From assembly GCA_025352125.1 (NCBI GenBank), contig JANXTZ010000013.1:101382-165381 (forward strand): a DNA stretch of 64,000 nucleotides. The letters are read 5' to 3'. Numbering within the stretch: the stretch's first letter is position 1; every line of letters begins with the position of its first letter. Below are positions 1 to 64,000 of this stretch, piece after piece. This DNA is from Deinococcales bacterium. Its GTDB lineage: Bacteria; Deinococcota; Deinococci; Deinococcales; JAAFIG01. A program made the translations under genes and the position numbers. The notes below the pieces were generated by a model, which was not told where the DNA came from, did no database searches, and worked only from the letters and a program-made list of their open reading frames with translations.

Positions 1-247
1 CCACGTAAGCATCGACGACTCGAACGCCAGCCACGCGTTCGGCGGCGGCGATGGAATTGCGGATTGAACTGATGGTGCGCTCTAAATTGACAACCACACC
101 GCGCTTGAGACCTTCACTTGGCACTGTACCTTCACCAATAATGTCGAGCACCCCGTTGGGGCTGACTTCACCGATAACTGTTGTGATTTTGGTCGTGCCA
201 ATGTCCAATCCGACCACGATTCTCGAGTTGTAACGATTGTCGGTCAT
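1..247 (-). CDS. ftsA: Cell division protein FtsA (N-terminal part, cut by window edge)
   Basis: The first 82 residues are visible. They carry the actin-fold phosphate-1 signature (VVGLDIGTTK) near residue 11, followed by an SHS2-like region with the GLKRGVVVN segment typical of FtsA. FtsA is the actin-like peripheral membrane protein that anchors FtsZ polymers at the division site. The start ATG (245-247) overlaps the ftsQ stop as ATGA, so it is the last visible gene of the dcw operon. ftsZ would be expected just beyond the window edge. The C-terminal amphipathic helix cannot be seen. Confidence 0.93.
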   Translation of the reverse strand, partial: MTDNRYNSRIVVGLDIGTTKITTVIGEVSPNGVLDIIGEGTVPSEGLKRGVVVNLERTISSIRNSIAAAERVAGVRVVDAYV

Positions 248-885
248 TGTTGGACACTCACCCCCCACGGATAGATGTTGATTTGTGCCGATCTTTGATC
301 GGCTTGGAGTATCTTGACACTTCCGCCCCATTTGAGCAAGGAAGCATACGAATCGGTCCAGATTCGCAGGTCTTTGAGTTGGATACGGTAGCCTTGCGGC
401 GTGAACCGAATCTCGAGTGGTTTGAATGGTTTCATCAATAGGGCTATCTTAAGCGCTTCGGGCAGTTTGGAGCTATCCCAACCCGTTAATGTTGGGCTGA
501 CGGTTGAAGCGTCGGGCAATTCCATGCCGTCAAGTGCAACGGTCATTCTCGAGCCGTCTGCTTTGATTAGCGTGCCGACAGGTTCGCGTTCGATCAGTTT
601 GACCTCAACCTGACCTGGAAAATGCTTGATGATTCTTGCCTCGGCAATCCAGGGGCTGTCCTCGAGTTCTTTGGCACTGGCGTTCGATGCCCACAACCAC
701 GGGTTGCCACGCGAGATGCCGCTCATGTGCGCGACCTCTTTGGGACTAAGGTGCTTTGAACCCGAAACCAGCACGCCCCAGACGGGCAGCACAAACCTCG
801 AGGCGGCAAGCAAAGCGAATATGATAATCAGCAACGACATGCCCCAGGTCAGGTTTTCTTTGGTCGGTTTGATTGGGCTGGTCAT
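244..885 (-). CDS. ftsQ: Cell division protein FtsQ
   Basis: A 213-aa bitopic membrane protein of the divisome. It has a short cytoplasmic N-terminus, one membrane segment (about residues 14-32), then a POTRA-like domain (residues about 38-105, with the family features 'SPWIAEARIIKHFPGQVEVKLIEREPV' type strand order) and a beta domain. I chose the ATG at 885 because it gives the same 4-nt ATGA overlap with the upstream murB stop as other junctions here, and GGGGAAG sits just upstream. An ATG at 897 is possible. Role: links early and late divisome proteins together with FtsL. Confidence 0.88.
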   Translation of the reverse strand: MTSPIKPTKENLTWGMSLLIIIFALLAASRFVLPVWGVLVSGSKHLSPKEVAHMSGISRGNPWLWASNASAKELEDSPWIAEARIIKHFPGQVEVKLIEREPVGTLIKADGSRMTVALDGMELPDASTVSPTLTGWDSSKLPEALKIALLMKPFKPLEIRFTPQGYRIQLKDLRIWTDSYASLLKWGGSVKILQADQRSAQINIYPWGVSVQQ

Positions 886-1787
886 TGGCTTCCCCATATT
901 TCCACTTCGCGCTCAAGGTTCATTCCCAATTGAGCCTCGATGTTCGAGAGCAACTCGAGCACATCTTTGGCGCTGGCATTTCCTTGGTTCACCACAAAAT
1001 TACCATGTTCGAGTGAGATCATTGCGCCGCCGACCCTTGCGCCCTTCAAACCCGCTTGATCGACCAGTAGACCCGCCGAGAAACCCGTCGGGTTTTTCCA
1101 GGCGCAACCAAAGGTTCGTTGGTGTGGTTGTCCTTTTCTGGCATTGTCGGCAAGGTTCATGCGTTCTTGGACAATTTCTGGAGTCACAATCTCGAGTTTG
1201 AGGCGAACCCTTGTGACGATTCCCGCGCCGTTTTTGCCACGTGGGATGCTCGAGTTGCGGTACTGAAAACCAAGTTGATCAGGCGTGAAAATATGCACTT
1301 CGCCATCAACAAAAACCTCGAGTTGATAAATCGCATCCGCCATCTCGCCGTAACGCGTTCCCGCGTTCATGCGCACCGCACCGCCGACTTGGGCGGGAAC
1401 GCCCCATAAACCTTCAATACCCGACAGACCGCGTTGCTGGAGTTGCCGCACCAAACCTGGAATCGGTTTTGCCGCGCCAACCCAACCCGTCACGAGATGC
1501 GTGTCGCTCGAGAGAACTGGGTCAGGTTCGAGATCACTTTTGGAATATTCGCCGCCAAGTCGAATCACGCGATCATCAACACCAGAATCGGAGACAATCA
1601 AATTCGAGCCTCCGCCCAGAATTCGGTACGGCGCAGACGTGGCTTCCCGCAATTGCTCGAGGTCATGGACGACCCACAATTCAGCAATCCCGCCAACCCC
1701 AAGCGTGGTGAAACTCGAGAGGTGCACCAATCGCGGCGCTCGAGCGAAACTGGGTTTGGTCATGACCACACACGACTCCTTCATCAC
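882..1787 (-). CDS. murB: UDP-N-acetylenolpyruvoylglucosamine reductase MurB
   Basis: 301 aa. A flavoenzyme that reduces UDP-GlcNAc-enolpyruvate to UDP-MurNAc using NADPH in the cytoplasm. The FAD-binding signatures ILGGGSNLIVSD (about residues 56-67) and GVPAQVGGAVRMNAG (about 130-144) are clear. The C-terminal catalytic segment reads GCAWKNPTG, so the usual catalytic serine position is a cysteine. The start is taken as GTG at 1785-1787, overlapping the murC TGA as GTGA. ATGs at 1784 and 1763 are alternatives; the latter is preceded by AAGGAG 12 nt upstream. Confidence 0.93.
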   Translation of the reverse strand: MMKESCVVMTKPSFARAPRLVHLSSFTTLGVGGIAELWVVHDLEQLREATSAPYRILGGGSNLIVSDSGVDDRVIRLGGEYSKSDLEPDPVLSSDTHLVTGWVGAAKPIPGLVRQLQQRGLSGIEGLWGVPAQVGGAVRMNAGTRYGEMADAIYQLEVFVDGEVHIFTPDQLGFQYRNSSIPRGKNGAGIVTRVRLKLEIVTPEIVQERMNLADNARKGQPHQRTFGCAWKNPTGFSAGLLVDQAGLKGARVGGAMISLEHGNFVVNQGNASAKDVLELLSNIEAQLGMNLEREVEIWGSQ

Positions 1788-3166
1788 TTCACAGCCTCGA
1801 TTTTGCCACGAATAAGCAATTCACGTCCAAAGTTGGTGATGTCACCCGCACCCATCGTCACGATCACATCATTGTCGCTGGCATTGATGAGTAAAAGCTC
1901 GAGCGCATCTTCACGGCGCGAAAAATACTTGACGGCAACGTGACCGTCGGTAATCATTTTTTGTTCGATCAGACCAGAGTGAATACCCTCAATCGGTTTC
2001 TCGCCCGCGCCGTAAATGTCGAGCAGCATGACCTCATCGGCGTGCATAAGCGCTTGCGCAAAACGCTGCCATTCCCTGGCGACCCGCAAATAACGGTGCG
2101 GCTGGAACACCACGCGAACCTTGCGCCCCGTGGTTTTCGCACCCAAGATGGCGTTCTCGACTTTGGTTGGGTTGTGCGCGTAATCATCGACCACCAACGC
2201 GCCGTGGTATTCGCCCAGCACATCCCAGCGACGGCGGGCGTTCTTGAAATGCTCGAGTGCCGCAGAATACTTTTCAAACGCAATTCCGGCACGGTCTGCG
2301 ACTGCCACGGCTGCCAGCGAATTCAGCACATTGTGCTGCCCTGGTACGTTTAGCGTGATTTCCCCAATCGTTTCCCCACGAATCTCGAGCGTGTAAACCG
2401 CACCGCCTCGCTCGAGTTTGACGTTCAAGGCGCGGTAATCGCAACCCTCGGATGTGCCGTAAGACACCAATGGCAGTTCCTCGAGCATCTTTTCCAAACC
2501 ATCCCAATCGCGGCAATAAACCACGACATCCGCGTTCTGGGCGAATTGCCTGAACGCACGGTGCAACGCCTCGAGATTGACGTGGTAATTGTTGCGCACA
2601 TCGCCCTCAATGCCAACATGATCGTCTTCGACATTGGTGATGACCGCAGTTCGCGGTTTGACATGCTGAAAGTAGGTGTCCGACTCGTCAATCTCGGCAA
2701 TAAAGTGCTTGCCCTTGCCGTACTTGGCATTGCCACCAATTGCGGCAACCTCGCCGCCGACCACGCAAGTCGGGTCAAGCCCGCACTGTTCAAAAACAGA
2801 TGCGATCATGCTCGAGGTGCTGGTCTTGCCGTGCGTGCCGACGATGCCGATGCTGTCTTTGGCGCTCATCAGTTCGCCCAAAAGTTCAATGCGCCGAATG
2901 ACGCGCAAGCCCTTGCCCCTGGCGGCAATGACTTCGGGTTCGCTGGCATCGACGGCGGTACTGGTCACCAACACATCAACATCATGCGTGATGTGATCCG
3001 CGCTGTGACCCTCAAAGATTTCCACGCCTCGAGCCTCGAGCTTCGCGCTCAAGGCATTTTTTTTGTGATCGCAACCCGAAACAACCTGACCGTCCTCGAG
3101 CAGAACATGCGCCAAACCACTGACGCCAATCCCACCAATGCCCATCAGGTGATAATGCTTTTTCAT
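1784..3166 (-). CDS. murC: UDP-N-acetylmuramate--L-alanine ligase MurC
   Basis: 460 aa. An ATP-dependent ligase that adds L-Ala to UDP-MurNAc, the first amino acid of the peptidoglycan stem. The N-terminal domain opens with the UDP-binding HLMGIGGIGVSGLA loop. The ATP P-loop is GTHGKTS, followed by IAEIDESD and the ITNVEDDHVG magnesium/ATP motif. The C-terminal domain has VVDDYAHNP and FQPHRY. The start at 3166 is preferred over upstream in-frame starts because GGGAGAGC precedes it and it overlaps the murG stop as ATGA. An upstream reading of 38 extra residues has no homology and lies inside murG. Confidence 0.96.
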   Translation of the reverse strand: MKKHYHLMGIGGIGVSGLAHVLLEDGQVVSGCDHKKNALSAKLEARGVEIFEGHSADHITHDVDVLVTSTAVDASEPEVIAARGKGLRVIRRIELLGELMSAKDSIGIVGTHGKTSTSSMIASVFEQCGLDPTCVVGGEVAAIGGNAKYGKGKHFIAEIDESDTYFQHVKPRTAVITNVEDDHVGIEGDVRNNYHVNLEALHRAFRQFAQNADVVVYCRDWDGLEKMLEELPLVSYGTSEGCDYRALNVKLERGGAVYTLEIRGETIGEITLNVPGQHNVLNSLAAVAVADRAGIAFEKYSAALEHFKNARRRWDVLGEYHGALVVDDYAHNPTKVENAILGAKTTGRKVRVVFQPHRYLRVAREWQRFAQALMHADEVMLLDIYGAGEKPIEGIHSGLIEQKMITDGHVAVKYFSRREDALELLLINASDNDVIVTMGAGDITNFGRELLIRGKIEAVK

Positions 3167-4260
3167 GTGCTCTCCCGTAACACTTCCAAGACCAGCGATG
3201 CAAGTCGCTGCGCCGCACCCGCACTCGAGGCTGCGAAGGCGTTTCGGCGCAATTCCTCGAGCTTGGAAGCTTCCAAACACGTCAGAATACCCTTTTCGAG
3301 TAACCCAGGTGAATGGCTCGGGCTTAATGATTCGCGTTCGAGTTCTGATTCGAGAATTAAAAACCCTGCCCCTCGAGCTTCGACGCCCTGGGCATTCTTG
3401 GTTTGATGGTCTTCACTGGCGCTCGGAAGCGGCACGAGCAGCAATGGCACACCGTGAAACGCGGCATCGGCAATGGTGCTGAACCCTGCCCTGGTGATTG
3501 CAAAATCGACAGCGCTGAACGCTGCTATCGCGTCCACAAATTCGGTCGTGTGATACCAAGAGGAGGTTTTGACCTCATTCAAGCGACCGCGGCCAGTTTG
3601 GTGAAGCACCTGCACGTTTTTGCCCACCAGCACCCGCTCGAGAATTGGTGGTAGCAATCTGTTTAACCTGACCGAACCTTGCGAGCCGCCCATGATCAAA
3701 ATGGTTTGTTTGTTCGGTTCCAAACCCAGTTTCTCGAGCGCCTCAGGTCGGGTCAGGCGTTGTTCACGGACAGGCATCCCAACCAATTTCGTTCTCGCGC
3801 CCACAAGCTCGAGCTTTGCCGCCTCGTCAACCAGCCCAATCATTTTGGCTTTTTTGGCAAAAACCTTTGTGACCAAACCAGGACGCGCATTGCCCTCATG
3901 CAAAACGATTGGCACGCCACGCAACCACGCGCCAGCCACACCAGGAAACGACGCAAAACCACCAAAACCAACCACAACTTTTGGACGCAAGTTTCCAACA
4001 ATTGATGCAGCATCGCCAAAACCCGCAACCGCGCGAAATAAGGCTCGAGGATCAGGGCGATAACGGTCAATCTTGCCCGTTCTGACGCCGTAAAAACCAA
4101 GGTTCTCTCGAGCGGCTATCCCCTCCTCCATGCCACCCAAACCGCCAATGATCGCGCTCTGTAACCCATGTGGCTCGAGCGCCCGAGCGAGTGCCACGGC
4201 GGGGAAAATATGCCCAGCCGTGCCACCGGTGGCGAGAAGAATTTGAGGCGGATTGGACAT
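3163..4260 (-). CDS. murG: UDP-GlcNAc--undecaprenyl-PP-MurNAc-pentapeptide transferase MurG
   Basis: 365 aa. A GT-B glycosyltransferase at the inner face of the membrane that converts lipid I to lipid II. The N-terminal glycine loop LLATGGTAGHIFPA and the linker region HEGNARPG are typical. The C-terminal donor-binding motif is MGGSQGS with the later RAGFSTIADA helix, and the hydrophobic patch expected for membrane contact is present. AAGGAG lies about ten bases before the ATG at 4260, which fixes the start. A longer in-frame reading upstream is not supported. It follows ftsW after a 111-nt gap that contains a perfect hairpin. Confidence 0.95.
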   Translation of the reverse strand: MSNPPQILLATGGTAGHIFPAVALARALEPHGLQSAIIGGLGGMEEGIAARENLGFYGVRTGKIDRYRPDPRALFRAVAGFGDAASIVGNLRPKVVVGFGGFASFPGVAGAWLRGVPIVLHEGNARPGLVTKVFAKKAKMIGLVDEAAKLELVGARTKLVGMPVREQRLTRPEALEKLGLEPNKQTILIMGGSQGSVRLNRLLPPILERVLVGKNVQVLHQTGRGRLNEVKTSSWYHTTEFVDAIAAFSAVDFAITRAGFSTIADAAFHGVPLLLVPLPSASEDHQTKNAQGVEARGAGFLILESELERESLSPSHSPGLLEKGILTCLEASKLEELRRNAFAASSAGAAQRLASLVLEVLREST

Positions 4261-4333
4261 TGAGCTGGCAACTCCTTGGGTACGACTCGAGCTTTGGATT
4301 TCGTGCAAGATGTTTAAAATCATCCATTCGTGC

Positions 4334-4362
4334 GTAAGGGTGAACACAAGGTTCACCCTTAC
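4334..4362. promoter_or_regulatory. Perfect 12-bp intercistronic hairpin between ftsW and murG
   Basis: The arms GTAAGGGTGAAC (4334-4345) and GTTCACCCTTAC (4351-4362) are perfect inverted repeats around the five-base loop acaag. There is no T-run on either side, so it is not a standard terminator. It sits in the larger of the two real gaps in the dcw operon. It may be a REP-like palindrome or an mRNA processing or attenuation point. Confidence 0.6.
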
Positions 4363-4371
4363 ATCAGGTTG

Positions 4372-5541
4372 TTAAATAATTGCGGCGAGTTGCTGTTCTT
4401 CTTCTGCCAAAATCAAGGCTTCCTCTCGAGCGGCAACGTTTTTGGGCACTGGTATTTTGGCTTCGTTGTAGGCGTTGTGAATCCAACCAAACGCAATGGC
4501 GCAGGCAATCAAACTCGAGCCGCCAATGCTCATCATGGGCAGTGCCATGCCGGTGTTGGGCAGTTTATCGAGCACCACGCCGAGGTTGACGATGGCTTGC
4601 CCGACCAGCATGATGGTCGCGCCAGAGGCGAGAATCGCGCTGCCGTGGCGTTCAGAGGGGATGTAGGCTTGACCCCAGTAACCGCTCGAGACGAGGCTTG
4701 CACCGCGCAATCCGAGCACCAGAATTGCGCCGAAGGCGGCAATCACGACGCTGACGCCGAGCAGACCTGAAGCCCAGGCGACGGGAACAATAATAAAGTC
4801 GGTGGTTTTGGCAGGAACGCGGTGTGGCAGTGGTGCATCGGGTCCGTGTCCCCAGAATCCAGCCTTGGCTAAAACTTTGGTGGCTTGAAGGTTTTGAAAG
4901 TTCATACCCGTTTTGTCTTGCGTCCCGTTGACCGTGTTTTGAAAACCTTGAATGCGATCTGCGACATAAGGATTTTTGGACAGGTACAACGAACCTGCGG
5001 GTACGGTGATGGCTGCTGCCAAGATGACGATGCTGGCAATCCGAAAGCCGCCAACGCCAGCCGTGAACATCACACTTAAAGCCAGCAAGAAAATAAAGGC
5101 GGCTGCTGAGGTGCTGGGTGCAATCAAGACCAGCAAGGCGGTAATACCAATGACCGCAACCGGTCCCGCAAGTTTATAACCCGTGCCACGGCGAATAAAA
5201 AAAGATGCCAGGTAAGCAATGAGTGCGAGTTTGGCAAATTCTGAGGCTTGAAGTTGAAAGAAACCCAAGTCAATCCAGCGTTTGACACCAGCGATACGAT
5301 CACCAAAGAAGAACGTGCCCGCCAAACCCAGCACCGTCAACAACCAGAACCCCCATCCGAAACGCACCGAGATTCTCGAGTGAAATTGGGTCACAACCCA
5401 GGTGATGCCGAGGGAAACCACGCCGAGGATGACGTGCCGCGTGAGTTCTGAAGGTGAGGCGGTGGCGACGCCCAACCAGCCCAACGCCAGCAGGGTCAGT
5501 TGGGTCAGGAGCAGCACGGGATTGAGGGGTTTGAATTTCAT
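4372..5541 (-). CDS. ftsW: SEDS-family peptidoglycan polymerase FtsW
   Basis: 389 aa with about ten hydrophobic segments and the SEDS family motifs: GVKRWIDLGFFQLQASEFAKL (about residues 86-106), the NTVNGTQDKTGMNFQ loop, and the NLGVVLDKLPNTGMALPMMSIGGSS stretch near the C-terminus. It is the septal glycan polymerase that works with FtsI. Placement between murD and murG in a dcw cluster supports FtsW over RodA. The ATG at 5541 overlaps the murD stop as ATGA. Confidence 0.92.
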   Translation of the reverse strand: MKFKPLNPVLLLTQLTLLALGWLGVATASPSELTRHVILGVVSLGITWVVTQFHSRISVRFGWGFWLLTVLGLAGTFFFGDRIAGVKRWIDLGFFQLQASEFAKLALIAYLASFFIRRGTGYKLAGPVAVIGITALLVLIAPSTSAAAFIFLLALSVMFTAGVGGFRIASIVILAAAITVPAGSLYLSKNPYVADRIQGFQNTVNGTQDKTGMNFQNLQATKVLAKAGFWGHGPDAPLPHRVPAKTTDFIIVPVAWASGLLGVSVVIAAFGAILVLGLRGASLVSSGYWGQAYIPSERHGSAILASGATIMLVGQAIVNLGVVLDKLPNTGMALPMMSIGGSSLIACAIAFGWIHNAYNEAKIPVPKNVAAREEALILAEEEQQLAAII

Positions 5542-6899
5542 GGCGCTCCTCTGTTTTTTGGTGCACTGGGTTGTGGGCTTCTGAACTCGAGTTTTTTGAC
5601 GGCGGATTTAAACGCGGCACCCCTGGCTTTGTAATTTGGGAATAAATCAAAACTTGTGCCGAGCGGCGCGAGCAAGACCGATCCGCCCTGTGCCAGATCA
5701 AAACCAATATTGACGGCTTTCTCCAAAGCCTTTTCGCCGTCTTTCTCGAGGCTGAGATCAACGATTTTGACGCCAGCGCTTTTAAAGTATTCGGCGTAAA
5801 TCATGCCCGATTCGCCAAACGCCAGAATCACGGCGACCTTGTGTTTGACAAGACTGAGCATCTTGGGCAGTTCGGATTGCTTTTCAAAAAGCCCGAGTTT
5901 ATCTCGTCCGCCCATAATCCAGGCGATGGGCGCGGGAGCATTCTCGAGCGCGGCTTGCACGGCGAGGGTGCGGGTGGCGATGGAATCCTCGATAAAGCGC
6001 GTGCCATCAATGACGGCGATGGTTTCAAATCGTCCACTGACGCCTTTAAACTCGAGCAAGGCTTTTTTGAGAACCTCAACGTTAACAGATTTTTGCAATT
6101 GCTCGAGGTATAAAAGCGTGGCTGTGACTGCCAAACGTGCATTCATTGGGTGAATGCCAACGGGCAGTTTGGAAAGCTCGAGCAAGGTTTTTGCAGTTAA
6201 ATCCAGAATATCGCCAGACTCGAGCACGCGCACAACATTGCCTCGGGTTTCACGACCCAGGACAATGCTGGCAGGAAACACCAGTGAATCCTCAGGTATT
6301 AAGTTCTGTGCGATTCGCCATTTTGCCGCGTGATAACGCTCGAGGGAACCATGATCGGTGATGTGATCGACACCCAAATTGGTGATGACGGCAACGCTTG
6401 GGCGGTAGGTGTCGATGCGTTCCAGTTGAAAACTGCTCAGTTCAGTGACGGCAACCTCACAAGCATCCACAATCTCGAGCAGTGGTGGGTCAAAATTTCC
6501 ACCCTCGAGCGCGTTGATGGATTGCGAACGTAAAAGGTGCGCGATGAGGGCGGTGGTTGAACCTTTGCCAGCCGTGCCAGTCACGCCGATGGTTGGGGTT
6601 GAGGTCGTGAGGTACGCCAGTTCAACCTCGCCAATCACGGGCAAACCAGCACCGCGCAGCATCTCGAGGTCAGGATTTTGCACCATCACACCAGGGGCAG
6701 CGACGACCAAATCAAAATCTTTTGGCTCGAGCGTGTTAACTCGAGGGAAGCCGTGATTGACCGCCTCGAGTTCGCCGTCGGGGTTGGGTTTGGCATCAAA
6801 CCACGCGCCAGACCAAGCCAGTTTTTTCAAGTGTCGAATCACGCCCATGCCAGAGCGTCCAAGTCCGTAAACCAGCACTTTTTGAGAATCAGTCTTCAT
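5538..6899 (-). CDS. murD: UDP-N-acetylmuramoylalanine--D-glutamate ligase MurD
   Basis: 453 aa. Cytoplasmic ligase adding D-Glu to UDP-MurNAc-L-Ala. N-terminal nucleotide-sugar loop VYGLGRSGMG, ATP P-loop GVTGTAGKGST, and the NLGVDHITDHGS motif in the central domain. The C-terminal domain has IAWIMGGRDK. The start at 6899 overlaps the mraY stop as ATGA, with GGGGAC upstream. In-frame codons further upstream fall inside mraY and add nothing recognisable. Confidence 0.95.
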   Translation of the reverse strand: MKTDSQKVLVYGLGRSGMGVIRHLKKLAWSGAWFDAKPNPDGELEAVNHGFPRVNTLEPKDFDLVVAAPGVMVQNPDLEMLRGAGLPVIGEVELAYLTTSTPTIGVTGTAGKGSTTALIAHLLRSQSINALEGGNFDPPLLEIVDACEVAVTELSSFQLERIDTYRPSVAVITNLGVDHITDHGSLERYHAAKWRIAQNLIPEDSLVFPASIVLGRETRGNVVRVLESGDILDLTAKTLLELSKLPVGIHPMNARLAVTATLLYLEQLQKSVNVEVLKKALLEFKGVSGRFETIAVIDGTRFIEDSIATRTLAVQAALENAPAPIAWIMGGRDKLGLFEKQSELPKMLSLVKHKVAVILAFGESGMIYAEYFKSAGVKIVDLSLEKDGEKALEKAVNIGFDLAQGGSVLLAPLGTSFDLFPNYKARGAAFKSAVKKLEFRSPQPSAPKNRGAP

Positions 6900-7822
6900 C
6901 GTGTCCCCGTTTTGATCGCCCAAGCCACGGCTGTCCCGACCAGCGTGACCATCCAAAAACGTGCGGCAACTCGAGTTTCTGCCCAACCAAGTTTTTCAAA
7001 ATGATGGTGAATCGGGGTCATCAAAAACACGCGTTTGCCCTCGCCGGTGCGGCGTTTGGTGTACTGAAAATAACTGACCTGAATAAAGACGCTCAAGACC
7101 TCGAGCACCGGAATGATCGCGGCGAGCGGCAGCATCCAGGTCCAACCCTGGGTGATGAAAACCCCCGCCACAATGCCGCCCAGCGCGTGAGAACCGGCAT
7201 CGCCCATGAATATTTGCGCGGGTTTGGCGTTGAACCACAAGTAACCACCGAGTGCGCCGACGGTGATGCCCGCCAGCGGACTCGAGGATATTAATGGCAC
7301 CAGCATGATGGCGACCACGCCAGCGCACTGCCCATCGATGCCGTCGGTGAAATTCACGGCGTTCACGGCGGCAATACAAATCAGGGTGTACGCAATAACA
7401 TCCAGCCAGAACACGCCGAACAGCGCAACATCCCCAGCAACAACATAACCAAACAATCCCGCCACCAGAATTTGCAACGGTAATTTTTCTCGGGCTTTCA
7501 GTCCACCTCGAGGTGCGCCGAGGAGTCTCGAGCGAACGATCAAGAAGTCGTCGGCGAAACCGATCAAACCCATGCCGAGACTCATTAGATAGGCTGCCCA
7601 GCCTTTGCGGTCGGTGTAGCCCGCCAGCCCGATCATGACCAGCCAGACCAGAAAAATAACCAGTGAAAACGGCACACCGCCCATGGTGGGCGTGCCGTCT
7701 TTGCTCAGATGCGTGGCGGGTCCGTCGCGGCGCACGGTTTGCCCCCAGCCACGACTTTTGGCGATCCCGACAAAACTGCCGACGGCAAACCAACTGAGTA
7801 GGGTGGCGATCACCACGCTCAT
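6896..7822 (-). CDS. mraY: Phospho-MurNAc-pentapeptide transferase MraY
   Basis: 308 aa with about ten transmembrane segments. It transfers phospho-MurNAc-pentapeptide to undecaprenyl phosphate to make lipid I. Family signatures are all present: DGTPTMGG near residue 42, GFADDFL (catalytic aspartates) near 87, NFTDGIDG near 158, the FMGDAGSHALGG motif near 207, and TPIHHHFE near the C-terminus. Both ends overlap neighbours by 4 nt (ATGA with murF upstream and murD downstream). Confidence 0.96.
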   Translation of the reverse strand: MSVVIATLLSWFAVGSFVGIAKSRGWGQTVRRDGPATHLSKDGTPTMGGVPFSLVIFLVWLVMIGLAGYTDRKGWAAYLMSLGMGLIGFADDFLIVRSRLLGAPRGGLKAREKLPLQILVAGLFGYVVAGDVALFGVFWLDVIAYTLICIAAVNAVNFTDGIDGQCAGVVAIMLVPLISSSPLAGITVGALGGYLWFNAKPAQIFMGDAGSHALGGIVAGVFITQGWTWMLPLAAIIPVLEVLSVFIQVSYFQYTKRRTGEGKRVFLMTPIHHHFEKLGWAETRVAARFWMVTLVGTAVAWAIKTGTR

Positions 7823-9132
7823 TCCTGGACCTCGCCATTTAAAGTGCGAATCGCATCGACAATCAATTTCATCTTGACCGACAGCGAACCTTTGACCAGC
7901 ACCGTATCCCCTGGTTTGAGGTGCGTTTCAATCTCGAGGGCTGCAACCCCAGCGTTTGGATAGGTTTTGGAGAGTGCGCCCGAACCTCGAGCCGCATCGG
8001 CGATATCGTCGGCATACAGTCCAACCCCAATCACCAACTTGGCAATTGATCCCGCTCGAGCACCAATTTGGGCGTGAAGTTCTGGAGAGGTTTCACCCAG
8101 TTCGCGCATGTCCCCCAAAATCGCGACTTTGCGCCCTGGTTGACGTTTGAGGGTGTCGAGGCTGGCGTTGACGCTCAACGGATTGGCGTTGTACGAATCG
8201 TCGATCAACTTAAATTGCAGTCCTTGTTCGATGCGCATTCGTGCGCCAGGAACTTCCACATTTTGAACCCGAGTAATGGCGTCGCTAAGCTCGAGTTTAA
8301 AATCTTTAGCGATAGCGAGAGCGCCCAGCGCGGCTTCAGCCACTTTTTCAGACGGATTGGGTATCACGACATTCAAGCCTTGAAAAGCAAAGCCGACGCT
8401 GGATGCTTTGAGTTTCAAATCCGTGCCTTGAAAGGTTGCCTCAGCTTCAAAACCGTAACTCGGAATTCCTAGGTACAAGTGCGCACAGGAGCTTGAAACC
8501 AAGCCTTTTCGCCCCACCAGAATCCTGCCTTTTTCAAAAGCGATTTGCTCCAGGCTGCCAAAAAACTCGAGGTGCGCCGCGCCGACGCTGGTAATCACGC
8601 CCAGGTCGGGTGCGGTCAGGTTGACCAGTTCATCCATTTCACCAACCCTGTCAATGCCAAGCTCGAGCACGTGCCGAGCGTTTGGCGTGACGCTCGAGAG
8701 CAGGTAACAGGCAATCGCGTTCAAGGTGTTGTAAACATTGCTCTGGCAACCCAGCGCCGCCGCGACATATGAACGCATGGTGGTTTTACCTGCCGAACCC
8801 GTCACGCCAATGATCGTCGCACCGCACTCGAGCCGCCAAGCCTGCGCCCAAGCCCGAAGCGCGGCGGTGGCGTTGGAAACCCGCACCGCTCGAGGAACGT
8901 CAAGATCGGTCAGGACGAACGGTGCCCCCGCCTCGAGTGCCGCCTGAACGTAATTGTTGCCGTGCTCCGCCTCGCCAGAAAGAGCCGCAAACGCCGTGAA
9001 TTCGTTGACCTTGCGCGAATCCCAGGTGATCGCCGTCGCCGCTCGGGCATCGATCTGAACAACCACGCCAAAAGCCTCGAGCGCTGAAATCCAGTCTCGA
9101 GGCTCCAGTGGGTTGAGGTTTGATTCAATCAT
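7819..9132 (-). CDS. murF: UDP-MurNAc-tripeptide--D-Ala-D-Ala ligase MurF
   Basis: 437 aa. Ligase that adds D-Ala-D-Ala to complete the UDP-MurNAc-pentapeptide. It shows the N-terminal WDSRKV element, the ATP loop GVTGSAGKTTM, the NTLNAIACYLLS substrate helix, and DDSYNANPLSVNASLD and ILGDMRELGE in the C-terminal domain. GAGGTTCGGC before the ATG at 9132 is a reasonable ribosome site. It is the first gene after a 150-nt gap downstream of ftsI. MurE, usually adjacent, is not in this cluster. Confidence 0.94.
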   Translation of the reverse strand: MIESNLNPLEPRDWISALEAFGVVVQIDARAATAITWDSRKVNEFTAFAALSGEAEHGNNYVQAALEAGAPFVLTDLDVPRAVRVSNATAALRAWAQAWRLECGATIIGVTGSAGKTTMRSYVAAALGCQSNVYNTLNAIACYLLSSVTPNARHVLELGIDRVGEMDELVNLTAPDLGVITSVGAAHLEFFGSLEQIAFEKGRILVGRKGLVSSSCAHLYLGIPSYGFEAEATFQGTDLKLKASSVGFAFQGLNVVIPNPSEKVAEAALGALAIAKDFKLELSDAITRVQNVEVPGARMRIEQGLQFKLIDDSYNANPLSVNASLDTLKRQPGRKVAILGDMRELGETSPELHAQIGARAGSIAKLVIGVGLYADDIADAARGSGALSKTYPNAGVAALEIETHLKPGDTVLVKGSLSVKMKLIVDAIRTLNGEVQE

Positions 9133-9282
9133 GCCGAACCTCGGGTGTGAAGCAGAATTTCGCGTTCTGTGAGTGAGTTGAGTGATTTGAGTAAAGAACG
9201 CATCAGATCAATGTACCAGATTGGAGCCACGACGCAAATCTTCAAAAATCGGTGACATGCAACGGCGCAGCGCCCCTACGCT

Positions 9283-10788
9283 TTATCGGGTGCGGTGTGT
9301 CATCTTGTACATCGACGCCTTCAAACTGGCTTCTGTCGGCGTCATCTGCCAATAACTGCTTAGCTCGCGGGTAATGTCGGTAAAGGCTGGCAAACTGACT
9401 TGCGAACCGTGGTGCAATTTTCTGGGATGAAAGACTTCGACCAGCATGGTAACTTTGGGCTGATCCACTGGGAAAAAACCAGCAAACAACGCGCCGTAGA
9501 CATCGCTCGAGATTCGACCATTTTTGGTCCAGGTCTGTGCCGTGCCCGTTTTCCCTCCGAGCGGAAATCCTGGGACGATGCCAAACTTCAGACCGTCTTC
9601 CACAGAGGCTTGCAGCATCTCACGGGTTTGCTTGGCGGCGTTGCTCGAGACGACGCGGTAGGGTGCTTGCACTTTTTGCCCAGCCATGAGGGTTGGTGTA
9701 ATCAAGATTCCGTCGTTGACCAAAACACTGTAGGCTGTTGCCAAATGCAGCGCGGTGGTGCTGATACCCTGCCCGAAGCTGTAGTTGGCACGGTCAATCG
9801 GATGCCAGTCTTTCCAGGCATGAAGTATCCCCGGCGTGCCCCAGTTGGTGTTCGACCAAACCTGCTGTCCAAAACCATACTTGTGCAAATAACCGTAAAA
9901 CTGTTCGCTCGAGAGGCATTCACTGAGTTTGCTGATGCCGACATTGCTCGAGTAGCGTAGCACGTCTTTTAACGTCAGGTCTGGTTTGTGATTGATGGCA
10001 TCACCGATGGAAATGCCAGAAATCACACGGTGCATTGGGGCGTAGACGGCGGTCTCTGGGGTCGCACACCCCGAGTCGATCAGGGCGGCGGCAACCAGAC
10101 CTTTCATGGTCGAACCAGGGTCCATGTAATCGCGCAGGGCGCGGTTGCTCCAGTTGCTTTTGTTTTTCACGCTGCGCCAGTTGTTCGGGTCAAAGTTGGG
10201 GTAATTTGCCATCGCCAAAATACGGTTGGTTTTTGCCTCCAAGATCACAGCCGTTCCGGTGTCGCCCTGCTCGTTGCGAATCGCTTTCTCGAGCGCCGCC
10301 TCTGCCATCGCCTGAATCACTGGGTCGATGGTCAACACCACGTCCTTGCCAGAGAGCAGTTGCTTGTGGGCGAACAGTTCGATGCCGTACAAGCCCTTGT
10401 CCTGATCGCCCGTAAAACCAATCAACCTCGATCCCAACTGATTTTGCGGGTAGGAGCGTTTGGTCTGAAAAACGGGTTCGGTTTTGGCTTTGCCGTTCCT
10501 GTCGAGCATGACCTGTCCTTGGTCGTTGGTCTGTTCGCGCTGGGAGGTCACAATATAACTTTCGGCGAGCACGGTTTTTTCGCCGCCCACACTGCTAAAG
10601 CCCAAAATTTTGCCGCGCATGATGAGCGGCGCGTCCTCTGGCACAAACGGAATGCCCGCCGAACGCTGGGCAAAAAATACCGACCAGATTGCCAGCATTG
10701 GCGCAAGCACCACACCGACCACCATCACCCGTTTTGAAACCTGTGAAGGTGTTTGAAATTCGTTCAATGCCGTCGTTTTTAACGCCAC
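9283..10788 (-). CDS. ftsI: Septal peptidoglycan transpeptidase FtsI (PBP)
   Basis: 501 aa from a GTG start. One N-terminal membrane anchor (about residues 20-40), a PBP dimerisation region, and a transpeptidase domain with STMK (SxxK nucleophile and lysine), SSN, and KTGTA. It cross-links septal peptidoglycan. The GTG at 10786-10788 has GGTGGAG just upstream and overlaps the ftsL stop by 10 nt. The longer in-frame reading up to 10911 lies inside ftsL and lacks any recognisable sequence. Confidence 0.92.
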   Translation of the reverse strand: MALKTTALNEFQTPSQVSKRVMVVGVVLAPMLAIWSVFFAQRSAGIPFVPEDAPLIMRGKILGFSSVGGEKTVLAESYIVTSQREQTNDQGQVMLDRNGKAKTEPVFQTKRSYPQNQLGSRLIGFTGDQDKGLYGIELFAHKQLLSGKDVVLTIDPVIQAMAEAALEKAIRNEQGDTGTAVILEAKTNRILAMANYPNFDPNNWRSVKNKSNWSNRALRDYMDPGSTMKGLVAAALIDSGCATPETAVYAPMHRVISGISIGDAINHKPDLTLKDVLRYSSNVGISKLSECLSSEQFYGYLHKYGFGQQVWSNTNWGTPGILHAWKDWHPIDRANYSFGQGISTTALHLATAYSVLVNDGILITPTLMAGQKVQAPYRVVSSNAAKQTREMLQASVEDGLKFGIVPGFPLGGKTGTAQTWTKNGRISSDVYGALFAGFFPVDQPKVTMLVEVFHPRKLHHGSQVSLPAFTDITRELSSYWQMTPTEASLKASMYKMTHRTR

Positions 10789-11207
10789 AGCGTCTCCACC
10801 TTGACTTTTTGCACGGGTTTGGGCAATTCCTGAACGGCAGGCAATGGCTCGAGTTGTTTGAATAAAAAATTGCCACTGCTGTACGGAACCATGTCGTGCG
10901 CCACCGCCCAAGCCCGAACCCGGGCGGGCGACTCGAGGCTGGAAATATCGCGGTGAAGTTGGGCACTTTGACGTTTGAGTTGACTGGTTTGGTCTTGCAA
11001 ATCGCCCAGTTGTCGCGCATGGCTGGCGGTGACAAATCGCACACCCGTTAACGCGATCAGCAATGCCACGTAGTAAAACGAGTAACGAATCACCCGTTCT
11101 TTCATCAAGCGCGATGGCGGCGACTGAACCGATTTTGACGCAACTTTTGATGAAACTCGAGCTTGGGTTTTGACTTCGGGTCGGCTGGTTTCGGCAATTA
11201 AACTCAT
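10779..11207 (-). CDS. ftsL: FtsL-like small bitopic division protein
   Basis: 142 aa: basic cytoplasmic tail of about 38 residues, one membrane segment (SFYYVALLIALTGVRFVTA, about 43-61), then a short coiled coil rich in Gln/Leu (about 66-92) and a proline-rich end. The sequence alone is weakly conserved, but size, topology and position between rsmH and ftsI match FtsL, which scaffolds FtsQ and activates FtsW-FtsI. Its ATG overlaps the rsmH stop as ATGA. Confidence 0.8.
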   Translation of the reverse strand: MSLIAETSRPEVKTQARVSSKVASKSVQSPPSRLMKERVIRYSFYYVALLIALTGVRFVTASHARQLGDLQDQTSQLKRQSAQLHRDISSLESPARVRAWAVAHDMVPYSSGNFLFKQLEPLPAVQELPKPVQKVKVETLWR

Positions 11208-12094
11208 ACGATCACCTCGAGATTCTTCTGAACACTCAATTTTTTTCCAACCCGCAACTTGGCACTTCTGGCTCGAGGATTGTGGGTGGTCTCCAATTCG
11301 CTGGCTTCAATGGGGCGTTTGGTCAACGCCTCAAAATCACTGTGGTCGCGCAAGAAATGCTTGACAATTCGGTCCTCGAGCGAATGAAAACTGATGACCG
11401 CCAAACGACCATCGGGATTCAAGACATTCGCTGCCGCCTTCAAGCCAGCCTCGAGCGCCCCGAGTTCGTCGTTGACGTAAATTCTTAACGCCTGAAAGGT
11501 GCGCCGCGCCGGATGAATGCCCCTGGCGTGACCACCTGGGTAGGCGCGTTTGATGATCTCGGCGAGTTGTTTGGTGGTTTGGATCGGGGCTTTGTCGCGG
11601 GCTTCAGAAATCCCCCGCGCAATGCGTCTCGAGTGGCGTTCCTCTCCGAATTCGTAAATGATTCTGGCTAAATCCTCAAAGACCATGTCATTCACAACAT
11701 CGTATCCGCTCTCGCCCGCTTGGGACATGCGCATGTCGAGCGCGGCATCGGTGTGAAACGAAAACCCACGGTCCTGATCGTCGAGTTGAAAACTCGAGAC
11801 GCCCAAATCCATCAGCACACCATCCACCTTGCGACCTGTTAACAACACCTCGAGGTCACGAAAATTGCCTTCGATCACCTCGAGATTTGGGATGTTCGCG
11901 CTTCTGGCACGCTCGAGCGCGAACGGGTCCTGATCGACCCCGATCACCTTCGCGCCGCGCTCGAGCAGAAGGCGCGTGTGACCCGCACCGCCGAGCGTGG
12001 CGTCCAAAATTGTTTTTCCAGGCGCAGGTTGCAAGGCGTCCAGAACCTCGAGCGGCAGCACCGGCGCGTGTGAAAGTTCAGTGTTGATGCTCAT
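11204..12094 (-). CDS. rsmH: 16S rRNA (cytosine1402-N4)-methyltransferase RsmH (MraW)
   Basis: 296 aa. SAM-dependent methyltransferase for C1402 of 16S rRNA. Diagnostic features: HAPVL at the N-terminus, SAM-binding DATLGGAGHTRLLLE, VLMDLGVSSFQLDDQDRGFSF, ARRTFQALRIYVNDEL, and VISFHSLEDRIVKHF. The start at 12094 overlaps the mraZ stop as ATGA. A longer reading begins inside mraZ and is rejected. Confidence 0.96.
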   Translation of the reverse strand: MSINTELSHAPVLPLEVLDALQPAPGKTILDATLGGAGHTRLLLERGAKVIGVDQDPFALERARSANIPNLEVIEGNFRDLEVLLTGRKVDGVLMDLGVSSFQLDDQDRGFSFHTDAALDMRMSQAGESGYDVVNDMVFEDLARIIYEFGEERHSRRIARGISEARDKAPIQTTKQLAEIIKRAYPGGHARGIHPARRTFQALRIYVNDELGALEAGLKAAANVLNPDGRLAVISFHSLEDRIVKHFLRDHSDFEALTKRPIEASELETTHNPRARSAKLRVGKKLSVQKNLEVIV

Positions 12095-12531
12095 CCGACC
12101 AGCCTCCGCAATGGTTCTGGAAGCGTGTCTTGTGCGGGTGGCATGGCTTGAATCTCGGCGATGCTGGCGGTCCAACGGTCGGTGTTCCAAACCTCAAGGC
12201 GCTTCGGTGCGCCCGCGATCATGACCTCAGACTCGAGGTTGGCAAAGGTTCGCAAGGTGTTTGGCACGCTGGCACGACCTTGGTTGTCCAGGCGCACTTT
12301 GCTCGCGCCCGAATAGAAAAAACGCACCCAGGCGCGACCAGAATTGTCATTGAGCGGCAGATCGATCAATGCTTCTTCGATGCGTTTCCATTCGGCGCTC
12401 GGGAAAACGTACAAGCAACCTTCCATGCCGCGCGTCAAGACCATGCCATCATCGAGAAAATCCCTAAAGGCGGGCGGAATGACCACCCGTCCTTTGTCAT
12501 CGATTGTGTAAGGGTACTCTCCGAACGGCAT
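12091..12531 (-). CDS. mraZ: Transcriptional regulator MraZ
   Basis: 146 aa with two SpoVT-AbrB-like repeats. The first carries the DDKGRVVIP motif (about residues 11-19) and the second carries LDNQGRASVP (about 81-90), matching the DxxGR DNA-binding signature of MraZ. It is the first gene of the dcw operon. In characterised bacteria MraZ binds GTGGG-type repeats upstream of itself and regulates the cluster; such repeats are present here at 12534-12548 and 12634-12704. Confidence 0.95.
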   Translation of the reverse strand: MPFGEYPYTIDDKGRVVIPPAFRDFLDDGMVLTRGMEGCLYVFPSAEWKRIEEALIDLPLNDNSGRAWVRFFYSGASKVRLDNQGRASVPNTLRTFANLESEVMIAGAPKRLEVWNTDRWTASIAEIQAMPPAQDTLPEPLRRLVG

Positions 12532-12533
12532 TT

Positions 12534-12548
12534 CCCACTCGCTCCCAC
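12534..12548 (-). promoter_or_regulatory. GTGGG-N5-GTGGG MraZ-type box next to mraZ start
   Basis: On the minus strand two GTGGG pentamers are separated by exactly five bases and end 3 nt before the mraZ ATG, covering the ribosome-binding region. The spacing matches the known E. coli MraZ repeat. Confidence 0.55.
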
Positions 12549-12618
12549 CCGACTCATGGTATTTTCATTCACCAATTTGGGTTCTAAGCCCACAGCAAGG
12601 GCGTTTTTGATAGCAGTT

Positions 12619-12704
12619 ACTTTAGCACGGTATCCCCACTTTTTACCACCCATCCCCACTTTTTCCCCCGAAACTTGCAAAACTTCAAACTTCAGCCCCA
12701 CTTT
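12619..12704 (-). promoter_or_regulatory. mraZ promoter region with three AAAGTGGGG boxes
   Basis: On the minus strand AAAGTGGGG occurs at 12696-12704, 12654-12662 and 12634-12642, with a further GGGTGG between the last two. An extended -10 candidate TGCTAAAGT (hexamer 12619-12624) follows directly, without a clear -35. MraZ bound here would overlap the promoter and could autoregulate the whole cluster. Confidence 0.5.
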
Positions 12705-13015
12705 GCAACCAAAAATAACCCGAGATTTTGAGACGACTGGAATAAACCTCGAGCAATTAACTCGAGTCAGGCATAAAACAGCAATCTGGTAAAGCAAACA
12801 AGGCAATTCGAGAAGTGCAATAAGCCATTTGATTCAGAGCACCCTAAGCGAATCGGCAAATGTGCAACTGACAAGGAAAACCTAAACTCAATTCAAGAAA
12901 GGGGGTCGTGTTGAAAACCTCTTAACGCGCCCTCGGGTTTTGATAAAACGGACACTCGAGCGCCCAAAACAGACGACCAAATCCCACGCCTTCGCCGATT
13001 ACCAAGGAGACCACC
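12705..13015. other. Intergenic stretch without recognisable gene
   Basis: This stretch lies between the mraZ control region and the small ORF at 13016. It holds two CTCGAG pairs and AT-rich sequence. I see no convincing promoter for the small ORF and no coding region. Confidence 0.4.
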
Positions 13016-13171
13016 ATGTCCGCTGAACTTTATTTTGCCAAAGAACGCATTCAAAACATGCAAAGCCAAGCCCAAGTCGCACGCGAAATCCGTGCCGCGC
13101 AAAATCCAATTGCTCGAGTTTTCAAATTCAAACTCCCACGCTTTTTTAACCTTTCCCGCAAGAGCGCCTAA
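13016..13171 (+). CDS. Small conserved-looking basic protein of unknown function (51 aa)
   Basis: A 51-aa ORF preceded by a strong Shine-Dalgarno (AAGGAG six bases before ATG). The first half is helical and rich in Gln/Ala/Arg; the second half is basic with aromatic residues (KFKLPRFF), suggesting nucleic-acid or membrane contact. It is not recognisable as a named family. It is followed 78 bp later by a terminator, so it appears to be a monocistronic unit between the dcw cluster and luxS. Confidence 0.55.
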   Translation: MSAELYFAKERIQNMQSQAQVAREIRAAQNPIARVFKFKLPRFFNLSRKSA

Positions 13172-13248
13172 ACCAACCCAGCCCTTGCTTTGGCTCGAGT
13201 CGATGCGGACTCCTCCCTGCCCTTCACTCTGGTAGCCGAAGCTTTCTG

Positions 13249-13278
13249 ACCCGCCCCTTGATTCAGGGTGGGTTTTTT
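13249..13278 (+). terminator. Rho-independent terminator after the 51-aa gene
   Basis: ACCCGCCC (13249-13256) pairs with GGGTGGGT (13266-13273, one G-U pair) around a nine-base loop and runs into TTTTTT. It separates the small gene from the luxS promoter. Confidence 0.8.
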
Positions 13279-13295
13279 CTGGCTTGGGTTAAAAT

Positions 13296-13319
13296 CTCAA
13301 AGCAATTATAAACTTTGAG
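13296..13319 (+). promoter_or_regulatory. Inverted repeat upstream of luxS (shared TATAAACTTTGAG motif)
   Basis: CTCAAAG (13296-13302) and CTTTGAG (13313-13319) form an inverted repeat. The segment TATAAACTTTGAG (13307-13319) is repeated exactly at 30328-30340 in the carH promoter region. It lies 35-70 bases before the luxS -10 box and could be a regulator site. Confidence 0.4.
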
Positions 13320-13353
13320 TTTGTTTGCTCAAAACTTCTTTTGTTACAAAGAC

Positions 13354-13359
13354 TATAAT
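13354..13359 (+). promoter_or_regulatory. luxS -10 box (leaderless type)
   Basis: Perfect TATAAT six bases before the luxS ATG, with no Shine-Dalgarno in between. Confidence 0.65.
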
Positions 13360-13365
13360 CAATTC

Positions 13366-13848
13366 ATGGCAAAAGTAGAATCATTCAATCTCGATCACAC
13401 CAAAGTCCGCGCCCCTTACGTTCGCGTGGCGGGAAAACACCTGACGCCGAGCGGCGACACGATCACCAAATTCGATTTGCGCCTCGCGCAACCCAACCAA
13501 GAATATCTGGGCACGGGCACGATGCACACGCTCGAGCATCTGTTGGCAGGGAATTTGCGCGATCATTTGACTGGGATCATTGACATCTCGCCAATGGGTT
13601 GCCGCACTGGGTTTTACATGGTCATGGACGGCGAACAAAATCCCGAAGATGTGAAGCTGGCGCTCGAGAAAACCCTGGTGTTCGTGCGCGATTTTGACAC
13701 GGTTCTTCCTGGCGTGTCCGAACTCGAGTGCGGCAATTACCGCGATCACAATTTGCAAAACGCCAAGGACTGGGCGCGTAAGGTACTCGAGCAGGGTTTG
13801 ATTGTGCAGGAAACCGTGCGGATTCCTGATGGGGTTTCGAGCCAATGA
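13366..13848 (+). CDS. luxS: S-ribosylhomocysteine lyase LuxS
   Basis: 160 aa. Fe/Zn-dependent lyase that splits S-ribosylhomocysteine into homocysteine and DPD, the precursor of autoinducer-2. The metal-binding HTLEH motif (about residues 56-60) and the C-terminal ECGNYRDHNL segment with the third metal ligand Cys are present, and the length matches the family. The ATG at 13366 is chosen because a perfect -10 box lies six bases upstream; an in-frame start 17 codons earlier would cross that box. The stop overlaps mtnN as ATGA, so the two detoxification steps are coupled. Confidence 0.96.
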   Translation: MAKVESFNLDHTKVRAPYVRVAGKHLTPSGDTITKFDLRLAQPNQEYLGTGTMHTLEHLLAGNLRDHLTGIIDISPMGCRTGFYMVMDGEQNPEDVKLALEKTLVFVRDFDTVLPGVSELECGNYRDHNLQNAKDWARKVLEQGLIVQETVRIPDGVSSQ

Positions 13849-14492
13849 AGAAGATCATTTTGCTGGCGGCGATGGGTTCTGAGGTTGCGCCGCTCGAGAA
13901 GAAACTGCCTGGAATCATTATTCTCGGAACGGGCGTGGGCAAGGTCGCGGCTGCCATGAACACGCAACGGGCAATCATTGAACATCGACCCGATGCGATT
14001 GTCTTTGTCGGTGTGGCGGGAGGTCTGGGCGGTGTTTCGAGGTTGGATGTGGTCGTTGCCAAAGACGCGGTGCAGTGGGATGTGGACATCACACCGATCA
14101 ACGGCGGCGAGGTTGGCACGCTGAACAATGGTCAGCGTTTTTTAAAGCTCGAGCCGAACGGTTCAGAATTGGCGTTGCAGGCTTCGCTCGCGCTCGGGTA
14201 TCCGAGCATCCTTGGTCGGGTGGCGTCGGGCGATGCGTTCGTGGCTGACCCTGGCAAAAGTGCCTGGATTCAAACCACCTTTCAAGCCGATGCCGTCGAG
14301 ATGGAGGGCGCTGCGGCGTTACAGGTTGCTTTTGCAAACAAGATTCCGATGGTCTTGATTCGCGTAATTTCGGACGGTGCGGGCGACGACGCCCCGATGA
14401 GTTTCACGGATTTTCTAGAGGCTGCTGCCGAACGTGCCGCCAACGTGGTCGCCGCGTTCTTACCCAAATGGCTCGAGCATCTGAGTGCTTAA
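13845..14492 (+). CDS. mtnN: 5'-methylthioadenosine/S-adenosylhomocysteine nucleosidase
   Basis: 215 aa. Hydrolyses MTA and SAH to adenine plus the ribosyl thioether; the SAH product feeds LuxS in the same operon. It shows the catalytic Glu in AAMGSEVAPLE, TGVGKVAAAM, the VEMEGAA substrate motif and ISDGAGDDA with the catalytic Asp. It is translationally coupled to luxS through ATGA. The order luxS-mtnN makes the activated methyl cycle recycling unit complete from SAH to homocysteine. Confidence 0.93.
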   Translation: MKKIILLAAMGSEVAPLEKKLPGIIILGTGVGKVAAAMNTQRAIIEHRPDAIVFVGVAGGLGGVSRLDVVVAKDAVQWDVDITPINGGEVGTLNNGQRFLKLEPNGSELALQASLALGYPSILGRVASGDAFVADPGKSAWIQTTFQADAVEMEGAAALQVAFANKIPMVLIRVISDGAGDDAPMSFTDFLEAAAERAANVVAAFLPKWLEHLSA

Positions 14493-14498
14493 ACCCAA

Positions 14499-15011
14499 AT
14501 GAAGCAACTCGAACCCGCCACCCTGGATCGACTTGATCGGGTGTTGTCGCAACTTGCGGCGACCCTCGAGGTGATTTACTCGAGGCGGGTGCTCGAGGAT
14601 GTGCTGGGCGATCTCGAGGAGGTCACGGCGGCACAACTTCGCACCTTAAAATTGCTCTCGGGTGAACCGATTGACGGTGCGGGTTTGTTAATTGGCGCGA
14701 TCAGTCAGGGTTTGAGAATTTCGTATCCTGCCGCCAGCAAAGCCGTGGATCGTCTGGTTGAACGTGATTTAGCCGAACGCAAGCGCAGCGACGACGACGC
14801 GCGTCAAACCTTTGTGCGCCTGACCAAGCGGGGGCATGAGGTGATCGAGAAAGTCAGGCTCGAGCGTCAAGCCAAACTCGAGCGGGCATTGCAACATATT
14901 GGCAATGAAACAGCCATTGCCGAGTTTACAAAGTTGCTCGAGGATTTTACGAATCAATCGGTGCTAGACGCTCAAGATGCGCTGGAGGTCAAACTCGAGA
15001 CTGGATTTTAA
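14499..15011 (+). CDS. MarR-family transcriptional regulator
   Basis: 170 aa with a winged helix-turn-helix: the recognition region (SYPAASKAVDRLVERDLAERKRSDDDARQTFVRLTKRG, about 74-111) shows the MarR DxR wing. It starts six bases after mtnN and is probably in the same transcript. Its ligand is unknown; position suggests it may regulate the luxS-mtnN unit or itself. Its 3' end overlaps the convergent gene at 15008 by 4 nt. Confidence 0.85.
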   Translation: MKQLEPATLDRLDRVLSQLAATLEVIYSRRVLEDVLGDLEEVTAAQLRTLKLLSGEPIDGAGLLIGAISQGLRISYPAASKAVDRLVERDLAERKRSDDDARQTFVRLTKRGHEVIEKVRLERQAKLERALQHIGNETAIAEFTKLLEDFTNQSVLDAQDALEVKLETGF

Positions 15012-16315
15012 AAGTTCAGATTCAAGCCGTAATTCTCGAGCATGGTTTGAAGTTCAACGCTCGAGTTGGCAGCTTTGGCACTGATGAGTGTCGCCACGCA
15101 TTTGTCTTTGAGTGGCGCGTAGGCTTTGGTCTTGTCCACACGAAACGAACCCGCCCCAGTCAAGCTCGCGCCCGCAATGCCCTTGATCTCAAAATTGCAA
15201 ACGATTTGCGAATACGCGCCACTCAACTCGAGAATCGCACGGTTTTCTTTGCTCGAGTAAAAGAAAAAAACGTCCAGGGTTGTTTTGCCATTTTTGGCGG
15301 TGCCACTGGGAACATTTGCCAGCAGTTTGGTCAGATTAACGTCATAAATTTGCGCTCCAATCTGAACCTTCCAAACTTGACCCAGCTCGATACTTGGTGG
15401 CCACGAAAGCTTGATGTCGCTCGAGGTGGGTGGTGGTGTTCCAGTGGAGGCTTTGATGATGCTTGGACCACCGCTCAGTTCGGCGGTACAGGTTTGACCC
15501 AGCAATACGGTTTGGGTATTTTTGTCTTTTTGATAGACCGCCTCGCCGGTTAACGTTTGACCATTCAAACCGCCCTCAGGAAAAACGCAACCCCAAATAC
15601 TGACGCCATCGGTCAGTTGCAACACGGCATTGCGGGTGTCACTGACCCAGTAAAAATACGCATCCAAGCTCGAGTTTGCACTGCTGGCTTTGCCGAAAGG
15701 ATCGCCGTCTTTGTCCTTGCCGCTTAACTTTAACGCCCAGTCCCCAACGGTCGGAATGCTGACTTGCCAGGTTTGCCCAACCTCGAGATTGGGTGGCCAC
15801 AGGGCGTTGGCTTTCAGGGTTGGATCAGTTGATGAAGTTGTGTTCAAATCGGGTTTTGCGCGTCCTGTCCCGTCGTCCAGTGCCGCCGTGCAAAAACCAC
15901 TGTAGGGCTTGAAGCCCGAGGTCAAATCTTTGACAAAGGTTGCACCAGTCATGATGTACTCGGTCACACCGTAAAAACCAAATTGGCACAATTGCAAGAT
16001 TTTGCCGTCGGTCAGCAGTAAATTGGCAAATTCTTTTTGCTTGTCGTAATAAAAAAAGACATTCTCAATGCTCGAGTTTCGTAAATTCTTGGCTTTGCCG
16101 ATTGGGTCGCCATCGTTGTCTTTGCCGTCCAACGTGACCATCCAATCCCCAAGTTTTTCGATACTGACATACCATGTTTGTCCGACCGCAATTTTGGGAG
16201 GCCAGCCGATGGCGCCCGTGACTGTCGGTGCAGGCGCGGTGGGTTGAGTCTGGGCGAAAGAAAATCCAGTCCCAAACAGGCAGATCAGCAACAAGATCAA
16301 TTTAATCAGCTTCAT
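15008..16315 (-). CDS. Secreted protein with three internal repeats, function unknown
   Basis: 435 aa with a typical Sec signal peptide (hydrophobic LILLLICLFGTGFSF then AQ, cleavage around residue 21). The mature part consists of three homologous units of about 130 residues, each beginning WPPxxxxGQxW(Y/Q/K)V, with GDW and DGDPxGKA in units one and two. Each unit has cysteines in its second half (CQF, CVF, CNF). The third unit has lost the DGDP motif. I do not recognise the family. Likely beta-rich and extracytoplasmic. Confidence 0.8.
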   Translation of the reverse strand: MKLIKLILLLICLFGTGFSFAQTQPTAPAPTVTGAIGWPPKIAVGQTWYVSIEKLGDWMVTLDGKDNDGDPIGKAKNLRNSSIENVFFYYDKQKEFANLLLTDGKILQLCQFGFYGVTEYIMTGATFVKDLTSGFKPYSGFCTAALDDGTGRAKPDLNTTSSTDPTLKANALWPPNLEVGQTWQVSIPTVGDWALKLSGKDKDGDPFGKASSANSSLDAYFYWVSDTRNAVLQLTDGVSIWGCVFPEGGLNGQTLTGEAVYQKDKNTQTVLLGQTCTAELSGGPSIIKASTGTPPPTSSDIKLSWPPSIELGQVWKVQIGAQIYDVNLTKLLANVPSGTAKNGKTTLDVFFFYSSKENRAILELSGAYSQIVCNFEIKGIAGASLTGAGSFRVDKTKAYAPLKDKCVATLISAKAANSSVELQTMLENYGLNLNF

Positions 16316-16520
16316 TTCGTTCAGTCTGTCATAAATTCATGAGCGGATTTTTCAGATTGGATTGACCCAATCAACGCATAACTGACTGTAGAAGAGTTGG
16401 AATTAAAACTCGAGTTTAAAATTCCCCGAACCACTCACGCATGACAGGTTTATGAAACTCGAGTCCAACGAATTCAAGACCAAATGCCCAGAATTGACCT
16501 TGGCTCGCCGCCAGAGCCAG
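16316..16520. other. Divergent intergenic region
   Basis: Between the divergent genes at 16315 and 16533. It contains no ORF I trust. The right side leads into the promoter of the gene at 16533; an ORF reading from 16452 across it is rejected because it would run through that promoter. Confidence 0.4.
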
Positions 16521-16526
16521 TATAAT
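16521..16526 (+). promoter_or_regulatory. -10 box of the 16533 gene (leaderless type)
   Basis: TATAAT six bases before a GTG codon; TTGGCT lies 15 bases upstream as a possible -35. Confidence 0.55.
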
Positions 16527-16532
16527 GAAGCC

Positions 16533-18455
16533 GTGTCGGATGATCCCAAGCAGGCAATGGTTGAACTTTACGAGTACAAAGTCGCCGACTTGATCGCTGG
16601 GCGCGAACCGCTCGGTGGGAAACAATCGGTCAAAACCTTGAGGGACAGCATTGCAAAACTGCCGTTGACAGGGCAGCAACTCAGGCGCTACCGCGAGACG
16701 GACCGCAAATTACGCGAAAAAAGCGCCGCACCAAAGTCGCTGACCCAAACCGTTGAGGGCGAAAAACTTGATGTCAACGTGGGCTTGAACCTTGACCTCG
16801 ATTCTTCAATGCCTGCCACTGTACCGATCATCACCGACAGGCAGACGGCAATGGCGAACCTCGAGTTGACCGATGGCGAAACTTTTGTCTTTCGGGCGCT
16901 CAGCCATGCGGCGTGGTGCGTGGATTTTCGTGAAGAGGTACAAAGCCAGAACAAGCGCTTTCGGCTCGAGCCAAACCGCCCGAGCCTGCGCCTGATTTAT
17001 GCGACCCTGCACAACCTCGAGCAGTATTCGGAGTTGCCTGGTTTCAGTCAGGATTTAAACCTTGCCAAATTTAAAGTCATTTCGGCGGTGCCCAACAGTG
17101 ACGACCCACTGATCAGTCTGGGCAACAACGATGTGGTCAATGAACTTTTAGAGGGTCTTGCCAACCACATCGCCAACTTTGCGCAGCTTTACCCGAAATT
17201 GACCATGCCAACCAGCGAAACCCTTTCTTACCTGCGTCGTTTTGCGGTGGCGGTGGCAAACGACAGCACCGCCGGCGAGCCGCCGCCGGTGGTCAGTCCA
17301 AGCCCGCGTGAAATTCAAAATGCGCTTGAAGATGTGCGCCGCGAAAATCTCAATCCAGAAGCCAAACGCGCCATGTCCGAGCGCCTGCAAAAACAACTCG
17401 AGCACGCGCTGGCGCAAGAAAAAACCTTGCTCGGTCGTTACGAGTCTGATCGCCGCGCCCTGCAAGAATCGGTCGAAACCATCTTCGGTTACCTGATCGA
17501 CCAAGTGCCAGAACGCCTCGGTGGACGCGCCAAGGACCGCAACCCAGTGCAAAAGGCGCTGAATGCCCAAAACGAGGATTTGAGGCTCGAGACGGTGGGT
17601 GCAAACGCCACCGAGGTCGCGGTGCGTTTGCAACGAACCGGCGGCACCAGCTTGGCGGGCATCGAGGTGCACTGGCACACCCAGCCGGAGGGTTGGGCGA
17701 TTGAGGTCGGCGGCGCGGAATACCCGTTGCAATCCGACATGAGCATCCCGCTCGAGGGGCAAGAGATTCGGGTGTACACCAAACAAGCCTTGGGCACCAT
17801 TTACGCCCTGATCAAAATTCGTGATCGCGGCGGGGCGAGCACCCTGTGGGAGGCACTGAAACTTGCCCGCACCGTGGCGGTCATGCTCGACCCTGCGGCG
17901 CAATACCTCAATCTTCGGCTCGCACGGGCTGCCACCAGTTGGATCAAAGACCGTCGGGTTGACCTCGAGCAGGTCAGTCCAGAAGTTGCCGCAAATTGGG
18001 CGAACGCGCCCGAGGATCGCCTTCTCGATTTTGCCCGCAAGGGTGCAACGCGTTTGCAAGACATGTTCAAACGCAGTCCAGAGGCAGTGCTCGAGCGAGC
18101 CTTTTACGCCAGTGCCGAATCGCTGTCCGAACCTGGCGGAACCAACAGCGCCAACATTGTCACCAAAGCCTTTCGAGAGCTTTTAAAAATGCCAAACCAT
18201 GAACCCATCGAAGGTTTGGACATCAAAAAACCCGACGAGGCGCTGCTGGTCTTGTACCGAGGCGAACCGATCACGATTCGGGTCATGCAACGCGCCTTAA
18301 CCATCCGCACCGATAACCTTGGCAAAGTGTACGTGCTGCTGCCTGGCGGCGGCGGACGTACCTTGGAACAGATTTTGGTGCAACATGTGCCTGGCGGTGC
18401 GATCATCATGGCAAGGGAGGGTTTCCGAATTGCTTTAAGTTATATTGCCATATGA
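16533..18455 (+). CDS. Large protein of unknown function (640 aa)
   Basis: I do not recognise the family. The GTG start is set by the TATAAT box six bases upstream. The N-terminal 60 residues are charged and helical with a repeated TLRDSI/RRYRETDRKL pattern. A central charged segment (about 270-330) looks like a coiled coil (ERLQKQLEHALAQEKTLLGRYESDRRAL). A middle domain (about 355-445) looks beta-rich, and a Gly-rich LPGGGGRTLEQ loop lies near the end. No signal peptide or membrane segment. Its stop overlaps the next ORF as ATGA, so the two proteins probably act together. Confidence 0.75.
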   Translation: MSDDPKQAMVELYEYKVADLIAGREPLGGKQSVKTLRDSIAKLPLTGQQLRRYRETDRKLREKSAAPKSLTQTVEGEKLDVNVGLNLDLDSSMPATVPIITDRQTAMANLELTDGETFVFRALSHAAWCVDFREEVQSQNKRFRLEPNRPSLRLIYATLHNLEQYSELPGFSQDLNLAKFKVISAVPNSDDPLISLGNNDVVNELLEGLANHIANFAQLYPKLTMPTSETLSYLRRFAVAVANDSTAGEPPPVVSPSPREIQNALEDVRRENLNPEAKRAMSERLQKQLEHALAQEKTLLGRYESDRRALQESVETIFGYLIDQVPERLGGRAKDRNPVQKALNAQNEDLRLETVGANATEVAVRLQRTGGTSLAGIEVHWHTQPEGWAIEVGGAEYPLQSDMSIPLEGQEIRVYTKQALGTIYALIKIRDRGGASTLWEALKLARTVAVMLDPAAQYLNLRLARAATSWIKDRRVDLEQVSPEVAANWANAPEDRLLDFARKGATRLQDMFKRSPEAVLERAFYASAESLSEPGGTNSANIVTKAFRELLKMPNHEPIEGLDIKKPDEALLVLYRGEPITIRVMQRALTIRTDNLGKVYVLLPGGGGRTLEQILVQHVPGGAIIMAREGFRIALSYIAI

Positions 18456-18802
18456 CCTGGCACGAGGTGCTGGGGATTCATGGCTCGAGGCGCGGTATTC
18501 GGATTGACCAAACCCATGCCAGCCTCCTGCTCGACTTTGGTTTGAGTGTTTACCACAACCGCCGCGAATCGGGTTTTTTGTATTACGAGGGCGAGGGCAA
18601 ATTGGGCGATCAAACGCCAACCAGAGGCAATGCGGGGCTTCTCGAGTGTCTGGAAATCAAACGCCCAGTCCTGGTGCTCGAGCGATCAAAACCAGGAATC
18701 TGGCACAACGCTGGCGGGCATCTGGTGGTTGGTGTCGAGTACCAAAAGCTCAAAACGCAGCAACGTCATGTTTTTGTCTTCAAATTACAACCCCTGCCAT
18801 AA
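18452..18802 (+). CDS. Small protein with GDQ/GN motif, possible PUA/SRA-like fold
   Basis: 116 aa, coupled to the 640-aa gene by ATGA. The core reads YYEGEGKLGDQ, then RGNAGLLE, then KRPVLVLER and HNAGGHLVVGVEY. The order 'EGxGxxGDQ...GNxxL...PVxVxxR' is reminiscent of SRA/PUA-like domains that read modified nucleic acid, but similarity is by eye only. No signal peptide. If the assignment holds, the pair could be a nucleic-acid-binding module with a large partner. Otherwise unknown. Confidence 0.6.
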   Translation: MTWHEVLGIHGSRRGIRIDQTHASLLLDFGLSVYHNRRESGFLYYEGEGKLGDQTPTRGNAGLLECLEIKRPVLVLERSKPGIWHNAGGHLVVGVEYQKLKTQQRHVFVFKLQPLP

Positions 18803-18833
18803 GTAACCCGAGCAAAAATCTCATGTTGGTGTT

Positions 18834-18839
18834 TATCAT
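18834..18839 (+). promoter_or_regulatory. -10 box of the 18846 gene (leaderless type)
   Basis: TATCAT six bases before ATG, no ribosome site. Confidence 0.5.
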
Positions 18840-18845
18840 GCAGTC

Positions 18846-19493
18846 ATGACTTTTAAAACCCGAGCTTTGCTTGGTTGTGGTCTGGCGTTGTGTGGTCTGG
18901 TCTTCGCGCAACAAACTCAACCCGCAACACAGAGCAAAAAAGACCCGATTCAAGTCACTGGTCTGCAAGATGGACAATTGCGTTTTCAACTTGCGCGTCA
19001 CTCGAGCACACTGGACTTGAGTGACGACCTGAATGGCTGTTGGACTGCCATTTTCGACGCGACAGATTCCAAAACACCACCCGCAAAAGTCGTACTTTTC
19101 CCTCGGGTCCTCGACGAGGTTTTGAAGGCTGGATTTTGGTATGTGACGTTGCAAATCAATTTGAACAGTGGCTGCAACGTCCAGGGCTATTGTGGGGCGG
19201 GCAGCGTGACGCAAGTGCTGTGGTTTAAATATGATCGCAATTTAAAAGCCATCAGGCGGCAATCGGTGATGGTCAGCGATTGCGCCACCAGTACCGAACT
19301 TCTCAAATTTGCGGGACGCGGCGGTTTTGACGATATCAATACCGAACTCGAGATGCGCGGCGGGGCGCTCGAGTTGAGTTTTGAGCGAGCCGATTTCAAC
19401 ACCAAAATCAATACCGTTTCAACATTGCGTTACGACAGACACTTTCCAGAAAAAGGCTTGGTGGTTTGGAGCAAAACCTTTAAATTGAAGTGA
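18846..19493 (+). CDS. Secreted protein of unknown function
   Basis: 215 aa with a signal peptide (LLGCGLALCGLVFAQQ, cleavage near residue 21). The mature part has four cysteines, in LNGCW, SGCNVQGYC and SDCAT, which could form two disulfides. Predominantly beta strands. No recognised family. It has its own promoter and is not obviously coupled to its neighbours. Confidence 0.7.
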   Translation: MTFKTRALLGCGLALCGLVFAQQTQPATQSKKDPIQVTGLQDGQLRFQLARHSSTLDLSDDLNGCWTAIFDATDSKTPPAKVVLFPRVLDEVLKAGFWYVTLQINLNSGCNVQGYCGAGSVTQVLWFKYDRNLKAIRRQSVMVSDCATSTELLKFAGRGGFDDINTELEMRGGALELSFERADFNTKINTVSTLRYDRHFPEKGLVVWSKTFKLK

Positions 19494-19542
19494 TTCAATC
19501 CATCAGTGATGGAAAGGAACGCCCGAAGCTCGGTATGGCTGG

Positions 19543-19548
19543 TATCGT
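19543..19548 (+). promoter_or_regulatory. -10 box of the PATAN-domain gene (leaderless type)
   Basis: TATCGT eight bases before the ATG at 19557. Confidence 0.4.
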
Positions 19549-19556
19549 GGTTGTTA

Positions 19557-20639
19557 ATGATTCAAGGTCGCTTAAAAGATTATCCAATTGCCGATTTGCT
19601 GGGTCTGATCTCGAACGGACAAAAGTCTGGCGTGTTGACCGTGAAACTCGACGAACGCGAAGCCAGAATCCATTTTGAAATGGGCAAGGTCTTGTACGCT
19701 CGGGTCGAGGACGGCGCGAACCTGGGCGAGTACCTGGTGCGTTTTGAACTGATGAACCCCGAAGAGATTCAGAATTTGATCGCCCGTCAACACAAAGAAA
19801 ATCCGCACACGCCGCTGGGCATGATGGCGGTGCGCTCGGGCAACATCAACGAGGAAGACCTGAAAAGGGCACTCGAGGCGCAATGCCTGGACGCCACCAC
19901 CGAAGTCTTGATCTGGAACGACAATCAACGCTCGAGGTTTGATTTCAAAGAACGTGGTCCAGACGCCTCACAAGTGCCAACCCAACACATTTTTGACCCG
20001 ATGGCGTTGCTCTTGGAAGCCACCCGCAGGCTCGACGAATGGCGGCGCGGTCAGGTCAAACCTTATGACGTTTTTGAGGTCGCGCTCGAGGCGAGCAATC
20101 CGCCACCAACGCTGTCCGTCGGCGAGTGGGAATTGCTGCACCTGGTCGATGGTCAACGCTCCGCCGCCAGCATCGCCGCCGAGTTGGACATTCCCGAGGG
20201 CGAAACCTACCGCCGCTTGTTCTTGCTGCTCGAGCGAAATTTGTTGCGCCGCGCCGATGTGCGCCCCGAAGACCCGTGGGTACTGATCGTGACCGAAAGC
20301 CACACCACGCGGCGTTTAAACACCATGACCCTGACCCGCGAACGTTACCGCGTGATGCACGCCGACAGCCTCGAGAAAGCCAAGGAATTGCTCGAGGAGC
20401 GCCGCCCAAACACGATCTTGCTCGACTGGGCAAATGCGGTTGAAGCCGCCAAACAACTTCGCGGCGTGAAGGGCAAGAACCTGACGCCGATCATTGCGAT
20501 AGTCAAAGAAGAACCGCGCCAGGGCGGATTTTTCAACCGCAACAACAACACGGTGTCCAATTTACGGTTTTTGCTGAAACCCTATTCGGAAATGCAGCTT
20601 CTGGCGTCCGTCTTGGCGGTGACAGGACGCTCGGTTTAA
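19557..20639 (+). CDS. DUF4388/PATAN-domain protein with degenerate receiver-like C-terminus
   Basis: 360 aa. The N-terminal PATAN/DUF4388 domain is recognised from GRLKDYPIADLLGLISNGQKSGVLTV and the following strand-rich part. A helical and winged-helix-like middle follows (WELLHLVDGQRSAASIAAELDIPEGETYRRLFLLLERNLLRR, about 200-245). The C-terminal 110 residues (from WVLIVTESHTT) have receiver-domain layout with an Asp in ILLDWAN and a Lys in LLKPYSE. PATAN proteins act in bacterial signalling and motility. The start at 19557 is preferred over 19506 because of the -10 box. Confidence 0.75.
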   Translation: MIQGRLKDYPIADLLGLISNGQKSGVLTVKLDEREARIHFEMGKVLYARVEDGANLGEYLVRFELMNPEEIQNLIARQHKENPHTPLGMMAVRSGNINEEDLKRALEAQCLDATTEVLIWNDNQRSRFDFKERGPDASQVPTQHIFDPMALLLEATRRLDEWRRGQVKPYDVFEVALEASNPPPTLSVGEWELLHLVDGQRSAASIAAELDIPEGETYRRLFLLLERNLLRRADVRPEDPWVLIVTESHTTRRLNTMTLTRERYRVMHADSLEKAKELLEERRPNTILLDWANAVEAAKQLRGVKGKNLTPIIAIVKEEPRQGGFFNRNNNTVSNLRFLLKPYSEMQLLASVLAVTGRSV

Positions 20640-20741
20640 ACCTCAATCATGATAGGAATTGTTAAATCGATTTTGTTGCACGAAACGCTTCTGGAATTTT
20701 GCACCCTGATCTGAACCTCGAGTCCAAGTTGAGATTCGCGG

Positions 20742-20747
20742 TAAATT
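20742..20747 (+). promoter_or_regulatory. guaD-like gene -10 box (leaderless type)
   Basis: TAAATT six bases before ATG, no ribosome site. Confidence 0.45.
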
Positions 20748-20753
20748 GAACCC

Positions 20754-22034
20754 ATGAAACTCTACCGAGCCAGCCTCGCGCACACGCCCCGCAATCCATT
20801 TACGCATTTGGACGCGCTCGAGACGTTTGACGACGGTGGCTTGTTGGTTGATCGTGACAAGATTCTCGAGCTGGGTGAATTCTCAAACGTGCAAGCAAAA
20901 TACCCAAGAGCCAAAGTGATCGATTGCACTGAAAGTTTTATCGTGCCTGGGCTGGTCGATTCTCACGTGCATTTTCCGCAAGTCAGCGTCATTGGCACGA
21001 TGGGCGTGCAACTGCTCGAGTGGCTCGAGACGCGCACCCTGCCCGAAGAAGAGAAGTTGGCGGACTCGGGTTATGCCCGTGAGGTGGCAAAAGATTTTTT
21101 AACGCATCTGGTCAGAAATGGCACAACCACCGCCTTGGTGTTTGGCAGTCATTTTAAGAACGCCATGCACGAATTTTTTCAAGCCGCCCAAGATTCCAGA
21201 TTGCGAATCACCAGCGGCATGGTGTTTTCAGACCGTGAATTGCGCCCGAAATTGCATCAAAGTCCGCAACAGGCATTTGCCAGCGGCGCAGAATTAATCA
21301 TGCGCTGGCACAACCACAACCGTTTGCGTTACGCCGTCATGCCGCGTTTCAGTCTGTCGTGCTCGGACAAGATGCTCGAGGTGTGCAGTGCGCTTTTATC
21401 GGCGCAACCCGGGATTTTGTTTCACTCGCACATCAACGAAAACCCACTCGAGATACAAACCGTCAAACGACTCGCCAACGCGCCCGATTACCTCGAGAGT
21501 TACGAGCGGCACAACCTGGTGACAGAGCGCAGCGTGTTCGCGCACAGCGTTCACCCCACAGCTTCCGAACTTGCCCGCATGGCAAAAGCTGGCGCGAGCG
21601 TCGCGCATTGCGCCTCGAGCAACGCCTTCATAGGCAGTGGTTTGTTCCCGATGCGGGCGCACCTCGAGGCTGGGGTGCACATGGCGCTCGGGTCGGACGT
21701 GGGCGGAGGCACGGGATTCTCGCTTCTCAAAGAGGGACTCGAGGCGTACCAGATGCAAATGCTGCAAGCTGAGGGCATCAAGCTTTCACCCGCACATCTG
21801 CTGTATTTGGCGACCAAGGCTGGCGCGAAAGCCTTGCACCTCGAGGATCAGATTGGGGATTTCACAAGTGGAAAGCAAGCCGATTTTGTAGTTTTAAAAG
21901 CGCCCCGAGGCAGCACGCTCGAGCGGACATTAAGTCAATCCCCATCAATGGCTGCAAGCTTGGGAGCATTGTTTACTTTGGCAAGGGAAGAGAGCGTTAA
22001 AAACGTTTTTGTGGCAGGAGAAAAATTGGTTTGA
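20754..22034 (+). CDS. guaD: Guanine deaminase (amidohydrolase family)
   Basis: 426 aa. Zn-dependent deamination of guanine to xanthine in purine salvage. The metal-binding motif is PGLVDSHVHFPQ (about residues 64-75). Later ligands include HSHINEN (about 224-230), FAHSVH, and the GSDVGGGTGFSL motif (about 317-328), which is typical of guanine deaminases. Monocistronic, with its stop 2 bp from the stop of the convergent pilD. Confidence 0.88.
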   Translation: MKLYRASLAHTPRNPFTHLDALETFDDGGLLVDRDKILELGEFSNVQAKYPRAKVIDCTESFIVPGLVDSHVHFPQVSVIGTMGVQLLEWLETRTLPEEEKLADSGYAREVAKDFLTHLVRNGTTTALVFGSHFKNAMHEFFQAAQDSRLRITSGMVFSDRELRPKLHQSPQQAFASGAELIMRWHNHNRLRYAVMPRFSLSCSDKMLEVCSALLSAQPGILFHSHINENPLEIQTVKRLANAPDYLESYERHNLVTERSVFAHSVHPTASELARMAKAGASVAHCASSNAFIGSGLFPMRAHLEAGVHMALGSDVGGGTGFSLLKEGLEAYQMQMLQAEGIKLSPAHLLYLATKAGAKALHLEDQIGDFTSGKQADFVVLKAPRGSTLERTLSQSPSMAASLGALFTLAREESVKNVFVAGEKLV

Positions 22035-22036
22035 GG

Positions 22037-23197
22037 TTACTTTCCCAAAATTCCAACGTTTTGCAAATAATTCAAAAACGGACTCGAGTTTGTGAAATAC
22101 GCGATCAAAGCACCCAGTGCCAAACCGGGTCCAAATGGCAATTGCGAATCGCCAGTGCGGGCTTTTTGAATCACGCCAAAAATCGCGCCCGCAAAGACGC
22201 CAATAAAAAATCCGAAGATTGCGCCCTGCCAGAACAACACCGCGCCCACCGCGCCCCAGAGTTTGACATCGCCAAAACCGAAGGCGACAGGGTCGCCGTC
22301 TGCGCTATCGTTGTCCTCGCTTTCGGGGGTCAACCACCAGTACAAACCTGCCAGCAACGCCATGCCACCTGCGGCTTGCAATGCACCGTAGGCACTGCTG
22401 GTCAGGCTGTGGTTTTGCAAGACGCTGCTCGAGACAAAAATGCTGATGATGCCGCCGCCGAGGGTCAGAAAGTCTGGCATCGGAATCACGCGTTTGAAAA
22501 CGAGGTTGACAATGGTGAGCAAAACTCCCGCGCCAACGCCGTAGATTGGTCCAAGCCAAGCACCGACCAGAAACGCCAGGTGAATGTTCAAATAACCCAC
22601 CGGAAACGATGGGAATTTTGGTTCTCTAAATCGCCGCAACACCCAGGCGAAAAAACCGGCGACAAACGCCAGAATGCCAGCTCCAAACATTGCCCCCTCG
22701 AGCGCCCTGTAAAAGCCTGAAACGCCGCCAATCCAGACCGAGAGCGCCAGACCAACTAGCAAGGGCAAGAGCGTGAATTCGTCGGGCAACAGTTTGGTCT
22801 CGAGGTCAATGGCTGACCCGACCAGCAGGCAGGTGTACAAGAACATCATGCCCAGCGCCTCGAGAATGTAATTGCGCGAAAAACCGTATTGAGTGCCCAG
22901 GCTGTAATTGCTGAAAACCTTCCAGGCGATTAAGGCATAACCAAGCCCAGAAATCAGTTCGATGATCGGGTAACGGCTGCTGATCGGGTGACCGCAGTAA
23001 CGGCATTTGCCGCGCAGGTACAACCATGAAAAAATTGGGAACAGGTCGAGCACCCCAAGTTGATGGTTGCAGTTGGGGCAATGGCTGGGCGGGAAGGCAA
23101 CGCTTTCTTTGCGGGGAATGCGGTAAATCAGGACGTTGGAGAACGAACCGATGAGCGAGCCAAAAAGGAAGGCGAAGCCGATGATGAACAATTCCAC
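22037..23197 (-). CDS. pilD: Type IV prepilin peptidase / N-methyltransferase
   Basis: 386 aa integral membrane protein that cleaves prepilin leaders and methylates the new N-terminus. The cytoplasmic domain has two CxxC pairs (CPNCN and CRYCG). The catalytic aspartates are in GSAIDLETKLLPDE and GFGDVKLWGAVGA. It starts with the typical GSFSNVLIYRIP segment. I chose GTG at 23197 because TATGAT lies seven bases upstream and the protein then begins like other family members. ATG/in-frame starts at 23206-23218 would place the -10 box inside the gene. Suggests type IV pili or natural transformation machinery elsewhere in the genome. Confidence 0.88.
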   Translation of the reverse strand: MELFIIGFAFLFGSLIGSFSNVLIYRIPRKESVAFPPSHCPNCNHQLGVLDLFPIFSWLYLRGKCRYCGHPISSRYPIIELISGLGYALIAWKVFSNYSLGTQYGFSRNYILEALGMMFLYTCLLVGSAIDLETKLLPDEFTLLPLLVGLALSVWIGGVSGFYRALEGAMFGAGILAFVAGFFAWVLRRFREPKFPSFPVGYLNIHLAFLVGAWLGPIYGVGAGVLLTIVNLVFKRVIPMPDFLTLGGGIISIFVSSSVLQNHSLTSSAYGALQAAGGMALLAGLYWWLTPESEDNDSADGDPVAFGFGDVKLWGAVGAVLFWQGAIFGFFIGVFAGAIFGVIQKARTGDSQLPFGPGLALGALIAYFTNSSPFLNYLQNVGILGK

Positions 23198-23339
23198 GTA
23201 ACCCATCATAAACCGCAAGCCGTCTCGAGCGGGTCAAAACCGAGCATTTGAGGTTGTCATGATCTTGCTTTCAGCTTATCATGTGGCGGCTTGTTGGGTG
23301 AACAATTGCGGTCAGCGCAAAATTCTCGAGCAGCAAGAA

Positions 23340-23367
23340 CCCCGCCAAGTGTTGCTGCTTGGCGGGG
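23340..23367 (-). terminator. Strong hairpin after the FG-GAP lipoprotein gene
   Basis: CCCCGCCAAG (23340-23349) and CTTGGCGGGG (23358-23367) form a perfect 10-bp stem with an eight-base loop. On the minus strand it is followed by TTCTTG. It lies 23 bases past the stop codon predicted for the frameshift-corrected gene. Confidence 0.6.
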
Positions 23368-23408
23368 TAAAACTTTGGTTGGGGTTGGGTTACTGCCCAA
23401 GCAGTACA

Positions 23409-24420
23409 CTCGAGGAATTAGCAGAATTATTTGCTGTAACAATATCGAGTTTACCATGCGTTTACATCACCAACCGCAAGTGAAATTAGACCAGAACCAG
23501 TGGTGTAATCGGTTTTTGCTTGGAATGTTCCATCGCCATTACCCAGTAGCACGCTCGAGAAATCACCACCAGAATTTGCGGTGATAATATCCAGTTTACC
23601 ATCTGCGTTCATATCACTTAGGGCAACAGAAATTGGATTAAAACCAGCAGTGTAATCGGTTTTATTTTGGAATGTTCCGTCACCTTTGCCAAGTAGTACA
23701 CTCGAGGAATCACCGCCAAAATTTGCGGTGATAATATCCAGTTTGCCATCTGCGTTCACATCACCAACCACAACAAAATATGGATTTGATCCCGTACTAT
23801 AATCTATTTTGGCTTGAAAAGTCCCATTACCATTACCAAATAAAACACTCGAGGAATCACCACCAGAATTTGCTGTGACAATATCCAGTTTGCCATCTGC
23901 ATTCATATCGCCTAAAGCAACAGAACGTGGACTAGAACCTGTGATGCAATCTGTTCTGGCTTGAAAAGTACCATCACCATTACTAAGGAAGACACTCGAG
24001 GAATTACCATCAAAATTTGCTGTAACAATATCGAGTTTACCATCTGCATTCACATCACCCAGGGCAACAGAATATGGAGTAGAACCCGTGTTGTAATCTG
24101 TTTTGGCTTGAAAAGTGCCATCACCATTGCCTAAAAGTACACTTACATATCTAGAACGCGTATTTAGTGTGATAATATCCAGTTTATTATCCATATTTAC
24201 ATCATCTAAAGTAACTGATTGCATAAAACTACTCACAAAATAATCTATATTAGTTTGAAAAGTACTATCACCATTACCTAACAATACGCTCAAAGTACGA
24301 AAATTTGCTGAAATAATATCCAGTTTGCCATCTGCGTTCACATCACCAACCACAACAGAATATGGACGAGAACCCGTGATGTATTCCGTATTAGTCCCAA
24401 AAGTCCCATTACCACTGCCC
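23409..24420 (-). repeat. Tandem 147-bp coding repeats (FG-GAP units)
   Basis: Near-identical 147-bp units. CTCGAG falls at the same place in successive copies at 23995, 23848, 23701 and 23554 (spacing 147 each), then 23409 (spacing 145). The 2-bp shortfall marks the deletion. Confidence 0.9.
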
Positions 24421-25637
24421 ACACCCGTACCCACACCCGCGATAAACTGCCAACTCCGACCACCAGGCACACAAGCACCACCAGAACTCGAGGTGATCGC
24501 GTTGTTCTTCAATGTAACACTCACCAACTCGCCAGCCCGAAAATCCGAATCCGGATTAAACGTTAACGAACTCGAGCCACCACCAGAAATGACGCCAGAC
24601 TTCAAACCAGAAATCGAACCTCGCACCAACCAATCACTCGAGCTTGGCGCGTTCACATTCTGATCTGCCGTGATGGTGATACTCGAGTTTTGCGCGATTG
24701 AAGGCGCGTTGACACTCGGACTGAACGTTGTCAGGTTGAACGAGTTGACCAGGTAATCCAACGGACTGCTCGAGTCACCCGCCGTGCGAACCACACAACC
24801 CCGTTTGATTCCAGGATTTGAAAGCAAACTCGAGCCGCCAAACGCGAACACGTCCGAAGCCGCAAAATCTGTTTTGCGGGTGTTCGCATTCGTTGTGCCT
24901 TGCTCCTCCAAACTCTCGGTCACTCGAGAAGCCACGGGTTGAGAGAACACCACGAACGTCATGAGAAACCGCGTGGCACTCGCGCCGGGTTCGTTGCTAT
25001 CGGGGACTTTCACGCCCACCGTCAAGTTTCCAGTGTTGCTGCCATTCGGGATGAGACGGCTGGTGTTTGAAGCTCGAGCCACAAAACCATACGGGAACAA
25101 ATACTCTCCCGAAGCCAGCACGCTCGAGGCATCGGTTTGTAAACTCGAGGTTTCTGCCTCGGTGAAACCTTGCAAGTCCGCCACGGCGTTGTTCACGGCA
25201 ATGGGTGTACTTGCGTTCACGCCATTGATGGGTTTTGCCGCTCGAGCGTAAGCGTCCAACTGAGGACTGCTTAGCCCGGCAAAGTTCGCCAGATTTTTAA
25301 TCGCGGTATCGGCTTGGTTGCTGGCTTGATGGTACGCCACCAACGTTAAATCTTGAATGGCGCTGCCCGAAGAGTTGGTGACAATAAACTTCGCGGTTAA
25401 ATACTTGCTCGAGCCGCCACCCGTGACCGCGAACGCGCTGGGTGTGAACGCAACGCTGCTTTCTGAGACGAGCGCTTTGTTCTGGCGGAATTTCACCATT
25501 GATTTCTTGGTTTGCGTGTCAAACCCGATTTCGACCACACCAAGGGCTTGGGTGGATTTCACTTGAACGCTGGTTTGGTTGCAAGCCAGTAAACTCGAGC
25601 TGAGCAGCAAAATGCTGAATGCAAGGCTGGGTTTCAT
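23451..25637 (-). CDS. Lipoprotein with Ig-like domain and FG-GAP/VCBS repeats (frameshifted near the end)
   Basis: 728 aa as read. Lipoprotein signal peptide ending LLAC (Cys about 19). Residues about 20-290 are a beta-rich region of unknown family. About 300-400 looks like a bacterial Ig-like (Big_5) domain. From about 410 there are seven 49-residue FG-GAP units built on GDVNADGKLDIITANxGGDSSSVLLGNGDGTFQ, with calcium-binding D-x-N-x-D-G-x-x-D loops. The last unit stops at DVNAW because two bases are missing; with them restored the frame continues through DGKLDIVTAN to a TAA at 23390-23392. Probably a surface adhesin or carbohydrate-binding protein. Coupled to the small upstream ORF by ATGA. 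Confidence 0.85.
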   Translation of the reverse strand: MKPSLAFSILLLSSSLLACNQTSVQVKSTQALGVVEIGFDTQTKKSMVKFRQNKALVSESSVAFTPSAFAVTGGGSSKYLTAKFIVTNSSGSAIQDLTLVAYHQASNQADTAIKNLANFAGLSSPQLDAYARAAKPINGVNASTPIAVNNAVADLQGFTEAETSSLQTDASSVLASGEYLFPYGFVARASNTSRLIPNGSNTGNLTVGVKVPDSNEPGASATRFLMTFVVFSQPVASRVTESLEEQGTTNANTRKTDFAASDVFAFGGSSLLSNPGIKRGCVVRTAGDSSSPLDYLVNSFNLTTFSPSVNAPSIAQNSSITITADQNVNAPSSSDWLVRGSISGLKSGVISGGGSSSLTFNPDSDFRAGELVSVTLKNNAITSSSGGACVPGGRSWQFIAGVGTGVGSGNGTFGTNTEYITGSRPYSVVVGDVNADGKLDIISANFRTLSVLLGNGDSTFQTNIDYFVSSFMQSVTLDDVNMDNKLDIITLNTRSRYVSVLLGNGDGTFQAKTDYNTGSTPYSVALGDVNADGKLDIVTANFDGNSSSVFLSNGDGTFQARTDCITGSSPRSVALGDMNADGKLDIVTANSGGDSSSVLFGNGNGTFQAKIDYSTGSNPYFVVVGDVNADGKLDIITANFGGDSSSVLLGKGDGTFQNKTDYTAGFNPISVALSDMNADGKLDIITANSGGDFSSVLLGNGDGTFQAKTDYTTGSGLISLAVGDVNAW

Positions 25638-25765
25638 TGTTCAACCCCACCTGGAAGGGTCAATTGATTCCCGATAAAAAGGATGACGCCCGTTACCTTG
25701 CTAAAGTTTGGGTGTTGCTCGAGGGTCGGGGTTTGATACTCGGTTATTCTGGGAGTGGTGGGCAT
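25634..25765 (-). CDS. Small ORF (43 aa) coupled to the FG-GAP lipoprotein gene
   Basis: Begins with ATG at 25763-25765, preceded by AAAGGAAG, and ends TGA overlapping the lipoprotein ATG as ATGA. The product has a polar N-terminal half and a hydrophobic C-terminal half (VTGVILFIGNQLTLPGG). No family recognised. It may be a leader peptide for coupled translation or a small protein in its own right. The CTCGAG it contains codes Leu-Glu, as in most genes here. Confidence 0.5.
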   Translation of the reverse strand: MPTTPRITEYQTPTLEQHPNFSKVTGVILFIGNQLTLPGGVEQ

Positions 25766-26003
25766 TGACTTCCTTTCAGTTCACAATGGGTTCATGTAAA
25801 TCAAGAAAAGTCAAACATGTTGGTCATTTTCATTTCCTGACAAAAGCAGGTTGGACAACACCACTCCAATTTAGGTGGTCTCGGTTCTTTGTCAGAAATA
25901 GCAAAAAAGGATGCAGTAAGCTGCGCCCTTATCGTTTCATGACAAATTTAAGGATTCTACAGAGCCTTTGGCGTTTTTAAATCTTCAACTCGAGTCAACC
26001 AAA
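25766..26003. other. Intergenic region upstream of the 43-aa ORF
   Basis: Between the 43-aa ORF and the end of the epimerase gene. A plus-strand reading from 25708 exists but has no ribosome site, no CTCGAG-style codon pairs and no family; I do not call it. No clear terminator seen. Confidence 0.35.
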
Positions 26004-26915
26004 TTATTTTTCAAGAATGGCTGGCAATTCCGTCTCGAGTTTTCGTTGCTCGAGGTCAAAGGTCTGGTTCATGGTCTCTGGGTTGCCCGTGTTGCCAGCT
26101 TTCATCATGGCGTACTGGTCTTTGGTGATTGGCGCGATGGCTGGCACGATGTTCATGAGCGGAACCATGATGTCCATGATCGGCAGCGGCACGGCAACAA
26201 CAGGCTTTTTTAAGCCCAGCACGGTTTGCATTAAAGCTGATAATTCTTTGAAGGTGAATTCTTTGGGTCCGACCAGATCAAAAATTTTGCCGATGGTGTC
26301 GGGCTTGGTGAGCGCCTGGACAAAGCACTGTGCCACGTCGCCAACCCAGATCGGTCTGAACAAGAACATGCCATCACCGATTTGCGGCACGATGGGCGCT
26401 TGAGACACCAGGTTCTTTAAAACGTGCCCAAAAAAATCGTCGCCGACACCAAACACCAAACTGGGTCTAAAAATCGTCCAGTCCAAGCTCGAGGCACGAA
26501 CCAGTTCCTCAGCTTGAAACTTGCTGCTCGAGTAACCACTGATGGCGTTCGCGCTCGCACCCAGTGCACTCATGTGAAGGTAGCGTTTGACACCTGCGGC
26601 TTTGGCAGCCTCGAGCACGTTGCGTGTGCCCTCAACGTGAACACGGGCAAAGGTTTGCAAACCCTTTTCAGCAATGATGCCGACCAAATGCACGACGGCA
26701 TCGACACCGTTCATGGCTTCTTTCAAACCGTTGCCGTTGCTGACATCGCCCATGCGGTAATCGACGTTGCCAAAAATCTCGAGTTTTGCGCCCGAGGCGG
26801 TTTTGGTTTTTCCTGCATCCCGACTGACGCTGACCACGCTGTGCCCAGCCGCCAACAGTGCCTTAACCACATAATGTCCGACGTAACCGGTTGAACCTGT
26901 AACAAGTACTTTCAT
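26004..26915 (-). CDS. NAD(P)-binding atypical SDR / NmrA-like epimerase-family protein
   Basis: 303 aa. Rossmann loop TGSTGYVGHYVV at residues 6-17, MGDVSNGNGL acidic patch, VVHLVGIIAEKG, and a divergent active-site region (SALGASANAISGYSSSKFQAEELV, a Tyr-xxx-Lys being replaced by YSSSK). This matches complex I NDUFA9-like or NmrA-like short-chain proteins. Substrate is unknown. GGGAGG precedes the ATG at 26915, which rules out the longer reading. Confidence 0.82.
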   Translation of the reverse strand: MKVLVTGSTGYVGHYVVKALLAAGHSVVSVSRDAGKTKTASGAKLEIFGNVDYRMGDVSNGNGLKEAMNGVDAVVHLVGIIAEKGLQTFARVHVEGTRNVLEAAKAAGVKRYLHMSALGASANAISGYSSSKFQAEELVRASSLDWTIFRPSLVFGVGDDFFGHVLKNLVSQAPIVPQIGDGMFLFRPIWVGDVAQCFVQALTKPDTIGKIFDLVGPKEFTFKELSALMQTVLGLKKPVVAVPLPIMDIMVPLMNIVPAIAPITKDQYAMMKAGNTGNPETMNQTFDLEQRKLETELPAILEK

Positions 26916-26933
26916 GATGACCTCCCAAAAGAA

Positions 26934-26962
26934 TGTCTCGAGCTTTGTCTTGCCTCGAGACA
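26934..26962 (-). terminator. CTCGAG-armed hairpin between crp-like gene and the epimerase gene
   Basis: TGTCTCGAG (26934-26942) and CTCGAGACA (26954-26962) pair over 9 bp around an 11-base loop and run into TTCTTTT on the minus strand. Likely terminates the regulator transcript at 26995. Confidence 0.55.
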
Positions 26963-26994
26963 CTGTAAAACATCTTGTTGATGGTGTAGCTGAA

Positions 26995-27621
26995 TTAATC
27001 TTTATCGTCGAGGTCGGTGGCTTCCGAAAGTTGCTCGAGAATCGCCACGTTCAGAAGCGTGATGCGTCTGTAACCGCTTTGCACTAGGTTTTCACTGCGC
27101 AATTCGGTAACAATTTTGCTGACGCTCTCACGGGTGCTGCTGGTGCCTTCGGCAATCAGTTCGTGGGTCGCACGGACGAAAGGATGACCCTGTTCGTCGA
27201 TGCCGCCGAGTGGTGTCGCGGCGAGTTGCATCAGGTAGCGTGCCACGCGTTGACGAAGGTCGCCAATTTGCAAATGATACTCGTAAGCCATCACGCGTTG
27301 CAGTTGATCGGACAGGCTGCGCGTGACCGATTGCAGGTTTTCGACATTGATGCCGTTCGGATCGAGGCTGGACAGGGTGGCGTCGGTCAGGGCTTCGACC
27401 TGATGGTCGCGCAGCATTCCGTTGAATGCCTCCTCGCCAAAGTAATCTCCAGGCAGCACGTGGCGCACGGTCAGGACTCGACCTTTGGGGGTCAGTTTGG
27501 CAATTCGCACCAAGCCGGTTTCGACCTTGAACAAACTCAAGGCTGGATCGCCCTCAAAGTAGACGGTCTGACCACGGCGGTAACGAATCTGATGCGGACG
27601 GTTGTTGGCAACGAGTGTCAT
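26995..27621 (-). CDS. CRP/FNR-family transcriptional regulator (DdrI/SdrP-like)
   Basis: 208 aa. Cyclic-nucleotide-binding-like beta barrel (residues about 10-110, with FEGDPALSLFKVETGLVRI and GDYFGEEAF) and a C-terminal winged helix with the recognition helix in AEGTSSTRESVSKIVTEL. In Deinococcus and Thermus, close relatives (DdrI, SdrP) are global stress regulators; assignment to that subgroup is an inference from size and context. AGGAGGC before the ATG at 27621 fixes the start and excludes an 85-codon extension that would run into the neighbouring gene. Confidence 0.88.
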   Translation of the reverse strand: MTLVANNRPHQIRYRRGQTVYFEGDPALSLFKVETGLVRIAKLTPKGRVLTVRHVLPGDYFGEEAFNGMLRDHQVEALTDATLSSLDPNGINVENLQSVTRSLSDQLQRVMAYEYHLQIGDLRQRVARYLMQLAATPLGGIDEQGHPFVRATHELIAEGTSSTRESVSKIVTELRSENLVQSGYRRITLLNVAILEQLSEATDLDDKD

Positions 27622-27688
27622 AAATGCCTCCTGTGGCGTTGAAGCGGCGTGGGTCACGAAAATTGGGTACGGTTTTTTGTTCGGCGGT

Positions 27689-29323
27689 TTAAAGGTCAAC
27701 TTGAACTTCCCTTTCCGACGTTCGTTTAAACGTCGCTTTGGTTTTGATGAGCTGGCGTTTGCTGCTGCGATAGGCGTTAAATCCACTGACGGCAACGCCC
27801 AGGGTGCCCTGTCCTGGAAAAATGGTTTCGCCCGCCAGGTACAATCCCGCGACTCCAGAATCGTGATGGATCGCATTTAAGTTGGCGCTCGAGATGGTTT
27901 GTGGAATGCCGCCGACCCGTCCGAAACTGTGCAGGGTAAAACCTTGGAAGGTTCGTGGTGTGCCCATCTCGAGGTGAACGATGCCAGCAACAAAACCTGG
28001 GAACAGTGCCTCGAGTCGCTGCAAGATACGCTCTCCGAAGGCGGCTTTCATGGCTTTGTAATCAATGTCGCTTAAACCAAACCAGTTGGCGGCTCGGACG
28101 TGGGTGCTGATCGTGATGGCGCGAAAACCTTGCGGTGCGCGGCTGGCATCCCAATTGGGGCTGGTGCTGATCAAAAAGTTCTCGAGGATACCAGCGTCGT
28201 TAAAATCGGTGATCTGCTCAAAGCAGCCAAAGTCTTTGGGCAGGGCGCTTTCTTGAATGCCAATGTAAAGCGTGAACGCGCCCCAGATTTCGGCTTTGTC
28301 CGCAAAATCTTGCTCGAGTTTGGCTGGTTTTGCATTTCCGAGCAGCGTCAATGTGTCTGGCACTGGTGCGCTCGAGATCACAATGTCTGATTTGAAAGCC
28401 CGGGCGTGGGTTTGCACGCCGACCACACGGTTTTTTTCGGTCAGAATCTCGCGGGCGCGGGTGGCGTAATGCACCGTGCCGCCGTTGTCGGTGATGCTTT
28501 GCGCAAAATCCTGGGCGATGCTCGAGAGTCCACCTGGCACGTACTGCGCCCCAAAACGGTAGACCTCGAGGGCATACGCGCCGTTGGGCAGGGCACAACC
28601 GTTTGAAACCACCTGCATCGAATCGAGCAGTTGACCGTCGATGAATGCCTTGTGCGCTGGGTCCTGGATACCGTGACGCTCGAGCAGTTGAGCGACGGTT
28701 TTGTTTAGAGACAGCAAAACTTTTGGCACGCCAAGATGGATTCCCCGAGCCGTATCCAGAACGTCATAGACAGATTTGAACGGCATGGAGGGGAAACGTT
28801 TGGCGACATGGTGCATGGTGTCTGCTAGACTTTGCAGGTCTTGCCAGAATTTCAGTTTGGCAGCCTCTTGCCCCGGGAATGCCCGCATCAATTCGGTTTT
28901 CCAGGCTTGGCGGTTGGATGATACTTCGACAGGCTGGGCGTTCAAATGCACGCGCATGACGCGCTCCAAAGCTTTCCCTGGCGCATGAAGCCCGAGTTTG
29001 GCGTAAATACCGTGCAAAATTCCACCAGGCTCCAACCCTGCCGCGACGGTCGCGCCCACGGCAAAACGAAAGTCTCCGTGTGGCGTTGCGCGGGTGAAGC
29101 TGGCGGCGCAACCTCCAGGGTGAATGTCGCGCTCGAGCACCTGGACTTTGAAACCGTCCTTGGCGAGCAGGGCGCCAGCGGTCAAACCGGCGAAACCAGC
29201 TCCAATGATGGTGACATCGGCGTGGGCATCGGAGGCGCGGCTTTTGGATTTCGACGTTTCTGGAGCAAGGTCCAAAACAGGAATCGGCGAGATTGAAGCG
29301 AATGGCGCACAAAGTTGGGTCAT
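27689..29323 (-). CDS. Carotenoid desaturase/isomerase-type FAD oxidoreductase (CrtI/CrtD family)
   Basis: 544 aa. N-terminal FAD-binding motif IIGAGFAGLTAGALLAKDG with ERDIHPGGCAASF, and a C-terminal GLYLAGETIFPGQGTLGVAVSGF signature of the phytoene desaturase superfamily. Deinococcus uses several such enzymes (CrtI, CrtO, and the 3',4'-desaturase CrtD) for deinoxanthin; which one this is cannot be decided from the sequence by eye. Coupled to carH by ATGA, so expression is probably light- and B12-dependent. It has an N-terminal extension of about 35 residues before the FAD motif. Confidence 0.85.
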   Translation of the reverse strand: MTQLCAPFASISPIPVLDLAPETSKSKSRASDAHADVTIIGAGFAGLTAGALLAKDGFKVQVLERDIHPGGCAASFTRATPHGDFRFAVGATVAAGLEPGGILHGIYAKLGLHAPGKALERVMRVHLNAQPVEVSSNRQAWKTELMRAFPGQEAAKLKFWQDLQSLADTMHHVAKRFPSMPFKSVYDVLDTARGIHLGVPKVLLSLNKTVAQLLERHGIQDPAHKAFIDGQLLDSMQVVSNGCALPNGAYALEVYRFGAQYVPGGLSSIAQDFAQSITDNGGTVHYATRAREILTEKNRVVGVQTHARAFKSDIVISSAPVPDTLTLLGNAKPAKLEQDFADKAEIWGAFTLYIGIQESALPKDFGCFEQITDFNDAGILENFLISTSPNWDASRAPQGFRAITISTHVRAANWFGLSDIDYKAMKAAFGERILQRLEALFPGFVAGIVHLEMGTPRTFQGFTLHSFGRVGGIPQTISSANLNAIHHDSGVAGLYLAGETIFPGQGTLGVAVSGFNAYRSSKRQLIKTKATFKRTSEREVQVDL

Positions 29324-30276
29324 GAGGCAAACCTCGAGATCAATTTCTCGAGCGCCACTTTGGCATTGCCGCCGTAATATTCGCCGCCGAGTTCGGTTGC
29401 CAGATTTGGATTGCCGTTAAAACCGTTGCCGCCGTAAATCACAATGCCGACCGCCTCGCGCAGCAGGTGCGCTTGAGGACGCATGTTTTCGATCACTTCG
29501 CCCGTGCCAGCCGAAACCAGCACCGCGCTGGCTTTGATCTCGCGGGCGAAACGTGCGAGGTCAACAATCGGCGTGTTCGCGCCCAGAAAGTGTGTGCGAA
29601 TTCCGGCGCGGCGCAAGAAAATCGAGATCGTCAACGCCCCAATTTCGTGCCACTCGCCTGGTGGACACGCCACCACCACGGTTGGACCGTGACGCGGCGA
29701 ACCTGCCATCTCGAGCAATCCGTGCAGTTTACCGCGCAGATAGGCGGTGGCTTGATGTTCGTGGGCGATGGTGATTTCGCCCCTGTGCCAGCGCTCACCA
29801 ATTTCGACCAGGGTCGGTTGGATCAGCTCGAGCAGCACATCTTCAACTGCCATGGTGCTGTGGGCTTGCGCCAAAATGGCGTCGCTTTTGGCAGACTCGC
29901 CCTGCAAGGTCGCCTCGATCAGGCGGTTGATCGTGTCGTTTGGATTGCTGGCTCGGGTGTACTGAATATTTTGGTGCACTTGGTTGTTGCCTGCCGGCAA
30001 GGACTGCTCGAGGGCATACAATTGTGCTGCCCTGGAGGCTGGGATTCCGTCCGAGATGCGGTTTTTGAAAAATTCGATGCAGGCGATGTCATTTTGGCTG
30101 TAAAGTCGGTAACCGCTCGGGGTGCGTTTTGGGCTGGGCAAACCGTAGCGCCGTTCCCACTGTCTGAGCGTGGTGGCGGGGACGGCTGTGCGATGTTCGA
30201 CCTCGCTGGCGGTAAACAGCGGTGTGTCTTGGGATGTCGTGGTGTTTGGTTGATTGATTTGCAGGCTTGTGCTCAT
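29320..30276 (-). CDS. carH: CarH/LitR-type B12-dependent MerR-family regulator
   Basis: 318 aa. MerR winged helix at about residues 20-90 (TTLRQWERRYGLPSPKRTPSGYRLY). A helical B12-cap follows with W-x9-EH (WHRGEITIAHEH), then a Rossmann B12-binding domain carrying E-W-H-E-I-G, the ExHxxG motif whose His ligates cobalt. These are the residues known to make CarH a light-sensing repressor of carotenoid genes via adenosylcobalamin. It heads an operon with the carotenoid enzyme. Its promoter has near-consensus -35 and -10 boxes with an inverted repeat over the -35. Confidence 0.9.
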   Translation of the reverse strand: MSTSLQINQPNTTTSQDTPLFTASEVEHRTAVPATTLRQWERRYGLPSPKRTPSGYRLYSQNDIACIEFFKNRISDGIPASRAAQLYALEQSLPAGNNQVHQNIQYTRASNPNDTINRLIEATLQGESAKSDAILAQAHSTMAVEDVLLELIQPTLVEIGERWHRGEITIAHEHQATAYLRGKLHGLLEMAGSPRHGPTVVVACPPGEWHEIGALTISIFLRRAGIRTHFLGANTPIVDLARFAREIKASAVLVSAGTGEVIENMRPQAHLLREAVGIVIYGGNGFNGNPNLATELGGEYYGGNAKVALEKLISRFAS

Positions 30277-30327
30277 GTCAGACCTTTTGAAAAATCTTGA
30301 TTTGATACGCGGTTTGTAGAAGGCTTG

Positions 30328-30376
30328 TATAAACTTTGAGCTATGTTAGGGTCAACTTGGACAAATGTCAAGTGAC
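30328..30376 (-). promoter_or_regulatory. carH promoter and candidate operator
   Basis: On the minus strand TTGACA (30366-30371), 17 bases, TAACAT (30343-30348). An inverted repeat with two single-base offsets, GTC-ACTT-GACA/TGTC-AAGT-GAC, spans 30351-30376 and covers the -35. CTCAAAGTTTATA (30328-30340, same as near luxS) covers the predicted transcription start. Both are candidate regulator sites. Confidence 0.6.
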
Positions 30377-30639
30377 TTAAAGGCAATGCCGTTTTTGTGT
30401 CAGAAACAAACTTTTCCAGCCCTCAAACGATTGAGCGGATTTCGGTGTTCAAAGTTTATGCTTACCAAGTTTGTAATTTTTCATGCAGTTTCAGTACACG
30501 CATTGTACAAGGTTTGATTTGACCATCTCGAGGCTTCGTCTAGGCTTCAGAACCAATCCAAAACCACCTCGACTTTTACCATCGGTCTCGAGCAAACCTC
30601 CAGACAAGCCGCACCATTCCGAGTTGTTGCGAACACTGC
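30377..30639. other. carH / SDR divergent intergenic region
   Basis: AT-rich. It contains TCAAAGTTTAT at 30449-30459, an opposite-facing near copy of the carH motif, and TTGTACAA at 30504. No ORF called. Confidence 0.4.
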
Positions 30640-30645
30640 TACACT
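30640..30645 (+). promoter_or_regulatory. -10 box of the SDR gene (leaderless type)
   Basis: TACACT, with TGC before it (extended -10), six bases before ATG. The spacer itself is part of a CTCGAG. Confidence 0.5.
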
Positions 30646-30651
30646 CGAGCC

Positions 30652-31446
30652 ATGACCAGACTGAACATGCCAAATTTCCAACTCGAGCAACGCGTCGCAC
30701 TGGTCACCGGAGCCGGTTCAGGGCTTGGACAGGGTTTTGCCGCCGCCCTCGCCGCCTACGGGGCAGATGTGGTCATCACCGAACTTCCGGGCAGGCTGGA
30801 CATGGCACAACCGACCCTCGAGTTGATTCGCTCCCACGGACGCAAAGGCTTGGCACTCGAGCTTGACGTGCGCGACGTGCCTTCGTGCACCAGAATTGTT
30901 GAACAGGTCGTTGCAGAATTTGGACGCGTGGACATTTTGGTCAACAATGCGGGCGTCAACCGCGTGCAGTGGGCAGAAGATGTGACCGAAGAAAACTGGG
31001 ATTTGGTGCTCGACACCGACCTGAAAGGCGCATTCTTCATGAGCCAAGCCGTCGGGCGGCACATGATTACCCGAGCCAAAGCGGGTGACTTGGGCGGACG
31101 CATCATCAACATCGCCTCGCAGATGGGTGTGGTGGGCTATTACCAACGTGCCGCCTACGGTTCTGCCAAAGCGGGGCTGGTCAATCAAACCAGGGTTCTG
31201 GCATTTGAATGGGCAAAGCATGGCATCACCGTCAACGCCATCGCACCGACCTTCGTGCGCACACCGCTGACCGAACAGACCTTCAATCAACCCGAGATCA
31301 AAGCCGATCTCGAGTCTCGGATTCCGATGGGCAGGATTGCCACGGTGGACGACATGCTCGGTGCGGTGGTCTTTTTGGCTTCCTCTGCCGCGAGCATGGT
31401 CACGGGGCATACCCTGCTGGTGGACGGCGGCTGGACGGCAGTCTGA
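30652..31446 (+). CDS. Short-chain dehydrogenase/reductase
   Basis: 264 aa classical SDR: cofactor loop TGAGSGLGQG (about 21-30), NNAGV (about 100-104), catalytic Ser in NIASQMG and Tyr-Lys in YGSAKAG, and the C-terminal TGHTLLVDGGW. Related to gluconate 5-dehydrogenase or 3-oxoacyl-ACP reductase types; the substrate is not inferable. The acidic residue at the end of strand two (VVITELPGR) suggests NAD preference. Divergent from carH. Confidence 0.88.
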   Translation: MTRLNMPNFQLEQRVALVTGAGSGLGQGFAAALAAYGADVVITELPGRLDMAQPTLELIRSHGRKGLALELDVRDVPSCTRIVEQVVAEFGRVDILVNNAGVNRVQWAEDVTEENWDLVLDTDLKGAFFMSQAVGRHMITRAKAGDLGGRIINIASQMGVVGYYQRAAYGSAKAGLVNQTRVLAFEWAKHGITVNAIAPTFVRTPLTEQTFNQPEIKADLESRIPMGRIATVDDMLGAVVFLASSAASMVTGHTLLVDGGWTAV

Positions 31447-31467
31447 GATTGCACGAAATAAATCCGC

Positions 31468-31473
31468 TAGAAT
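31468..31473 (+). promoter_or_regulatory. -10 box of the DinB-like gene (leaderless type)
   Basis: TAGAAT six bases before ATG. Confidence 0.5.
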
Positions 31474-31479
31474 AAAACC

Positions 31480-31932
31480 ATGACCCAAGACCTGAATAAG
31501 CTCTATCAACGCGACCTGGCAAAACTGGTCGTCGAACTCGAGGCATATCCCAGCGAGGCAAGCCTTTGGCTGGTTGTGCGAGAGATCAAAAATCCTGCGG
31601 GCAATTTGGCATTGCACCTGGTCGGCAACCTCAACCAGTTTATTGGCGTTGACCTGGGCGGCACAGATTACAAGCGCGACCGCGACGCGGAATTCAACGG
31701 CAAGGATGTTCCTCGAGCCGAATTGATTGCAATGGTCAAAGCGACCTCAAGCATGATTGAAACAGTGTTGAGCGGTTTGGACAGCCTTGAACTCGAGCAG
31801 ATTTTCCCCAAGGAAGTGCTGGGCGACCAGATGACCACCCAATATTTTTTGCTGCACTTGTACGGGCATCTCAACTGGCATCTGGGTCAGATCAATTACC
31901 ACCGACGACTCACGGCAAGCTCGAGCGACTGA
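31480..31932 (+). CDS. DinB-like (DUF1572-type) four-helix protein
   Basis: 150 aa. The metal-binding His positions expected for the DinB/YfiT-like fold are visible as NLALHLVGNLNQFI (first His), and LLHLYGHLNWHLGQINYHRRL near the C-terminus. DinB-like families are strongly expanded in Deinococcus and are often linked to stress response or thiol transfer. Function of this member unknown. It has its own -10 box. Confidence 0.8.
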   Translation: MTQDLNKLYQRDLAKLVVELEAYPSEASLWLVVREIKNPAGNLALHLVGNLNQFIGVDLGGTDYKRDRDAEFNGKDVPRAELIAMVKATSSMIETVLSGLDSLELEQIFPKEVLGDQMTTQYFLLHLYGHLNWHLGQINYHRRLTASSSD

Positions 31933-31975
31933 AGTTTGGGAATTCACTTCTGGGAAAACCTGGCTGGGAATCAGA

Positions 31976-32046
31976 AGAAAAAATACAACCCCGAACCGAT
32001 GAAGGTGCGGGGTTGCCTCCACTGAAGGAGTTAATCCGTGCGACCC
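31976..32046 (-). ncRNA. Candidate small RNA with own promoter and terminator
   Basis: On the minus strand a promoter reads TTGCGA (32074-32079), 17 bases, extended -10 TGC-TATTCT (hexamer 32051-32056). About 70 bases follow. They contain a small CTCC/GGAG hairpin, then a stem CAACCCCG/CGGGGTTG (31986-31993 with 32008-32015, extended inward by ACC/GGT), then TATTTTTTCTTCT. The 5' GGGGT could instead pair with the ACCCC of the terminator stem. No ORF follows in this direction, so a stand-alone RNA is the simplest reading. Confidence 0.4.
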
Positions 32047-32050
32047 CAGA

Positions 32051-32079
32051 AGAATAGCAGAGATGATGCCAGATCGCAA
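32051..32079 (-). promoter_or_regulatory. Promoter of the candidate small RNA
   Basis: TTGCGA, 17-base spacer, TGC-TATTCT; the best-spaced sigma-A-type promoter in this intergenic region. Confidence 0.5.
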
Positions 32080-32434
32080 GGGATTTTGAACGGGGCTGTG
32101 CGAAACCTCGAGAAGCCGATTCAACGTGTTGGCGCTCGGGTTTGCATTTTGGCGCGGTGAACAAACAAAACTTGCATACCAAATTGTGCAACGGCTTGAA
32201 CGCGTAACCCAAAAAAATGGCTTAAGATTTTGGTTCGTCGCTCGAGCGCAACCCATTTAAAGGCAGCCTCGGTTCAGTAAATAGAAGTGAAGTTTACTAC
32301 AATATCGGTTTTAAAAAAAACTAGAGTCTGTGTTAATCCGCGTTGGATTGGCACATTTATAACCCCATCTCGAGTCATTCGGACTCGGGTTTCGGGCGTG
32401 TATTTCATTTTTTGTAGTGGATTTTTGGAGATTT
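32080..32434. other. Intergenic region upstream of the NPCBM lipoprotein
   Basis: No gene recognised. AGTAAA/TTTACT arms at about 32275-32296 form a short inverted repeat ahead of the lipoprotein gene and may be a regulator site. Confidence 0.3.
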
Positions 32435-34696
32435 ATGAAAAACAGTGTGAATCAGGTCAACCCGAGCCGAGTTCTGCAATACGCCACTGGTATTGTGCTG
32501 GCACTCACCCTGGCTGGATGCAACGCCACCCCAGCCGCCATCACCAATAATCCGTATCTGGCTGGAAGCAAAACTTGGGCTTCCTCGGTGAACGCAAGTT
32601 CTGTCTCGAGCATTGTCAGCGGTTTTCTCAGCGACCAAACTTGGGAGGATGCGACCAGCGGTTGGGGACCAGTCGAACTCGATTTATCCAACGGTGATGA
32701 TCTGGCGGGCGACGGTCAAAAAATCAGATTGTCGGGCGTCCAGTACGACAAGGGTTTGGGTGTTCATGCCGACAGCCGCATCAGTTTTAACCTGGCTGCG
32801 GGATGCTCGAGGTTCAAAGCCAGTGTTGGCTTGGACGATGCCGTGCGCAACCAAACAGATCATGGCAATATCATTTTTCAGGTTTACAGCGAAAACCGTA
32901 AACTTTTTGATTCGGGTGGCTTAGACCGCAACAGCCCCACTCGAGAGATTGATCTTGATGTCCGTGGAGTGAAAACCCTAAGCCTGGTCGCAGATCGAAA
33001 CCAGAACAGTGTTGAGGGTGACCGCAGCAACTGGTACGACCACGCCGATTGGGCAAACGCCAGGGTGGAATGCGAGCAGTCCGTATCCGAACCGACACCA
33101 GAACCACCAACCTCACAAAAAACGCTAAAAACTGGATTTGTCAGCGACCAATTTGCCCTTGTCACTGGCGTCACAAACGGTTGGGGCGACCCTCAAGTTG
33201 ACCGCGACAACGGTGATATCGCACCCGAGACCCACGCCGACAAGTACAAACTCCAAATTGCAGGCACAATTTATGAAAAGGGCTTGGGCGTTCATGCCGG
33301 CAGCAAGCTCGAGTTTCCGTTGGGTGGGCAATGCTCGAGTTTTAGTGCGTTGGTTGGGGCTGACGACGGTACAAAATACAACCTCAAAGCACTCGGTGGC
33401 GGCACGGTGGCTTTTCAGGTTTTGGTTGATGGCAACCAAAAATTTGATTCCGGTTTGGTGAAACGCGGCGAAATCGCCAGAAACCTCCAGGTTGATCTGA
33501 TGGGTGGACAAACCCTGCAATTGATTGTGAACGACGGCGGCGACGGCAATGCGTTCGATCACGCCGATTGGGTCAATGCTCGAGTGGAGTGCGGTGGCGA
33601 ACCAGTCACAGCGACACCAATCACACCGACACCAATCACACCGACACCAGTTACTCCGACACCAGTCACTCCGACACCAGTCACACCGACACCAGTCACG
33701 CCAGTTTCGCAAGACGGTAAAACCATCTGGTACTTACACGCGCCAAGCGGTAGCTCGAACACCAGCAACCTGACGGACGCCAACATCGCCTGGGCGAATG
33801 CCGCACCGTTTGACGGCGTTGCCCTGGTGCTTCAGAACATATCCTGGGAATTGTTTCGTCCAGGTTATACCCTCGATTACAACGATTGCTTGGTGCAAGC
33901 CCACAAAGCCGACGGCATCACAAAAAAGAAAGCAGCCTTGATTTTAACCAATTACCCCGCACCACCGACCGATACCCAAGCCTGGGCACACATCAATGCG
34001 CAAATGGGTTTGCTGGCACGTTGCTTAAAAGAGGCTGGTTGGGTCGGTTTGTTTCATGATCAAGAACCGTACAACAACCCAGACGGCAGTTCAATCACCC
34101 AGTCAGACATGTGGAATTACAGCTGGGCAACCAAAGCCACCGACCCAGCCGGTTTGAACGCCTGGGCAGACCGTTACGCCGAACAAGCGCAAATCGTTTC
34201 TCAGAACTTTCCTGGCATGACCTATGGGTGGTATCACACGGCATCCGCAGGGGACGGTGTTTCACCATCAGAATACCGTCAGTCAGAAAATACCTTGTAC
34301 AGCCTCGGTGCTGCCTATGCCGGAATGGTCAATGCCATCAGCGATGGAAGCGCCAATCTGAACGTGGTGGACATGGGCGAAATTTACGACGGCGCTGGAT
34401 CAGCGTTTTATCAAGGAGCCGCCGATTACCGTCGCAACAGCGTTCAAAACAACCTTGCAAACTTAAGTGCGAATGCTCGAGTCAACTGGGCAAACATCGT
34501 TCAAATTGGTTTCATGCGTATGCCAGGTCATACGACCACCACAAGCGCTTCGGGTGTCACACAGGAACTTCAGGACATGTGGTCAAGCCTGAGTCCAAAC
34601 GGCATCGCCAGCTATTACGACGAATCTGGTTTCGGTTACGCCCCGTCGTTCATCACATCTGGCGTTCAGGCATTCAATGATGCAGGAAGACGCTAA
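32435..34696 (+). CDS. Lipoprotein with two NPCBM domains and a putative glycosidase-like domain
   Basis: 753 aa. Lipoprotein signal with LAGC at about residue 28. Two NPCBM (putative carbohydrate-binding) domains, about 55-215 and 230-390, each with the YDKGLGVHADS / YEKGLGVHAGS hallmark and a closing DHADWxNARVEC. A proline-threonine linker (TP[IV]TP repeats, about 394-425) follows. The C-terminal 330 residues contain GLFHDQEPYNNP and VVDMGEIYDG acidic clusters and look like an alpha/beta-barrel glycosidase, but I cannot assign a family. GGAG seven bases before ATG 32435 fixes the start. Confidence 0.85.
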   Translation: MKNSVNQVNPSRVLQYATGIVLALTLAGCNATPAAITNNPYLAGSKTWASSVNASSVSSIVSGFLSDQTWEDATSGWGPVELDLSNGDDLAGDGQKIRLSGVQYDKGLGVHADSRISFNLAAGCSRFKASVGLDDAVRNQTDHGNIIFQVYSENRKLFDSGGLDRNSPTREIDLDVRGVKTLSLVADRNQNSVEGDRSNWYDHADWANARVECEQSVSEPTPEPPTSQKTLKTGFVSDQFALVTGVTNGWGDPQVDRDNGDIAPETHADKYKLQIAGTIYEKGLGVHAGSKLEFPLGGQCSSFSALVGADDGTKYNLKALGGGTVAFQVLVDGNQKFDSGLVKRGEIARNLQVDLMGGQTLQLIVNDGGDGNAFDHADWVNARVECGGEPVTATPITPTPITPTPVTPTPVTPTPVTPTPVTPVSQDGKTIWYLHAPSGSSNTSNLTDANIAWANAAPFDGVALVLQNISWELFRPGYTLDYNDCLVQAHKADGITKKKAALILTNYPAPPTDTQAWAHINAQMGLLARCLKEAGWVGLFHDQEPYNNPDGSSITQSDMWNYSWATKATDPAGLNAWADRYAEQAQIVSQNFPGMTYGWYHTASAGDGVSPSEYRQSENTLYSLGAAYAGMVNAISDGSANLNVVDMGEIYDGAGSAFYQGAADYRRNSVQNNLANLSANARVNWANIVQIGFMRMPGHTTTTSASGVTQELQDMWSSLSPNGIASYYDESGFGYAPSFITSGVQAFNDAGRR
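33614..33703 (+). repeat. 15-bp tandem repeats coding a TP[IV]TP linker
   Basis: Six units related to acaccagtcactccg, in frame, encoding the proline-threonine spacer between the binding modules and the C-terminal domain. Confidence 0.9.
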
Positions 34697-34725
34697 ATCT
34701 GAGTTTTAATTAACATTCCTCGAGC

Positions 34726-34756
34726 AACACCTCCTTCATTTCAGGGCGGTGTTTTT
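34726..34756 (+). terminator. Rho-independent terminator after the NPCBM gene
   Basis: AACACC-t-CC (34726-34734) pairs with GG-c-GGTGTT (ending 34753) with one mismatch, followed by a run of five T. It abuts the menG stop on the other strand. Confidence 0.65.
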
Positions 34757-35484
34757 CAATACAGAGCTTTTTTGACACCCACATGAATCGCTGCCAACCC
34801 CGCAGTCAAAACTTGAAACCGCGCCTCAAATCCAACCTCGAGCATCAGCTTGACAAGCACTTCTGGTTTTGGGAAGGCAATCACGCTTTCGGGCAGGTAA
34901 CGGTACGCCTCTGGACGACCAGAAATGATCCCGCCAACAAATGGCAGCACATGCCGGAAGTACAGACCGTAAACCTGCCCCAGCAAATTGTCTGGCGGCG
35001 GCGGAAACTCGAGAATCACACAACGCCCACCAGGACGAAGCACCCGATAAAATTCTTCCAAGCCACGCTTGAAATCCGCAAAATTTCTGAAGCCAAACGA
35101 GCACGAAATCGCGTCAAAACTGGCGTCCGGATACGGTAAATTGAGCGCGTCGCCCTGTTCAAACCGAATCTCGAGTTGTTGCTTGACGGCTTTTTCACGG
35201 GCAATCTCGAGCATGTTGGCGGCAAAATCGCTGCCGATGACGTTGGTTGTCGGGCGAATTTTTTTGATCGTCAGGGCAAAATCACCCGTGCCAGTGGCAA
35301 CATCGAGCACGTCTTTGGGGTTGTTGGCGAGAACTTCCTGGGTGGCGGTCGTGCGCCAACCCCTGTCCACACCCATTGACAACACTCGGTTTAGGAGGTC
35401 GTAACGCCCGGCGATGCTATCAAACATCGCTTGGACTTTCTCGCCCTTTTCGCTGTTTTCCCCGACTGGCGGTGCGCTTTTCAC
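34756..35484 (-). CDS. menG: Demethylmenaquinone methyltransferase MenG/UbiE
   Basis: 242 aa. SAM-dependent C-methylation of demethylmenaquinone, the last step of menaquinone synthesis. Conserved FDSIAGRYDLLNRVLSMGVDRGWR opening, SAM loop VLDVATGTGDFAL, and the SCSFGFRNFADFKRGLEEFYRVLRPGGRCVILEF block. Start is GTG at 35482-35484 with TACTTT five bases upstream. Confidence 0.93.
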   Translation of the reverse strand: MKSAPPVGENSEKGEKVQAMFDSIAGRYDLLNRVLSMGVDRGWRTTATQEVLANNPKDVLDVATGTGDFALTIKKIRPTTNVIGSDFAANMLEIAREKAVKQQLEIRFEQGDALNLPYPDASFDAISCSFGFRNFADFKRGLEEFYRVLRPGGRCVILEFPPPPDNLLGQVYGLYFRHVLPFVGGIISGRPEAYRYLPESVIAFPKPEVLVKLMLEVGFEARFQVLTAGLAAIHVGVKKALY

Positions 35485-35489
35485 GCCTC

Positions 35490-35495
35490 AAAGTA
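35490..35495 (-). promoter_or_regulatory. menG -10 box (leaderless type)
   Basis: TACTTT on the minus strand, five bases before the GTG start. Confidence 0.4.
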
Positions 35496-35551
35496 ACATG
35501 CCAGTTTCAGGACAAATTTCAGGCTCGAGGTTGAACAAGCTTAAAATCGTT

Positions 35552-35557
35552 TAGACT
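35552..35557 (+). promoter_or_regulatory. -10 box of the CE7 esterase gene (leaderless type)
   Basis: TAGACT six bases before ATG. Confidence 0.5.
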
Positions 35558-35563
35558 TAACCC

Positions 35564-36535
35564 ATGCCCTTTTTTGACCTGCCGCTCGAACAACTCGAGG
35601 CTTTCAAACCCGCCCGTACCGAACCCAAAGACTTTGATGCGTTCTGGGCATCGACATTGGCTGAGGCTCGAGCCTTCCCGCTAAACGCGACTTTTGAAGC
35701 CGTCGCGCCAGAAATCAAGACGCTCGAGATTTTTGACGTGACGTACAACGGTTTCGCGGGTCAACCGATCAAAGCCTGGTTGGTGCTGCCCAAACAACGC
35801 GACGCCAAACTGCCATGCGTGGTCGAATACATCGGTTACGGCGGCGGGCGCGGACTGCCCATCGATCATCTGGGATTCTCGAGCGCAGGATTTGCGTTTT
35901 TGATCATGGACACAAGAGGGCAGGGCACAACCTGGCGCGAGGGTCACACGCCCGACATTGAAACCGAACCAGGCAACGCGCAATATCCAGGATTCATGAC
36001 GCGTGGCATCCTCAAACCGAGTTCGTACTATTACCGCCGGGTCTTCACCGACGCCGTTCGAGCCATCGAGGCGGCGAAGGCGCACCCTGCCGTGGATGGC
36101 TCGAGAATCGCGGTGACTGGCGGTTCGCAAGGCGGGGGTATTTCGCTTGCCGCCGCCGCGCTCGATCCGAGCGTCAACATCTGTATGCCCGAAGTGCCGT
36201 TCTTGTGCGCGTACCGCCGCGCCACCGAAATGATTGACACGTTCCCATACGCTGAAATCAGCAACTACGTGAAAGTTCACCGCACACAACTCGAGACGGT
36301 TTTCAACACGCTCTCGTATTTTGACGGCGTGAACTTTGCCGCTCGAGCCAGCAGCAAAGCACTGTTCAGCGTTGGTTTGATGGACACCATCTGCCCACCC
36401 AGCACGGTTTATGCGGCGTACAACCATTGGCAGGGCGCAAAGGAAATGCGGGTTTACCCGTACAACAACCACGAGGGCGGACAGAACGTGCATTTTCTCG
36501 AGAAGATTCGGTTTTTGAACGCGAATTGGTCTTGA
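35564..36535 (+). CDS. Acetyl xylan esterase / cephalosporin-C deacetylase family (CE7)
   Basis: 323 aa alpha/beta hydrolase without a signal peptide, as is usual for CE7. Features: RGQGTTW (the RGQ oxyanion motif), the nucleophile elbow GGSQGGG, catalytic Asp in [17 protein letters not shown] and His in NNHEGG. Family members remove acetyl groups from xylo-oligosaccharides or cephalosporins in the cytoplasm. Length matches the family. Confidence 0.92.
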
Positions 36536-36558
36536 TGGTACTCGGTTTTTGGCTCATG

Positions 36559-36564
36559 TACACT
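36559..36564 (+). promoter_or_regulatory. -10 box of the 36570 gene (leaderless type)
   Basis: TACACT five bases before ATG. Confidence 0.45.
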
Positions 36565-36569
36565 GAATT

Positions 36570-36998
36570 ATGGCTGTTCAAATCAACCAGGGGCGCGTCG
36601 CAATCTACCGGTACGATGCGGCTGGCTTAAATGCCGCCCTACTCGAATTGCTCGAGCTTCCCAATTTAGACACCTGTCAGGATATTACTTTGGGGACGCA
36701 TACCGAATTGTCTTTCGAGACGGTAAACGCCATGCTAAACACCTCGCTGGCGAAAATCTTAAAGGTCGTGAAGTTTGAAGAAATTTATTGTAGTCCCGAG
36801 ACGCTCGAGAAATTGCTGGAGTTTGAACTGGATTCACTGACCTTGGAGGGCGGAAGTGCCAATCAATATCCTGATGGCACTGAAATTTTCCCCACGCTTG
36901 AAATTGCCCATCTTGCGGTGTTGCGTTCACATCCACGGGTGAGGCAGCTTAAAAAATTGTACTTGCCAAACCAGAATCTCGAGCATGACAGCCTTTAA
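36570..36998 (+). CDS. Hypothetical protein, possibly leucine-rich-repeat-like
   Basis: 142 aa, very rich in Leu and Glu, no signal peptide. Recurrent patterns such as LEKLLEFELDSLTLEGG and LKKLYLPNQNLEHDSL recall leucine-rich repeat strands, but the repeats are too few to be sure. It has its own -10 box and lies just before glnS, with 39 bases between them. Confidence 0.6.
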   Translation: MAVQINQGRVAIYRYDAAGLNAALLELLELPNLDTCQDITLGTHTELSFETVNAMLNTSLAKILKVVKFEEIYCSPETLEKLLEFELDSLTLEGGSANQYPDGTEIFPTLEIAHLAVLRSHPRVRQLKKLYLPNQNLEHDSL

Positions 36999-37023
36999 GT
37001 TTGGTGCTTTTTTGCATTTACGG

Positions 37024-37029
37024 TATCCT
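37024..37029 (+). promoter_or_regulatory. glnS -10 box (leaderless type)
   Basis: TATCCT eight bases before ATG. Confidence 0.4.
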
Positions 37030-37037
37030 CAGGTTCG

Positions 37038-39395
37038 ATGAGCACGGAAACCAACCCCAAAACCTCAACCTCGAGTTCCCGCCGTATTGGTCATAATTTC
37101 ATTACCCAAATCATTGACCGCGACCTCGAGCAGCAACATTATGTCGGTGTGGTGACGCGGTTTCCACCAAATCCAAACGGTTTCGCGCACCTTGGACACG
37201 CCTTTGCAAGCCTTCTCAATTTTGGAATTGCCAAAGATTATTTTGGGCGTTTTGTCTTGCGTTTTGATGACACCAACCCGCACACCGACAAACCCGAATT
37301 TGTTGACTCAATCTCCAAAGACCTCGCGTGGTTGGGCTTGGACTGGGGAACTGAAATTTCTTACGCCTCGAGTTACTTCCCACAATTGTATGCCGATGCA
37401 GGGCGTTTGATCGAGCGTGGTCTGGCGTATGTGGACAGCGTGACCGCCGAAGAGATGGCACGACTTCGCGGCACGGCATTCGAGCCTGGGCAGCCCAGCC
37501 CTTACCGTGACCGAACGGTGCATAAAAACCTCGAGATGTTCGAGAAAATGCGATCAGGAGAATTTCCTGACGGCTCGCATGTGCTTCGCGCCAAAATTGA
37601 TTTGGCAAACCCAAACTTTAAATTGCGTGACCCAGTTTTGTACCGCATCGTTCATGCCACGCATTACCGCACGGGCAACGACTGGTGCATTTACCCAAGT
37701 TACGATTTTGCCCAAGCCATTACCGACGCACTGGACGGCGTGACGCACAGCCTTTGTTCGCTCGAGTTTATTGATAACAATGCCGTTTACAAGTGGTTGA
37801 TGGAAAATTTGTGGGACAAAGCCCCACCAGTTCAGTACGAGTTCGGGCGCAGGAGTCTCGAGTACACCGTGGTCAGCAAACGCAAATTGCGCAAACTGGT
37901 CGAGGGCAATCATGTGCTCGGTTGGGACGACCCCCGAATGCCGACCATCGCGGCGCAACGCAGACGCGGCGTGACACCCGTCGCCATCCAAAAGTTCGTC
38001 TCGCAAATCAGCATCAACCGCACGAACCGCACCGTGGATTTGGCGATTCTCGAGAATGCGATTCGGGACGATCTGAATTTAACAGCGCCTCGGGTGATGG
38101 CGGTGATGCGTCCACTCAAAATTGTGCTTTCCAATGTTGAAATAGATTTGAAACTCGAGATTCCGTACTTTCCGAATGATGTCATCAAGCTCTCGCCAGA
38201 TGGTCTTGTGCCGCTGCCAGATGGAACTCGGGTGACCCCAGAAACCGCAACCCGAGCGGTCAAACTGACAAAAGAAATTTGGATTGACCGTGAAGATTTT
38301 ATGCTCGAGCCTGTGCCAGGTTTCAAGCGTTTGAGTCCGAACGGACGCGTGTTCTTGCGTGGCGTTGGCGTGATCGAATGCCATCAAATTCTTAAAAACG
38401 AGGCGGGAAATATTCTCGAGTTGCATTGCAAGCTGCTCGAGGAAGGTGAAAAAGCCAAAGCCGTGATTCACTGGGTTGGCAGCAACGCCGAGCCAGCCGA
38501 ATTTCGTTTGTACGACCGGCTGTTTAAAGTGCCGCACCCCGAAGCCGAAGCCAAAGAACTCGAGGAAGATGAAGACAGTGAAGAGGTGGATTTCCTGCAT
38601 TTTATCAATCCCAACAGCCTCGAGATCGCGCACGGTTTTGTCGAACCCAGCATGTTGAACGACCCGCTCGAGGCTCGGTATCAATTCGAGCGCCTTGGGT
38701 ATTTCTGGCGTGACCCTGTAGACTCGAGAAAGGAAAAATTGGTTTTTAACAGGATTATTTCGTTGCGGGATTCGTGGTCAACGCAGGAAGAAACCGTAAA
38801 ACCTGAAATCAAAAAAACCGAAACTCGAGAAGTAAAAACACTGAAACTTGAGATTGAATTCACACCCGAACAAAAAACAAAACTCGAGCAATACCTCAAG
38901 CTCGAGATTGGTGAATCAGAAGCTCGAATTCTGGCGCGAGAACCAAAACTCTCGAACTTTTTAGACATTTCCCTCGAGTCTGGCGTGAATGCTTCGACGC
39001 TTTCAAACTGGGTGGTCAACGAACTCGGCACGCACTTACGAGAAACTGAAACCCCCCGAGTCTCCCCTGCTCAACTTGGCGAACTGGTGAAACTTATTTC
39101 TGACGGCACGATCTCAACCCGAATTGCCAAAACGGTGCTCGAGAAAAGCATTGAAACAGGGATTGACCCACTTGAGATTGTTTCCCATGAGGGCTTAAAG
39201 CAAGTTTCGGATTTGGGAGCACTAGGAACGATTGTGGATGCGATCATGACGGCAAGTCCTGATAAAGTTGCGGCGTTCAAATCTGGACGCACGGGCTTGC
39301 TGGGCTTTTTTGTCGGTCAAGTGATGGCGCAAACCAAAGGCGCTGGCAACCCGCAAATGGTGCAAGAACTGGTCAAGCAAAAACTTGAGGCTTAA
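37038..39395 (+). CDS. glnS: Glutaminyl-tRNA synthetase with C-terminal YqeY/GatB-like extension
   Basis: 785 aa, about 230 more than E. coli GlnRS. Class I signature FPPNPNGFAHLGHA (HIGH-type) near residue 41 and the KMSKS-type loop VVSKRKL near 280. The anticodon-binding beta barrels run to about 575. The C-terminal part (about 590-785) has two helical blocks ending in GFFVGQVMAQTKGAGNP, the hallmark of YqeY and the GatB tail. This architecture is known from Deinococcus radiodurans, where the extension aids tRNA-Gln binding. The 3' end overlaps the convergent HD-GYP gene by 4 nt. Confidence 0.96.
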   Translation: MSTETNPKTSTSSSRRIGHNFITQIIDRDLEQQHYVGVVTRFPPNPNGFAHLGHAFASLLNFGIAKDYFGRFVLRFDDTNPHTDKPEFVDSISKDLAWLGLDWGTEISYASSYFPQLYADAGRLIERGLAYVDSVTAEEMARLRGTAFEPGQPSPYRDRTVHKNLEMFEKMRSGEFPDGSHVLRAKIDLANPNFKLRDPVLYRIVHATHYRTGNDWCIYPSYDFAQAITDALDGVTHSLCSLEFIDNNAVYKWLMENLWDKAPPVQYEFGRRSLEYTVVSKRKLRKLVEGNHVLGWDDPRMPTIAAQRRRGVTPVAIQKFVSQISINRTNRTVDLAILENAIRDDLNLTAPRVMAVMRPLKIVLSNVEIDLKLEIPYFPNDVIKLSPDGLVPLPDGTRVTPETATRAVKLTKEIWIDREDFMLEPVPGFKRLSPNGRVFLRGVGVIECHQILKNEAGNILELHCKLLEEGEKAKAVIHWVGSNAEPAEFRLYDRLFKVPHPEAEAKELEEDEDSEEVDFLHFINPNSLEIAHGFVEPSMLNDPLEARYQFERLGYFWRDPVDSRKEKLVFNRIISLRDSWSTQEETVKPEIKKTETREVKTLKLEIEFTPEQKTKLEQYLKLEIGESEARILAREPKLSNFLDISLESGVNASTLSNWVVNELGTHLRETETPRVSPAQLGELVKLISDGTISTRIAKTVLEKSIETGIDPLEIVSHEGLKQVSDLGALGTIVDAIMTASPDKVAAFKSGRTGLLGFFVGQVMAQTKGAGNPQMVQELVKQKLEA

Positions 39396-40690
39396 ACAAC
39401 CTCGAGATTCTGGGTTTGATTGAGGGGCGAAAGCATGACTTGCCCTCCGACGCTCGAGCCAACATTCTCGTCGCTGAGCGCTTGAACGAATGGTTCAATC
39501 AGATCGGATGCAAATTGCTTCCCCGCCTCGAGCCGCAAAATTTCAAAACCATTTTCCCAGGTTTTGGGCGTGCTGTACGGGCGGGCGGTGGTCATGGCAT
39601 CGAAAGTGTCGGCAAGCGCAATCATTCGCGCCAGCATGGGAATGCTCTCACCCTCGAGCTTGTCGGGATAACCGCGTCCATCCCAGCGTTCGTGGTGGTG
39701 TCTGACCGCGCCCAAAATCACCTGATTTTCGGGCATCATGGTGGTCAGAATGCGTTCACCAATCACCGAATGCTCTTCGATGATCTCGCGCTCGCCAATG
39801 GTCAGGGGTTCTTTTTTAAACAGGAATTCGTCACGAATGCCAATTTTGCCAATGTCGTGTACCCAACCCGTGAACAAGGCGCGTTCCTGATCGGCGGCTT
39901 TCCAACCCAGCACCTTGGAAAGTTTGAGGGTGTAATCGCCAACGCGGTTGGAATGTCCTGCGGTGTACGGGTCTCGAGCGTCCAGTGTGGTCAGCATGGT
40001 CTTGATAAATGCCACGTTGCGTTCGTGGTCTTGTTGCACGCTGCGAGCCAGAACAACCGCAACGCTGGCTTGCGTGGCGAACGTTGCGAGGACTGCCGCG
40101 TCAATATCGGAAAACATGCGATGGTGAAAAAGCGTATCCACATACAACACGCCAATCACCTCGTCTCTCGAACGCAACGGCACCGCCAGAACGCTGCGAA
40201 TCTCGAGTGCCAGAATGCTGGCGCTGGAATCCATGTTCGGGTCTTCTTGAACGTTGGTTGACACCAGCGCCTGACCGGTGTTGACAACGCGCTCGAGGAA
40301 GGTGTGCGAAACGGTCACATCGGCGTCATTTTCCCTCGAGCGGCTGGCAACCACCCGCAAACCCATTTTTTCAACCAGCGCCAGCGCGGCTCGATCACCC
40401 TGCATCAAGACCACAGCCTCTTTCAAGACCGCCTCGAGCAGCGCCGTGGCATCGAAGACATCGCGCACGCCAGAGAGCTTGTTTCCAATGAATGACAGGG
40501 CATTGAAGGCTCCCCGTTCGCCCTCGAGTTGCCTGGTGAGGGCATTGAGTCTGGTGCTGATGGCGCTCGGTAACGTTTTGGAAATGTCTTTTAGTTCTTG
40601 AATGGGTTCTGCAATCACGTGCACTCGATTCGCGCCGAAAGCAATTCGCCCGCTGCAAGCGATTCTCCCGATTTGCTTGCAAAACCGCAT
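39392..40690 (-). CDS. GAF/HD-GYP domain phosphodiesterase-like protein
   Basis: 432 aa. A GAF domain (about 65-215) is followed by an HD-GYP domain with GWVHDIGKIGI (HD pair), EEHSVIGERIL, and HHHERWDGRGYPDKL (the HHExxDGxGYP motif), then ALADTFDAMTTARPY. HD-GYP proteins hydrolyse cyclic di-GMP, or in some cases act as other sensors. No membrane segment is evident. Start at 40690 fits TAAACT eight bases upstream; the first 30 residues are poorly conserved, so a GTG near 40621 is possible. Confidence 0.88.
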   Translation of the reverse strand: MRFCKQIGRIACSGRIAFGANRVHVIAEPIQELKDISKTLPSAISTRLNALTRQLEGERGAFNALSFIGNKLSGVRDVFDATALLEAVLKEAVVLMQGDRAALALVEKMGLRVVASRSRENDADVTVSHTFLERVVNTGQALVSTNVQEDPNMDSSASILALEIRSVLAVPLRSRDEVIGVLYVDTLFHHRMFSDIDAAVLATFATQASVAVVLARSVQQDHERNVAFIKTMLTTLDARDPYTAGHSNRVGDYTLKLSKVLGWKAADQERALFTGWVHDIGKIGIRDEFLFKKEPLTIGEREIIEEHSVIGERILTTMMPENQVILGAVRHHHERWDGRGYPDKLEGESIPMLARMIALADTFDAMTTARPYSTPKTWENGFEILRLEAGKQFASDLIEPFVQALSDENVGSSVGGQVMLSPLNQTQNLEVV

Positions 40691-40698
40691 TCGATTGA

Positions 40699-40704
40699 AG
40701 TTTA
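40699..40704 (-). promoter_or_regulatory. -10 box of the HD-GYP gene (leaderless type)
   Basis: TAAACT on the minus strand, eight bases before ATG 40690. Confidence 0.35.
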
Positions 40705-40870
40705 AATTAGCATTTTCTGAACCAATTCAATGGTTAAAATACGGCTCGAGCACGCACAAAAAGAATTTTTTGGATTCAAGACGGGTATACAAACATGAAA
40801 GTATTGACTCGAGAAAAGCGAAACTCGAGTCAACGCAATGAATATTGTGAGCAAAACCGAGTTGGAATTC

Positions 40871-41731
40871 TCAGTGGGTATTTCGCGGATCAAGTGCATC
40901 ACGCAGACCGTCACCAACAAGGTTGAATGCCAACACTGCCAGCAAAATCGCAATGGCAGGCGCACTGGAAGCCCAAGGTGCTTCAGAAATAAAATTGCGC
41001 GTTTCAGAAACCATTGCGCCCCATTCGGGCGTTGGTGGCTGCGCCCCAAAACCAATGAACGACAAACCGGCGGCGGTCAGAATGGCTTGCCCGATGTCAA
41101 AACTGGCTTGGATCAAAACGGGGGTAAGCGTGTTCGGCAGCACGTGACGCAGCGCGATGCCGAGCCTCGAAGTACCGATGGCTCGAGCCGCCTCGACAAA
41201 CTCGCGTTCGCGCAGTGCCAGGGCTTGGGCGCGAACCAGACGGGCGTAACTGGGCCAGTTGACGATAGCCACGGCAATGATGGTGTTGGTCAAACTCGGT
41301 CCGAGCGCGGCGGCGATAGCCATCGCCAGAATTAAACTTGGGAAGGCAAAGAAAATATCGGTCACACGCATCAAAACATTGTCCCAAATGCCACCAAACG
41401 TTCCAGCAAGTAAACCGACCAGCACCCCCACGCTGACCGAAATCAGGGTTACGATCACACCAACCTGCAATGAAAGCGCCGCACCGTGCGCGACGCGACC
41501 CCAGACGCTGCGCCCGAGTTGATCCGTGCCGAGCCAGTGTTCGCTCGAGGGTGGCAGCAGGCGGTTGCTTAAATTTTGCACGATGGGGTCTGGCGAAATC
41601 ACCGACGCGAGGGCTGCGATCAAGACCAGCAAGGTGATGAGCACCAACCCAACGATGGCGGCAGGGTTGCGCCAGAAACGCCTACTGGCTTTGGAAGCTT
41701 GCTTTTTGGCGGGCAGCGCGGCGTTAAGCAT
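40871..41731 (-). CDS. dppC: Peptide-type ABC transporter permease (DppC family)
   Basis: 286 aa with six membrane segments. An N-terminal OppC-type segment (WRNPAAIVGLVLITLLVL) is followed by LGTDQLGRSVWGRV and the EAA loop EAARAIGTSRLGIALRHVLPN that contacts the ATPase. C-terminal GDGLRDALDPR is typical. AGGA seven bases before the ATG at 41731 sets the start. The gene for DppB lies 17 bases upstream. The ATPase genes are not in the window. Confidence 0.9.
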   Translation of the reverse strand: MLNAALPAKKQASKASRRFWRNPAAIVGLVLITLLVLIAALASVISPDPIVQNLSNRLLPPSSEHWLGTDQLGRSVWGRVAHGAALSLQVGVIVTLISVSVGVLVGLLAGTFGGIWDNVLMRVTDIFFAFPSLILAMAIAAALGPSLTNTIIAVAIVNWPSYARLVRAQALALREREFVEAARAIGTSRLGIALRHVLPNTLTPVLIQASFDIGQAILTAAGLSFIGFGAQPPTPEWGAMVSETRNFISEAPWASSAPAIAILLAVLAFNLVGDGLRDALDPRNTH

Positions 41732-41748
41732 ACGCAATCCTAGCAGCG

Positions 41749-42756
41749 TTAAGCATAGGTGATCCTCGGGTCAAAGAGCGCATACAACAAATCGGTCACC
41801 AGGTTGATGATCGAATACGCCATGCCTGCCAGCAGGGTCACACCCATGACCGCCGGAAAGTCGAGGCTGATGGCTGCATCGGTGGTGTAACGCCCAACGC
41901 CGGGCCAACTGAAAATCGTTTCGGTCAAGACTGCGCCCGAAAGCAAACCGCCCAACACGCCACCCAACACGGTCAGCACGGGCAAAAACGCATTTCTGAG
42001 CGCGTGCTTGATGACCACTTGGCTTTGCGACACCCCTTTGGAGCGTGCCGTGCGAATAAAATCTTGACTGAGCGTCTCGAGCATTGAGGCTCGGGTCATG
42101 CGTGCCAGCAGCGCCGAACTGAACGCGCCAAGCACGAACGCGGGCAAAATCAAATGCGCGAGGCTGTCACCGAAAACCTGCCAGTCTCGAGCCAGCAGCG
42201 CGTCAATCCCAACAAAACCTGTCACTCGAGTCGGCGCGATCAGGTAGGCGTCCAGACGCCCGGGTCCGGGCAGGATGCGCAATTTGTTGTGCAAAAACTC
42301 GAGCAGCAAGATTGCCAGCCAGTAAATTGGGGTCGCACCGCCGATCAATGCCAGAAACCGAATGATAAAATCTGGGGGTCTATTTTGATTGAGCGCCGCC
42401 AGAATACCCGCCGGAATGCCGATCAGCGCGGCAATCAACAGCGCCGTGATCGAAAGCTCGAGCGTGCCAGGGAAGAAATCTCGCAAATCGTCGATGATTG
42501 GGCGTCCGGTGCGCAAACTTGTCCCAAGGTCGCCCTGCAACAATCGTCCGACGTAACTAAAATACTGCGCGACAACAGGTTTATCCAAACCATTTTTGAC
42601 CCGAAAATTGGCAATCATTTCATCGGTGGCTTTGTCACCCAGTGCCACCAATGCAGGGTCGCCAGGGACGACTTGCGACAGAAAAAAAGTCGCCACCGAG
42701 ACGCCCCAAACCACGAATAAAACAAAAAATAATCTTCGAATGGTGTAATTGAGCAT
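41749..42756 (-). CDS. dppB: Peptide-type ABC transporter permease (DppB family)
   Basis: 335 aa with six membrane segments. The N-terminal RRLFFVLFVVWGVSVATFFLSQVVPGDPA segment and GDLGTSLRTGRPI are hallmarks of DppB/OppB. The EAA loop is RTARSKGVSQSQVVIKHALRNAFLPVLT. It pairs with DppC to form the pore. Between it and the binding protein upstream is a strong hairpin (42798-42820). Confidence 0.92.
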   Translation of the reverse strand: MLNYTIRRLFFVLFVVWGVSVATFFLSQVVPGDPALVALGDKATDEMIANFRVKNGLDKPVVAQYFSYVGRLLQGDLGTSLRTGRPIIDDLRDFFPGTLELSITALLIAALIGIPAGILAALNQNRPPDFIIRFLALIGGATPIYWLAILLLEFLHNKLRILPGPGRLDAYLIAPTRVTGFVGIDALLARDWQVFGDSLAHLILPAFVLGAFSSALLARMTRASMLETLSQDFIRTARSKGVSQSQVVIKHALRNAFLPVLTVLGGVLGGLLSGAVLTETIFSWPGVGRYTTDAAISLDFPAVMGVTLLAGMAYSIINLVTDLLYALFDPRITYA

Positions 42757-42797
42757 TTATATTTCTCGAGTTTCTTGATGACGATTTTTTATGATTT

Positions 42798-42820
42798 GGG
42801 GAGCGCATTGTGCGCTCCCC
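42798..42820 (-). terminator. Perfect 10-bp hairpin between binding-protein and permease genes
   Basis: GGGGAGCGCA and TGCGCTCCCC around a three-base loop. On the minus strand AAATCATAAAAAAT follows, so no T-run. It more likely reduces read-through or protects the upstream mRNA, giving more binding protein than permease. Confidence 0.55.
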
Positions 42821-42839
42821 TATTCAAATTAAACTGGAA

Positions 42840-44411
42840 TTACTTCTTGGAAATCTTTTCAAACCGCACTTGCCCCTGGGCGTTGCGTTTGTAACCCTGA
42901 ACGGAGGTTGACAAGGTAATTGGCACTTTGGGTTGGTACAAAATGGCGAACGGACCTTCATCAAGTTGCAACTCGGTCAGTTGCTTATACAAAGCTGCAC
43001 GTTTGGTCGAGTTTGTCTCGAGCGCCGCCTGTTGCGCCAGTTTGCTGGCGGTTGGGTTGTTCCAAACGTTGCGCCATGCCAGGCTCTTCGCGCCGAAGTC
43101 GCTCATTGGGGTGGCATTGCCGTCCGGATCGGGAAAGTCCGGACTCCAAGAAACAAGCACCATTTGGGCTTTCTGGGCGCGGTAAATCGGGTAGAGTTCG
43201 GATTGCACGATTTGTTTAATGTTGGCTTTCAGACCAATTTTAGCAAGATCAGATTGAATCTTGGCAGCCAGGTCGGAGCAAGGCACACCCGCCTCACATG
43301 AACCTTGTGGCACGAGCATTTCAAACTCGAAGCCGTTTGGTTTGCCCGCCGCTGTCAACAGTGCTTTGGCTTTCTCGACGTTGACGCTGTAAGGTGTAGC
43401 AGCATTAAAGCCGAATAAACCGGCAGGGATAATAGTTTGAACTTTACGGGCGTAACCGCCAGCCAATGAATTCACGATGCTGTCCTGATCCACAGCCCAA
43501 CGGACGGCTTGACGAACTCGAGCGTCCTCAAACAAACTGCCCGCCCCAGAGTTCATGCCCAAGTATTGCAAACGCAAGGAATCGGCTTTGTAAACCACAA
43601 ATTTGGAATCTGTTGCTTTGGCTTTCACCATGTCTGGTGTGAGGTCTCCAGCAATGTCAATTTCACCGCTCTCGAGTGCGATTTTTTGGGTGTTGGCTTC
43701 CTTCATTTCGCGCAAGATGATGCGACTCAAACGGGGCAACAACCTCGAGTTTTTGTTGGCATCCAGTACCACTTGTTGGCTTTGATCCCAACGGTTAAGC
43801 ACATAAGGTCCTGAGCCTGCTGAGTTGGTCTTCAACCATGCTGAACCGTAATCGTTGTTGACGACGTGCGATTTGACCACCACGCTGTCCACGATTCCAC
43901 CAATGTTAAAGGTCAACAGGTTTAAAAATGCGGCTGGACTGGCAGTTTTTGGCAACGTGACTTCAACTGTATTTTTGTTGATCGCTTTGGTGCTACCAAC
44001 TTTCATGTTTGCCACGTCAGTAAACAAAAATGAACCGTTGCCTTTAAGTGCAATCGCACGGTCAAAAGTGTAAATCACGTCATCGGCGGTTACAGAATTG
44101 CCAGACGCGAATTTTTCATTACGCAAATTAAATGTAACTTTCCAAGCATCGCCAGCGTCTTTTGTGCTCCACTTTGTGGCAATGCTGGGCTTGAGTGTGG
44201 ATAAATCCTCGCCGTCAAACTTGACCAGTGTTTCGTATACGTTATCGAGAATCAAACCACTCGAGAATTCGTAACTTAAACCAGGATCGAGCGTGATCAG
44301 ATCACTCGAATCCAAACCGTACACCAGCGTACTCGAGCGTGAATTTTGAGCCACGCCCACCGCGAGTAAACCAATGCCCACCAATACTGCCGCCCCAATA
44401 CGTTTTCGCAT
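42840..44411 (-). CDS. Family 5 solute-binding protein (peptide/oligopeptide), copy 1
   Basis: 523 aa with a signal peptide (VLVGIGLLAVGVAQ). SBP_bac_5 features: LVYGLDSSDLITLDPGLSYEF, a translocating lobe with NKNTVEVTLPKTASPAAFLNLL, and DFPDPDGNATPMSDFGAKS late in the protein. It is closely similar along its whole length to the next gene, which indicates a tandem duplication. AGGAGGGG precedes the ATG. Confidence 0.92.
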   Translation of the reverse strand: MRKRIGAAVLVGIGLLAVGVAQNSRSSTLVYGLDSSDLITLDPGLSYEFSSGLILDNVYETLVKFDGEDLSTLKPSIATKWSTKDAGDAWKVTFNLRNEKFASGNSVTADDVIYTFDRAIALKGNGSFLFTDVANMKVGSTKAINKNTVEVTLPKTASPAAFLNLLTFNIGGIVDSVVVKSHVVNNDYGSAWLKTNSAGSGPYVLNRWDQSQQVVLDANKNSRLLPRLSRIILREMKEANTQKIALESGEIDIAGDLTPDMVKAKATDSKFVVYKADSLRLQYLGMNSGAGSLFEDARVRQAVRWAVDQDSIVNSLAGGYARKVQTIIPAGLFGFNAATPYSVNVEKAKALLTAAGKPNGFEFEMLVPQGSCEAGVPCSDLAAKIQSDLAKIGLKANIKQIVQSELYPIYRAQKAQMVLVSWSPDFPDPDGNATPMSDFGAKSLAWRNVWNNPTASKLAQQAALETNSTKRAALYKQLTELQLDEGPFAILYQPKVPITLSTSVQGYKRNAQGQVRFEKISKK

Positions 44412-44526
44412 ACACCCCTCCTCATTTGAATAACTTTTTCAGTCTACGCTATTTCAATCACTATGGTTGACACTGGCGTGACTTTTTGACTGCGTTCAAA
44501 TGGCTGGAGCTTAAAGTAAGTAAAAC

Positions 44527-44568
44527 AAAAATCTCGAGCTGAGCATCTTTGCCCACCTCGAGATTTTT
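44527..44568 (-). terminator. CTCGAG-armed terminator after binding protein copy 2
   Basis: AAAAATCTCGAG (44527-44538) and CTCGAGATTTTT (44557-44568) form a perfect 12-bp stem with an 18-base loop. On the minus strand TTTTTGTTTTA follows. Confidence 0.7.
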
Positions 44569-44574
44569 AATCAA

Positions 44575-46152
44575 CTACTGCTTGGAGATTTTTTCAAACC
44601 GAATCTGATTTTGTGCGTTGCGCAAGTAACCTTTGACGGCTTTGCTTAAAGTCACCGAAACGGTGGGTTGGAACAGAATCGCAAATGGTCCATCCTCGAG
44701 TTGCAGTTCGGTCAATTGCTTGTACAGCGCAGCGCGTTTGCTTGGGTTTGGCTCGAGTGCCGCTTTTTGCGCCAAGCTGCCCGCCGTTGGGTTGTTCCAG
44801 ACATTGCGCCACGCCAGGCTTTTTGCGCCGAAGTCGCTCATTGGGGTGGCGTTGCCGTCTGGATCGGGAAAATCCGGTGACCAGTCAACCAGCACCATCG
44901 TGGCTTTTTGGGCGCGGTAAAGTGGGTACAGTTCGGAATCGACCAGTTGCTTGATGTTGGCTTTCAAACCGATTTTGGCGAGATCAGACTGAATTTTGGC
45001 TGCCAGGTCGGCGCAAGGAATTCCTGCCAAGCACGCGCCCTGAGGCGTCAGCATGTCAAACTCGAAGCCGCCCTCTTTGCCTGCGGCTTTCAGCAGTTCT
45101 TTGGCTTTTTCGGGGTTCAGGTTGTACGGGGTTGCAGGGTTAAAACCAAACAAACCCGCCGGAATAATGGTTTGCACCTTGCGGGCGTTGCCGCCAGCCA
45201 AACTTTTGATGATACCGTCCTGGTCAAGCGCATAACGCACCGCCTGACGAACCCGAGCGTCCTTGAACGGGCTGGCATCGCCAACGTTCATGCCGAGGTA
45301 CTGAAGATTTAAGGAATCGGCTTTGTAAACATTGAATTTGCTCTCACTGGCTTTGGCTTTCACCATGTCTGGCGTTAAATTATCCGCAATGTCAATCTCG
45401 CCGCTCTCGAGGGCAATTTTTTGGGTGTTGGCTTCCTTGATCTCGCGCAAGATGACACGGCTGAGACGAGGCAGCAACCTCGAGTTCTTGTTGGCGTCCA
45501 AAACCACAGATTGGCTTTGATCCCAACGGTTCAAAACGTATGGTCCAGAACCCGCCGAGTTGCGTTTGAGCCAGTTGGTGCCATAATCGTTGTCCACAAC
45601 GTGGGTTTTGACAACTGCACTGTCCACAATGCCGCCGATGTTGAAGGTTAAGAGGTTCAGGAACGCGGCTGGGCTGGCGGTTTTTGGAAAGCTGACCTCG
45701 ACCGTGTTCTTGTTGACCGCTTTGGTGCTGCCGACTTTCATGTTGGCAACGCTGGTGAACAAAAATGAACCAGGTCCTTTCATGGCTATCGCGCGGTCGA
45801 AGGTGTAGACCACGTCGTCGCTGGTGACAGGGTTGCCCGAGGCAAATTTCTGATTGCGCAAATTGAATGTGACCTTCCAAACGTCGCCCGCGTCTTTGGT
45901 CGTCCATTTGGTCGCAATGCTCGGCTGGAGCGTGGACAAATCCTCGCCTTCAAATTTCACCAGCGTTTCGTACAGGTTGTTCGTGACCAAACTGCCCGCA
46001 AATTCGTAACTTTGACCAGGGTCGAGGGTGATCAGCCCAGAGAAATCTCCACCGTATATCAGGGTGCTCGAGCGGGAGTTCTGAGCCGTCACACCGACGG
46101 TCAACAATCCGATACCGAGCAGCGCTGCCACCGCACCCAAACGCTTGTTCAT
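44575..46152 (-). CDS. Family 5 solute-binding protein (peptide/oligopeptide), copy 2
   Basis: 525 aa, signal peptide ALLGIGLLTVGVTAQ. Same domain layout as copy 1, with nearly identical blocks such as NSRSSTLxYG, SPAAFLNLLTFNIGGIVDS and PDFPDPDGNATPMSDFGAKS. Differences cluster in the surface loops, so ligand preference may have shifted. The start at 46152 has AGAGGAG upstream; a 27-codon in-frame extension is rejected. First gene of the transport operon, with a promoter at 46250-46278. Confidence 0.92.
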   Translation of the reverse strand: MNKRLGAVAALLGIGLLTVGVTAQNSRSSTLIYGGDFSGLITLDPGQSYEFAGSLVTNNLYETLVKFEGEDLSTLQPSIATKWTTKDAGDVWKVTFNLRNQKFASGNPVTSDDVVYTFDRAIAMKGPGSFLFTSVANMKVGSTKAVNKNTVEVSFPKTASPAAFLNLLTFNIGGIVDSAVVKTHVVDNDYGTNWLKRNSAGSGPYVLNRWDQSQSVVLDANKNSRLLPRLSRVILREIKEANTQKIALESGEIDIADNLTPDMVKAKASESKFNVYKADSLNLQYLGMNVGDASPFKDARVRQAVRYALDQDGIIKSLAGGNARKVQTIIPAGLFGFNPATPYNLNPEKAKELLKAAGKEGGFEFDMLTPQGACLAGIPCADLAAKIQSDLAKIGLKANIKQLVDSELYPLYRAQKATMVLVDWSPDFPDPDGNATPMSDFGAKSLAWRNVWNNPTAGSLAQKAALEPNPSKRAALYKQLTELQLEDGPFAILFQPTVSVTLSKAVKGYLRNAQNQIRFEKISKQ

Positions 46153-46249
46153 AGGTTCTCCTCTTTTAGAATTGCAAGCTGTATGCGTTTGAAATGGAGC
46201 ATCTGTCCCTCGAGCGCACTTGCCGTTTTGCAATTTTTCTTGCTAGATT

Positions 46250-46278
46250 AGACTATCATTTTGAAATTTATTTTGCAA
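46250..46278 (-). promoter_or_regulatory. Promoter of the transport operon
   Basis: On the minus strand TTGCAA (46273-46278), 17 bases, TAGTCT (46250-46255). TTTTGCAAT occurs twice in this divergent region (from 46226 and 46271) and could be part of an RpiR site. For rpiR on the plus strand TAAAAT at 46301-46306 is a -10 candidate. Confidence 0.55.
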
Positions 46279-46346
46279 TCTCGAGCGTTGCGAAAAACCG
46301 TAAAATAAAGCCTTCAAACATCTCAAATCTCGAGATTGGAAAACAT

Positions 46347-47156
46347 ATGACCCTGCGCGAACGCATTGACCACAACACCAGCGAATTCTCGCCATCCGAC
46401 CACCAAATTGCCGCGCATTTTCTGGCAAACCTCGAGGCAACACTTTTACTTTCGGGCGCAGAACTTGCCAGCCAACTCGAGACCAGTCCCTCGAGCATCA
46501 CACGGTTTGCGCAGCGCCTCGGGTTTGAAGGTTACCCAGATTTGCGCCGCGCCCTGCGCCGCGAACTGCGCGAACAACAAGCGCCGTCCGTGCCAACCAT
46601 CAAAGAGGGCGTTTTTGCCGCCTACTGGCAGCGCGAGAAACAAAACCTCGAGGAACTCAGCCGCACCTCTGACATTTTGCTCGAGCGCGTCTGTGAGGTG
46701 CTGGCAACTGCAAGGCGCGTCTGGATTCTGGGATCACGTTCCAACAAAGGTCACGCCATTTTGACCCAAGAATTGCTCTCGAGCGTCCGCACCGAGGTCA
46801 GGCTGCTCGAGCCGAGCACCATGTTCAGCCCCGAAATTCTACTGGATGCCAGCAACGACGACACCGTGCTGGTTTTTTCGACGCGGCGTTACGCCAGGTC
46901 AAGCACCCAAATCGCCACAACTTTAAAAGCTCGAGGGGCAAGTATTTTGCTGGTCACGGACAACGGCGCATCGCCACTGCTGCCGCTGGCAAGCCATATT
47001 TTGCGTGTCCCAACCCAAGCCATCAGTCAATACGGCGCTTCGGGTTTGATGTCCAGCCTCGCGCACCTGCTGGTGATCGGCACGGCGCAACGGTGTGATA
47101 CCAGCCGACGGGAACAACTCGAGGGATTGCTGGAAGAATTGTCTGTTTTTGAATGA
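46347..47156 (+). CDS. RpiR-family transcriptional regulator
   Basis: 269 aa. N-terminal helix-turn-helix (about 1-75, with SGAELASQLETSPSSITRFAQRLGFEGYPDLRRALRREL) followed by a SIS phosphosugar-binding domain (about 110-260, with RRVWILGSRSNKGHA and VLVFSTRRYARSS). RpiR proteins sense sugar phosphates. Divergent from the ABC operon, so it probably controls it, which raises the possibility of amino-sugar peptides (muropeptides) as substrates. Start at 46347 chosen by the RpiR N-terminal consensus. Confidence 0.88.
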   Translation: MTLRERIDHNTSEFSPSDHQIAAHFLANLEATLLLSGAELASQLETSPSSITRFAQRLGFEGYPDLRRALRRELREQQAPSVPTIKEGVFAAYWQREKQNLEELSRTSDILLERVCEVLATARRVWILGSRSNKGHAILTQELLSSVRTEVRLLEPSTMFSPEILLDASNDDTVLVFSTRRYARSSTQIATTLKARGASILLVTDNGASPLLPLASHILRVPTQAISQYGASGLMSSLAHLLVIGTAQRCDTSRREQLEGLLEELSVFE

Positions 47157-47208
47157 AAACTCACTCGAGGTACGCCATTTGCTCGAGTCAAAATCTTGTG
47201 CCATGACG

Positions 47209-47214
47209 TATGCT
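47209..47214 (+). promoter_or_regulatory. rqcH -10 box (leaderless type)
   Basis: TATGCT eight bases before ATG 47223. Confidence 0.4.
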
Positions 47215-47222
47215 GCCTGCCT

Positions 47223-48788
47223 ATGGAAGGTTTGTTCATCGCCAAAATTCTCGAGGAATTGGAAGTGCTTTTACCGGCACGCAATTTGGGTTGGGTGTTC
47301 CCAAACGAAACCACCGCCGCCTTGTTGCTCGAGCCTGTCGCAAAAAATGCCAAGCCTTTCAATTTGGTCTTCGCATACCGTCCGCCAACACCAGCCTTGT
47401 ACCTGAACCGCGACAAGCTCGAGGGCAGTGCGGTCAATGCGTTTGGACGGGCGCTCGATGGTCGGGTCAAGGGAACGCTCGAGCGGGTGTCGCAACTCAA
47501 ACTTGACCGTGTGGTGATGCTCGAGTTTGCGGACGCGCCAGGTTTTGTAGCGCTGCCTGCCGTGCGGGTGCTGTTCGAGTTGACTGGACGGAACACCAAC
47601 ATGCTGATGCTCGAGCCTGGGACGGGTTTTGAGGGCAAGATTCTGGCGGCGGCAAGAGAAATTACGGGTGACCGAAACCGTTACCGACAAATACGCACAG
47701 GTGGACAGTACACCGCGCCGCCACCGTATGAAAAGCTAGACCCCAGAACCGCCAGCGACGCCGAATTGCGCGAAAAACTGATTGACAAACCAATCCTTGG
47801 TTGGGCGAAACAATTGGATGGCTTGGGTCCGAGTTTGGCGCAAGAACTCGAGTACCGTGCTGGAAAATTTGAGGGCACAGAATTTGAACGCGGCTTGATT
47901 GCACTCAGGGCGTTGACCGCAAACCCCAGCCTCTCGAGCGAGCAAAGCTTGTCCGACCAAGCCCGAGGTCGCGCCAATGAAGACCGCCTGATTGCCCTGC
48001 GCAGGACTTTGCGCGAACCGCTCGAGAAACGCGCCAAATTGCTCGAGAAGCAACTTGAAGATGTCAGTCGCGCCCGCGAAGCTTTATTGGAGGCTTGGCA
48101 AGCCCGAGAGTGGGCGGATACCCTGCTGGCATTCGTGCGCGACGTGCCGACAGGAATCTCTAGCGTCAACCTGCCCAATTTGTACGGCGCTGGCGAGGTG
48201 CAGATTCCACTCGAGCCAACCCTTGACACCGCCCAGAATGCCAACAAATTGTACGCCCGAGCGCGACGCCGCGAGGAGGTTTTTGCAAAACTCGAGGAAC
48301 GCGAACCCGCATTGCTTCAAACCCAACGTGAAATTCTGGACTTGCTGGCGACGCTCGAGACCGCCAACATCAGCAAACTCGAAAAACTGCTCGAAGCCGA
48401 CGACAACAACCGCGAAGCGCCACCCGCCGTCGGAATGCGCTTCAAGACCAAAAGTGGCTTTGAGGTGTTGGTTGGACGCAACGACAAAGAAAACGATGTT
48501 CTGACCCACAAGCTGGCGAAAAGCATGGATGTCTGGATGCACGTTCAGGGCTACCCTGGTTCGCACGTGATCGTTCGCGCCAAAAACCGTGAAGTGCCAT
48601 TTACCGACATTCTCGAGGCTGCCAGCATCGCCGCGCATTTCAGCAAAGCCAAAGGCAGCACCAATGTTCCAGTCGATTACACGCTCGCCAAAAGCGTTTG
48701 GCGTCCCAAGGGTGCTCGAGCGGGAGCGGTGTACTTTAGCCATCAAAAAACGGTGTTTGTCGAACCTGGCTTGCCTGGAAGGGTTTGA
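47223..48788 (+). CDS. rqcH: NFACT-family RqcH / fibronectin-binding-like protein
   Basis: 521 aa. NFACT-N domain opens MEGLFIAKILEELEVLLP and includes GRALDGRVKG. A long helical central part (about 240-400) contains coiled coil. The C-terminal NFACT-R domain carries VWMHVQGYPGSHVIVRAK, with the DVWxHxxxxPGxH signature. RqcH binds stalled 50S-peptidyl-tRNA and adds alanine tails in ribosome quality control; older annotation is fibronectin-binding protein A. Start 47223 chosen because the family begins at this Met and TATGCT lies upstream. Confidence 0.92.
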   Translation: MEGLFIAKILEELEVLLPARNLGWVFPNETTAALLLEPVAKNAKPFNLVFAYRPPTPALYLNRDKLEGSAVNAFGRALDGRVKGTLERVSQLKLDRVVMLEFADAPGFVALPAVRVLFELTGRNTNMLMLEPGTGFEGKILAAAREITGDRNRYRQIRTGGQYTAPPPYEKLDPRTASDAELREKLIDKPILGWAKQLDGLGPSLAQELEYRAGKFEGTEFERGLIALRALTANPSLSSEQSLSDQARGRANEDRLIALRRTLREPLEKRAKLLEKQLEDVSRAREALLEAWQAREWADTLLAFVRDVPTGISSVNLPNLYGAGEVQIPLEPTLDTAQNANKLYARARRREEVFAKLEEREPALLQTQREILDLLATLETANISKLEKLLEADDNNREAPPAVGMRFKTKSGFEVLVGRNDKENDVLTHKLAKSMDVWMHVQGYPGSHVIVRAKNREVPFTDILEAASIAAHFSKAKGSTNVPVDYTLAKSVWRPKGARAGAVYFSHQKTVFVEPGLPGRV

Positions 48789-48893
48789 ACCAGATTCTGG
48801 TTTGCAGTGAATTGTTGGTTCGCTCGAGTTACTTTTGTATTCTGAAATCAGGATTTTGTTGACAGTCAAGTCCTCAGTACGCCAAAACACCAA

Positions 48894-48923
48894 TTGTTGT
48901 CCCATCATTTGCACTGTTAAACT
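48894..48923 (+). promoter_or_regulatory. Promoter of the serine hydrolase gene
   Basis: TTGTTG (48894-48899), 18 bases, extended -10 TGT-TAAACT (hexamer 48918-48923). A GGGGG ribosome site precedes the ATG. Confidence 0.4.
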
Positions 48924-48967
48924 CGGCGAGCGGTTTTCAGCAGAAAAAAAGCTGGTCGGGGGTTTTC

Positions 48968-50011
48968 ATGGATCAAATAGAGTTCGCAAAAATTTTAGAT
49001 GACCTCACCCGCGCAAAATCCTTTTCTGGCGTTGTTTCAATCCGTTGGCGGGATAATATACTGTATGAAAAAGCCTGCGGCTACGCTGACCACAGCAACA
49101 AACTCGAGAATGAAATAGGTACACGTTTTGGTATTGCCTCTGGCACAAAATTTCTGACCGCCTTGGCAATTGGAAAACTGATTGACACAAAAAAGCTGGC
49201 ATTTTCAACACCATTAAAAGACTGTATTCCGTATCAATTTCCAAATTATGCCGCAGAAATTACCGTTGGACACCTGCTCAATCACACGTCTGGCATTCCC
49301 GATTATTACGATGAAGAAAAAATCACAGACTTTGAAAATTTTGCGCTCAGCGTCCCGACGTACAACTTAAAGACCCTTCGGGATTATCTGCCAACGTTTC
49401 CTGATGAACCCATGAAATTCACGCCTGGAACAAAATTTTCGTATTGCAATGGCGGATTTATTCTGTTGGGTCTTGTGATTGAAGAGATCACTGGCATGAC
49501 ATACCAAGATTATGTGACGCAAGAAATTTTGAAACCAATTGGCATGAAAGACTCAGGATTTTTCTGGCTGAACAAACTGCCCGAAAAAACAGCTTTGGGG
49601 TATTTGAATGATGCGGCAGGTTGGCGCACCAATATTTATAATTTGCCAATTGTTGGTGGTTCAGACGGTGGTGTGTTCACCACTGTTCAAGACATATCCA
49701 TTTTATGGAACGCATTTTTTGATTGTCAACTTTTATCAAAAGAGTTGGTTGAAATCTACACTCAACCGTCGGTCAAAGTCGAATCTGAGGGCGAAAATAC
49801 CCATTACGGTTATGGACTCTGGATTCATGAAGATGAACACCAAACTCGAGAGGTGTACATCTTGGGCGGTGATGCTGGGGTTTCTTTTCGGTCTGGTGTG
49901 AACCGAACACAAAACCTTCAGAGCACCATTGTCTCAAACACCACCAACGGCGTTTGGACGATTCTCAAAGAAGTGAATGCCGCACTGCGTGATTTGCAGC
50001 CCCAGGCGTAA
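48968..50011 (+). CDS. Beta-lactamase-like serine hydrolase (class C/PBP4* family)
   Basis: 347 aa. SxxK motif as ASGTKFL (about 57-63), YxN as YCNGGF (about 158-163), and a late GGDAGV segment at the place of the KTG triad. This family includes esterases, D-aminopeptidases and beta-lactamases; activity cannot be told. No signal peptide. Lower G+C and only two CTCGAG in 1044 bp, unlike neighbours, and it uses AAA/GAA-rich codons, which suggests recent acquisition. Confidence 0.88.
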   Translation: MDQIEFAKILDDLTRAKSFSGVVSIRWRDNILYEKACGYADHSNKLENEIGTRFGIASGTKFLTALAIGKLIDTKKLAFSTPLKDCIPYQFPNYAAEITVGHLLNHTSGIPDYYDEEKITDFENFALSVPTYNLKTLRDYLPTFPDEPMKFTPGTKFSYCNGGFILLGLVIEEITGMTYQDYVTQEILKPIGMKDSGFFWLNKLPEKTALGYLNDAAGWRTNIYNLPIVGGSDGGVFTTVQDISILWNAFFDCQLLSKELVEIYTQPSVKVESEGENTHYGYGLWIHEDEHQTREVYILGGDAGVSFRSGVNRTQNLQSTIVSNTTNGVWTILKEVNAALRDLQPQA

Positions 50012-50138
50012 CATTTTTGTCATGTCTCGAGCTTTGGCACAAAGCAACAATCTTGTGTTGCGCTTAGAGCATCAGATTGACAAAAATGAGTTGGCATCCC
50101 AAAGGTGCTCGAGCGTGAAGAGGTTTGGAGGAACTCAT

Positions 50139-50945
50139 ATGGAAATCCGCCCTTTCGCTCGAGCCGATTTGCAAACGCTTGAACCTTTGCTGCTGGCGTC
50201 TTACGGCAACAGCGAATTTGCGCTTGCAGACGAATTTGAGTATTTTCCAGAACCAGCCCCAAATGATTGGTTTTGGCTTGAGGACGCTGGGACAGCTATT
50301 GGTTTTTTACGTTGTTTCCCATCAGGAAAAGATTTGAATGTCGCAGAGATTTACGCGTCCAGCGAAGCCGCTCTCGAAATGTTACTCGAGCATTTCAAAA
50401 GCCATCAGATTCAAGGCTCAAAGTTACTTCGTTTTGATTTGAAAGCCGAGCATACAAACCTCGAGACACTTGTTCGCATCTACGCCACAGTGGTCACAGA
50501 AAAACATTTTCGGCGTTTTGGACTTGCACTCCCTTCAGGTCCAACCGCAAAACTCCAACCTTGCAGAACCTCAAATTTGATAGAGCTACAACATGTGCTG
50601 GGTACGCTCATGCACTATTCGCTCGAACTTTTGCAAACACTTTTAGATCAAGGCTGGTTAAGGGTCATCGAATTTGAAAACATGCCAGTCACGGCACTCT
50701 GTCTTGAGGCTCGAGACAGCAACAGCCTTGAGGTGACAGCGCTCGCAACGCATCCTGATTTTCGACAACGCGGCTTCGCTCGAGCCTTGCTTGAACGCGT
50801 GAAAGAAGATGTTGCTGGCGTTTGTGACCACATTCGTTTACAAGTGAATGCAGATAACATTGCTGCAATCCGCCTTTATGAAAGCGCTGGTTTTAAAGAA
50901 ATTCCACACGAACAAGAATTATGGTTGTACACACGTTGGGATTGA
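50139..50945 (+). CDS. GNAT-family N-acetyltransferase
   Basis: 268 aa. The C-terminal part (about 195-265) is a clear GNAT domain: VTALATHPDFRQRGFARALLE contains the acetyl-CoA loop R-x-x-G-x-A, followed by NADNIAAIRLYESAGFKE. The N-terminal 130 residues may be a degenerate second GNAT domain. GGAGG precedes the ATG at 50139. Substrate unknown. Confidence 0.88.
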   Translation: MEIRPFARADLQTLEPLLLASYGNSEFALADEFEYFPEPAPNDWFWLEDAGTAIGFLRCFPSGKDLNVAEIYASSEAALEMLLEHFKSHQIQGSKLLRFDLKAEHTNLETLVRIYATVVTEKHFRRFGLALPSGPTAKLQPCRTSNLIELQHVLGTLMHYSLELLQTLLDQGWLRVIEFENMPVTALCLEARDSNSLEVTALATHPDFRQRGFARALLERVKEDVAGVCDHIRLQVNADNIAAIRLYESAGFKEIPHEQELWLYTRWD

Positions 50946-51033
50946 TTTCTCGTGCACCTGAGAATTCTTCTCGAAACCCAAGCGGGTGTTTTACGAATCT
51001 GGATTGCTTGAAAAAGTGTCGTCAGGCTCGAGA

Positions 51034-51465
51034 TCATACGGATTCAATGTCAAAACCTGGCTCGAAAGGATTGACAAAATGCACACCCTCGACGGTCGCA
51101 CCTGTGTTGAAATCTTCGGAAAGTATGATCGGAATTTGATTGAGTTTTGCCGCTGCCCAAATTTGAGCATCAAAATACGAAAGTTGATGATCCCGCACCC
51201 CGCGAACAGCTTCAAGCACCACGGCTGGCGTTAACGACACGATCACAAAACTGGCTTGATAGGCTTGCAGATGTTGATAAACCTGATCGGCTGGCATCCT
51301 AAACTTTTTTAAACTGACGTTGGCGTACTCGGCGAGCACTTGGGCTGGGAGGGCGGTATCGTCAGGGTTAAGCACAGAAAGCAGCCGAATGGCAAGTTCC
51401 TGTTTGAGCAAATCACGCTTGTCAATGGTATGAATTAAAATATTTGTGTCAATCAGGCAACGCAT
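51034..51465 (-). CDS. PIN-domain toxin (VapC-like)
   Basis: 143 aa. PIN ribonuclease fold with the four acidic residues: CLIDTNILIH (first Asp), VLAEYANV (Glu), LSYFDAQIWAAA (Asp) and SEDFN (Asp). VapC-type toxins cleave tRNA or rRNA and are kept inactive by a cognate antitoxin. The ATG at 51465 overlaps the antitoxin stop by 1 nt (TGATG), the normal antitoxin-toxin coupling. A start at 51486 would overlap the antitoxin more and is less likely. Confidence 0.9.
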   Translation of the reverse strand: MRCLIDTNILIHTIDKRDLLKQELAIRLLSVLNPDDTALPAQVLAEYANVSLKKFRMPADQVYQHLQAYQASFVIVSLTPAVVLEAVRGVRDHQLSYFDAQIWAAAKLNQIPIILSEDFNTGATVEGVHFVNPFEPGFDIESV

Positions 51466-51758
51466 CAGCTTTGATCCGAACCCCAACGCTCGAGACGCTG
51501 TTCGTTGGCATAAGCATCACCGCGTTTGTAAACATAATTCGTATCTGGTTGGTGTGAACGCGAGAAAGCTCGAGCATCATCGAGTACCGCTTGTAGAATC
51601 GAAGAATTTGAGTTGATCGGTTTTTGCTTTTCGTTCAGGGCAATCTCGAGGGCGCGACGTACCAATTCAGCTTCGCTCAGTCCAAGCTCTTGAGCCTTAC
51701 GCTTTAACAATGCGTCTTGCAGAGGGTCGATGTAAAGTTGCTTACGAATCATGGTCAT
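51465..51758 (-). CDS. Ribbon-helix-helix antitoxin partner
   Basis: 97 aa. N-terminal RHH: a beta strand (IRKQLYID) followed by helices (LQDALLKRKAQELGLSEAELVRRALEIAL). The C-terminal 40 residues would bind the toxin. It precedes the PIN toxin in the same transcript. Its promoter contains the direct repeat ATATAC-atc-ATATAC, a likely autoregulatory operator. Confidence 0.88.
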   Translation of the reverse strand: MTMIRKQLYIDPLQDALLKRKAQELGLSEAELVRRALEIALNEKQKPINSNSSILQAVLDDARAFSRSHQPDTNYVYKRGDAYANEQRLERWGSDQS

Positions 51759-51779
51759 ATATACATCATATACATTATA
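51759..51779 (-). promoter_or_regulatory. Promoter/operator of the toxin-antitoxin operon
   Basis: ATATAC (51759-51764), three bases, ATATAC (51768-51773), then TATAAT on the minus strand (51774-51779). Transcription would start about 9 bases before the antitoxin ATG, inside the repeats. Confidence 0.6.
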
Positions 51780-51805
51780 ACATTAAATGTCCAGAAAAAC
51801 GTTCA

Positions 51806-51940
51806 TCAATCCCAGAAATTGATCTCAATTCTCGAGCGACCATCTTTAAAATTCTCTGGCACATCCCATAACGTTTTACCGCAACGGTACGCGAGCGTGG
51901 CGACGGTGTGGCGCAGGAATTCTCGAGCTTCACGGTTCAT
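51806..51940 (-). pseudogene. Remnant of a DinB-like gene (44 codons)
   Basis: The first 30 residues (EAREFLRHTVATLAYRCGK, then DVPENF) match the start of DinB-like proteins that begin 'EAR-FLRHTLATLAYRGGKAL'. After about residue 32 the similarity ends and the frame stops at 51806-51808. It begins inside the last 11 bases of polB. Could be a decayed gene or a real small peptide translated by coupling. Confidence 0.5.
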
Positions 51941-54254
51941 GGTTTGACTCCTTTGCAGTGACCCAGTTAAGGCTTAAATGCTCGAACGGCGGGTCGAACA
52001 AACTGCTCTGGACATTCGAGCGGAAAACTTGCGGGAACACGTCGGGCGTGAAGGCTTTCTCGAGGCGTTTGACGTAGGTGCGTTCAAACAGCGCCACGTA
52101 ATACGGCACGTCGTAATCTTTGGCAAGCTCGAGCGGGTTGCTGGTTTCTTCGTCGATGGGCAAGAGTTTGGATTTGCCGTTAAGGCGGTAAAAACGGATT
52201 CGTTCACCTTTTTGCCAGGTTTTGCCAGTCTCGAGCATGGCTTCGTAGGCGGCTTCTTTGAGGTTGTGACGGCTTGCGGCATAATTGTCGGCACTCTTGC
52301 TGAGTTTCGTGCGGGTCGCAACCTCGCCAGCCGTATAGACTCGAGCTTGCAAGTTTTCGATGACGGTTAAATACGCGTTTCGAGCGCCAATCACGTCACC
52401 CTCGAGAATGCAACGCACAGAAATCTCCAAGAATTTTGCGCCGAACGGTTCAAAGCGGCTCGAGCGGAAGCCTGCGCCGCGCAAGATCATGTTGCCCTCG
52501 AAAGTTAGCAGCGCGTAATTTTTAATTTCATGCGAGAGCATGGTCTTGTACAAGTTCTCAAACTCGAGTTTGATACCGTCTGGCAAGCTGTCACTGATTT
52601 GCGTGACCAAAGCTCGAGCGTCAAATTCATTCCAAGTTTCGGGCAGCGCAAAGAACACGCCGTCGGTGTCCGCCTCGATCAGTGTCATGCCAGCTTTGCT
52701 GAGTTGTCGCGTCACGTTCTCAAGAATTTGCCTGCCGTGCAAGGTGATCGCGTCGGCGGCTGGACGGTCGGCAAAAAGTGCCATTCGACCCGCCGCCAGA
52801 TAGCCGTAAGCGCTGTTGACAATCAGTTTCATGGCGGCTTGCATCGCGTCGGCATGGGCAAAAGCTGGCGTTTCTCGAGCGGCATCTCTCGCCAATTGCT
52901 TAAACTCGAGGCGTTGGGTGGTCAGCGAATTCACAATCTCGAGCATCGCACCGAGTTCGTCGCATTCGGGTCCGATCTTGAAAGCCCGCATGATGCTGGG
53001 ATACAAACTGGCAATATCGGCTTTGACCACGTTTTTTGCCACGCCCCTGGCATAAAGCGCCACCGCGCCGCCCTCGTGTGGTTTCTCGAGGTAGACGCGA
53101 CTGGATTTTGGCAACGCATAACCTTCATGCAGGTACGCCCGCACCAGCATCGGCTCGAGAATACCGGTGGCTGTTCCCGCGCTGGCAACGCGTTCAAAGC
53201 GGCGCGGCGCAAGTTTGGAAAGCGCGAACGAGGCGGGCATCAGGCGCTGAGACAACCTGTCCACCTCGCGGACATCCTCGAGGGCGTAACGCCGCACGCG
53301 GTCGGGGTTGCGGCTGTATTCGAGGGCAATCTCTGAGCCTGTGATGTACTCGCGGTTTGGGGCGGCAAGTTTGTAATGTTTGGCAACGTCTTTCAGTCGG
53401 TGACTTGGGAGTTCTCGGGTGACAAAATCGTGCCGCCAGACGGCATCGAGCGTGTCAATCAGTTCTCGACCATTCACGCCAAAACGGTCGTTGACATTTT
53501 CGCGGCGCAACAAGGTCGGCGCTGGGGCGCGTCCAAGCTCGAGCCTGACACTTAACTCTCGGGCGCGGTGCTCCAGATACGGCAGGTCAAATCCGATCAG
53601 GTTGTGATTCTCGAGCACGTCAGGGTCACGTTCCTGAATGATGCGCACAAGCTCACGGATGGCTTGGGCTTCGTCGTCGGGACTGGGCGCTTCGAGTAAA
53701 ACCTCAAAACCGCTCGAGTCACGCACCGCAATCATGATGATGCGCCCGAGGGCTGGGTCGAGCGAGGTCGTCTCGAGGTCAAATTGCAGTCGTTTCAAAT
53801 CGCTAAACTCGAGGTCACGAAAGAACGTGCGTCCCGACTGCATCAGATATTGTTCCGCCGCACCGACACTGTAATACCCTTCCAGTTCAGCGACGTTGTT
53901 GGCAGTCAGCCCAGCCTGTTTTGCCCCCTCGAGAATCGCGCCGCGCAGCACTCTGGAATCTCGAGCCGTGACCAAATATTTGTACCTGCCGTTTCCACGC
54001 AGTTTTTGCACTGTGAACTCACCGTCACTCGAGTCGTGTTGCAACGCGTTGCCAAGGTGCGATAAATGATCGAGGTGTTCTGCAAAAATCCAGGGGCGGT
54101 AACGGTCATGCTCGAGAATCAGCTTGCCATTTTCGCGTCGCCAGACCAGCACCTCGCCGCCATTGCCCGTCCAGAGGCTGACAATCCCTGGGGTGGTGTC
54201 CCAACCAAAAACCCACTCTCGGTTTCGGTTGGTGGTTTGCAAGTCCAGGCTCAT
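51930..54254 (-). CDS. polB: Family B DNA polymerase (Pol II type)
   Basis: 774 aa. 3'-5' exonuclease motifs: Exo I FDLETTSLDP, Exo II DVLENHNLIGFDLPYLEHR, Exo III YALEDVREVDRL. Polymerase motifs: A as ADIASLYPSIM, B as KLIVNSAYGYL, C as EADTDGVFF. All catalytic acids are present, so proofreading and synthesis should both work. Start 54254 is chosen by TATGCT nine bases upstream and by the point where sequence becomes polymerase-like; a 110-codon reading further upstream runs through repeat DNA. Likely role in repair or lesion bypass. Confidence 0.92.
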   Translation of the reverse strand: MSLDLQTTNRNREWVFGWDTTPGIVSLWTGNGGEVLVWRRENGKLILEHDRYRPWIFAEHLDHLSHLGNALQHDSSDGEFTVQKLRGNGRYKYLVTARDSRVLRGAILEGAKQAGLTANNVAELEGYYSVGAAEQYLMQSGRTFFRDLEFSDLKRLQFDLETTSLDPALGRIIMIAVRDSSGFEVLLEAPSPDDEAQAIRELVRIIQERDPDVLENHNLIGFDLPYLEHRARELSVRLELGRAPAPTLLRRENVNDRFGVNGRELIDTLDAVWRHDFVTRELPSHRLKDVAKHYKLAAPNREYITGSEIALEYSRNPDRVRRYALEDVREVDRLSQRLMPASFALSKLAPRRFERVASAGTATGILEPMLVRAYLHEGYALPKSSRVYLEKPHEGGAVALYARGVAKNVVKADIASLYPSIMRAFKIGPECDELGAMLEIVNSLTTQRLEFKQLARDAARETPAFAHADAMQAAMKLIVNSAYGYLAAGRMALFADRPAADAITLHGRQILENVTRQLSKAGMTLIEADTDGVFFALPETWNEFDARALVTQISDSLPDGIKLEFENLYKTMLSHEIKNYALLTFEGNMILRGAGFRSSRFEPFGAKFLEISVRCILEGDVIGARNAYLTVIENLQARVYTAGEVATRTKLSKSADNYAASRHNLKEAAYEAMLETGKTWQKGERIRFYRLNGKSKLLPIDEETSNPLELAKDYDVPYYVALFERTYVKRLEKAFTPDVFPQVFRSNVQSSLFDPPFEHLSLNWVTAKESNHEP

Positions 54255-54263
54255 TCTGTTCTC

Positions 54264-54269
54264 AGCATA
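54264..54269 (-). promoter_or_regulatory. polB -10 box (leaderless type)
   Basis: TATGCT on the minus strand, nine bases before the polB ATG. Confidence 0.35.
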
Positions 54270-54270
54270 C

Positions 54271-54400
54271 CGCACTCTATGGACCAAAGAAGCGACCATG
54301 CCCGTCAGGTGCATTTTATGGTCAAGAAGCGACCATGCCCGAAGCAATCCCGCCCCAAGCTGTATTTTGGGATCAAGAAGGTGCATTTTATGGTCAAGAA
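54271..54400. repeat. Four 21-bp direct repeats upstream of polB
   Basis: Copies related to GGTGCATTTTATGGTCAAGAA at 54271-54291 (diverged), 54308-54328, 54359-54379 (diverged) and 54380-54400. The first two are each followed by GCGACCATGCCCG. Each contains TTGACC or TTGATC on the minus strand. Start-to-start spacing is 37, 51 and 21. They could be binding sites of a regulator acting on polB or on the divergent gene. Confidence 0.7.
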
Positions 54401-54514
54401 AAGCATATGATACTCGAGAAAATCCATGCGCAAATCTCAAACTTTCACATACACAAATCAGCCTGGGGTATCGGTTCCTTCTGATCTTCACGACATCAGT
54501 GCGGCGCACCCGCA

Positions 54515-55273
54515 ATGAATCTCGCTCGAGGATTGATCGTTCTTGTTCTGGCTGCCATCGTCCCGATTTTGAGCCTCGCCGCACCCAAAACCGTTGACAA
54601 CGGCGTGCAAATTCGTCAACTCGAGTTTGGCGGCAACAAATACGCGGTGGTCAGTGTTGACTTGAAAAAGGTCAAGCTCAAAATGTTCTGGAAAGACAGT
54701 CAAAACCAACCGTTCAAAACCTTTCAAAAACTCGAGCGACAACTTGCAAAAAGCGGTGTCAAACTGCTGGCAGCCATGAACGGGGGAATTTTTGACAAAT
54801 CTTACGCGCCGCTCGGTTTGCAGGTTGAGCGCGGGCAACAACTGCATCAACTCAATGCTCGAACCAAGGCGTTTGGAAATTTTTACATGCAGCCAAACGG
54901 GGTTTTCATGCTAGGTGCGGGCGGCGCGAAAATTTTGAGCACCCAAGAATTTATTCGCACCCAACCAAACGCACTCGAGGCGACACAATCCGGTCCAATG
55001 TTGGTGCAAGACAACAAAATCAATTCCAAATTTCAAAAAAACTCGAGCAACCAACTTGTGCGCAACGGCGTGGGTGTTCAAACCGGCTCGAGTGTTCATT
55101 TGGTCATCAGTCAGAGCTGGATCAGTTTTTACGACTTTGCCGCATTTTTCAAAGACGTGCTGCACTGCCCAAACGCGCTGTATTTGGACGGCAATATTTC
55201 GGGTTTGTACATGCCAAACTCGAGCTTTGACAGCCTGGGCGATTACGCTGGCATCATTGGTGTGGTGCAGTAA
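54515..55273 (+). CDS. Phosphodiester glycosidase (NAGPA/YigE)-family secreted protein
   Basis: 252 aa with a signal peptide (LIVLVLAAIVPILSLAA, cleavage about residue 24). The NAGPA domain shows LAAMNGGIFDKSYAPLGLQV (about 88-107), SGPMLVQDN, RNGVGVQ and CPNALYLDGNISGLYM. In mammals the fold removes GlcNAc from phosphodiester; in bacteria these proteins are thought to act on cell-surface sugar phosphates. Divergent from polB across the repeat region. Confidence 0.85.
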   Translation: MNLARGLIVLVLAAIVPILSLAAPKTVDNGVQIRQLEFGGNKYAVVSVDLKKVKLKMFWKDSQNQPFKTFQKLERQLAKSGVKLLAAMNGGIFDKSYAPLGLQVERGQQLHQLNARTKAFGNFYMQPNGVFMLGAGGAKILSTQEFIRTQPNALEATQSGPMLVQDNKINSKFQKNSSNQLVRNGVGVQTGSSVHLVISQSWISFYDFAAFFKDVLHCPNALYLDGNISGLYMPNSSFDSLGDYAGIIGVVQ

Positions 55274-55346
55274 TCTCGGGTTTACATTTGACCCATCACC
55301 TGAACCTCCGTTTTGAGTGATTGTTTGATTGATGTTGCCTGAAAGT

Positions 55347-55402
55347 TTGAAACGCACAGGAAATTGTGGTTTAATGTTTGAATAACCGCACATTCAAACA
55401 TT
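55347..55402 (+). promoter_or_regulatory. Promoter and operator of the rhamnose genes
   Basis: TTGAAA (55347-55352), 17 bases, TTTAAT (55370-55375). A perfect 11-bp inverted repeat AATGTTTGAAT (55373-55383) and ATTCAAACATT (55392-55402), spacer eight bases, overlaps the -10 and the start site. Typical for a repressor. Confidence 0.7.
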
Positions 55403-55424
55403 CCCCTAGCTCGAGGAGCGAGTC

Positions 55425-57470
55425 ATGCCTAAAAACTTGTGGAACGACAACGACGCACCCGACTCAGACGGACTGGAAAGCCTCGCGTATCGCTCGAGGT
55501 TGCTCGGCGCGGACCGCAGCCTGGTCAACATTTACGGCGGCAACACCAGCACCAAATCGCTCGAGAAAGACCACGTTGGACGCGATGTCATGGTGCTGTG
55601 GGTCAAAGGCTCGGGTTCGGACATTGCCGACATCACCCAAAAAGGTTTTGCGGGCTTAAAACTTGAGGAGGTGCTGCCCCTGTTTGAACGCCCCAGCATG
55701 AGCGACGAGGAAATGGTGGCGTATTTGGATCGCACCGCCTTCGAGGTGGGTCGTCCAAGGCAAAGCATCGAAACGCTGCTTCACGCTTTTGTGCCCGCCA
55801 AACACGTCGATCATACCCATCCAGACGCGATTATCGCCATTGCTTGCAGCGAAAACGGGCAAGCCATCATGACCCAGATTTACGGCGAACGCGCCGCCTG
55901 GGTCGATTACATTCGCCCTGGTTTCACACTCTCGCAACAGATTGGCGCTGCCGTGCGCAACAACCCAAAACTCGAGTGCGTGGTCATGGGCAAGCACGGT
56001 CTGGTGACTTGGGGCGACACCTCGCTCGAGTCGTATCAAAGCACCCTGAAAATCATTGCTGAGGCAGAAGTGTACCTCGAGAACAACCGTGTCACCACGG
56101 ACACGGTGGTTGCAGCCTTACCCAAACCAGAACGTGATGCCATCGTGGCAAAATTGATGCCGGTCTTGCGTGGCTCTTTCGGTTTGGAGCGCGGCAGCAT
56201 TTTGCTTTATGACGATTCCCAAGCCATACTCGAGTTTGTCGGGTCTGCGGGCGCACCCGAGCGCTCCCAAGTTGGGGCTGCCTGCCCAGACCATCTGGTT
56301 CACACCAAACGCGTGCCTTTGTTTATTGACTGGCAACCCCAGGACGGCGTTGATGCGCTGCTCGAGAAGGCAAAAACCAGTGCTGGAAAGTTTGTCCAAG
56401 CTTACGCTGATTACTTCAACGCCAACAAAACCGGTGGCGACACCATGTTCGCCCCCAACCCTCGAGTGACCCTGATTCCTGGCATCGGCATGGTTACGTC
56501 CGGTGCGGATGCCATGGGCGCTGAAGTCTCGAGACAGTTGTACCACCGTGCGATTCTGGTGATGCAAAACGCCCAGGGGAAATTTGTCTCACTGACCGCC
56601 GCCGAATCGTATGCGGTGGAATACTGGAAACTCGAGTTGTACAAGCTCAGCTTGAAGCCCGCACCCAAATCACTCGAGGGCAAAGTTGCGCTGATCACGG
56701 GCGCTGCCAGTGGCATCGGCAAAGCCATCGCGCACCGTCTGGCACAGGAGGGCGCACACGTCGTGATTGCCGACCTCAACCTTGCAGGGGCGCAAGACGT
56801 TGCCGATGATATCGTCAAAACCCGGGGTTTCAGACGCGCCATTGCCGTGTCCATGAATGTCACCAGCGAAACTGAAGTCCAAGCCGCCTTCGCCCAAGCC
56901 GTGCTGGAGTACGGCGGCGTGGACATTGTCGTGAACAACGCTGGCATCGCCTCGAGCGCCCCAATCGAAGAAACCACACTCGAGATGTGGAACAAAAACC
57001 AGAGCATCCTCTCGACCGGTTATTTTTTGGTCTCTCGAGAGGCATTCAAACTCTGGCGAGCACAAAACCTGGGCGGTAATTTGATCATGATTGCCAGCAA
57101 AAACTCGATTGCCGCAGGAAAAAATGCCGCCGCCTACAGCACCGCCAAAGCCGCCGAGCTTCACCTGGCACGTTGCCTCGCCGAAGAGGGCGGCGCAGCC
57201 GGAATCCGCGTCAATTCTGTTCTGCCAGACGCCGTGCTCTCGGGCAGCGCCATCTGGAACTCGAGTTGGAAAGAGGAACGTGCTCGAGCTTACGGCATCA
57301 AACCCGAAGAACTCGACGAGTTCTACCGTAAACGCACCACACTGCGCGTCAACGTTTTCCCAGAGGACATTGCCCAAGCCGTGTACTTTTTTGCCAGTCC
57401 AGCCTCGAGCAAAACCACCGGCGGCGTGTTGACCGTGGATGGTGGCGTGCCAACGGCGTATGTGAGGTAG
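55425..57470 (+). CDS. Bifunctional rhamnulose-1-phosphate aldolase / short-chain alcohol dehydrogenase (RhaEW type)
   Basis: 681 aa fusion. Residues 1 to about 400 are a class II aldolase with NIYGGNTSTKS, the zinc ligands HVDHTHPDAI and GKHGLVTWGD. Residues about 415-681 are an SDR with ALITGAASGIGKAIA, NNAGIASS, a Tyr-Lys pair in YSTAKAAEL and VDGG near the end. The aldolase splits rhamnulose-1-P into DHAP and lactaldehyde, and the SDR converts lactaldehyde. GAGGAG seven bases before ATG. First gene of a rhamnose unit with rhamnulokinase downstream. Confidence 0.93.
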   Translation: MPKNLWNDNDAPDSDGLESLAYRSRLLGADRSLVNIYGGNTSTKSLEKDHVGRDVMVLWVKGSGSDIADITQKGFAGLKLEEVLPLFERPSMSDEEMVAYLDRTAFEVGRPRQSIETLLHAFVPAKHVDHTHPDAIIAIACSENGQAIMTQIYGERAAWVDYIRPGFTLSQQIGAAVRNNPKLECVVMGKHGLVTWGDTSLESYQSTLKIIAEAEVYLENNRVTTDTVVAALPKPERDAIVAKLMPVLRGSFGLERGSILLYDDSQAILEFVGSAGAPERSQVGAACPDHLVHTKRVPLFIDWQPQDGVDALLEKAKTSAGKFVQAYADYFNANKTGGDTMFAPNPRVTLIPGIGMVTSGADAMGAEVSRQLYHRAILVMQNAQGKFVSLTAAESYAVEYWKLELYKLSLKPAPKSLEGKVALITGAASGIGKAIAHRLAQEGAHVVIADLNLAGAQDVADDIVKTRGFRRAIAVSMNVTSETEVQAAFAQAVLEYGGVDIVVNNAGIASSAPIEETTLEMWNKNQSILSTGYFLVSREAFKLWRAQNLGGNLIMIASKNSIAAGKNAAAYSTAKAAELHLARCLAEEGGAAGIRVNSVLPDAVLSGSAIWNSSWKEERARAYGIKPEELDEFYRKRTTLRVNVFPEDIAQAVYFFASPASSKTTGGVLTVDGGVPTAYVR

Positions 57471-57659
57471 AGCAAATAGCAGATAGCAATTAGCAAGTTC
57501 AAAACCTTCGAGCCAGACAAGATAAACTTGAAGTCTCCCTTCTCCCGCTGGCGGGAGTAAGGCGACCCAAGCCCGTTAGGTGCTGTAGTAAGGGTCAAGA
57601 GGGTTGGGGATGAGGGTGGCGCTACAGCAATTTTTCAAGAATTCAACTTAAGGAAACCC
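57471..57659. repeat. REP-like palindromic sequence between the rhamnose genes
   Basis: It contains TAGCA repeats (57478-57496) and CTCCCGC-tg-GCGGGAG (57542-57557) followed by the GTCAAGAGGGTTGGGGATGAGGG-type tail seen in short palindromic repeats of many bacteria. No CTCGAG. Probably a small mobile remnant inserted in the operon. Confidence 0.5.
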
Positions 57660-59156
57660 ATGTCAAACACCGCCCACATCGCCATCGACCTCGGAGCTTC
57701 CGGTGGGCGCATCGGGCTTGGGTTTCTCGAGCATCACAAACTCGAGGTGGAGGTCGTGCATCGTTTCTGGAATGGCGTCACACCGCTTTCGGGCGGTTTG
57801 TACTGGGATGTGCTCGGTTTGTGGCGCGAGATTTTGCAGGGTTTAAAACTCGCCTCCGCTCGAGCACAGAAACGAAATTTGAAAGTCTCGAGTGTCGGCG
57901 TGGATTCTTGGGCGGTCGATTTTGCGCTGCTGGACGAATACGGTTTGCTGCTGGACGGCGTGCGTGGCTACCGTGATGCGCGAACCAACGGCGTGATGGA
58001 ATCCAGTTTCAAAACACTTTCTCGAGAATTGTTGTTCGAGGCGACAGGCTTGCAATTTTTACCGTTTAACACCTTGTATCAGTTAATCGCGTTAAAACGT
58101 GACGCGCCCAAGGTGCTCGAGGCGGCAAGACATTTTTTACTCGTGCCCGATTTGCTGCATTTTTGGTTGACGGGCGTTAAAACTTGCGAGCGTACCAATG
58201 CCAGCACGACACAGTTTTACAATCCCAAAACTGGGGACTGGGCGTTTGAGGTGCTCGAGAAATTTGGAATCTCGAGCACGATACTGTCCAAGATTGTCGA
58301 AGCGGGCAGTGTGATCGGGAATTTATTGCCCGAAATTGCAAAAGAAACCAACCTCGAGCACGTCCGTGTGATCGCTCCAGGTACGCACGACACGGCTTCG
58401 GCGGTGGTCAGCGTTCCAATCGTTCCAATGTTTGAGGAAGGCGCGGCATACATTTCAAGCGGCACGTGGTCGCTGGTGGGACTCGAGACGCAACAACCTG
58501 TGATCACGAGCGCGGCACTCGATGCAAATTTGACCAACGAGGCTGGCGTTAACGGCACAAATAGATTGCTGAAAAACGTCATGGGCTTGTGGATTTTGCA
58601 AGAGTGCCGTTCATCTTGGGGCAATCCCGAATGGGCGGACTTGTACCTCGAGGCTGAGAACAGCCCTGAATTTCTGTGTTTGATCGATCCCGACGACGCG
58701 CGGTTTCTCGCGCCAGGGAACGACATGCCAACACGGGTGCAAGATTACTGCCGTGACACAAACCAAGCCATCCCCGAAACTCGAGCGACCATTGTGCGTT
58801 GTATCCTCGGGAGTCTGGCGCTGAAATACCGTCTGGTGCTCGAACAACTCGAGCACGTGACTGGATCTCGAGTTGCAAAAATTCATGTGGTCGGCGGTGG
58901 TTGCCAGGTGGAATTACTGAATCAATTCACGGCAAACGCCACGCAACTCGAGGTGATTGCCGGTCCAATAGATGCAACCCTGACGGGTAATATTTTGGTT
59001 CAAGCCGTTGGCACTGGTGATCTGGCGTGGTCCGAATTGCGCCAGGTGGTGCAAAATTCGTTTGGGTTGCGCCATTTTAAACCTCGAGCCGCCGGTTCTT
59101 GGCAAGTGGCTTACAAGCAATTTTGGGCAATGCTGGATCAACAAAAAGCACACTGA
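57660..59156 (+). CDS. rhaB: Rhamnulokinase
   Basis: 498 aa FGGY-family kinase phosphorylating L-rhamnulose. Phosphate-1 loop AIDLGASGGRIGLG at the N-terminus, GVDSWAVDFALLD (catalytic Asp region), APGTHDTASAVVSVP, ISSGTWSLVGLE and VVGGGCQVELLNQFTAN. AAGGA precedes the ATG. It provides the substrate for the aldolase domain upstream. The isomerase and transporter are outside the window. Confidence 0.93.
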   Translation: MSNTAHIAIDLGASGGRIGLGFLEHHKLEVEVVHRFWNGVTPLSGGLYWDVLGLWREILQGLKLASARAQKRNLKVSSVGVDSWAVDFALLDEYGLLLDGVRGYRDARTNGVMESSFKTLSRELLFEATGLQFLPFNTLYQLIALKRDAPKVLEAARHFLLVPDLLHFWLTGVKTCERTNASTTQFYNPKTGDWAFEVLEKFGISSTILSKIVEAGSVIGNLLPEIAKETNLEHVRVIAPGTHDTASAVVSVPIVPMFEEGAAYISSGTWSLVGLETQQPVITSAALDANLTNEAGVNGTNRLLKNVMGLWILQECRSSWGNPEWADLYLEAENSPEFLCLIDPDDARFLAPGNDMPTRVQDYCRDTNQAIPETRATIVRCILGSLALKYRLVLEQLEHVTGSRVAKIHVVGGGCQVELLNQFTANATQLEVIAGPIDATLTGNILVQAVGTGDLAWSELRQVVQNSFGLRHFKPRAAGSWQVAYKQFWAMLDQQKAH

Positions 59157-59206
59157 GTCTTTTAGCCTTTGGTAGATTTCATGTGACACGGTAAACTCGA
59201 GTTTGT

Positions 59207-62200
59207 ATGGAGTTCACCAAAAAAGACATCAATGATTTTTACACCGGCGCGGTCTTGACCAGGGCGCGGAAAATTCGTGCCGATAAAAAAGTAAAACGCT
59301 GCGAAATCACCGAAGATGGTTTGATCGTGGGCAAAGTTCGTGGCTCGAACGGTGAACTGTACGAGCAAAATATTGCCGTTTACGAAGACGACGGGGCGTT
59401 CTCGGTAGATGACGAATGCTCATGCCCAGTCGAAATTGAATGCAAGCACAGCGCCGCCGTGTTGCTCGAGCTTCTTGACCGTCAAGGGTTTATCAAAGCT
59501 GTGGCTTTTGAACCACTTGAGGGTTCAAAAATGGCAAGTGTTGAGCAAATGTTGAAAACCTTGCAAGCCCAGGTCTCGAGCAAAGCTGAAAAACCAAACA
59601 AAAAGACGCAAGCCCAATCTGTACAACAGGGCATCAATAACATTGAAATGGGAAAACCCAAAACCGAACCTCTGCCGAGCGAAATCAAAACCTGGTTTGG
59701 CAAACTCGAGCACGACACTCAACCCGAACACGACGACGTAAATTTCAAGCACACGATGTTGTTCGTGCTCGAGTTGAACACGTCGCGCAGCAACATCACC
59801 AGCGTCACCGTAGAGTTTATTGGGGCAAGACTGAACAAATCGGGTTTGGGCGAACTCAAACCCTTCGAGTTCAAAGGACGTTTTGACAACCTGCCCGCCT
59901 ATGCACAGCGCGACAGTGAACTCTTGCGCATGTACATGGCGTGCCGTGACCCGCTCGGTTACGCCCCGTCGGGAGCGCTCGAGGATGCGCCACTGACCCA
60001 AGAATTCATCAAGAGACTCCTCGAGACTGGGCGTTGCTACTGGCACGAAGTCAAGGGCGAGGCTTTCAAACTTGGTGCTGCCCGAGCCGCGAAAGCCTTG
60101 TGGCGCGTGGATGCCAGGGGGGTGCAACGCGGAGGTTTTGAAGCCGAACCTGCCGCGACGCTCGAACTTCCATTCTCGCCGCCGTGGTTTGTGGACACCC
60201 AAAGTTTAGAGCTTGGCGTGCTCGAGACAGGAATTTCCAACCGAGTGGCAAAAACCTTTTTGAATGTGCCCGCCCTGAAACCAGAACTTGTGCCCGCATT
60301 TTTAAGTCAATTCGATGCCAAGTACAAAGGCACGCTGCCCGCCCCCAGGATTTTTGAAGAGCGAATCAGCGAAGAACCGTGCGTGCCCGTCATCAAACTC
60401 TTCTCCAACCAAGTCAAATTCGATTGGTCGGGTTTAAATAAAAACCTCGAGTCCTTGACCCTCGAGTTTGAGTACGGTGGAACTCGGGTCATGCCGCGAG
60501 ATGGCAGCCGCTTGCAAGTCTTCCGTGACGGCGTGCTGTACTCGAGCGCCAGGGACGAGCGCACGGAGTTAAGCGCCTTGAAAAGTTTGCAAGCCTTTGG
60601 TTTTGTTGGCATCTCGAAGGTCGTGCCGTCGTACTGGATGTCGCCAGGGCGCGAAAATCACTTGGCGATTCTGGGCGACCCCAAAACCGCCCGCGATCCA
60701 GAGTGGCTCAAATTCGTGACCGACGAAATTCCACGCCTCAAAAACCTTGGCTGGAAGGTTGAGTACGACAGCAATTTCAGGTTCAACATTGCCCAAGCCA
60801 GCGAATTTTACGGCAACCTAGAAGACGGTGCGGGCTGGTTCGGACTCGAGCTTGGCGTGATCGTGGACAGCAACCGCGTCAGTTTGATCCCGCTGCTGGT
60901 GCAGCTTTTGCGCGACAACACCGCCACGCTTTCCAGCGAACAACTCGAGAAACTGCCCGACAACACCATGTTCTACCCCAAACTTCCAGACGGACGTTTG
61001 CTGCAACTGCCGATTGCTCGCGTTCGCGCCATTCTGGGCGTGCTGCTCGAGTTGTACATGGGCAACAAACTCGAGGGCGGCAAGCTGCGCCTGCCGATGC
61101 TCGATGCGGCGCGACTTGCCGAACTCGAGAAAAGCCTTGAACTTCGTTGGTTTGGTGACAAGAAAATGCTCGACCTGGGCAGGAAACTCCAGAATTTTGA
61201 GGGCATCAAAACCGTGGACGTTCCCAAATCGCTGACCGCCGATTTGCGCCACTATCAATTGCAAGGTCTGAGTTGGCTGCAATTCCTGCGCGAAAACGAA
61301 CTCGGCGGCATCCTCGCCGACGACATGGGCTTGGGCAAAACCGTGCAAGCCCTGGCGCATTTCGCGCTCGAGAAACAAGAAAAACGCGCCAAATTGCCGA
61401 TTCTGGTGATCGCCCCAACCAGCCTGATGACCAACTGGCGGCTCGAGTCCGAACGCTTCACCCCAAACCTGAAAGTGCTTGTGCTGCACGGCGCAGGACG
61501 GTTTGATGACTTTGCCAGAATTGGTGAATTTGATTTGGTACTGACCACCTACCCGCTCGTGCTGCGTGACCTCGAGCATCTGAAAAAGCACAAGTACCAC
61601 ATGCTTGTGCTGGACGAGGCACAGAACATCAAAAACGCCAAGAGCGGTGCCGCCAAAACCATTGCCAGCCTCAAAGCCAACCACCGCCTTTGCCTGACTG
61701 GAACGCCGCTCGAGAATCACCTTGGTGAACTCTGGAGTTTGTTTCATTTTTTGATGCCCGGGTTTTTGGGCGACGAGAAAAGTTTTAAAGAATTTTACCG
61801 CAATCCCATCGAGAAAAAAGGCGACAACCTGCGCCGCAATGCGCTCGCCACGCGGGTCAAACCGTTTTTATTGCGCCGCAGCAAAGCCCTGGTCGCCAGT
61901 GAACTGCCCGCCAAAACCGAAATCATCGAACGCCTCGAGCTGAGCGGTTCACAACGCGACCTTTACGAAACCCTGCGCACCAGCATGAGCGACAAGGTGC
62001 GCGAGGAGATCATGAAAAAAGGCTTGGCAAAAAGCCAGATCATGATCCTGGATGCGCTTCTCAAATTGCGCCAAGCCTGCTGTGACCCGAGGCTTCTCAA
62101 ACTCGAGGCAGCCCGAAAAGCCACCAACAGCGCCAAACTCGAGTGGCTGCAAGAAAACCTGCCGCAAATGCTCGAGGAGGGACGCAAGGTCTTGATCTTC

Positions 62201-62680
62201 TCGCAATTTGCCACGCTTTTGGGGTTGCTCGAGCTTGAATTGCAAACCATGAACGTGCCGTACTCGAAGTTGACCGGCGAAACCAAAGACCGTCCGCATC
62301 AGATTGACTCGTTTCAGTTGGGCGAGAACAAAGTCTTTTTGATCAGCTTGAAAGCTGGCGGCGTGGGTTTAAACCTGACCGCCGCCGACACCGTGATTCA
62401 CTTTGATCCGTGGTGGAATCCAGCCGCCGAGAACCAAGCCACAGACCGCGCCCACCGTATCGGACAGGACAAACCCGTGTTCGTGTACAAACTGATTGCC
62501 GAGGGCAGTTTGGAAGAAAAAATCTTGCTGCTGCAAGAAAAGAAAGCCGAACTGGCACGCGGGATTCTCGAGGGAGGGTTAACCTCGAGCACGGCATTGA
62601 CGAATGAGGATTTGAATTTCTTGTTTGCGCCACTTGGGGACTCGAGCGAGAAAAACTCGAGTGAAATCAAAGCAAATTAA
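59207..62680 (+). CDS. SWIM zinc-finger SNF2-family helicase
   Basis: 1157 aa. N-terminal SWIM motif CSCPVEIECKH (about 72-82). A long middle part (about 150-650) is a SNF2-associated domain. The motor starts near 685: LADDMGLGKTVQALAH (motif I), VLDEAQNIKN (II), LTGTPLENHLGELWSL (III), then LIFSQF, SLKAGGVGLNLTAADTVIHFDPWWNPAAENQATDRAHRIGQ (V-VI). SNF2 proteins remodel or translocate on DNA. TAAACT nine bases upstream of ATG is the only start signal. No partner gene is visible. Confidence 0.92.
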   Translation: MEFTKKDINDFYTGAVLTRARKIRADKKVKRCEITEDGLIVGKVRGSNGELYEQNIAVYEDDGAFSVDDECSCPVEIECKHSAAVLLELLDRQGFIKAVAFEPLEGSKMASVEQMLKTLQAQVSSKAEKPNKKTQAQSVQQGINNIEMGKPKTEPLPSEIKTWFGKLEHDTQPEHDDVNFKHTMLFVLELNTSRSNITSVTVEFIGARLNKSGLGELKPFEFKGRFDNLPAYAQRDSELLRMYMACRDPLGYAPSGALEDAPLTQEFIKRLLETGRCYWHEVKGEAFKLGAARAAKALWRVDARGVQRGGFEAEPAATLELPFSPPWFVDTQSLELGVLETGISNRVAKTFLNVPALKPELVPAFLSQFDAKYKGTLPAPRIFEERISEEPCVPVIKLFSNQVKFDWSGLNKNLESLTLEFEYGGTRVMPRDGSRLQVFRDGVLYSSARDERTELSALKSLQAFGFVGISKVVPSYWMSPGRENHLAILGDPKTARDPEWLKFVTDEIPRLKNLGWKVEYDSNFRFNIAQASEFYGNLEDGAGWFGLELGVIVDSNRVSLIPLLVQLLRDNTATLSSEQLEKLPDNTMFYPKLPDGRLLQLPIARVRAILGVLLELYMGNKLEGGKLRLPMLDAARLAELEKSLELRWFGDKKMLDLGRKLQNFEGIKTVDVPKSLTADLRHYQLQGLSWLQFLRENELGGILADDMGLGKTVQALAHFALEKQEKRAKLPILVIAPTSLMTNWRLESERFTPNLKVLVLHGAGRFDDFARIGEFDLVLTTYPLVLRDLEHLKKHKYHMLVLDEAQNIKNAKSGAAKTIASLKANHRLCLTGTPLENHLGELWSLFHFLMPGFLGDEKSFKEFYRNPIEKKGDNLRRNALATRVKPFLLRRSKALVASELPAKTEIIERLELSGSQRDLYETLRTSMSDKVREEIMKKGLAKSQIMILDALLKLRQACCDPRLLKLEAARKATNSAKLEWLQENLPQMLEEGRKVLIFSQFATLLGLLELELQTMNVPYSKLTGETKDRPHQIDSFQLGENKVFLISLKAGGVGLNLTAADTVIHFDPWWNPAAENQATDRAHRIGQDKPVFVYKLIAEGSLEEKILLLQEKKAELARGILEGGLTSSTALTNEDLNFLFAPLGDSSEKNSSEIKAN

Positions 62681-62724
62681 AACTTGCCAAACGTGTCATT
62701 TCATGATTCAAATAATCACAATTT

Positions 62725-62730
62725 TACGAT
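62725..62730 (+). promoter_or_regulatory. -10 box of the WD40-like gene (leaderless type)
   Basis: TACGAT six bases before ATG. Confidence 0.45.
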
Positions 62731-62736
62731 GAACGC

Positions 62737-63804
62737 ATGACCAAAAAAACCTTGTCCTTTTGCATTTTCGTTTTGATGTTCCGATCCTGGGCATTGGCTT
62801 GGGACAATGGGCGACTGACTTTTCCTGAAACTCAACCCGTGCCGCTCGAGATTCAAAAAGCGCTTCAAGACGCCAAACCCGATAAACAACCAGAATTTCC
62901 TGTTAAATCAGATGATGGCAAGTTACAAGCGGAACCACTAAAAACCGCAACAACTCTCAAAAATCAAGCCGACATTCTATTAATTCAAAACGGTCGTCAA
63001 ACCATTATTAAAAATTCTCGAGTTGATGATTTGTACAAAGATGTAAAATCGCAAGATCAATCTGGTTTGTACTTCATTGGTTCATATTACTCGAGCATCA
63101 CATCACTTTTATTTTCACCAGATGGCAAAACACTTTATGCTGGAACGTATGGTGGTGGAATTCGTGTTATCGACGTCGAAACGCGCCAAGAAACCAAATT
63201 GCTCATAGACCCGAACATTCTACATGGGGGTTTGGCGCATCAAGGTAGAGTCAACTTACTTTGGCGCATTAAAAATCCAGAACAACCAAATCAGTGGTGG
63301 TTGGTCAGTGCGGCTCGAGATGCAACAATTAAAATTTGGGATGTTCAAACAAATCAGTTGCTCTCAAGTGCGGGTTTTCGCTGGGCAGTATCAAATTCTT
63401 GGAAACAAGACAATGGTGAAATCCTGGCAGCAGCGGGCAAAATGGCAGTGCGGATTGCGCCCATGCAGCACAAAATGATTCAAAAATATTCTGGTCATAT
63501 CAGTGATGTTGTTTCAATGGTTTATTTCAACAATCAACTTTGGACTCAATCATCAGATCAGACTGTATTGAATTGGGATATTCAAACCTCTCGAAGAATC
63601 ACAATGTACAGTCAGATTTTAAATGCTTCAATCAGCGCAGATGGGCTAAAGATAGCAGTTCGATTTGGCGATGAAAACTTCAAAATTTTCAACTCGAGTG
63701 ATGGAATTTTACAGACCACAGTACAAGAAAATTCGGACAATTTTAGCCAACCTTCTTCATTAGGTAGTGTCCTAAGTTTGACTGATTCTAACCATAGCTT
63801 CTAA
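62737..63804 (+). pseudogene. Secreted WD40-like protein, interrupted by an IS1-type element
   Basis: 355 codons as read. Signal peptide (FCIFVLMFRSWALA). Beta-propeller repeats from about residue 120: SLLFSPDGKTLYAGTYGGGIRVIDVETR, WWLVSAARDATIKIWDVQTNQLL, LWTQSSDQTVLNWDIQTSR, NASISADGLKIAVRFGDENFKIFNSSDG. From about residue 343 the frame enters the IS end at 63763 and stops, leaving an incomplete propeller. The remainder is expected beyond the element. Confidence 0.75.
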
Positions 63805-64000
63805 CGGCGCGTTATACACATCCACAAACCCACGCACTCGCAACTCATGCCGATCCTCACGCTTACTGAACGACAAGGTCTTCCGCACCAAGTTTGAACA
63901 TCGTTGACGCAACGTATTGTTAAACCGTTCCACATGCGCCGTCTCACCTGTTTCCTTCCCCACTGCATGATGTCGTTTGCTCGGCAAAACCACCCCGTAA
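63763..64000 (-). mobile_element. IS1-family insertion sequence, one end (cut by window edge)
   Basis: The end begins GGTAGTGTCCTAAGTTTG, resembling the GGTAATGACTCCAACTTA terminus of IS1. It contains the transposase 3' part and no CTCGAG. Confidence 0.8.
63772..64000 (-). CDS. IS1-family transposase (C-terminal part, continues beyond the window)
   Basis: About 76 residues visible. [43 protein letters not shown] is the characteristic C-terminal region of IS1 transposases, with the catalytic Glu in HVERFN. The reading frame is open to the edge. The stop lies 9 bases inside the inverted repeat, as is usual for compact IS. Confidence 0.92.

Follow-up and report, generated by a model that had tools for sequence, protein, structure and literature searches.

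The window, by which we mean the whole 64,000-base stretch of DNA analysed here, holds a fused glutaminyl-tRNA synthetase gene, an open frame with an NPCBM domain (32417-34696) and 438 copies of the palindrome CTCGAG (Table 1). The synthetase gene served to locate orthologous regions and helped to place the source genome, and the source bacterium is probably related to Truepera and Thermus and, to judge from its fragmented assembly, presumably uncultured. The palindrome reaches 6.8 copies per kb, ranging from 2 to 13 per kb, where base composition predicts 17.3 copies in the window, an order-1 model 11.5 and an order-2 model 28.3; the order-3 expectation of 131.9 comes from a table that includes the motif itself. 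The initial annotation had called the word highly iterated across the window, with six copies in positions 1-1000 and eight in 1001-2000; both counts are exact, and the 438 sites against 12-28 expected bear the description out.

Table 1. Sites, spacing extremes and gene positions within the window
Feature	Position	Strand	Remarks
Set of 438 CTCGAG sites	222..63698		first at 222-227, last at 63693-63698; mean spacing about 146 bp
Densest 3 kb of the window	45901..48900		31 sites
Sparsest 3 kb of the window	41201..44200		11 sites
Largest gap between neighbouring sites	33579..34481		starts 897 bp apart
Rare tight group of sites	14565..14597		sites at 14565, 14579 and 14592
Glutaminyl-tRNA synthetase fused to a YqeY/GatB domain	37038..39395	+	used to locate orthologous regions

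The sites are spread nearly at random, without clustering, which makes the segregation mark listed among the possible causes in the initial annotation unlikely. Only 12 neighbouring pairs in the window lie less than 16 bp apart, and the 897-bp gap falls within the NPCBM-domain open frame. We saw no helical phasing of the distances at 10.5 bp, the strongest peaks being at 14 and 16 bp, and no selection on kb-scale spacing. When we examined two sparse stretches as possible recent imports, the scanned proteins turned out to be an oxidase and common kinds of transporters and propeller proteins, so the low counts there look compositional.

The excess is a property of the genome rather than of the window alone, since the whole genome contains 28,178 CTCGAG against 9 copies of the reversed word GAGCTC, that is, one site in about 160 bases or about 6,200 per Mb. 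When we compared 455,630 bases of the source genome (the window plus 20 loci) with Markov backgrounds from whose tables the motif had been removed before the expectation was computed, we found 2,841 sites where orders 0 to 3 predict 117, 56, 50 and 86. The count thus lies far above the third-order expectation, and the excess in the source genome is confirmed at tens of times over chance. Neither result that the initial annotation named as fatal to its reading, a count close to third-order Markov values or an excess confined to the window, came about. The palindrome CGATCG occurs once in the same 455 kb.

Six genomes in two families, hereafter the strong genomes, carry the word at 5.9-7.7 per kb: G000 to G003, the four genomes of the source's own family, and G012 and G016 of genus g11 in family f2. 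They are 58-94% complete, and in each of the five sampled CTCGAG has the highest observed/expected ratio of all hexamer palindromes. Family f2 itself is split, with 6.2 per kb in G012 against 0.3 per kb in G004, which avoids the word (observed/expected 0.32). A weaker excess is widespread in the phylum, whose sample included no family recognisable as Deinococcaceae, and was seen in the named Thermaceae and Trueperaceae samples, while two Deinococcus plasmids avoid CTCGAG. In a scan of viruses that matched at least 120 loci, 24 of the 25 densest among those listed had a GC content of 58% or more, and none of the loci examined combined the site density of the source genome with its base composition. 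Four viral loci (L324, L238, L292 and L247) had 57, 24, 13 and 14 CTCGAG and no GAGCTC; a further scan, restricted to sites flanked by A/T, matched 10 loci, which carry 0.3-1.4 per kb.

CTCGAG is the recognition word of the XhoI and PaeR7I restriction-modification systems, and a selfish or defence-linked origin, in which a resident system protects this word while many other palindromes are purged, was weighed. Palindromes below 0.2 times expectation number 24-32 of 64 in the five strong genomes against 8 in G008 and 7 in G004, as such purging would predict, but the contrast weakens elsewhere, with 7-24 of 64 in eight weaker genomes whose small samples inflate the number. The XhoI endonuclease family (PF04555) had no match in the six strong genomes and only five in 121 genomes overall, one of them broken. 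Where such genes do occur within genus g10, CTCGAG is scarcer (1,390-1,947 sites in G018, G042 and G048 against 3,640-4,718 in G010, G014 and G030); GAGCTC is likewise scarcer there (657-926 against 1,496-1,945), so composition may explain the difference. Since protection would account for a lack of purging and not for a tens-fold excess, we regard this origin as quite improbable.

What is favoured is the DNA word and not the peptide it encodes. In genes called as longest open reading frames, the three frames hold 1,415, 390 and 570 sites, where the same proteins written in background codons would give 92, 16 and 37, and, although most sites sit within genes, their density is 6.07 per kb in called genes and 7.22 per kb outside. 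The dipeptide Leu-Glu stands at 2.39 times expectation and Glu-Leu at 1.01 times, and CTCGAG spells 77% of Leu-Glu pairs where 6% would be neutral. With every frame and the non-coding DNA enriched, the force favouring CTCGAG acts on DNA. The initial annotation had placed the word in all three frames, bending codon and dipeptide usage under selection at the DNA level, and on these points it is upheld; the intergenic hairpin arms that it also described do exist between genes, even if most sites lie inside them. A bias in mutation or codon pairing that involves no recognising factor would suit the phylum-wide weak excess and the fact that neighbour exclusion (below) is clear only inside genes. 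We nevertheless hold such a bias to be very improbable, as it would have to lift a six-base palindrome to 24-56 times a masked background, with similar strength in three frames (15-25 times) and more outside genes than within, and in each of five strong genomes to single out one of the 64 hexamer palindromes for a level far above all others. Nor does the avoidance in G004 fit mutation or translation.

When we compared orthologs between genera, third-position identity at conserved four-fold codons was 0.35 (G000/G002, 23 pairs) and 0.38 (G002/G003, 11 pairs), so that synonymous sites are near saturation. Despite this, CTCGAG at a conserved Leu-Glu was matched in the ortholog in 55 of 78 cases (G000/G002) and in 28 of 32 (G002/G003). 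Where the first genome had Leu-Glu without a site, the second had one in 10 of 20 and 9 of 15 cases, respectively (Fisher p 0.11 and 0.054). The past state of a permitted position thus has almost no bearing on whether it is filled again, although synonymous sites are close to saturation, so the driver is likely still active.

The sites take little notice of one another over hundreds of bases. In G000 and G003 Leu-Glu occupancy does not vary with how many other sites lie within 500 bp; it drops from 0.69 to 0.56 in G002 and climbs with local density in G001. Inside genes, however, sites less than about 20 bp apart exclude each other: observed/expected for genic pairs is 0.24 at 6-8 bp, 0.31 at 9-11, 0.42 at 12-15, 0.56 at 16-19 and 0.91 at 20-23. 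With the protein held fixed, 28 pairs were seen against 56.8 expected at 7-8 bp, 39 against 107.1 at 9-11, 68 against 154.5 at 12-15 and 91 against 142.0 at 16-19, but pairs 24-79 bp apart likewise reach only 0.86-0.93 of expectation, so that roughly a tenth of the shortage is unspecific. Within genes, GC-rich 6-bp inverted repeats in general are at 1.03-1.07 at 12-19 bp and are reduced at 6-11 bp (0.65-0.79), so avoidance of hairpins explains some of the shortest distances. For Leu-Glu pairs taken by themselves, 6 and 12 bp are the only distances with p < 0.05, and the pooled weaker genomes show no shortage at 12-15 bp (18 pairs seen, 1.10 times expectation).

Outside genes the 20-bp exclusion was not seen: the edge-corrected test in non-coding DNA gave pairs at 1.11 (12-15 bp) and 1.14 (16-19 bp) of expectation. 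This is partly because CTCGAG pairs build terminator-like hairpins there, non-coding pairs with stems of 8 or more making up 41 of 104 at 12-23 bp against 25 of 203 at 48-79 bp. In divergent gaps alone we counted 9 pairs at 6-19 bp against 14.4 expected, which are small numbers. We have accordingly given less weight to a reading of the exclusion as a protein footprint.

The explanation that we tentatively favour is that CTCGAG may be the docking site of a putative sequence-specific DNA-binding protein. Each copy would be a dock for a protein that coats or maintains the chromosome, and the word would be retained by weak selection at every position where the encoded protein allows it. The putative protein would occupy the sites probably as a dimer, CTCGAG being its own reverse complement; benefit would accrue per occupied site, and the protein would have been inherited vertically in the family of G000-G003 and in genus g11 of f2. 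The genome-wide counts in the six strong genomes, the action on DNA, history-independent filling, the little weakening within 500 bp and the genic exclusion within about 20 bp speak for docking, as do the lack, among five families, of a methyltransferase that the whole family shares and of any Vsr match in the strong genomes (below). Against it stand the demonstration of the exclusion in genes only, the reduced generic repeats at 6-11 bp, the unspecific tenth of the shortage, the few significant distances for Leu-Glu pairs alone, the normal pair counts at 12-15 bp in the pooled weaker genomes, the rising occupancy in G001 and the tracking of methyltransferases by the highly iterated palindromes (HIPs) of cyanobacteria (PMC4390886).

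The main rival, which we consider doubtful, is that CTCGAG is the target of a methyltransferase and that methyl-directed mismatch repair or a linked benefit converts near-matches to sites and retains them. The HIP1 palindrome and three alternative HIPs were tied to cognate methyltransferases, and a methyltransferase-linked drive was proposed for them, in Elhai 2015 (PMC4390886). The strong genomes do contain many methyltransferases with an unassigned target, and candidate CTCGAG methyltransferases, so predicted from gene neighbourhood, adjoin XhoI-family genes in the phylum. However, when we searched 15 genomes with five profiles (PF07669, PF01555, PF00145, PF02384 and PF02086, a set that excluded PF05063 and rarer families), no methyltransferase was common to more than two of G000-G003 above 40% identity. 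The comparison covered 66 open frames from G000-G003, G012 and G008, each the longest frame over the match with strand unchecked, some entered twice. At 28-39% identity, a link between three of these four genomes is provided by a type I-like methylase, and G016, which is 58% complete, had no match to any of the five families. The methylation suggested as a cause in the initial annotation thus appears to be backed by no shared gene of these families in G000-G003. The patchy methyltransferase genes carry fewer sites in four of five genomes, at 3.0-4.6 per kb (5.9 in G012), and some are almost without CTCGAG, as expected of recent arrivals.

More specifically, 121 genomes gave 11 matches to the XhoI-type gamma methyltransferase at E<=1e-20, of which 8 are close homologs and three distant, and G001 is the only strong genome with a match, a distant one. 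Within genus g13 the density is 2,185-2,442 sites per Mb in the four carriers and 1,387-3,072 in the 14 non-carriers, the two highest being non-carriers, even though carriers are slightly higher on average (Mann-Whitney p 0.08). The Vsr endonuclease had no match in the six strong genomes and one in the 17 genomes searched, in G008, where it adjoins a C5 methyltransferase. In G000, deviations in all contexts are fewer at the centre of the word (CTTGAG, 1.2-1.4 times expectation) than outside (TTCGAG, 2.0-2.3; CCCGAG, 2.4-3.1), a rarity of central changes also described for HIP1 in a passage of PMC4390886. In the Leu-Glu context, by contrast, the central change is not the rarer one (CTTGAG 4.3 times, CTCGAA 2.7 times), and variants one transition away from the word mostly stand above expectation, where capture by repair would have depleted them. 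An orphan CTCGAG methyltransferase is reported for Nocardia in PMC4752239, with the word clustering at dnaA, but the paper elsewhere gives ATCGAT for Nocardiaceae, and we take the case as a lead only.

Several over-represented one-off variants and a spread over coding and non-coding DNA would also fit a molecular drive, with CTCGAG acting in naturally competent cells as a signal for uptake or recombination of DNA and being propagated by biased transformation. Thermus and Deinococcus are familiar examples of natural competence, and the uptake sequences of Neisseria and Pasteurellaceae are likewise iterated short words with many one-off variants. Unlike those, CTCGAG is palindromic, far denser and hardly saturates with local density. 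A per-fragment advantage predicts saturation, yet occupancy hardly falls with many sites within 500 bp, and 6 sites per kb far exceed one per fragment; we therefore find a signal of this kind improbable.

In its general features the word resembles HIP1 (GCGATCGC) and the alternative HIPs: it is a short GC-rich palindrome in extreme genome-wide excess, occurs in any frame as well as outside genes, and is patchy among relatives, its strength varying between related lineages and being lost in some. The likeness to HIP1 drawn in the initial annotation is supported by the excess in all frames and outside genes and by the highest observed/expected ratio among the palindromes; of its interpretation, the DNA-level drive and this likeness stand, while methylation lacks the support of a shared gene of the five families and the segregation mark is unlikely. 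Differences are that CTCGAG lacks the GATC core, belongs to another phylum and came with no shared cognate methyltransferase in the five Pfam families. Its density of about 6,200 per Mb compares with 300-2,700 per Mb for HIP1 in Table 2 of Elhai (PMC4390886), whereas its ratio over base composition, about 23, is below the 55-228 given in that paper for the longer HIP1. The recognition word is identical to that of XhoI and PaeR7I, although the strong genomes have no match to the endonuclease.

CTCGAG would thus likely be a counterpart of HIP1 outside the cyanobacteria, a second HIP-like word, without a GATC core, in another phylum. What HIP sites do in cyanobacteria is itself described as a mystery in PMC4390886. 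If docking holds, one may go further and imagine a sequence-programmed bacterial chromatin, which we think rather unlikely: a dimeric putative protein of Deinococcota would dock on a written-in array of one CTCGAG per about 160 bp, with some 20 bp taken up by each, and to supply the docks the genome would have been rewritten, even at the level of its protein sequences. The gradient from avoidance (two Deinococcus plasmids and G004) through weak excess to the extreme in the source's family opens two questions to comparative testing, namely which factor recognises CTCGAG and whose gain or loss among the genes turns on the drive. The case is also a measure of the reach of a force acting on DNA into the make-up of proteins, with Leu-Glu at 2.4 times expectation.

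A direct count over the 64 kb of the window gave 438 CTCGAG sites (6.8 per kb) against 11.5-28 expected under order-1 and order-2 models, and against 132 under an order-3 model that itself contains the motif. The 6 and 8 copies reported per kilobase in the initial annotation were exact on recount, and the excess reaches beyond the window. The organism's own genome (4.53 Mb in 84 contigs, 92.5% complete) holds 28,178 CTCGAG, or 6.2 per kb, against 9 copies of the reversed control word GAGCTC. When the window was taken with 20 loci of the same genome (455,630 bases) and the motif masked in the background, 2,841 sites stood against 117, 56, 50 and 86 expected at orders 0 to 3, a 24-56-fold excess.

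The phylum sample comprised 111 genomes from five families of a single order. Each of the four genomes of the organism's own family f1 (G000, the genome under study, to G003), which span three genera, carries 26,619-28,178 CTCGAG and only 4-15 GAGCTC. In family f2, we counted 21,868 and 14,690 CTCGAG in the two genomes of genus g11, 13,552 in G008, and only 683, against 1,525 GAGCTC, in G004. Sampled stretches of the f1 genomes and of G012 (genus g11), of which about half in G001 and most in G012 surround methyltransferase genes, have 5.2-6.2 sites per kb at 45-58% GC. A weaker excess (2.4-19-fold at order 1) was found in eight genomes of families f3, f4 and f5, including G062 with a sample of just 7 kb; CTCGAG has the highest or second-highest observed/expected ratio of any hexamer palindrome in seven of them, and in one, G007, the share of Leu-Glu pairs spelled CTCGAG (Leu-Glu occupancy) lies under the neutral level. 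Plasmids of Allomeiothermus silvanus and Oceanithermus profundus showed 3.8- and 4.4-fold ratios, Thermus thermophilus pTT27 1.8-fold (34 of 201 Leu-Glu positions filled, below neutral), and five loci labelled Thermaceae, Trueperaceae, Deinococcales or Deinococcota 2.5-4.7-fold. The ratio was 0.43 in Deinococcus radiodurans MP1, 0.14 in a D. psychrotolerans plasmid and 0.3-2.2 at four loci of other phyla. A viral contig (L324) has 57 CTCGAG and no GAGCTC in a 9.7 kb stretch at 64% GC.

The force on CTCGAG acts on DNA. Use of all three frames, as initially proposed, was borne out in called genes, with 1,415, 390 and 570 sites against 92, 16 and 37 expected for identical proteins under the codon usage of codons touching no site; density is 7.22 per kb outside genes and 6.07 within. 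CTCGAG fills 1,363 of 1,767 Leu-Glu positions, where codon use elsewhere predicts 6%, as well as 432 of 800 Ser-Ser, 353 of 905 [SPTA]-Arg-[GDEAV] and 107 of 399 Ser-Arg positions. Leu-Glu occupancy is 65, 61, 66 and 70% in G001, G002, G003 and G012 (neutral 2-10%), 58% in G008 (neutral 16%) and 5% in G004 (neutral 18%). If one-step ratios, some of them from 2-3 counts, are read as a mutation-drive balance under stationarity, the scaled drive comes to 2.3-5.3 for the five strong genomes, 1.1-2.4 for G008 and -1.2 to 0.5 for G004. The Leu-Glu dipeptide is 2.39 times as frequent as expected and Glu-Leu 1.01 times; proteins have therefore been bent, as the same annotation suspected of dipeptide usage.

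Family f1 avoids the extension CCTCGAGG (20 against 77.6 expected in frame 0 in G000, 0 against 34.4 in G001), which is the main form in G008, with 46% of sites. Between 24 and 32 of the 64 hexamer palindromes fall below 0.2 of expectation in the five strong genomes sampled, against 8 in G008, 7 in G004 and 7-24 in the smaller samples of the eight weaker genomes. GGCC is almost missing from the sampled stretches of G000, G002 and G003 (0.04, 0.01 and 0.01 of order-1 expectation).

Beyond about 50 bp, distances between sites are flat up to 1 kb, and no 10.5-bp phasing of CTCGAG pair distances was found. As more sites lie within 500 bp, Leu-Glu occupancy drops only slightly in G002; it shows no steady fall in G000 or G003, nor in G001, where it goes up. 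Nothing therefore suggests that a single site per kb suffices, which speaks against CTCGAG being an uptake signal or a strand mark for mismatch repair.

At short range, neighbouring sites exclude each other within genes. Observed/expected ratios for close pairs are 0.25, 0.35, 0.53, 0.68, 0.84 and 1.04 at 6-8, 9-11, 12-15, 16-18, 19-21 and 22-27 bp. With the protein sequence fixed, pairs with both positions filled numbered 28 against 56.8 expected (7-8 bp), 39 against 107.1 (9-11 bp), 68 against 154.5 (12-15 bp), 91 against 142.0 (16-19 bp) and 147 against 157.9 (20-23 bp), with ratios of 0.86-0.93 at longer distances. The shortage was reproduced in Ser-Ser and Arg contexts; generic inverted repeats in genes are scarce at 6-11 bp and not at 12-19 bp. 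Non-coding pairs are short only under 12 bp (7 against 20.5 and 13 against 20.1 expected; above, 29 against 26.2, then 29 against 25.5), and divergent gaps alone gave 9 pairs against 14.4, too few to decide. In non-coding DNA, CTCGAG is reused as arms of terminator-like hairpins, in keeping with the intergenic hairpins first described: 41 of 104 pairs 12-23 bp apart in f1 form stems of at least 8 bp, 25 of these with a T-tract. Fold prediction for the window pairs 21 of 46 non-coding sites, compared with 59 of 200 control hexamers (p 0.054).

Among variants one step from the site there is no general depletion. CTTGAG and CTCGAA are in 2.0-9.5-fold excess in G000, G002, G003, G012 and G008 (1.4 and 0.8 in G001), the transversion CTGGAG stands at 0.3-0.8 in all six genomes, and CTAGAG is mixed (0.6-4.2). 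Because the reference class, variants at least two steps away, is itself uneven (CTTGAA 1.3-2.7, CTGGAA 0.2-0.9), this pattern is best taken as a tendency, one that resembles transition decay balanced by regain more than instant capture by a repair enzyme. Members of f1 are near saturation, third positions of conserved four-fold codons matching in 31-44%. At conserved Leu-Glu pairs, CTCGAG was matched in 55 of 78 cases (G000/G002), 28 of 35 (G000/G003), 21 of 32 (G000/G001), 12 of 21 (G001/G002) and 28 of 32 (G002/G003), and where the first genome lacked the site the second had it in 10 of 20, 7 of 8, 7 of 9, 3 of 5 and 9 of 15, respectively. Sites thus show little positional memory (in the two pairs tested, G000/G002 and G002/G003, p was 0.11 and 0.054) and any permitted position gets refilled, so that the driver has likely been active in each lineage.

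An all-against-all comparison of 66 methyltransferase open frames (PF07669, PF01555, PF00145, PF02384 and PF02086) from f1, G012 and G008 revealed none common to more than two of the four f1 genomes above 40% identity. G000 has two enzymes in common with G001, one of 1,031 aa (72%) and one of the D12 family (58%), and a D12 enzyme in common with G012 (72%); G002 and G003 share a C5 enzyme (74%), found in three genomes with G012 (59-63%); G001 and G012 share a beta enzyme (66%) and one of 1,350 aa (48%), and a type I-like methylase at 28-39% connects G000, G001 and G003. Gaps in these 91-94% complete assemblies could explain one missing case, hardly all. Site density in the patchy genes is 3.0-4.6 per kb in four genomes and 5.9 in the fifth, G012; some of these genes have almost no site, and they are likely recent arrivals. 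Five of 121 genomes, none of them a strong one, have a match to the XhoI endonuclease family. Among the neighbours of XhoI genes are candidate CTCGAG methyltransferases of two types. For the beta type, matches in the strong genomes compared reach just 24-28% (one short piece, 52%); close homologs of the gamma type occur in 8 of 121 genomes, and its sole match among strong genomes is a distant one in G001. Four gamma-type carriers of genus g13 did not differ clearly from its 14 non-carriers (p 0.08). Vsr occurs in one of 17 genomes, G008.

Coordinates of individual features in the window and in compared genomes
Location	Strand	Feature
Window 16452-18455	+	Open frame of 667 aa; Pfam matches none
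Window 51930-54584	-	Family-B DNA polymerase-like protein with RNase H-like domain
Window 59207-62680	+	SNF2-type helicase, 1,157 aa
G008:C11:83962-85231		C5 DNA methyltransferase match adjoining Vsr-family match; main iterated form there is CCTCGAGG
G009:C1:1093889-1096226 (loci L395, L396)		XhoI-family endonuclease, broken, adjoining gamma-type methyltransferase
G007:C9:59761-60462 (locus L019)		604-aa open frame; second half 58-65% identical to XhoI-adjacent beta methyltransferases

No prior report of iterated CTCGAG or of Deinococcota HIPs was found in the open-licence literature. The word is not HIP1, the highly iterated palindrome of cyanobacteria to which it had been likened, but the likeness held up in excess, spread and patchiness, and we class CTCGAG as HIP-like. 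Drive by a methyltransferase, as proposed for cyanobacterial HIPs in PMC4390886, has the better precedent, but the families compared here gave no supporting gene and we regard it as somewhat less likely than the reading preferred below; a conserved methyltransferase of another family is possible, as are unrelated replacements of the same specificity. Ahead of it we tentatively place the reading that CTCGAG sites may serve as docking sites for a putative DNA-binding protein.
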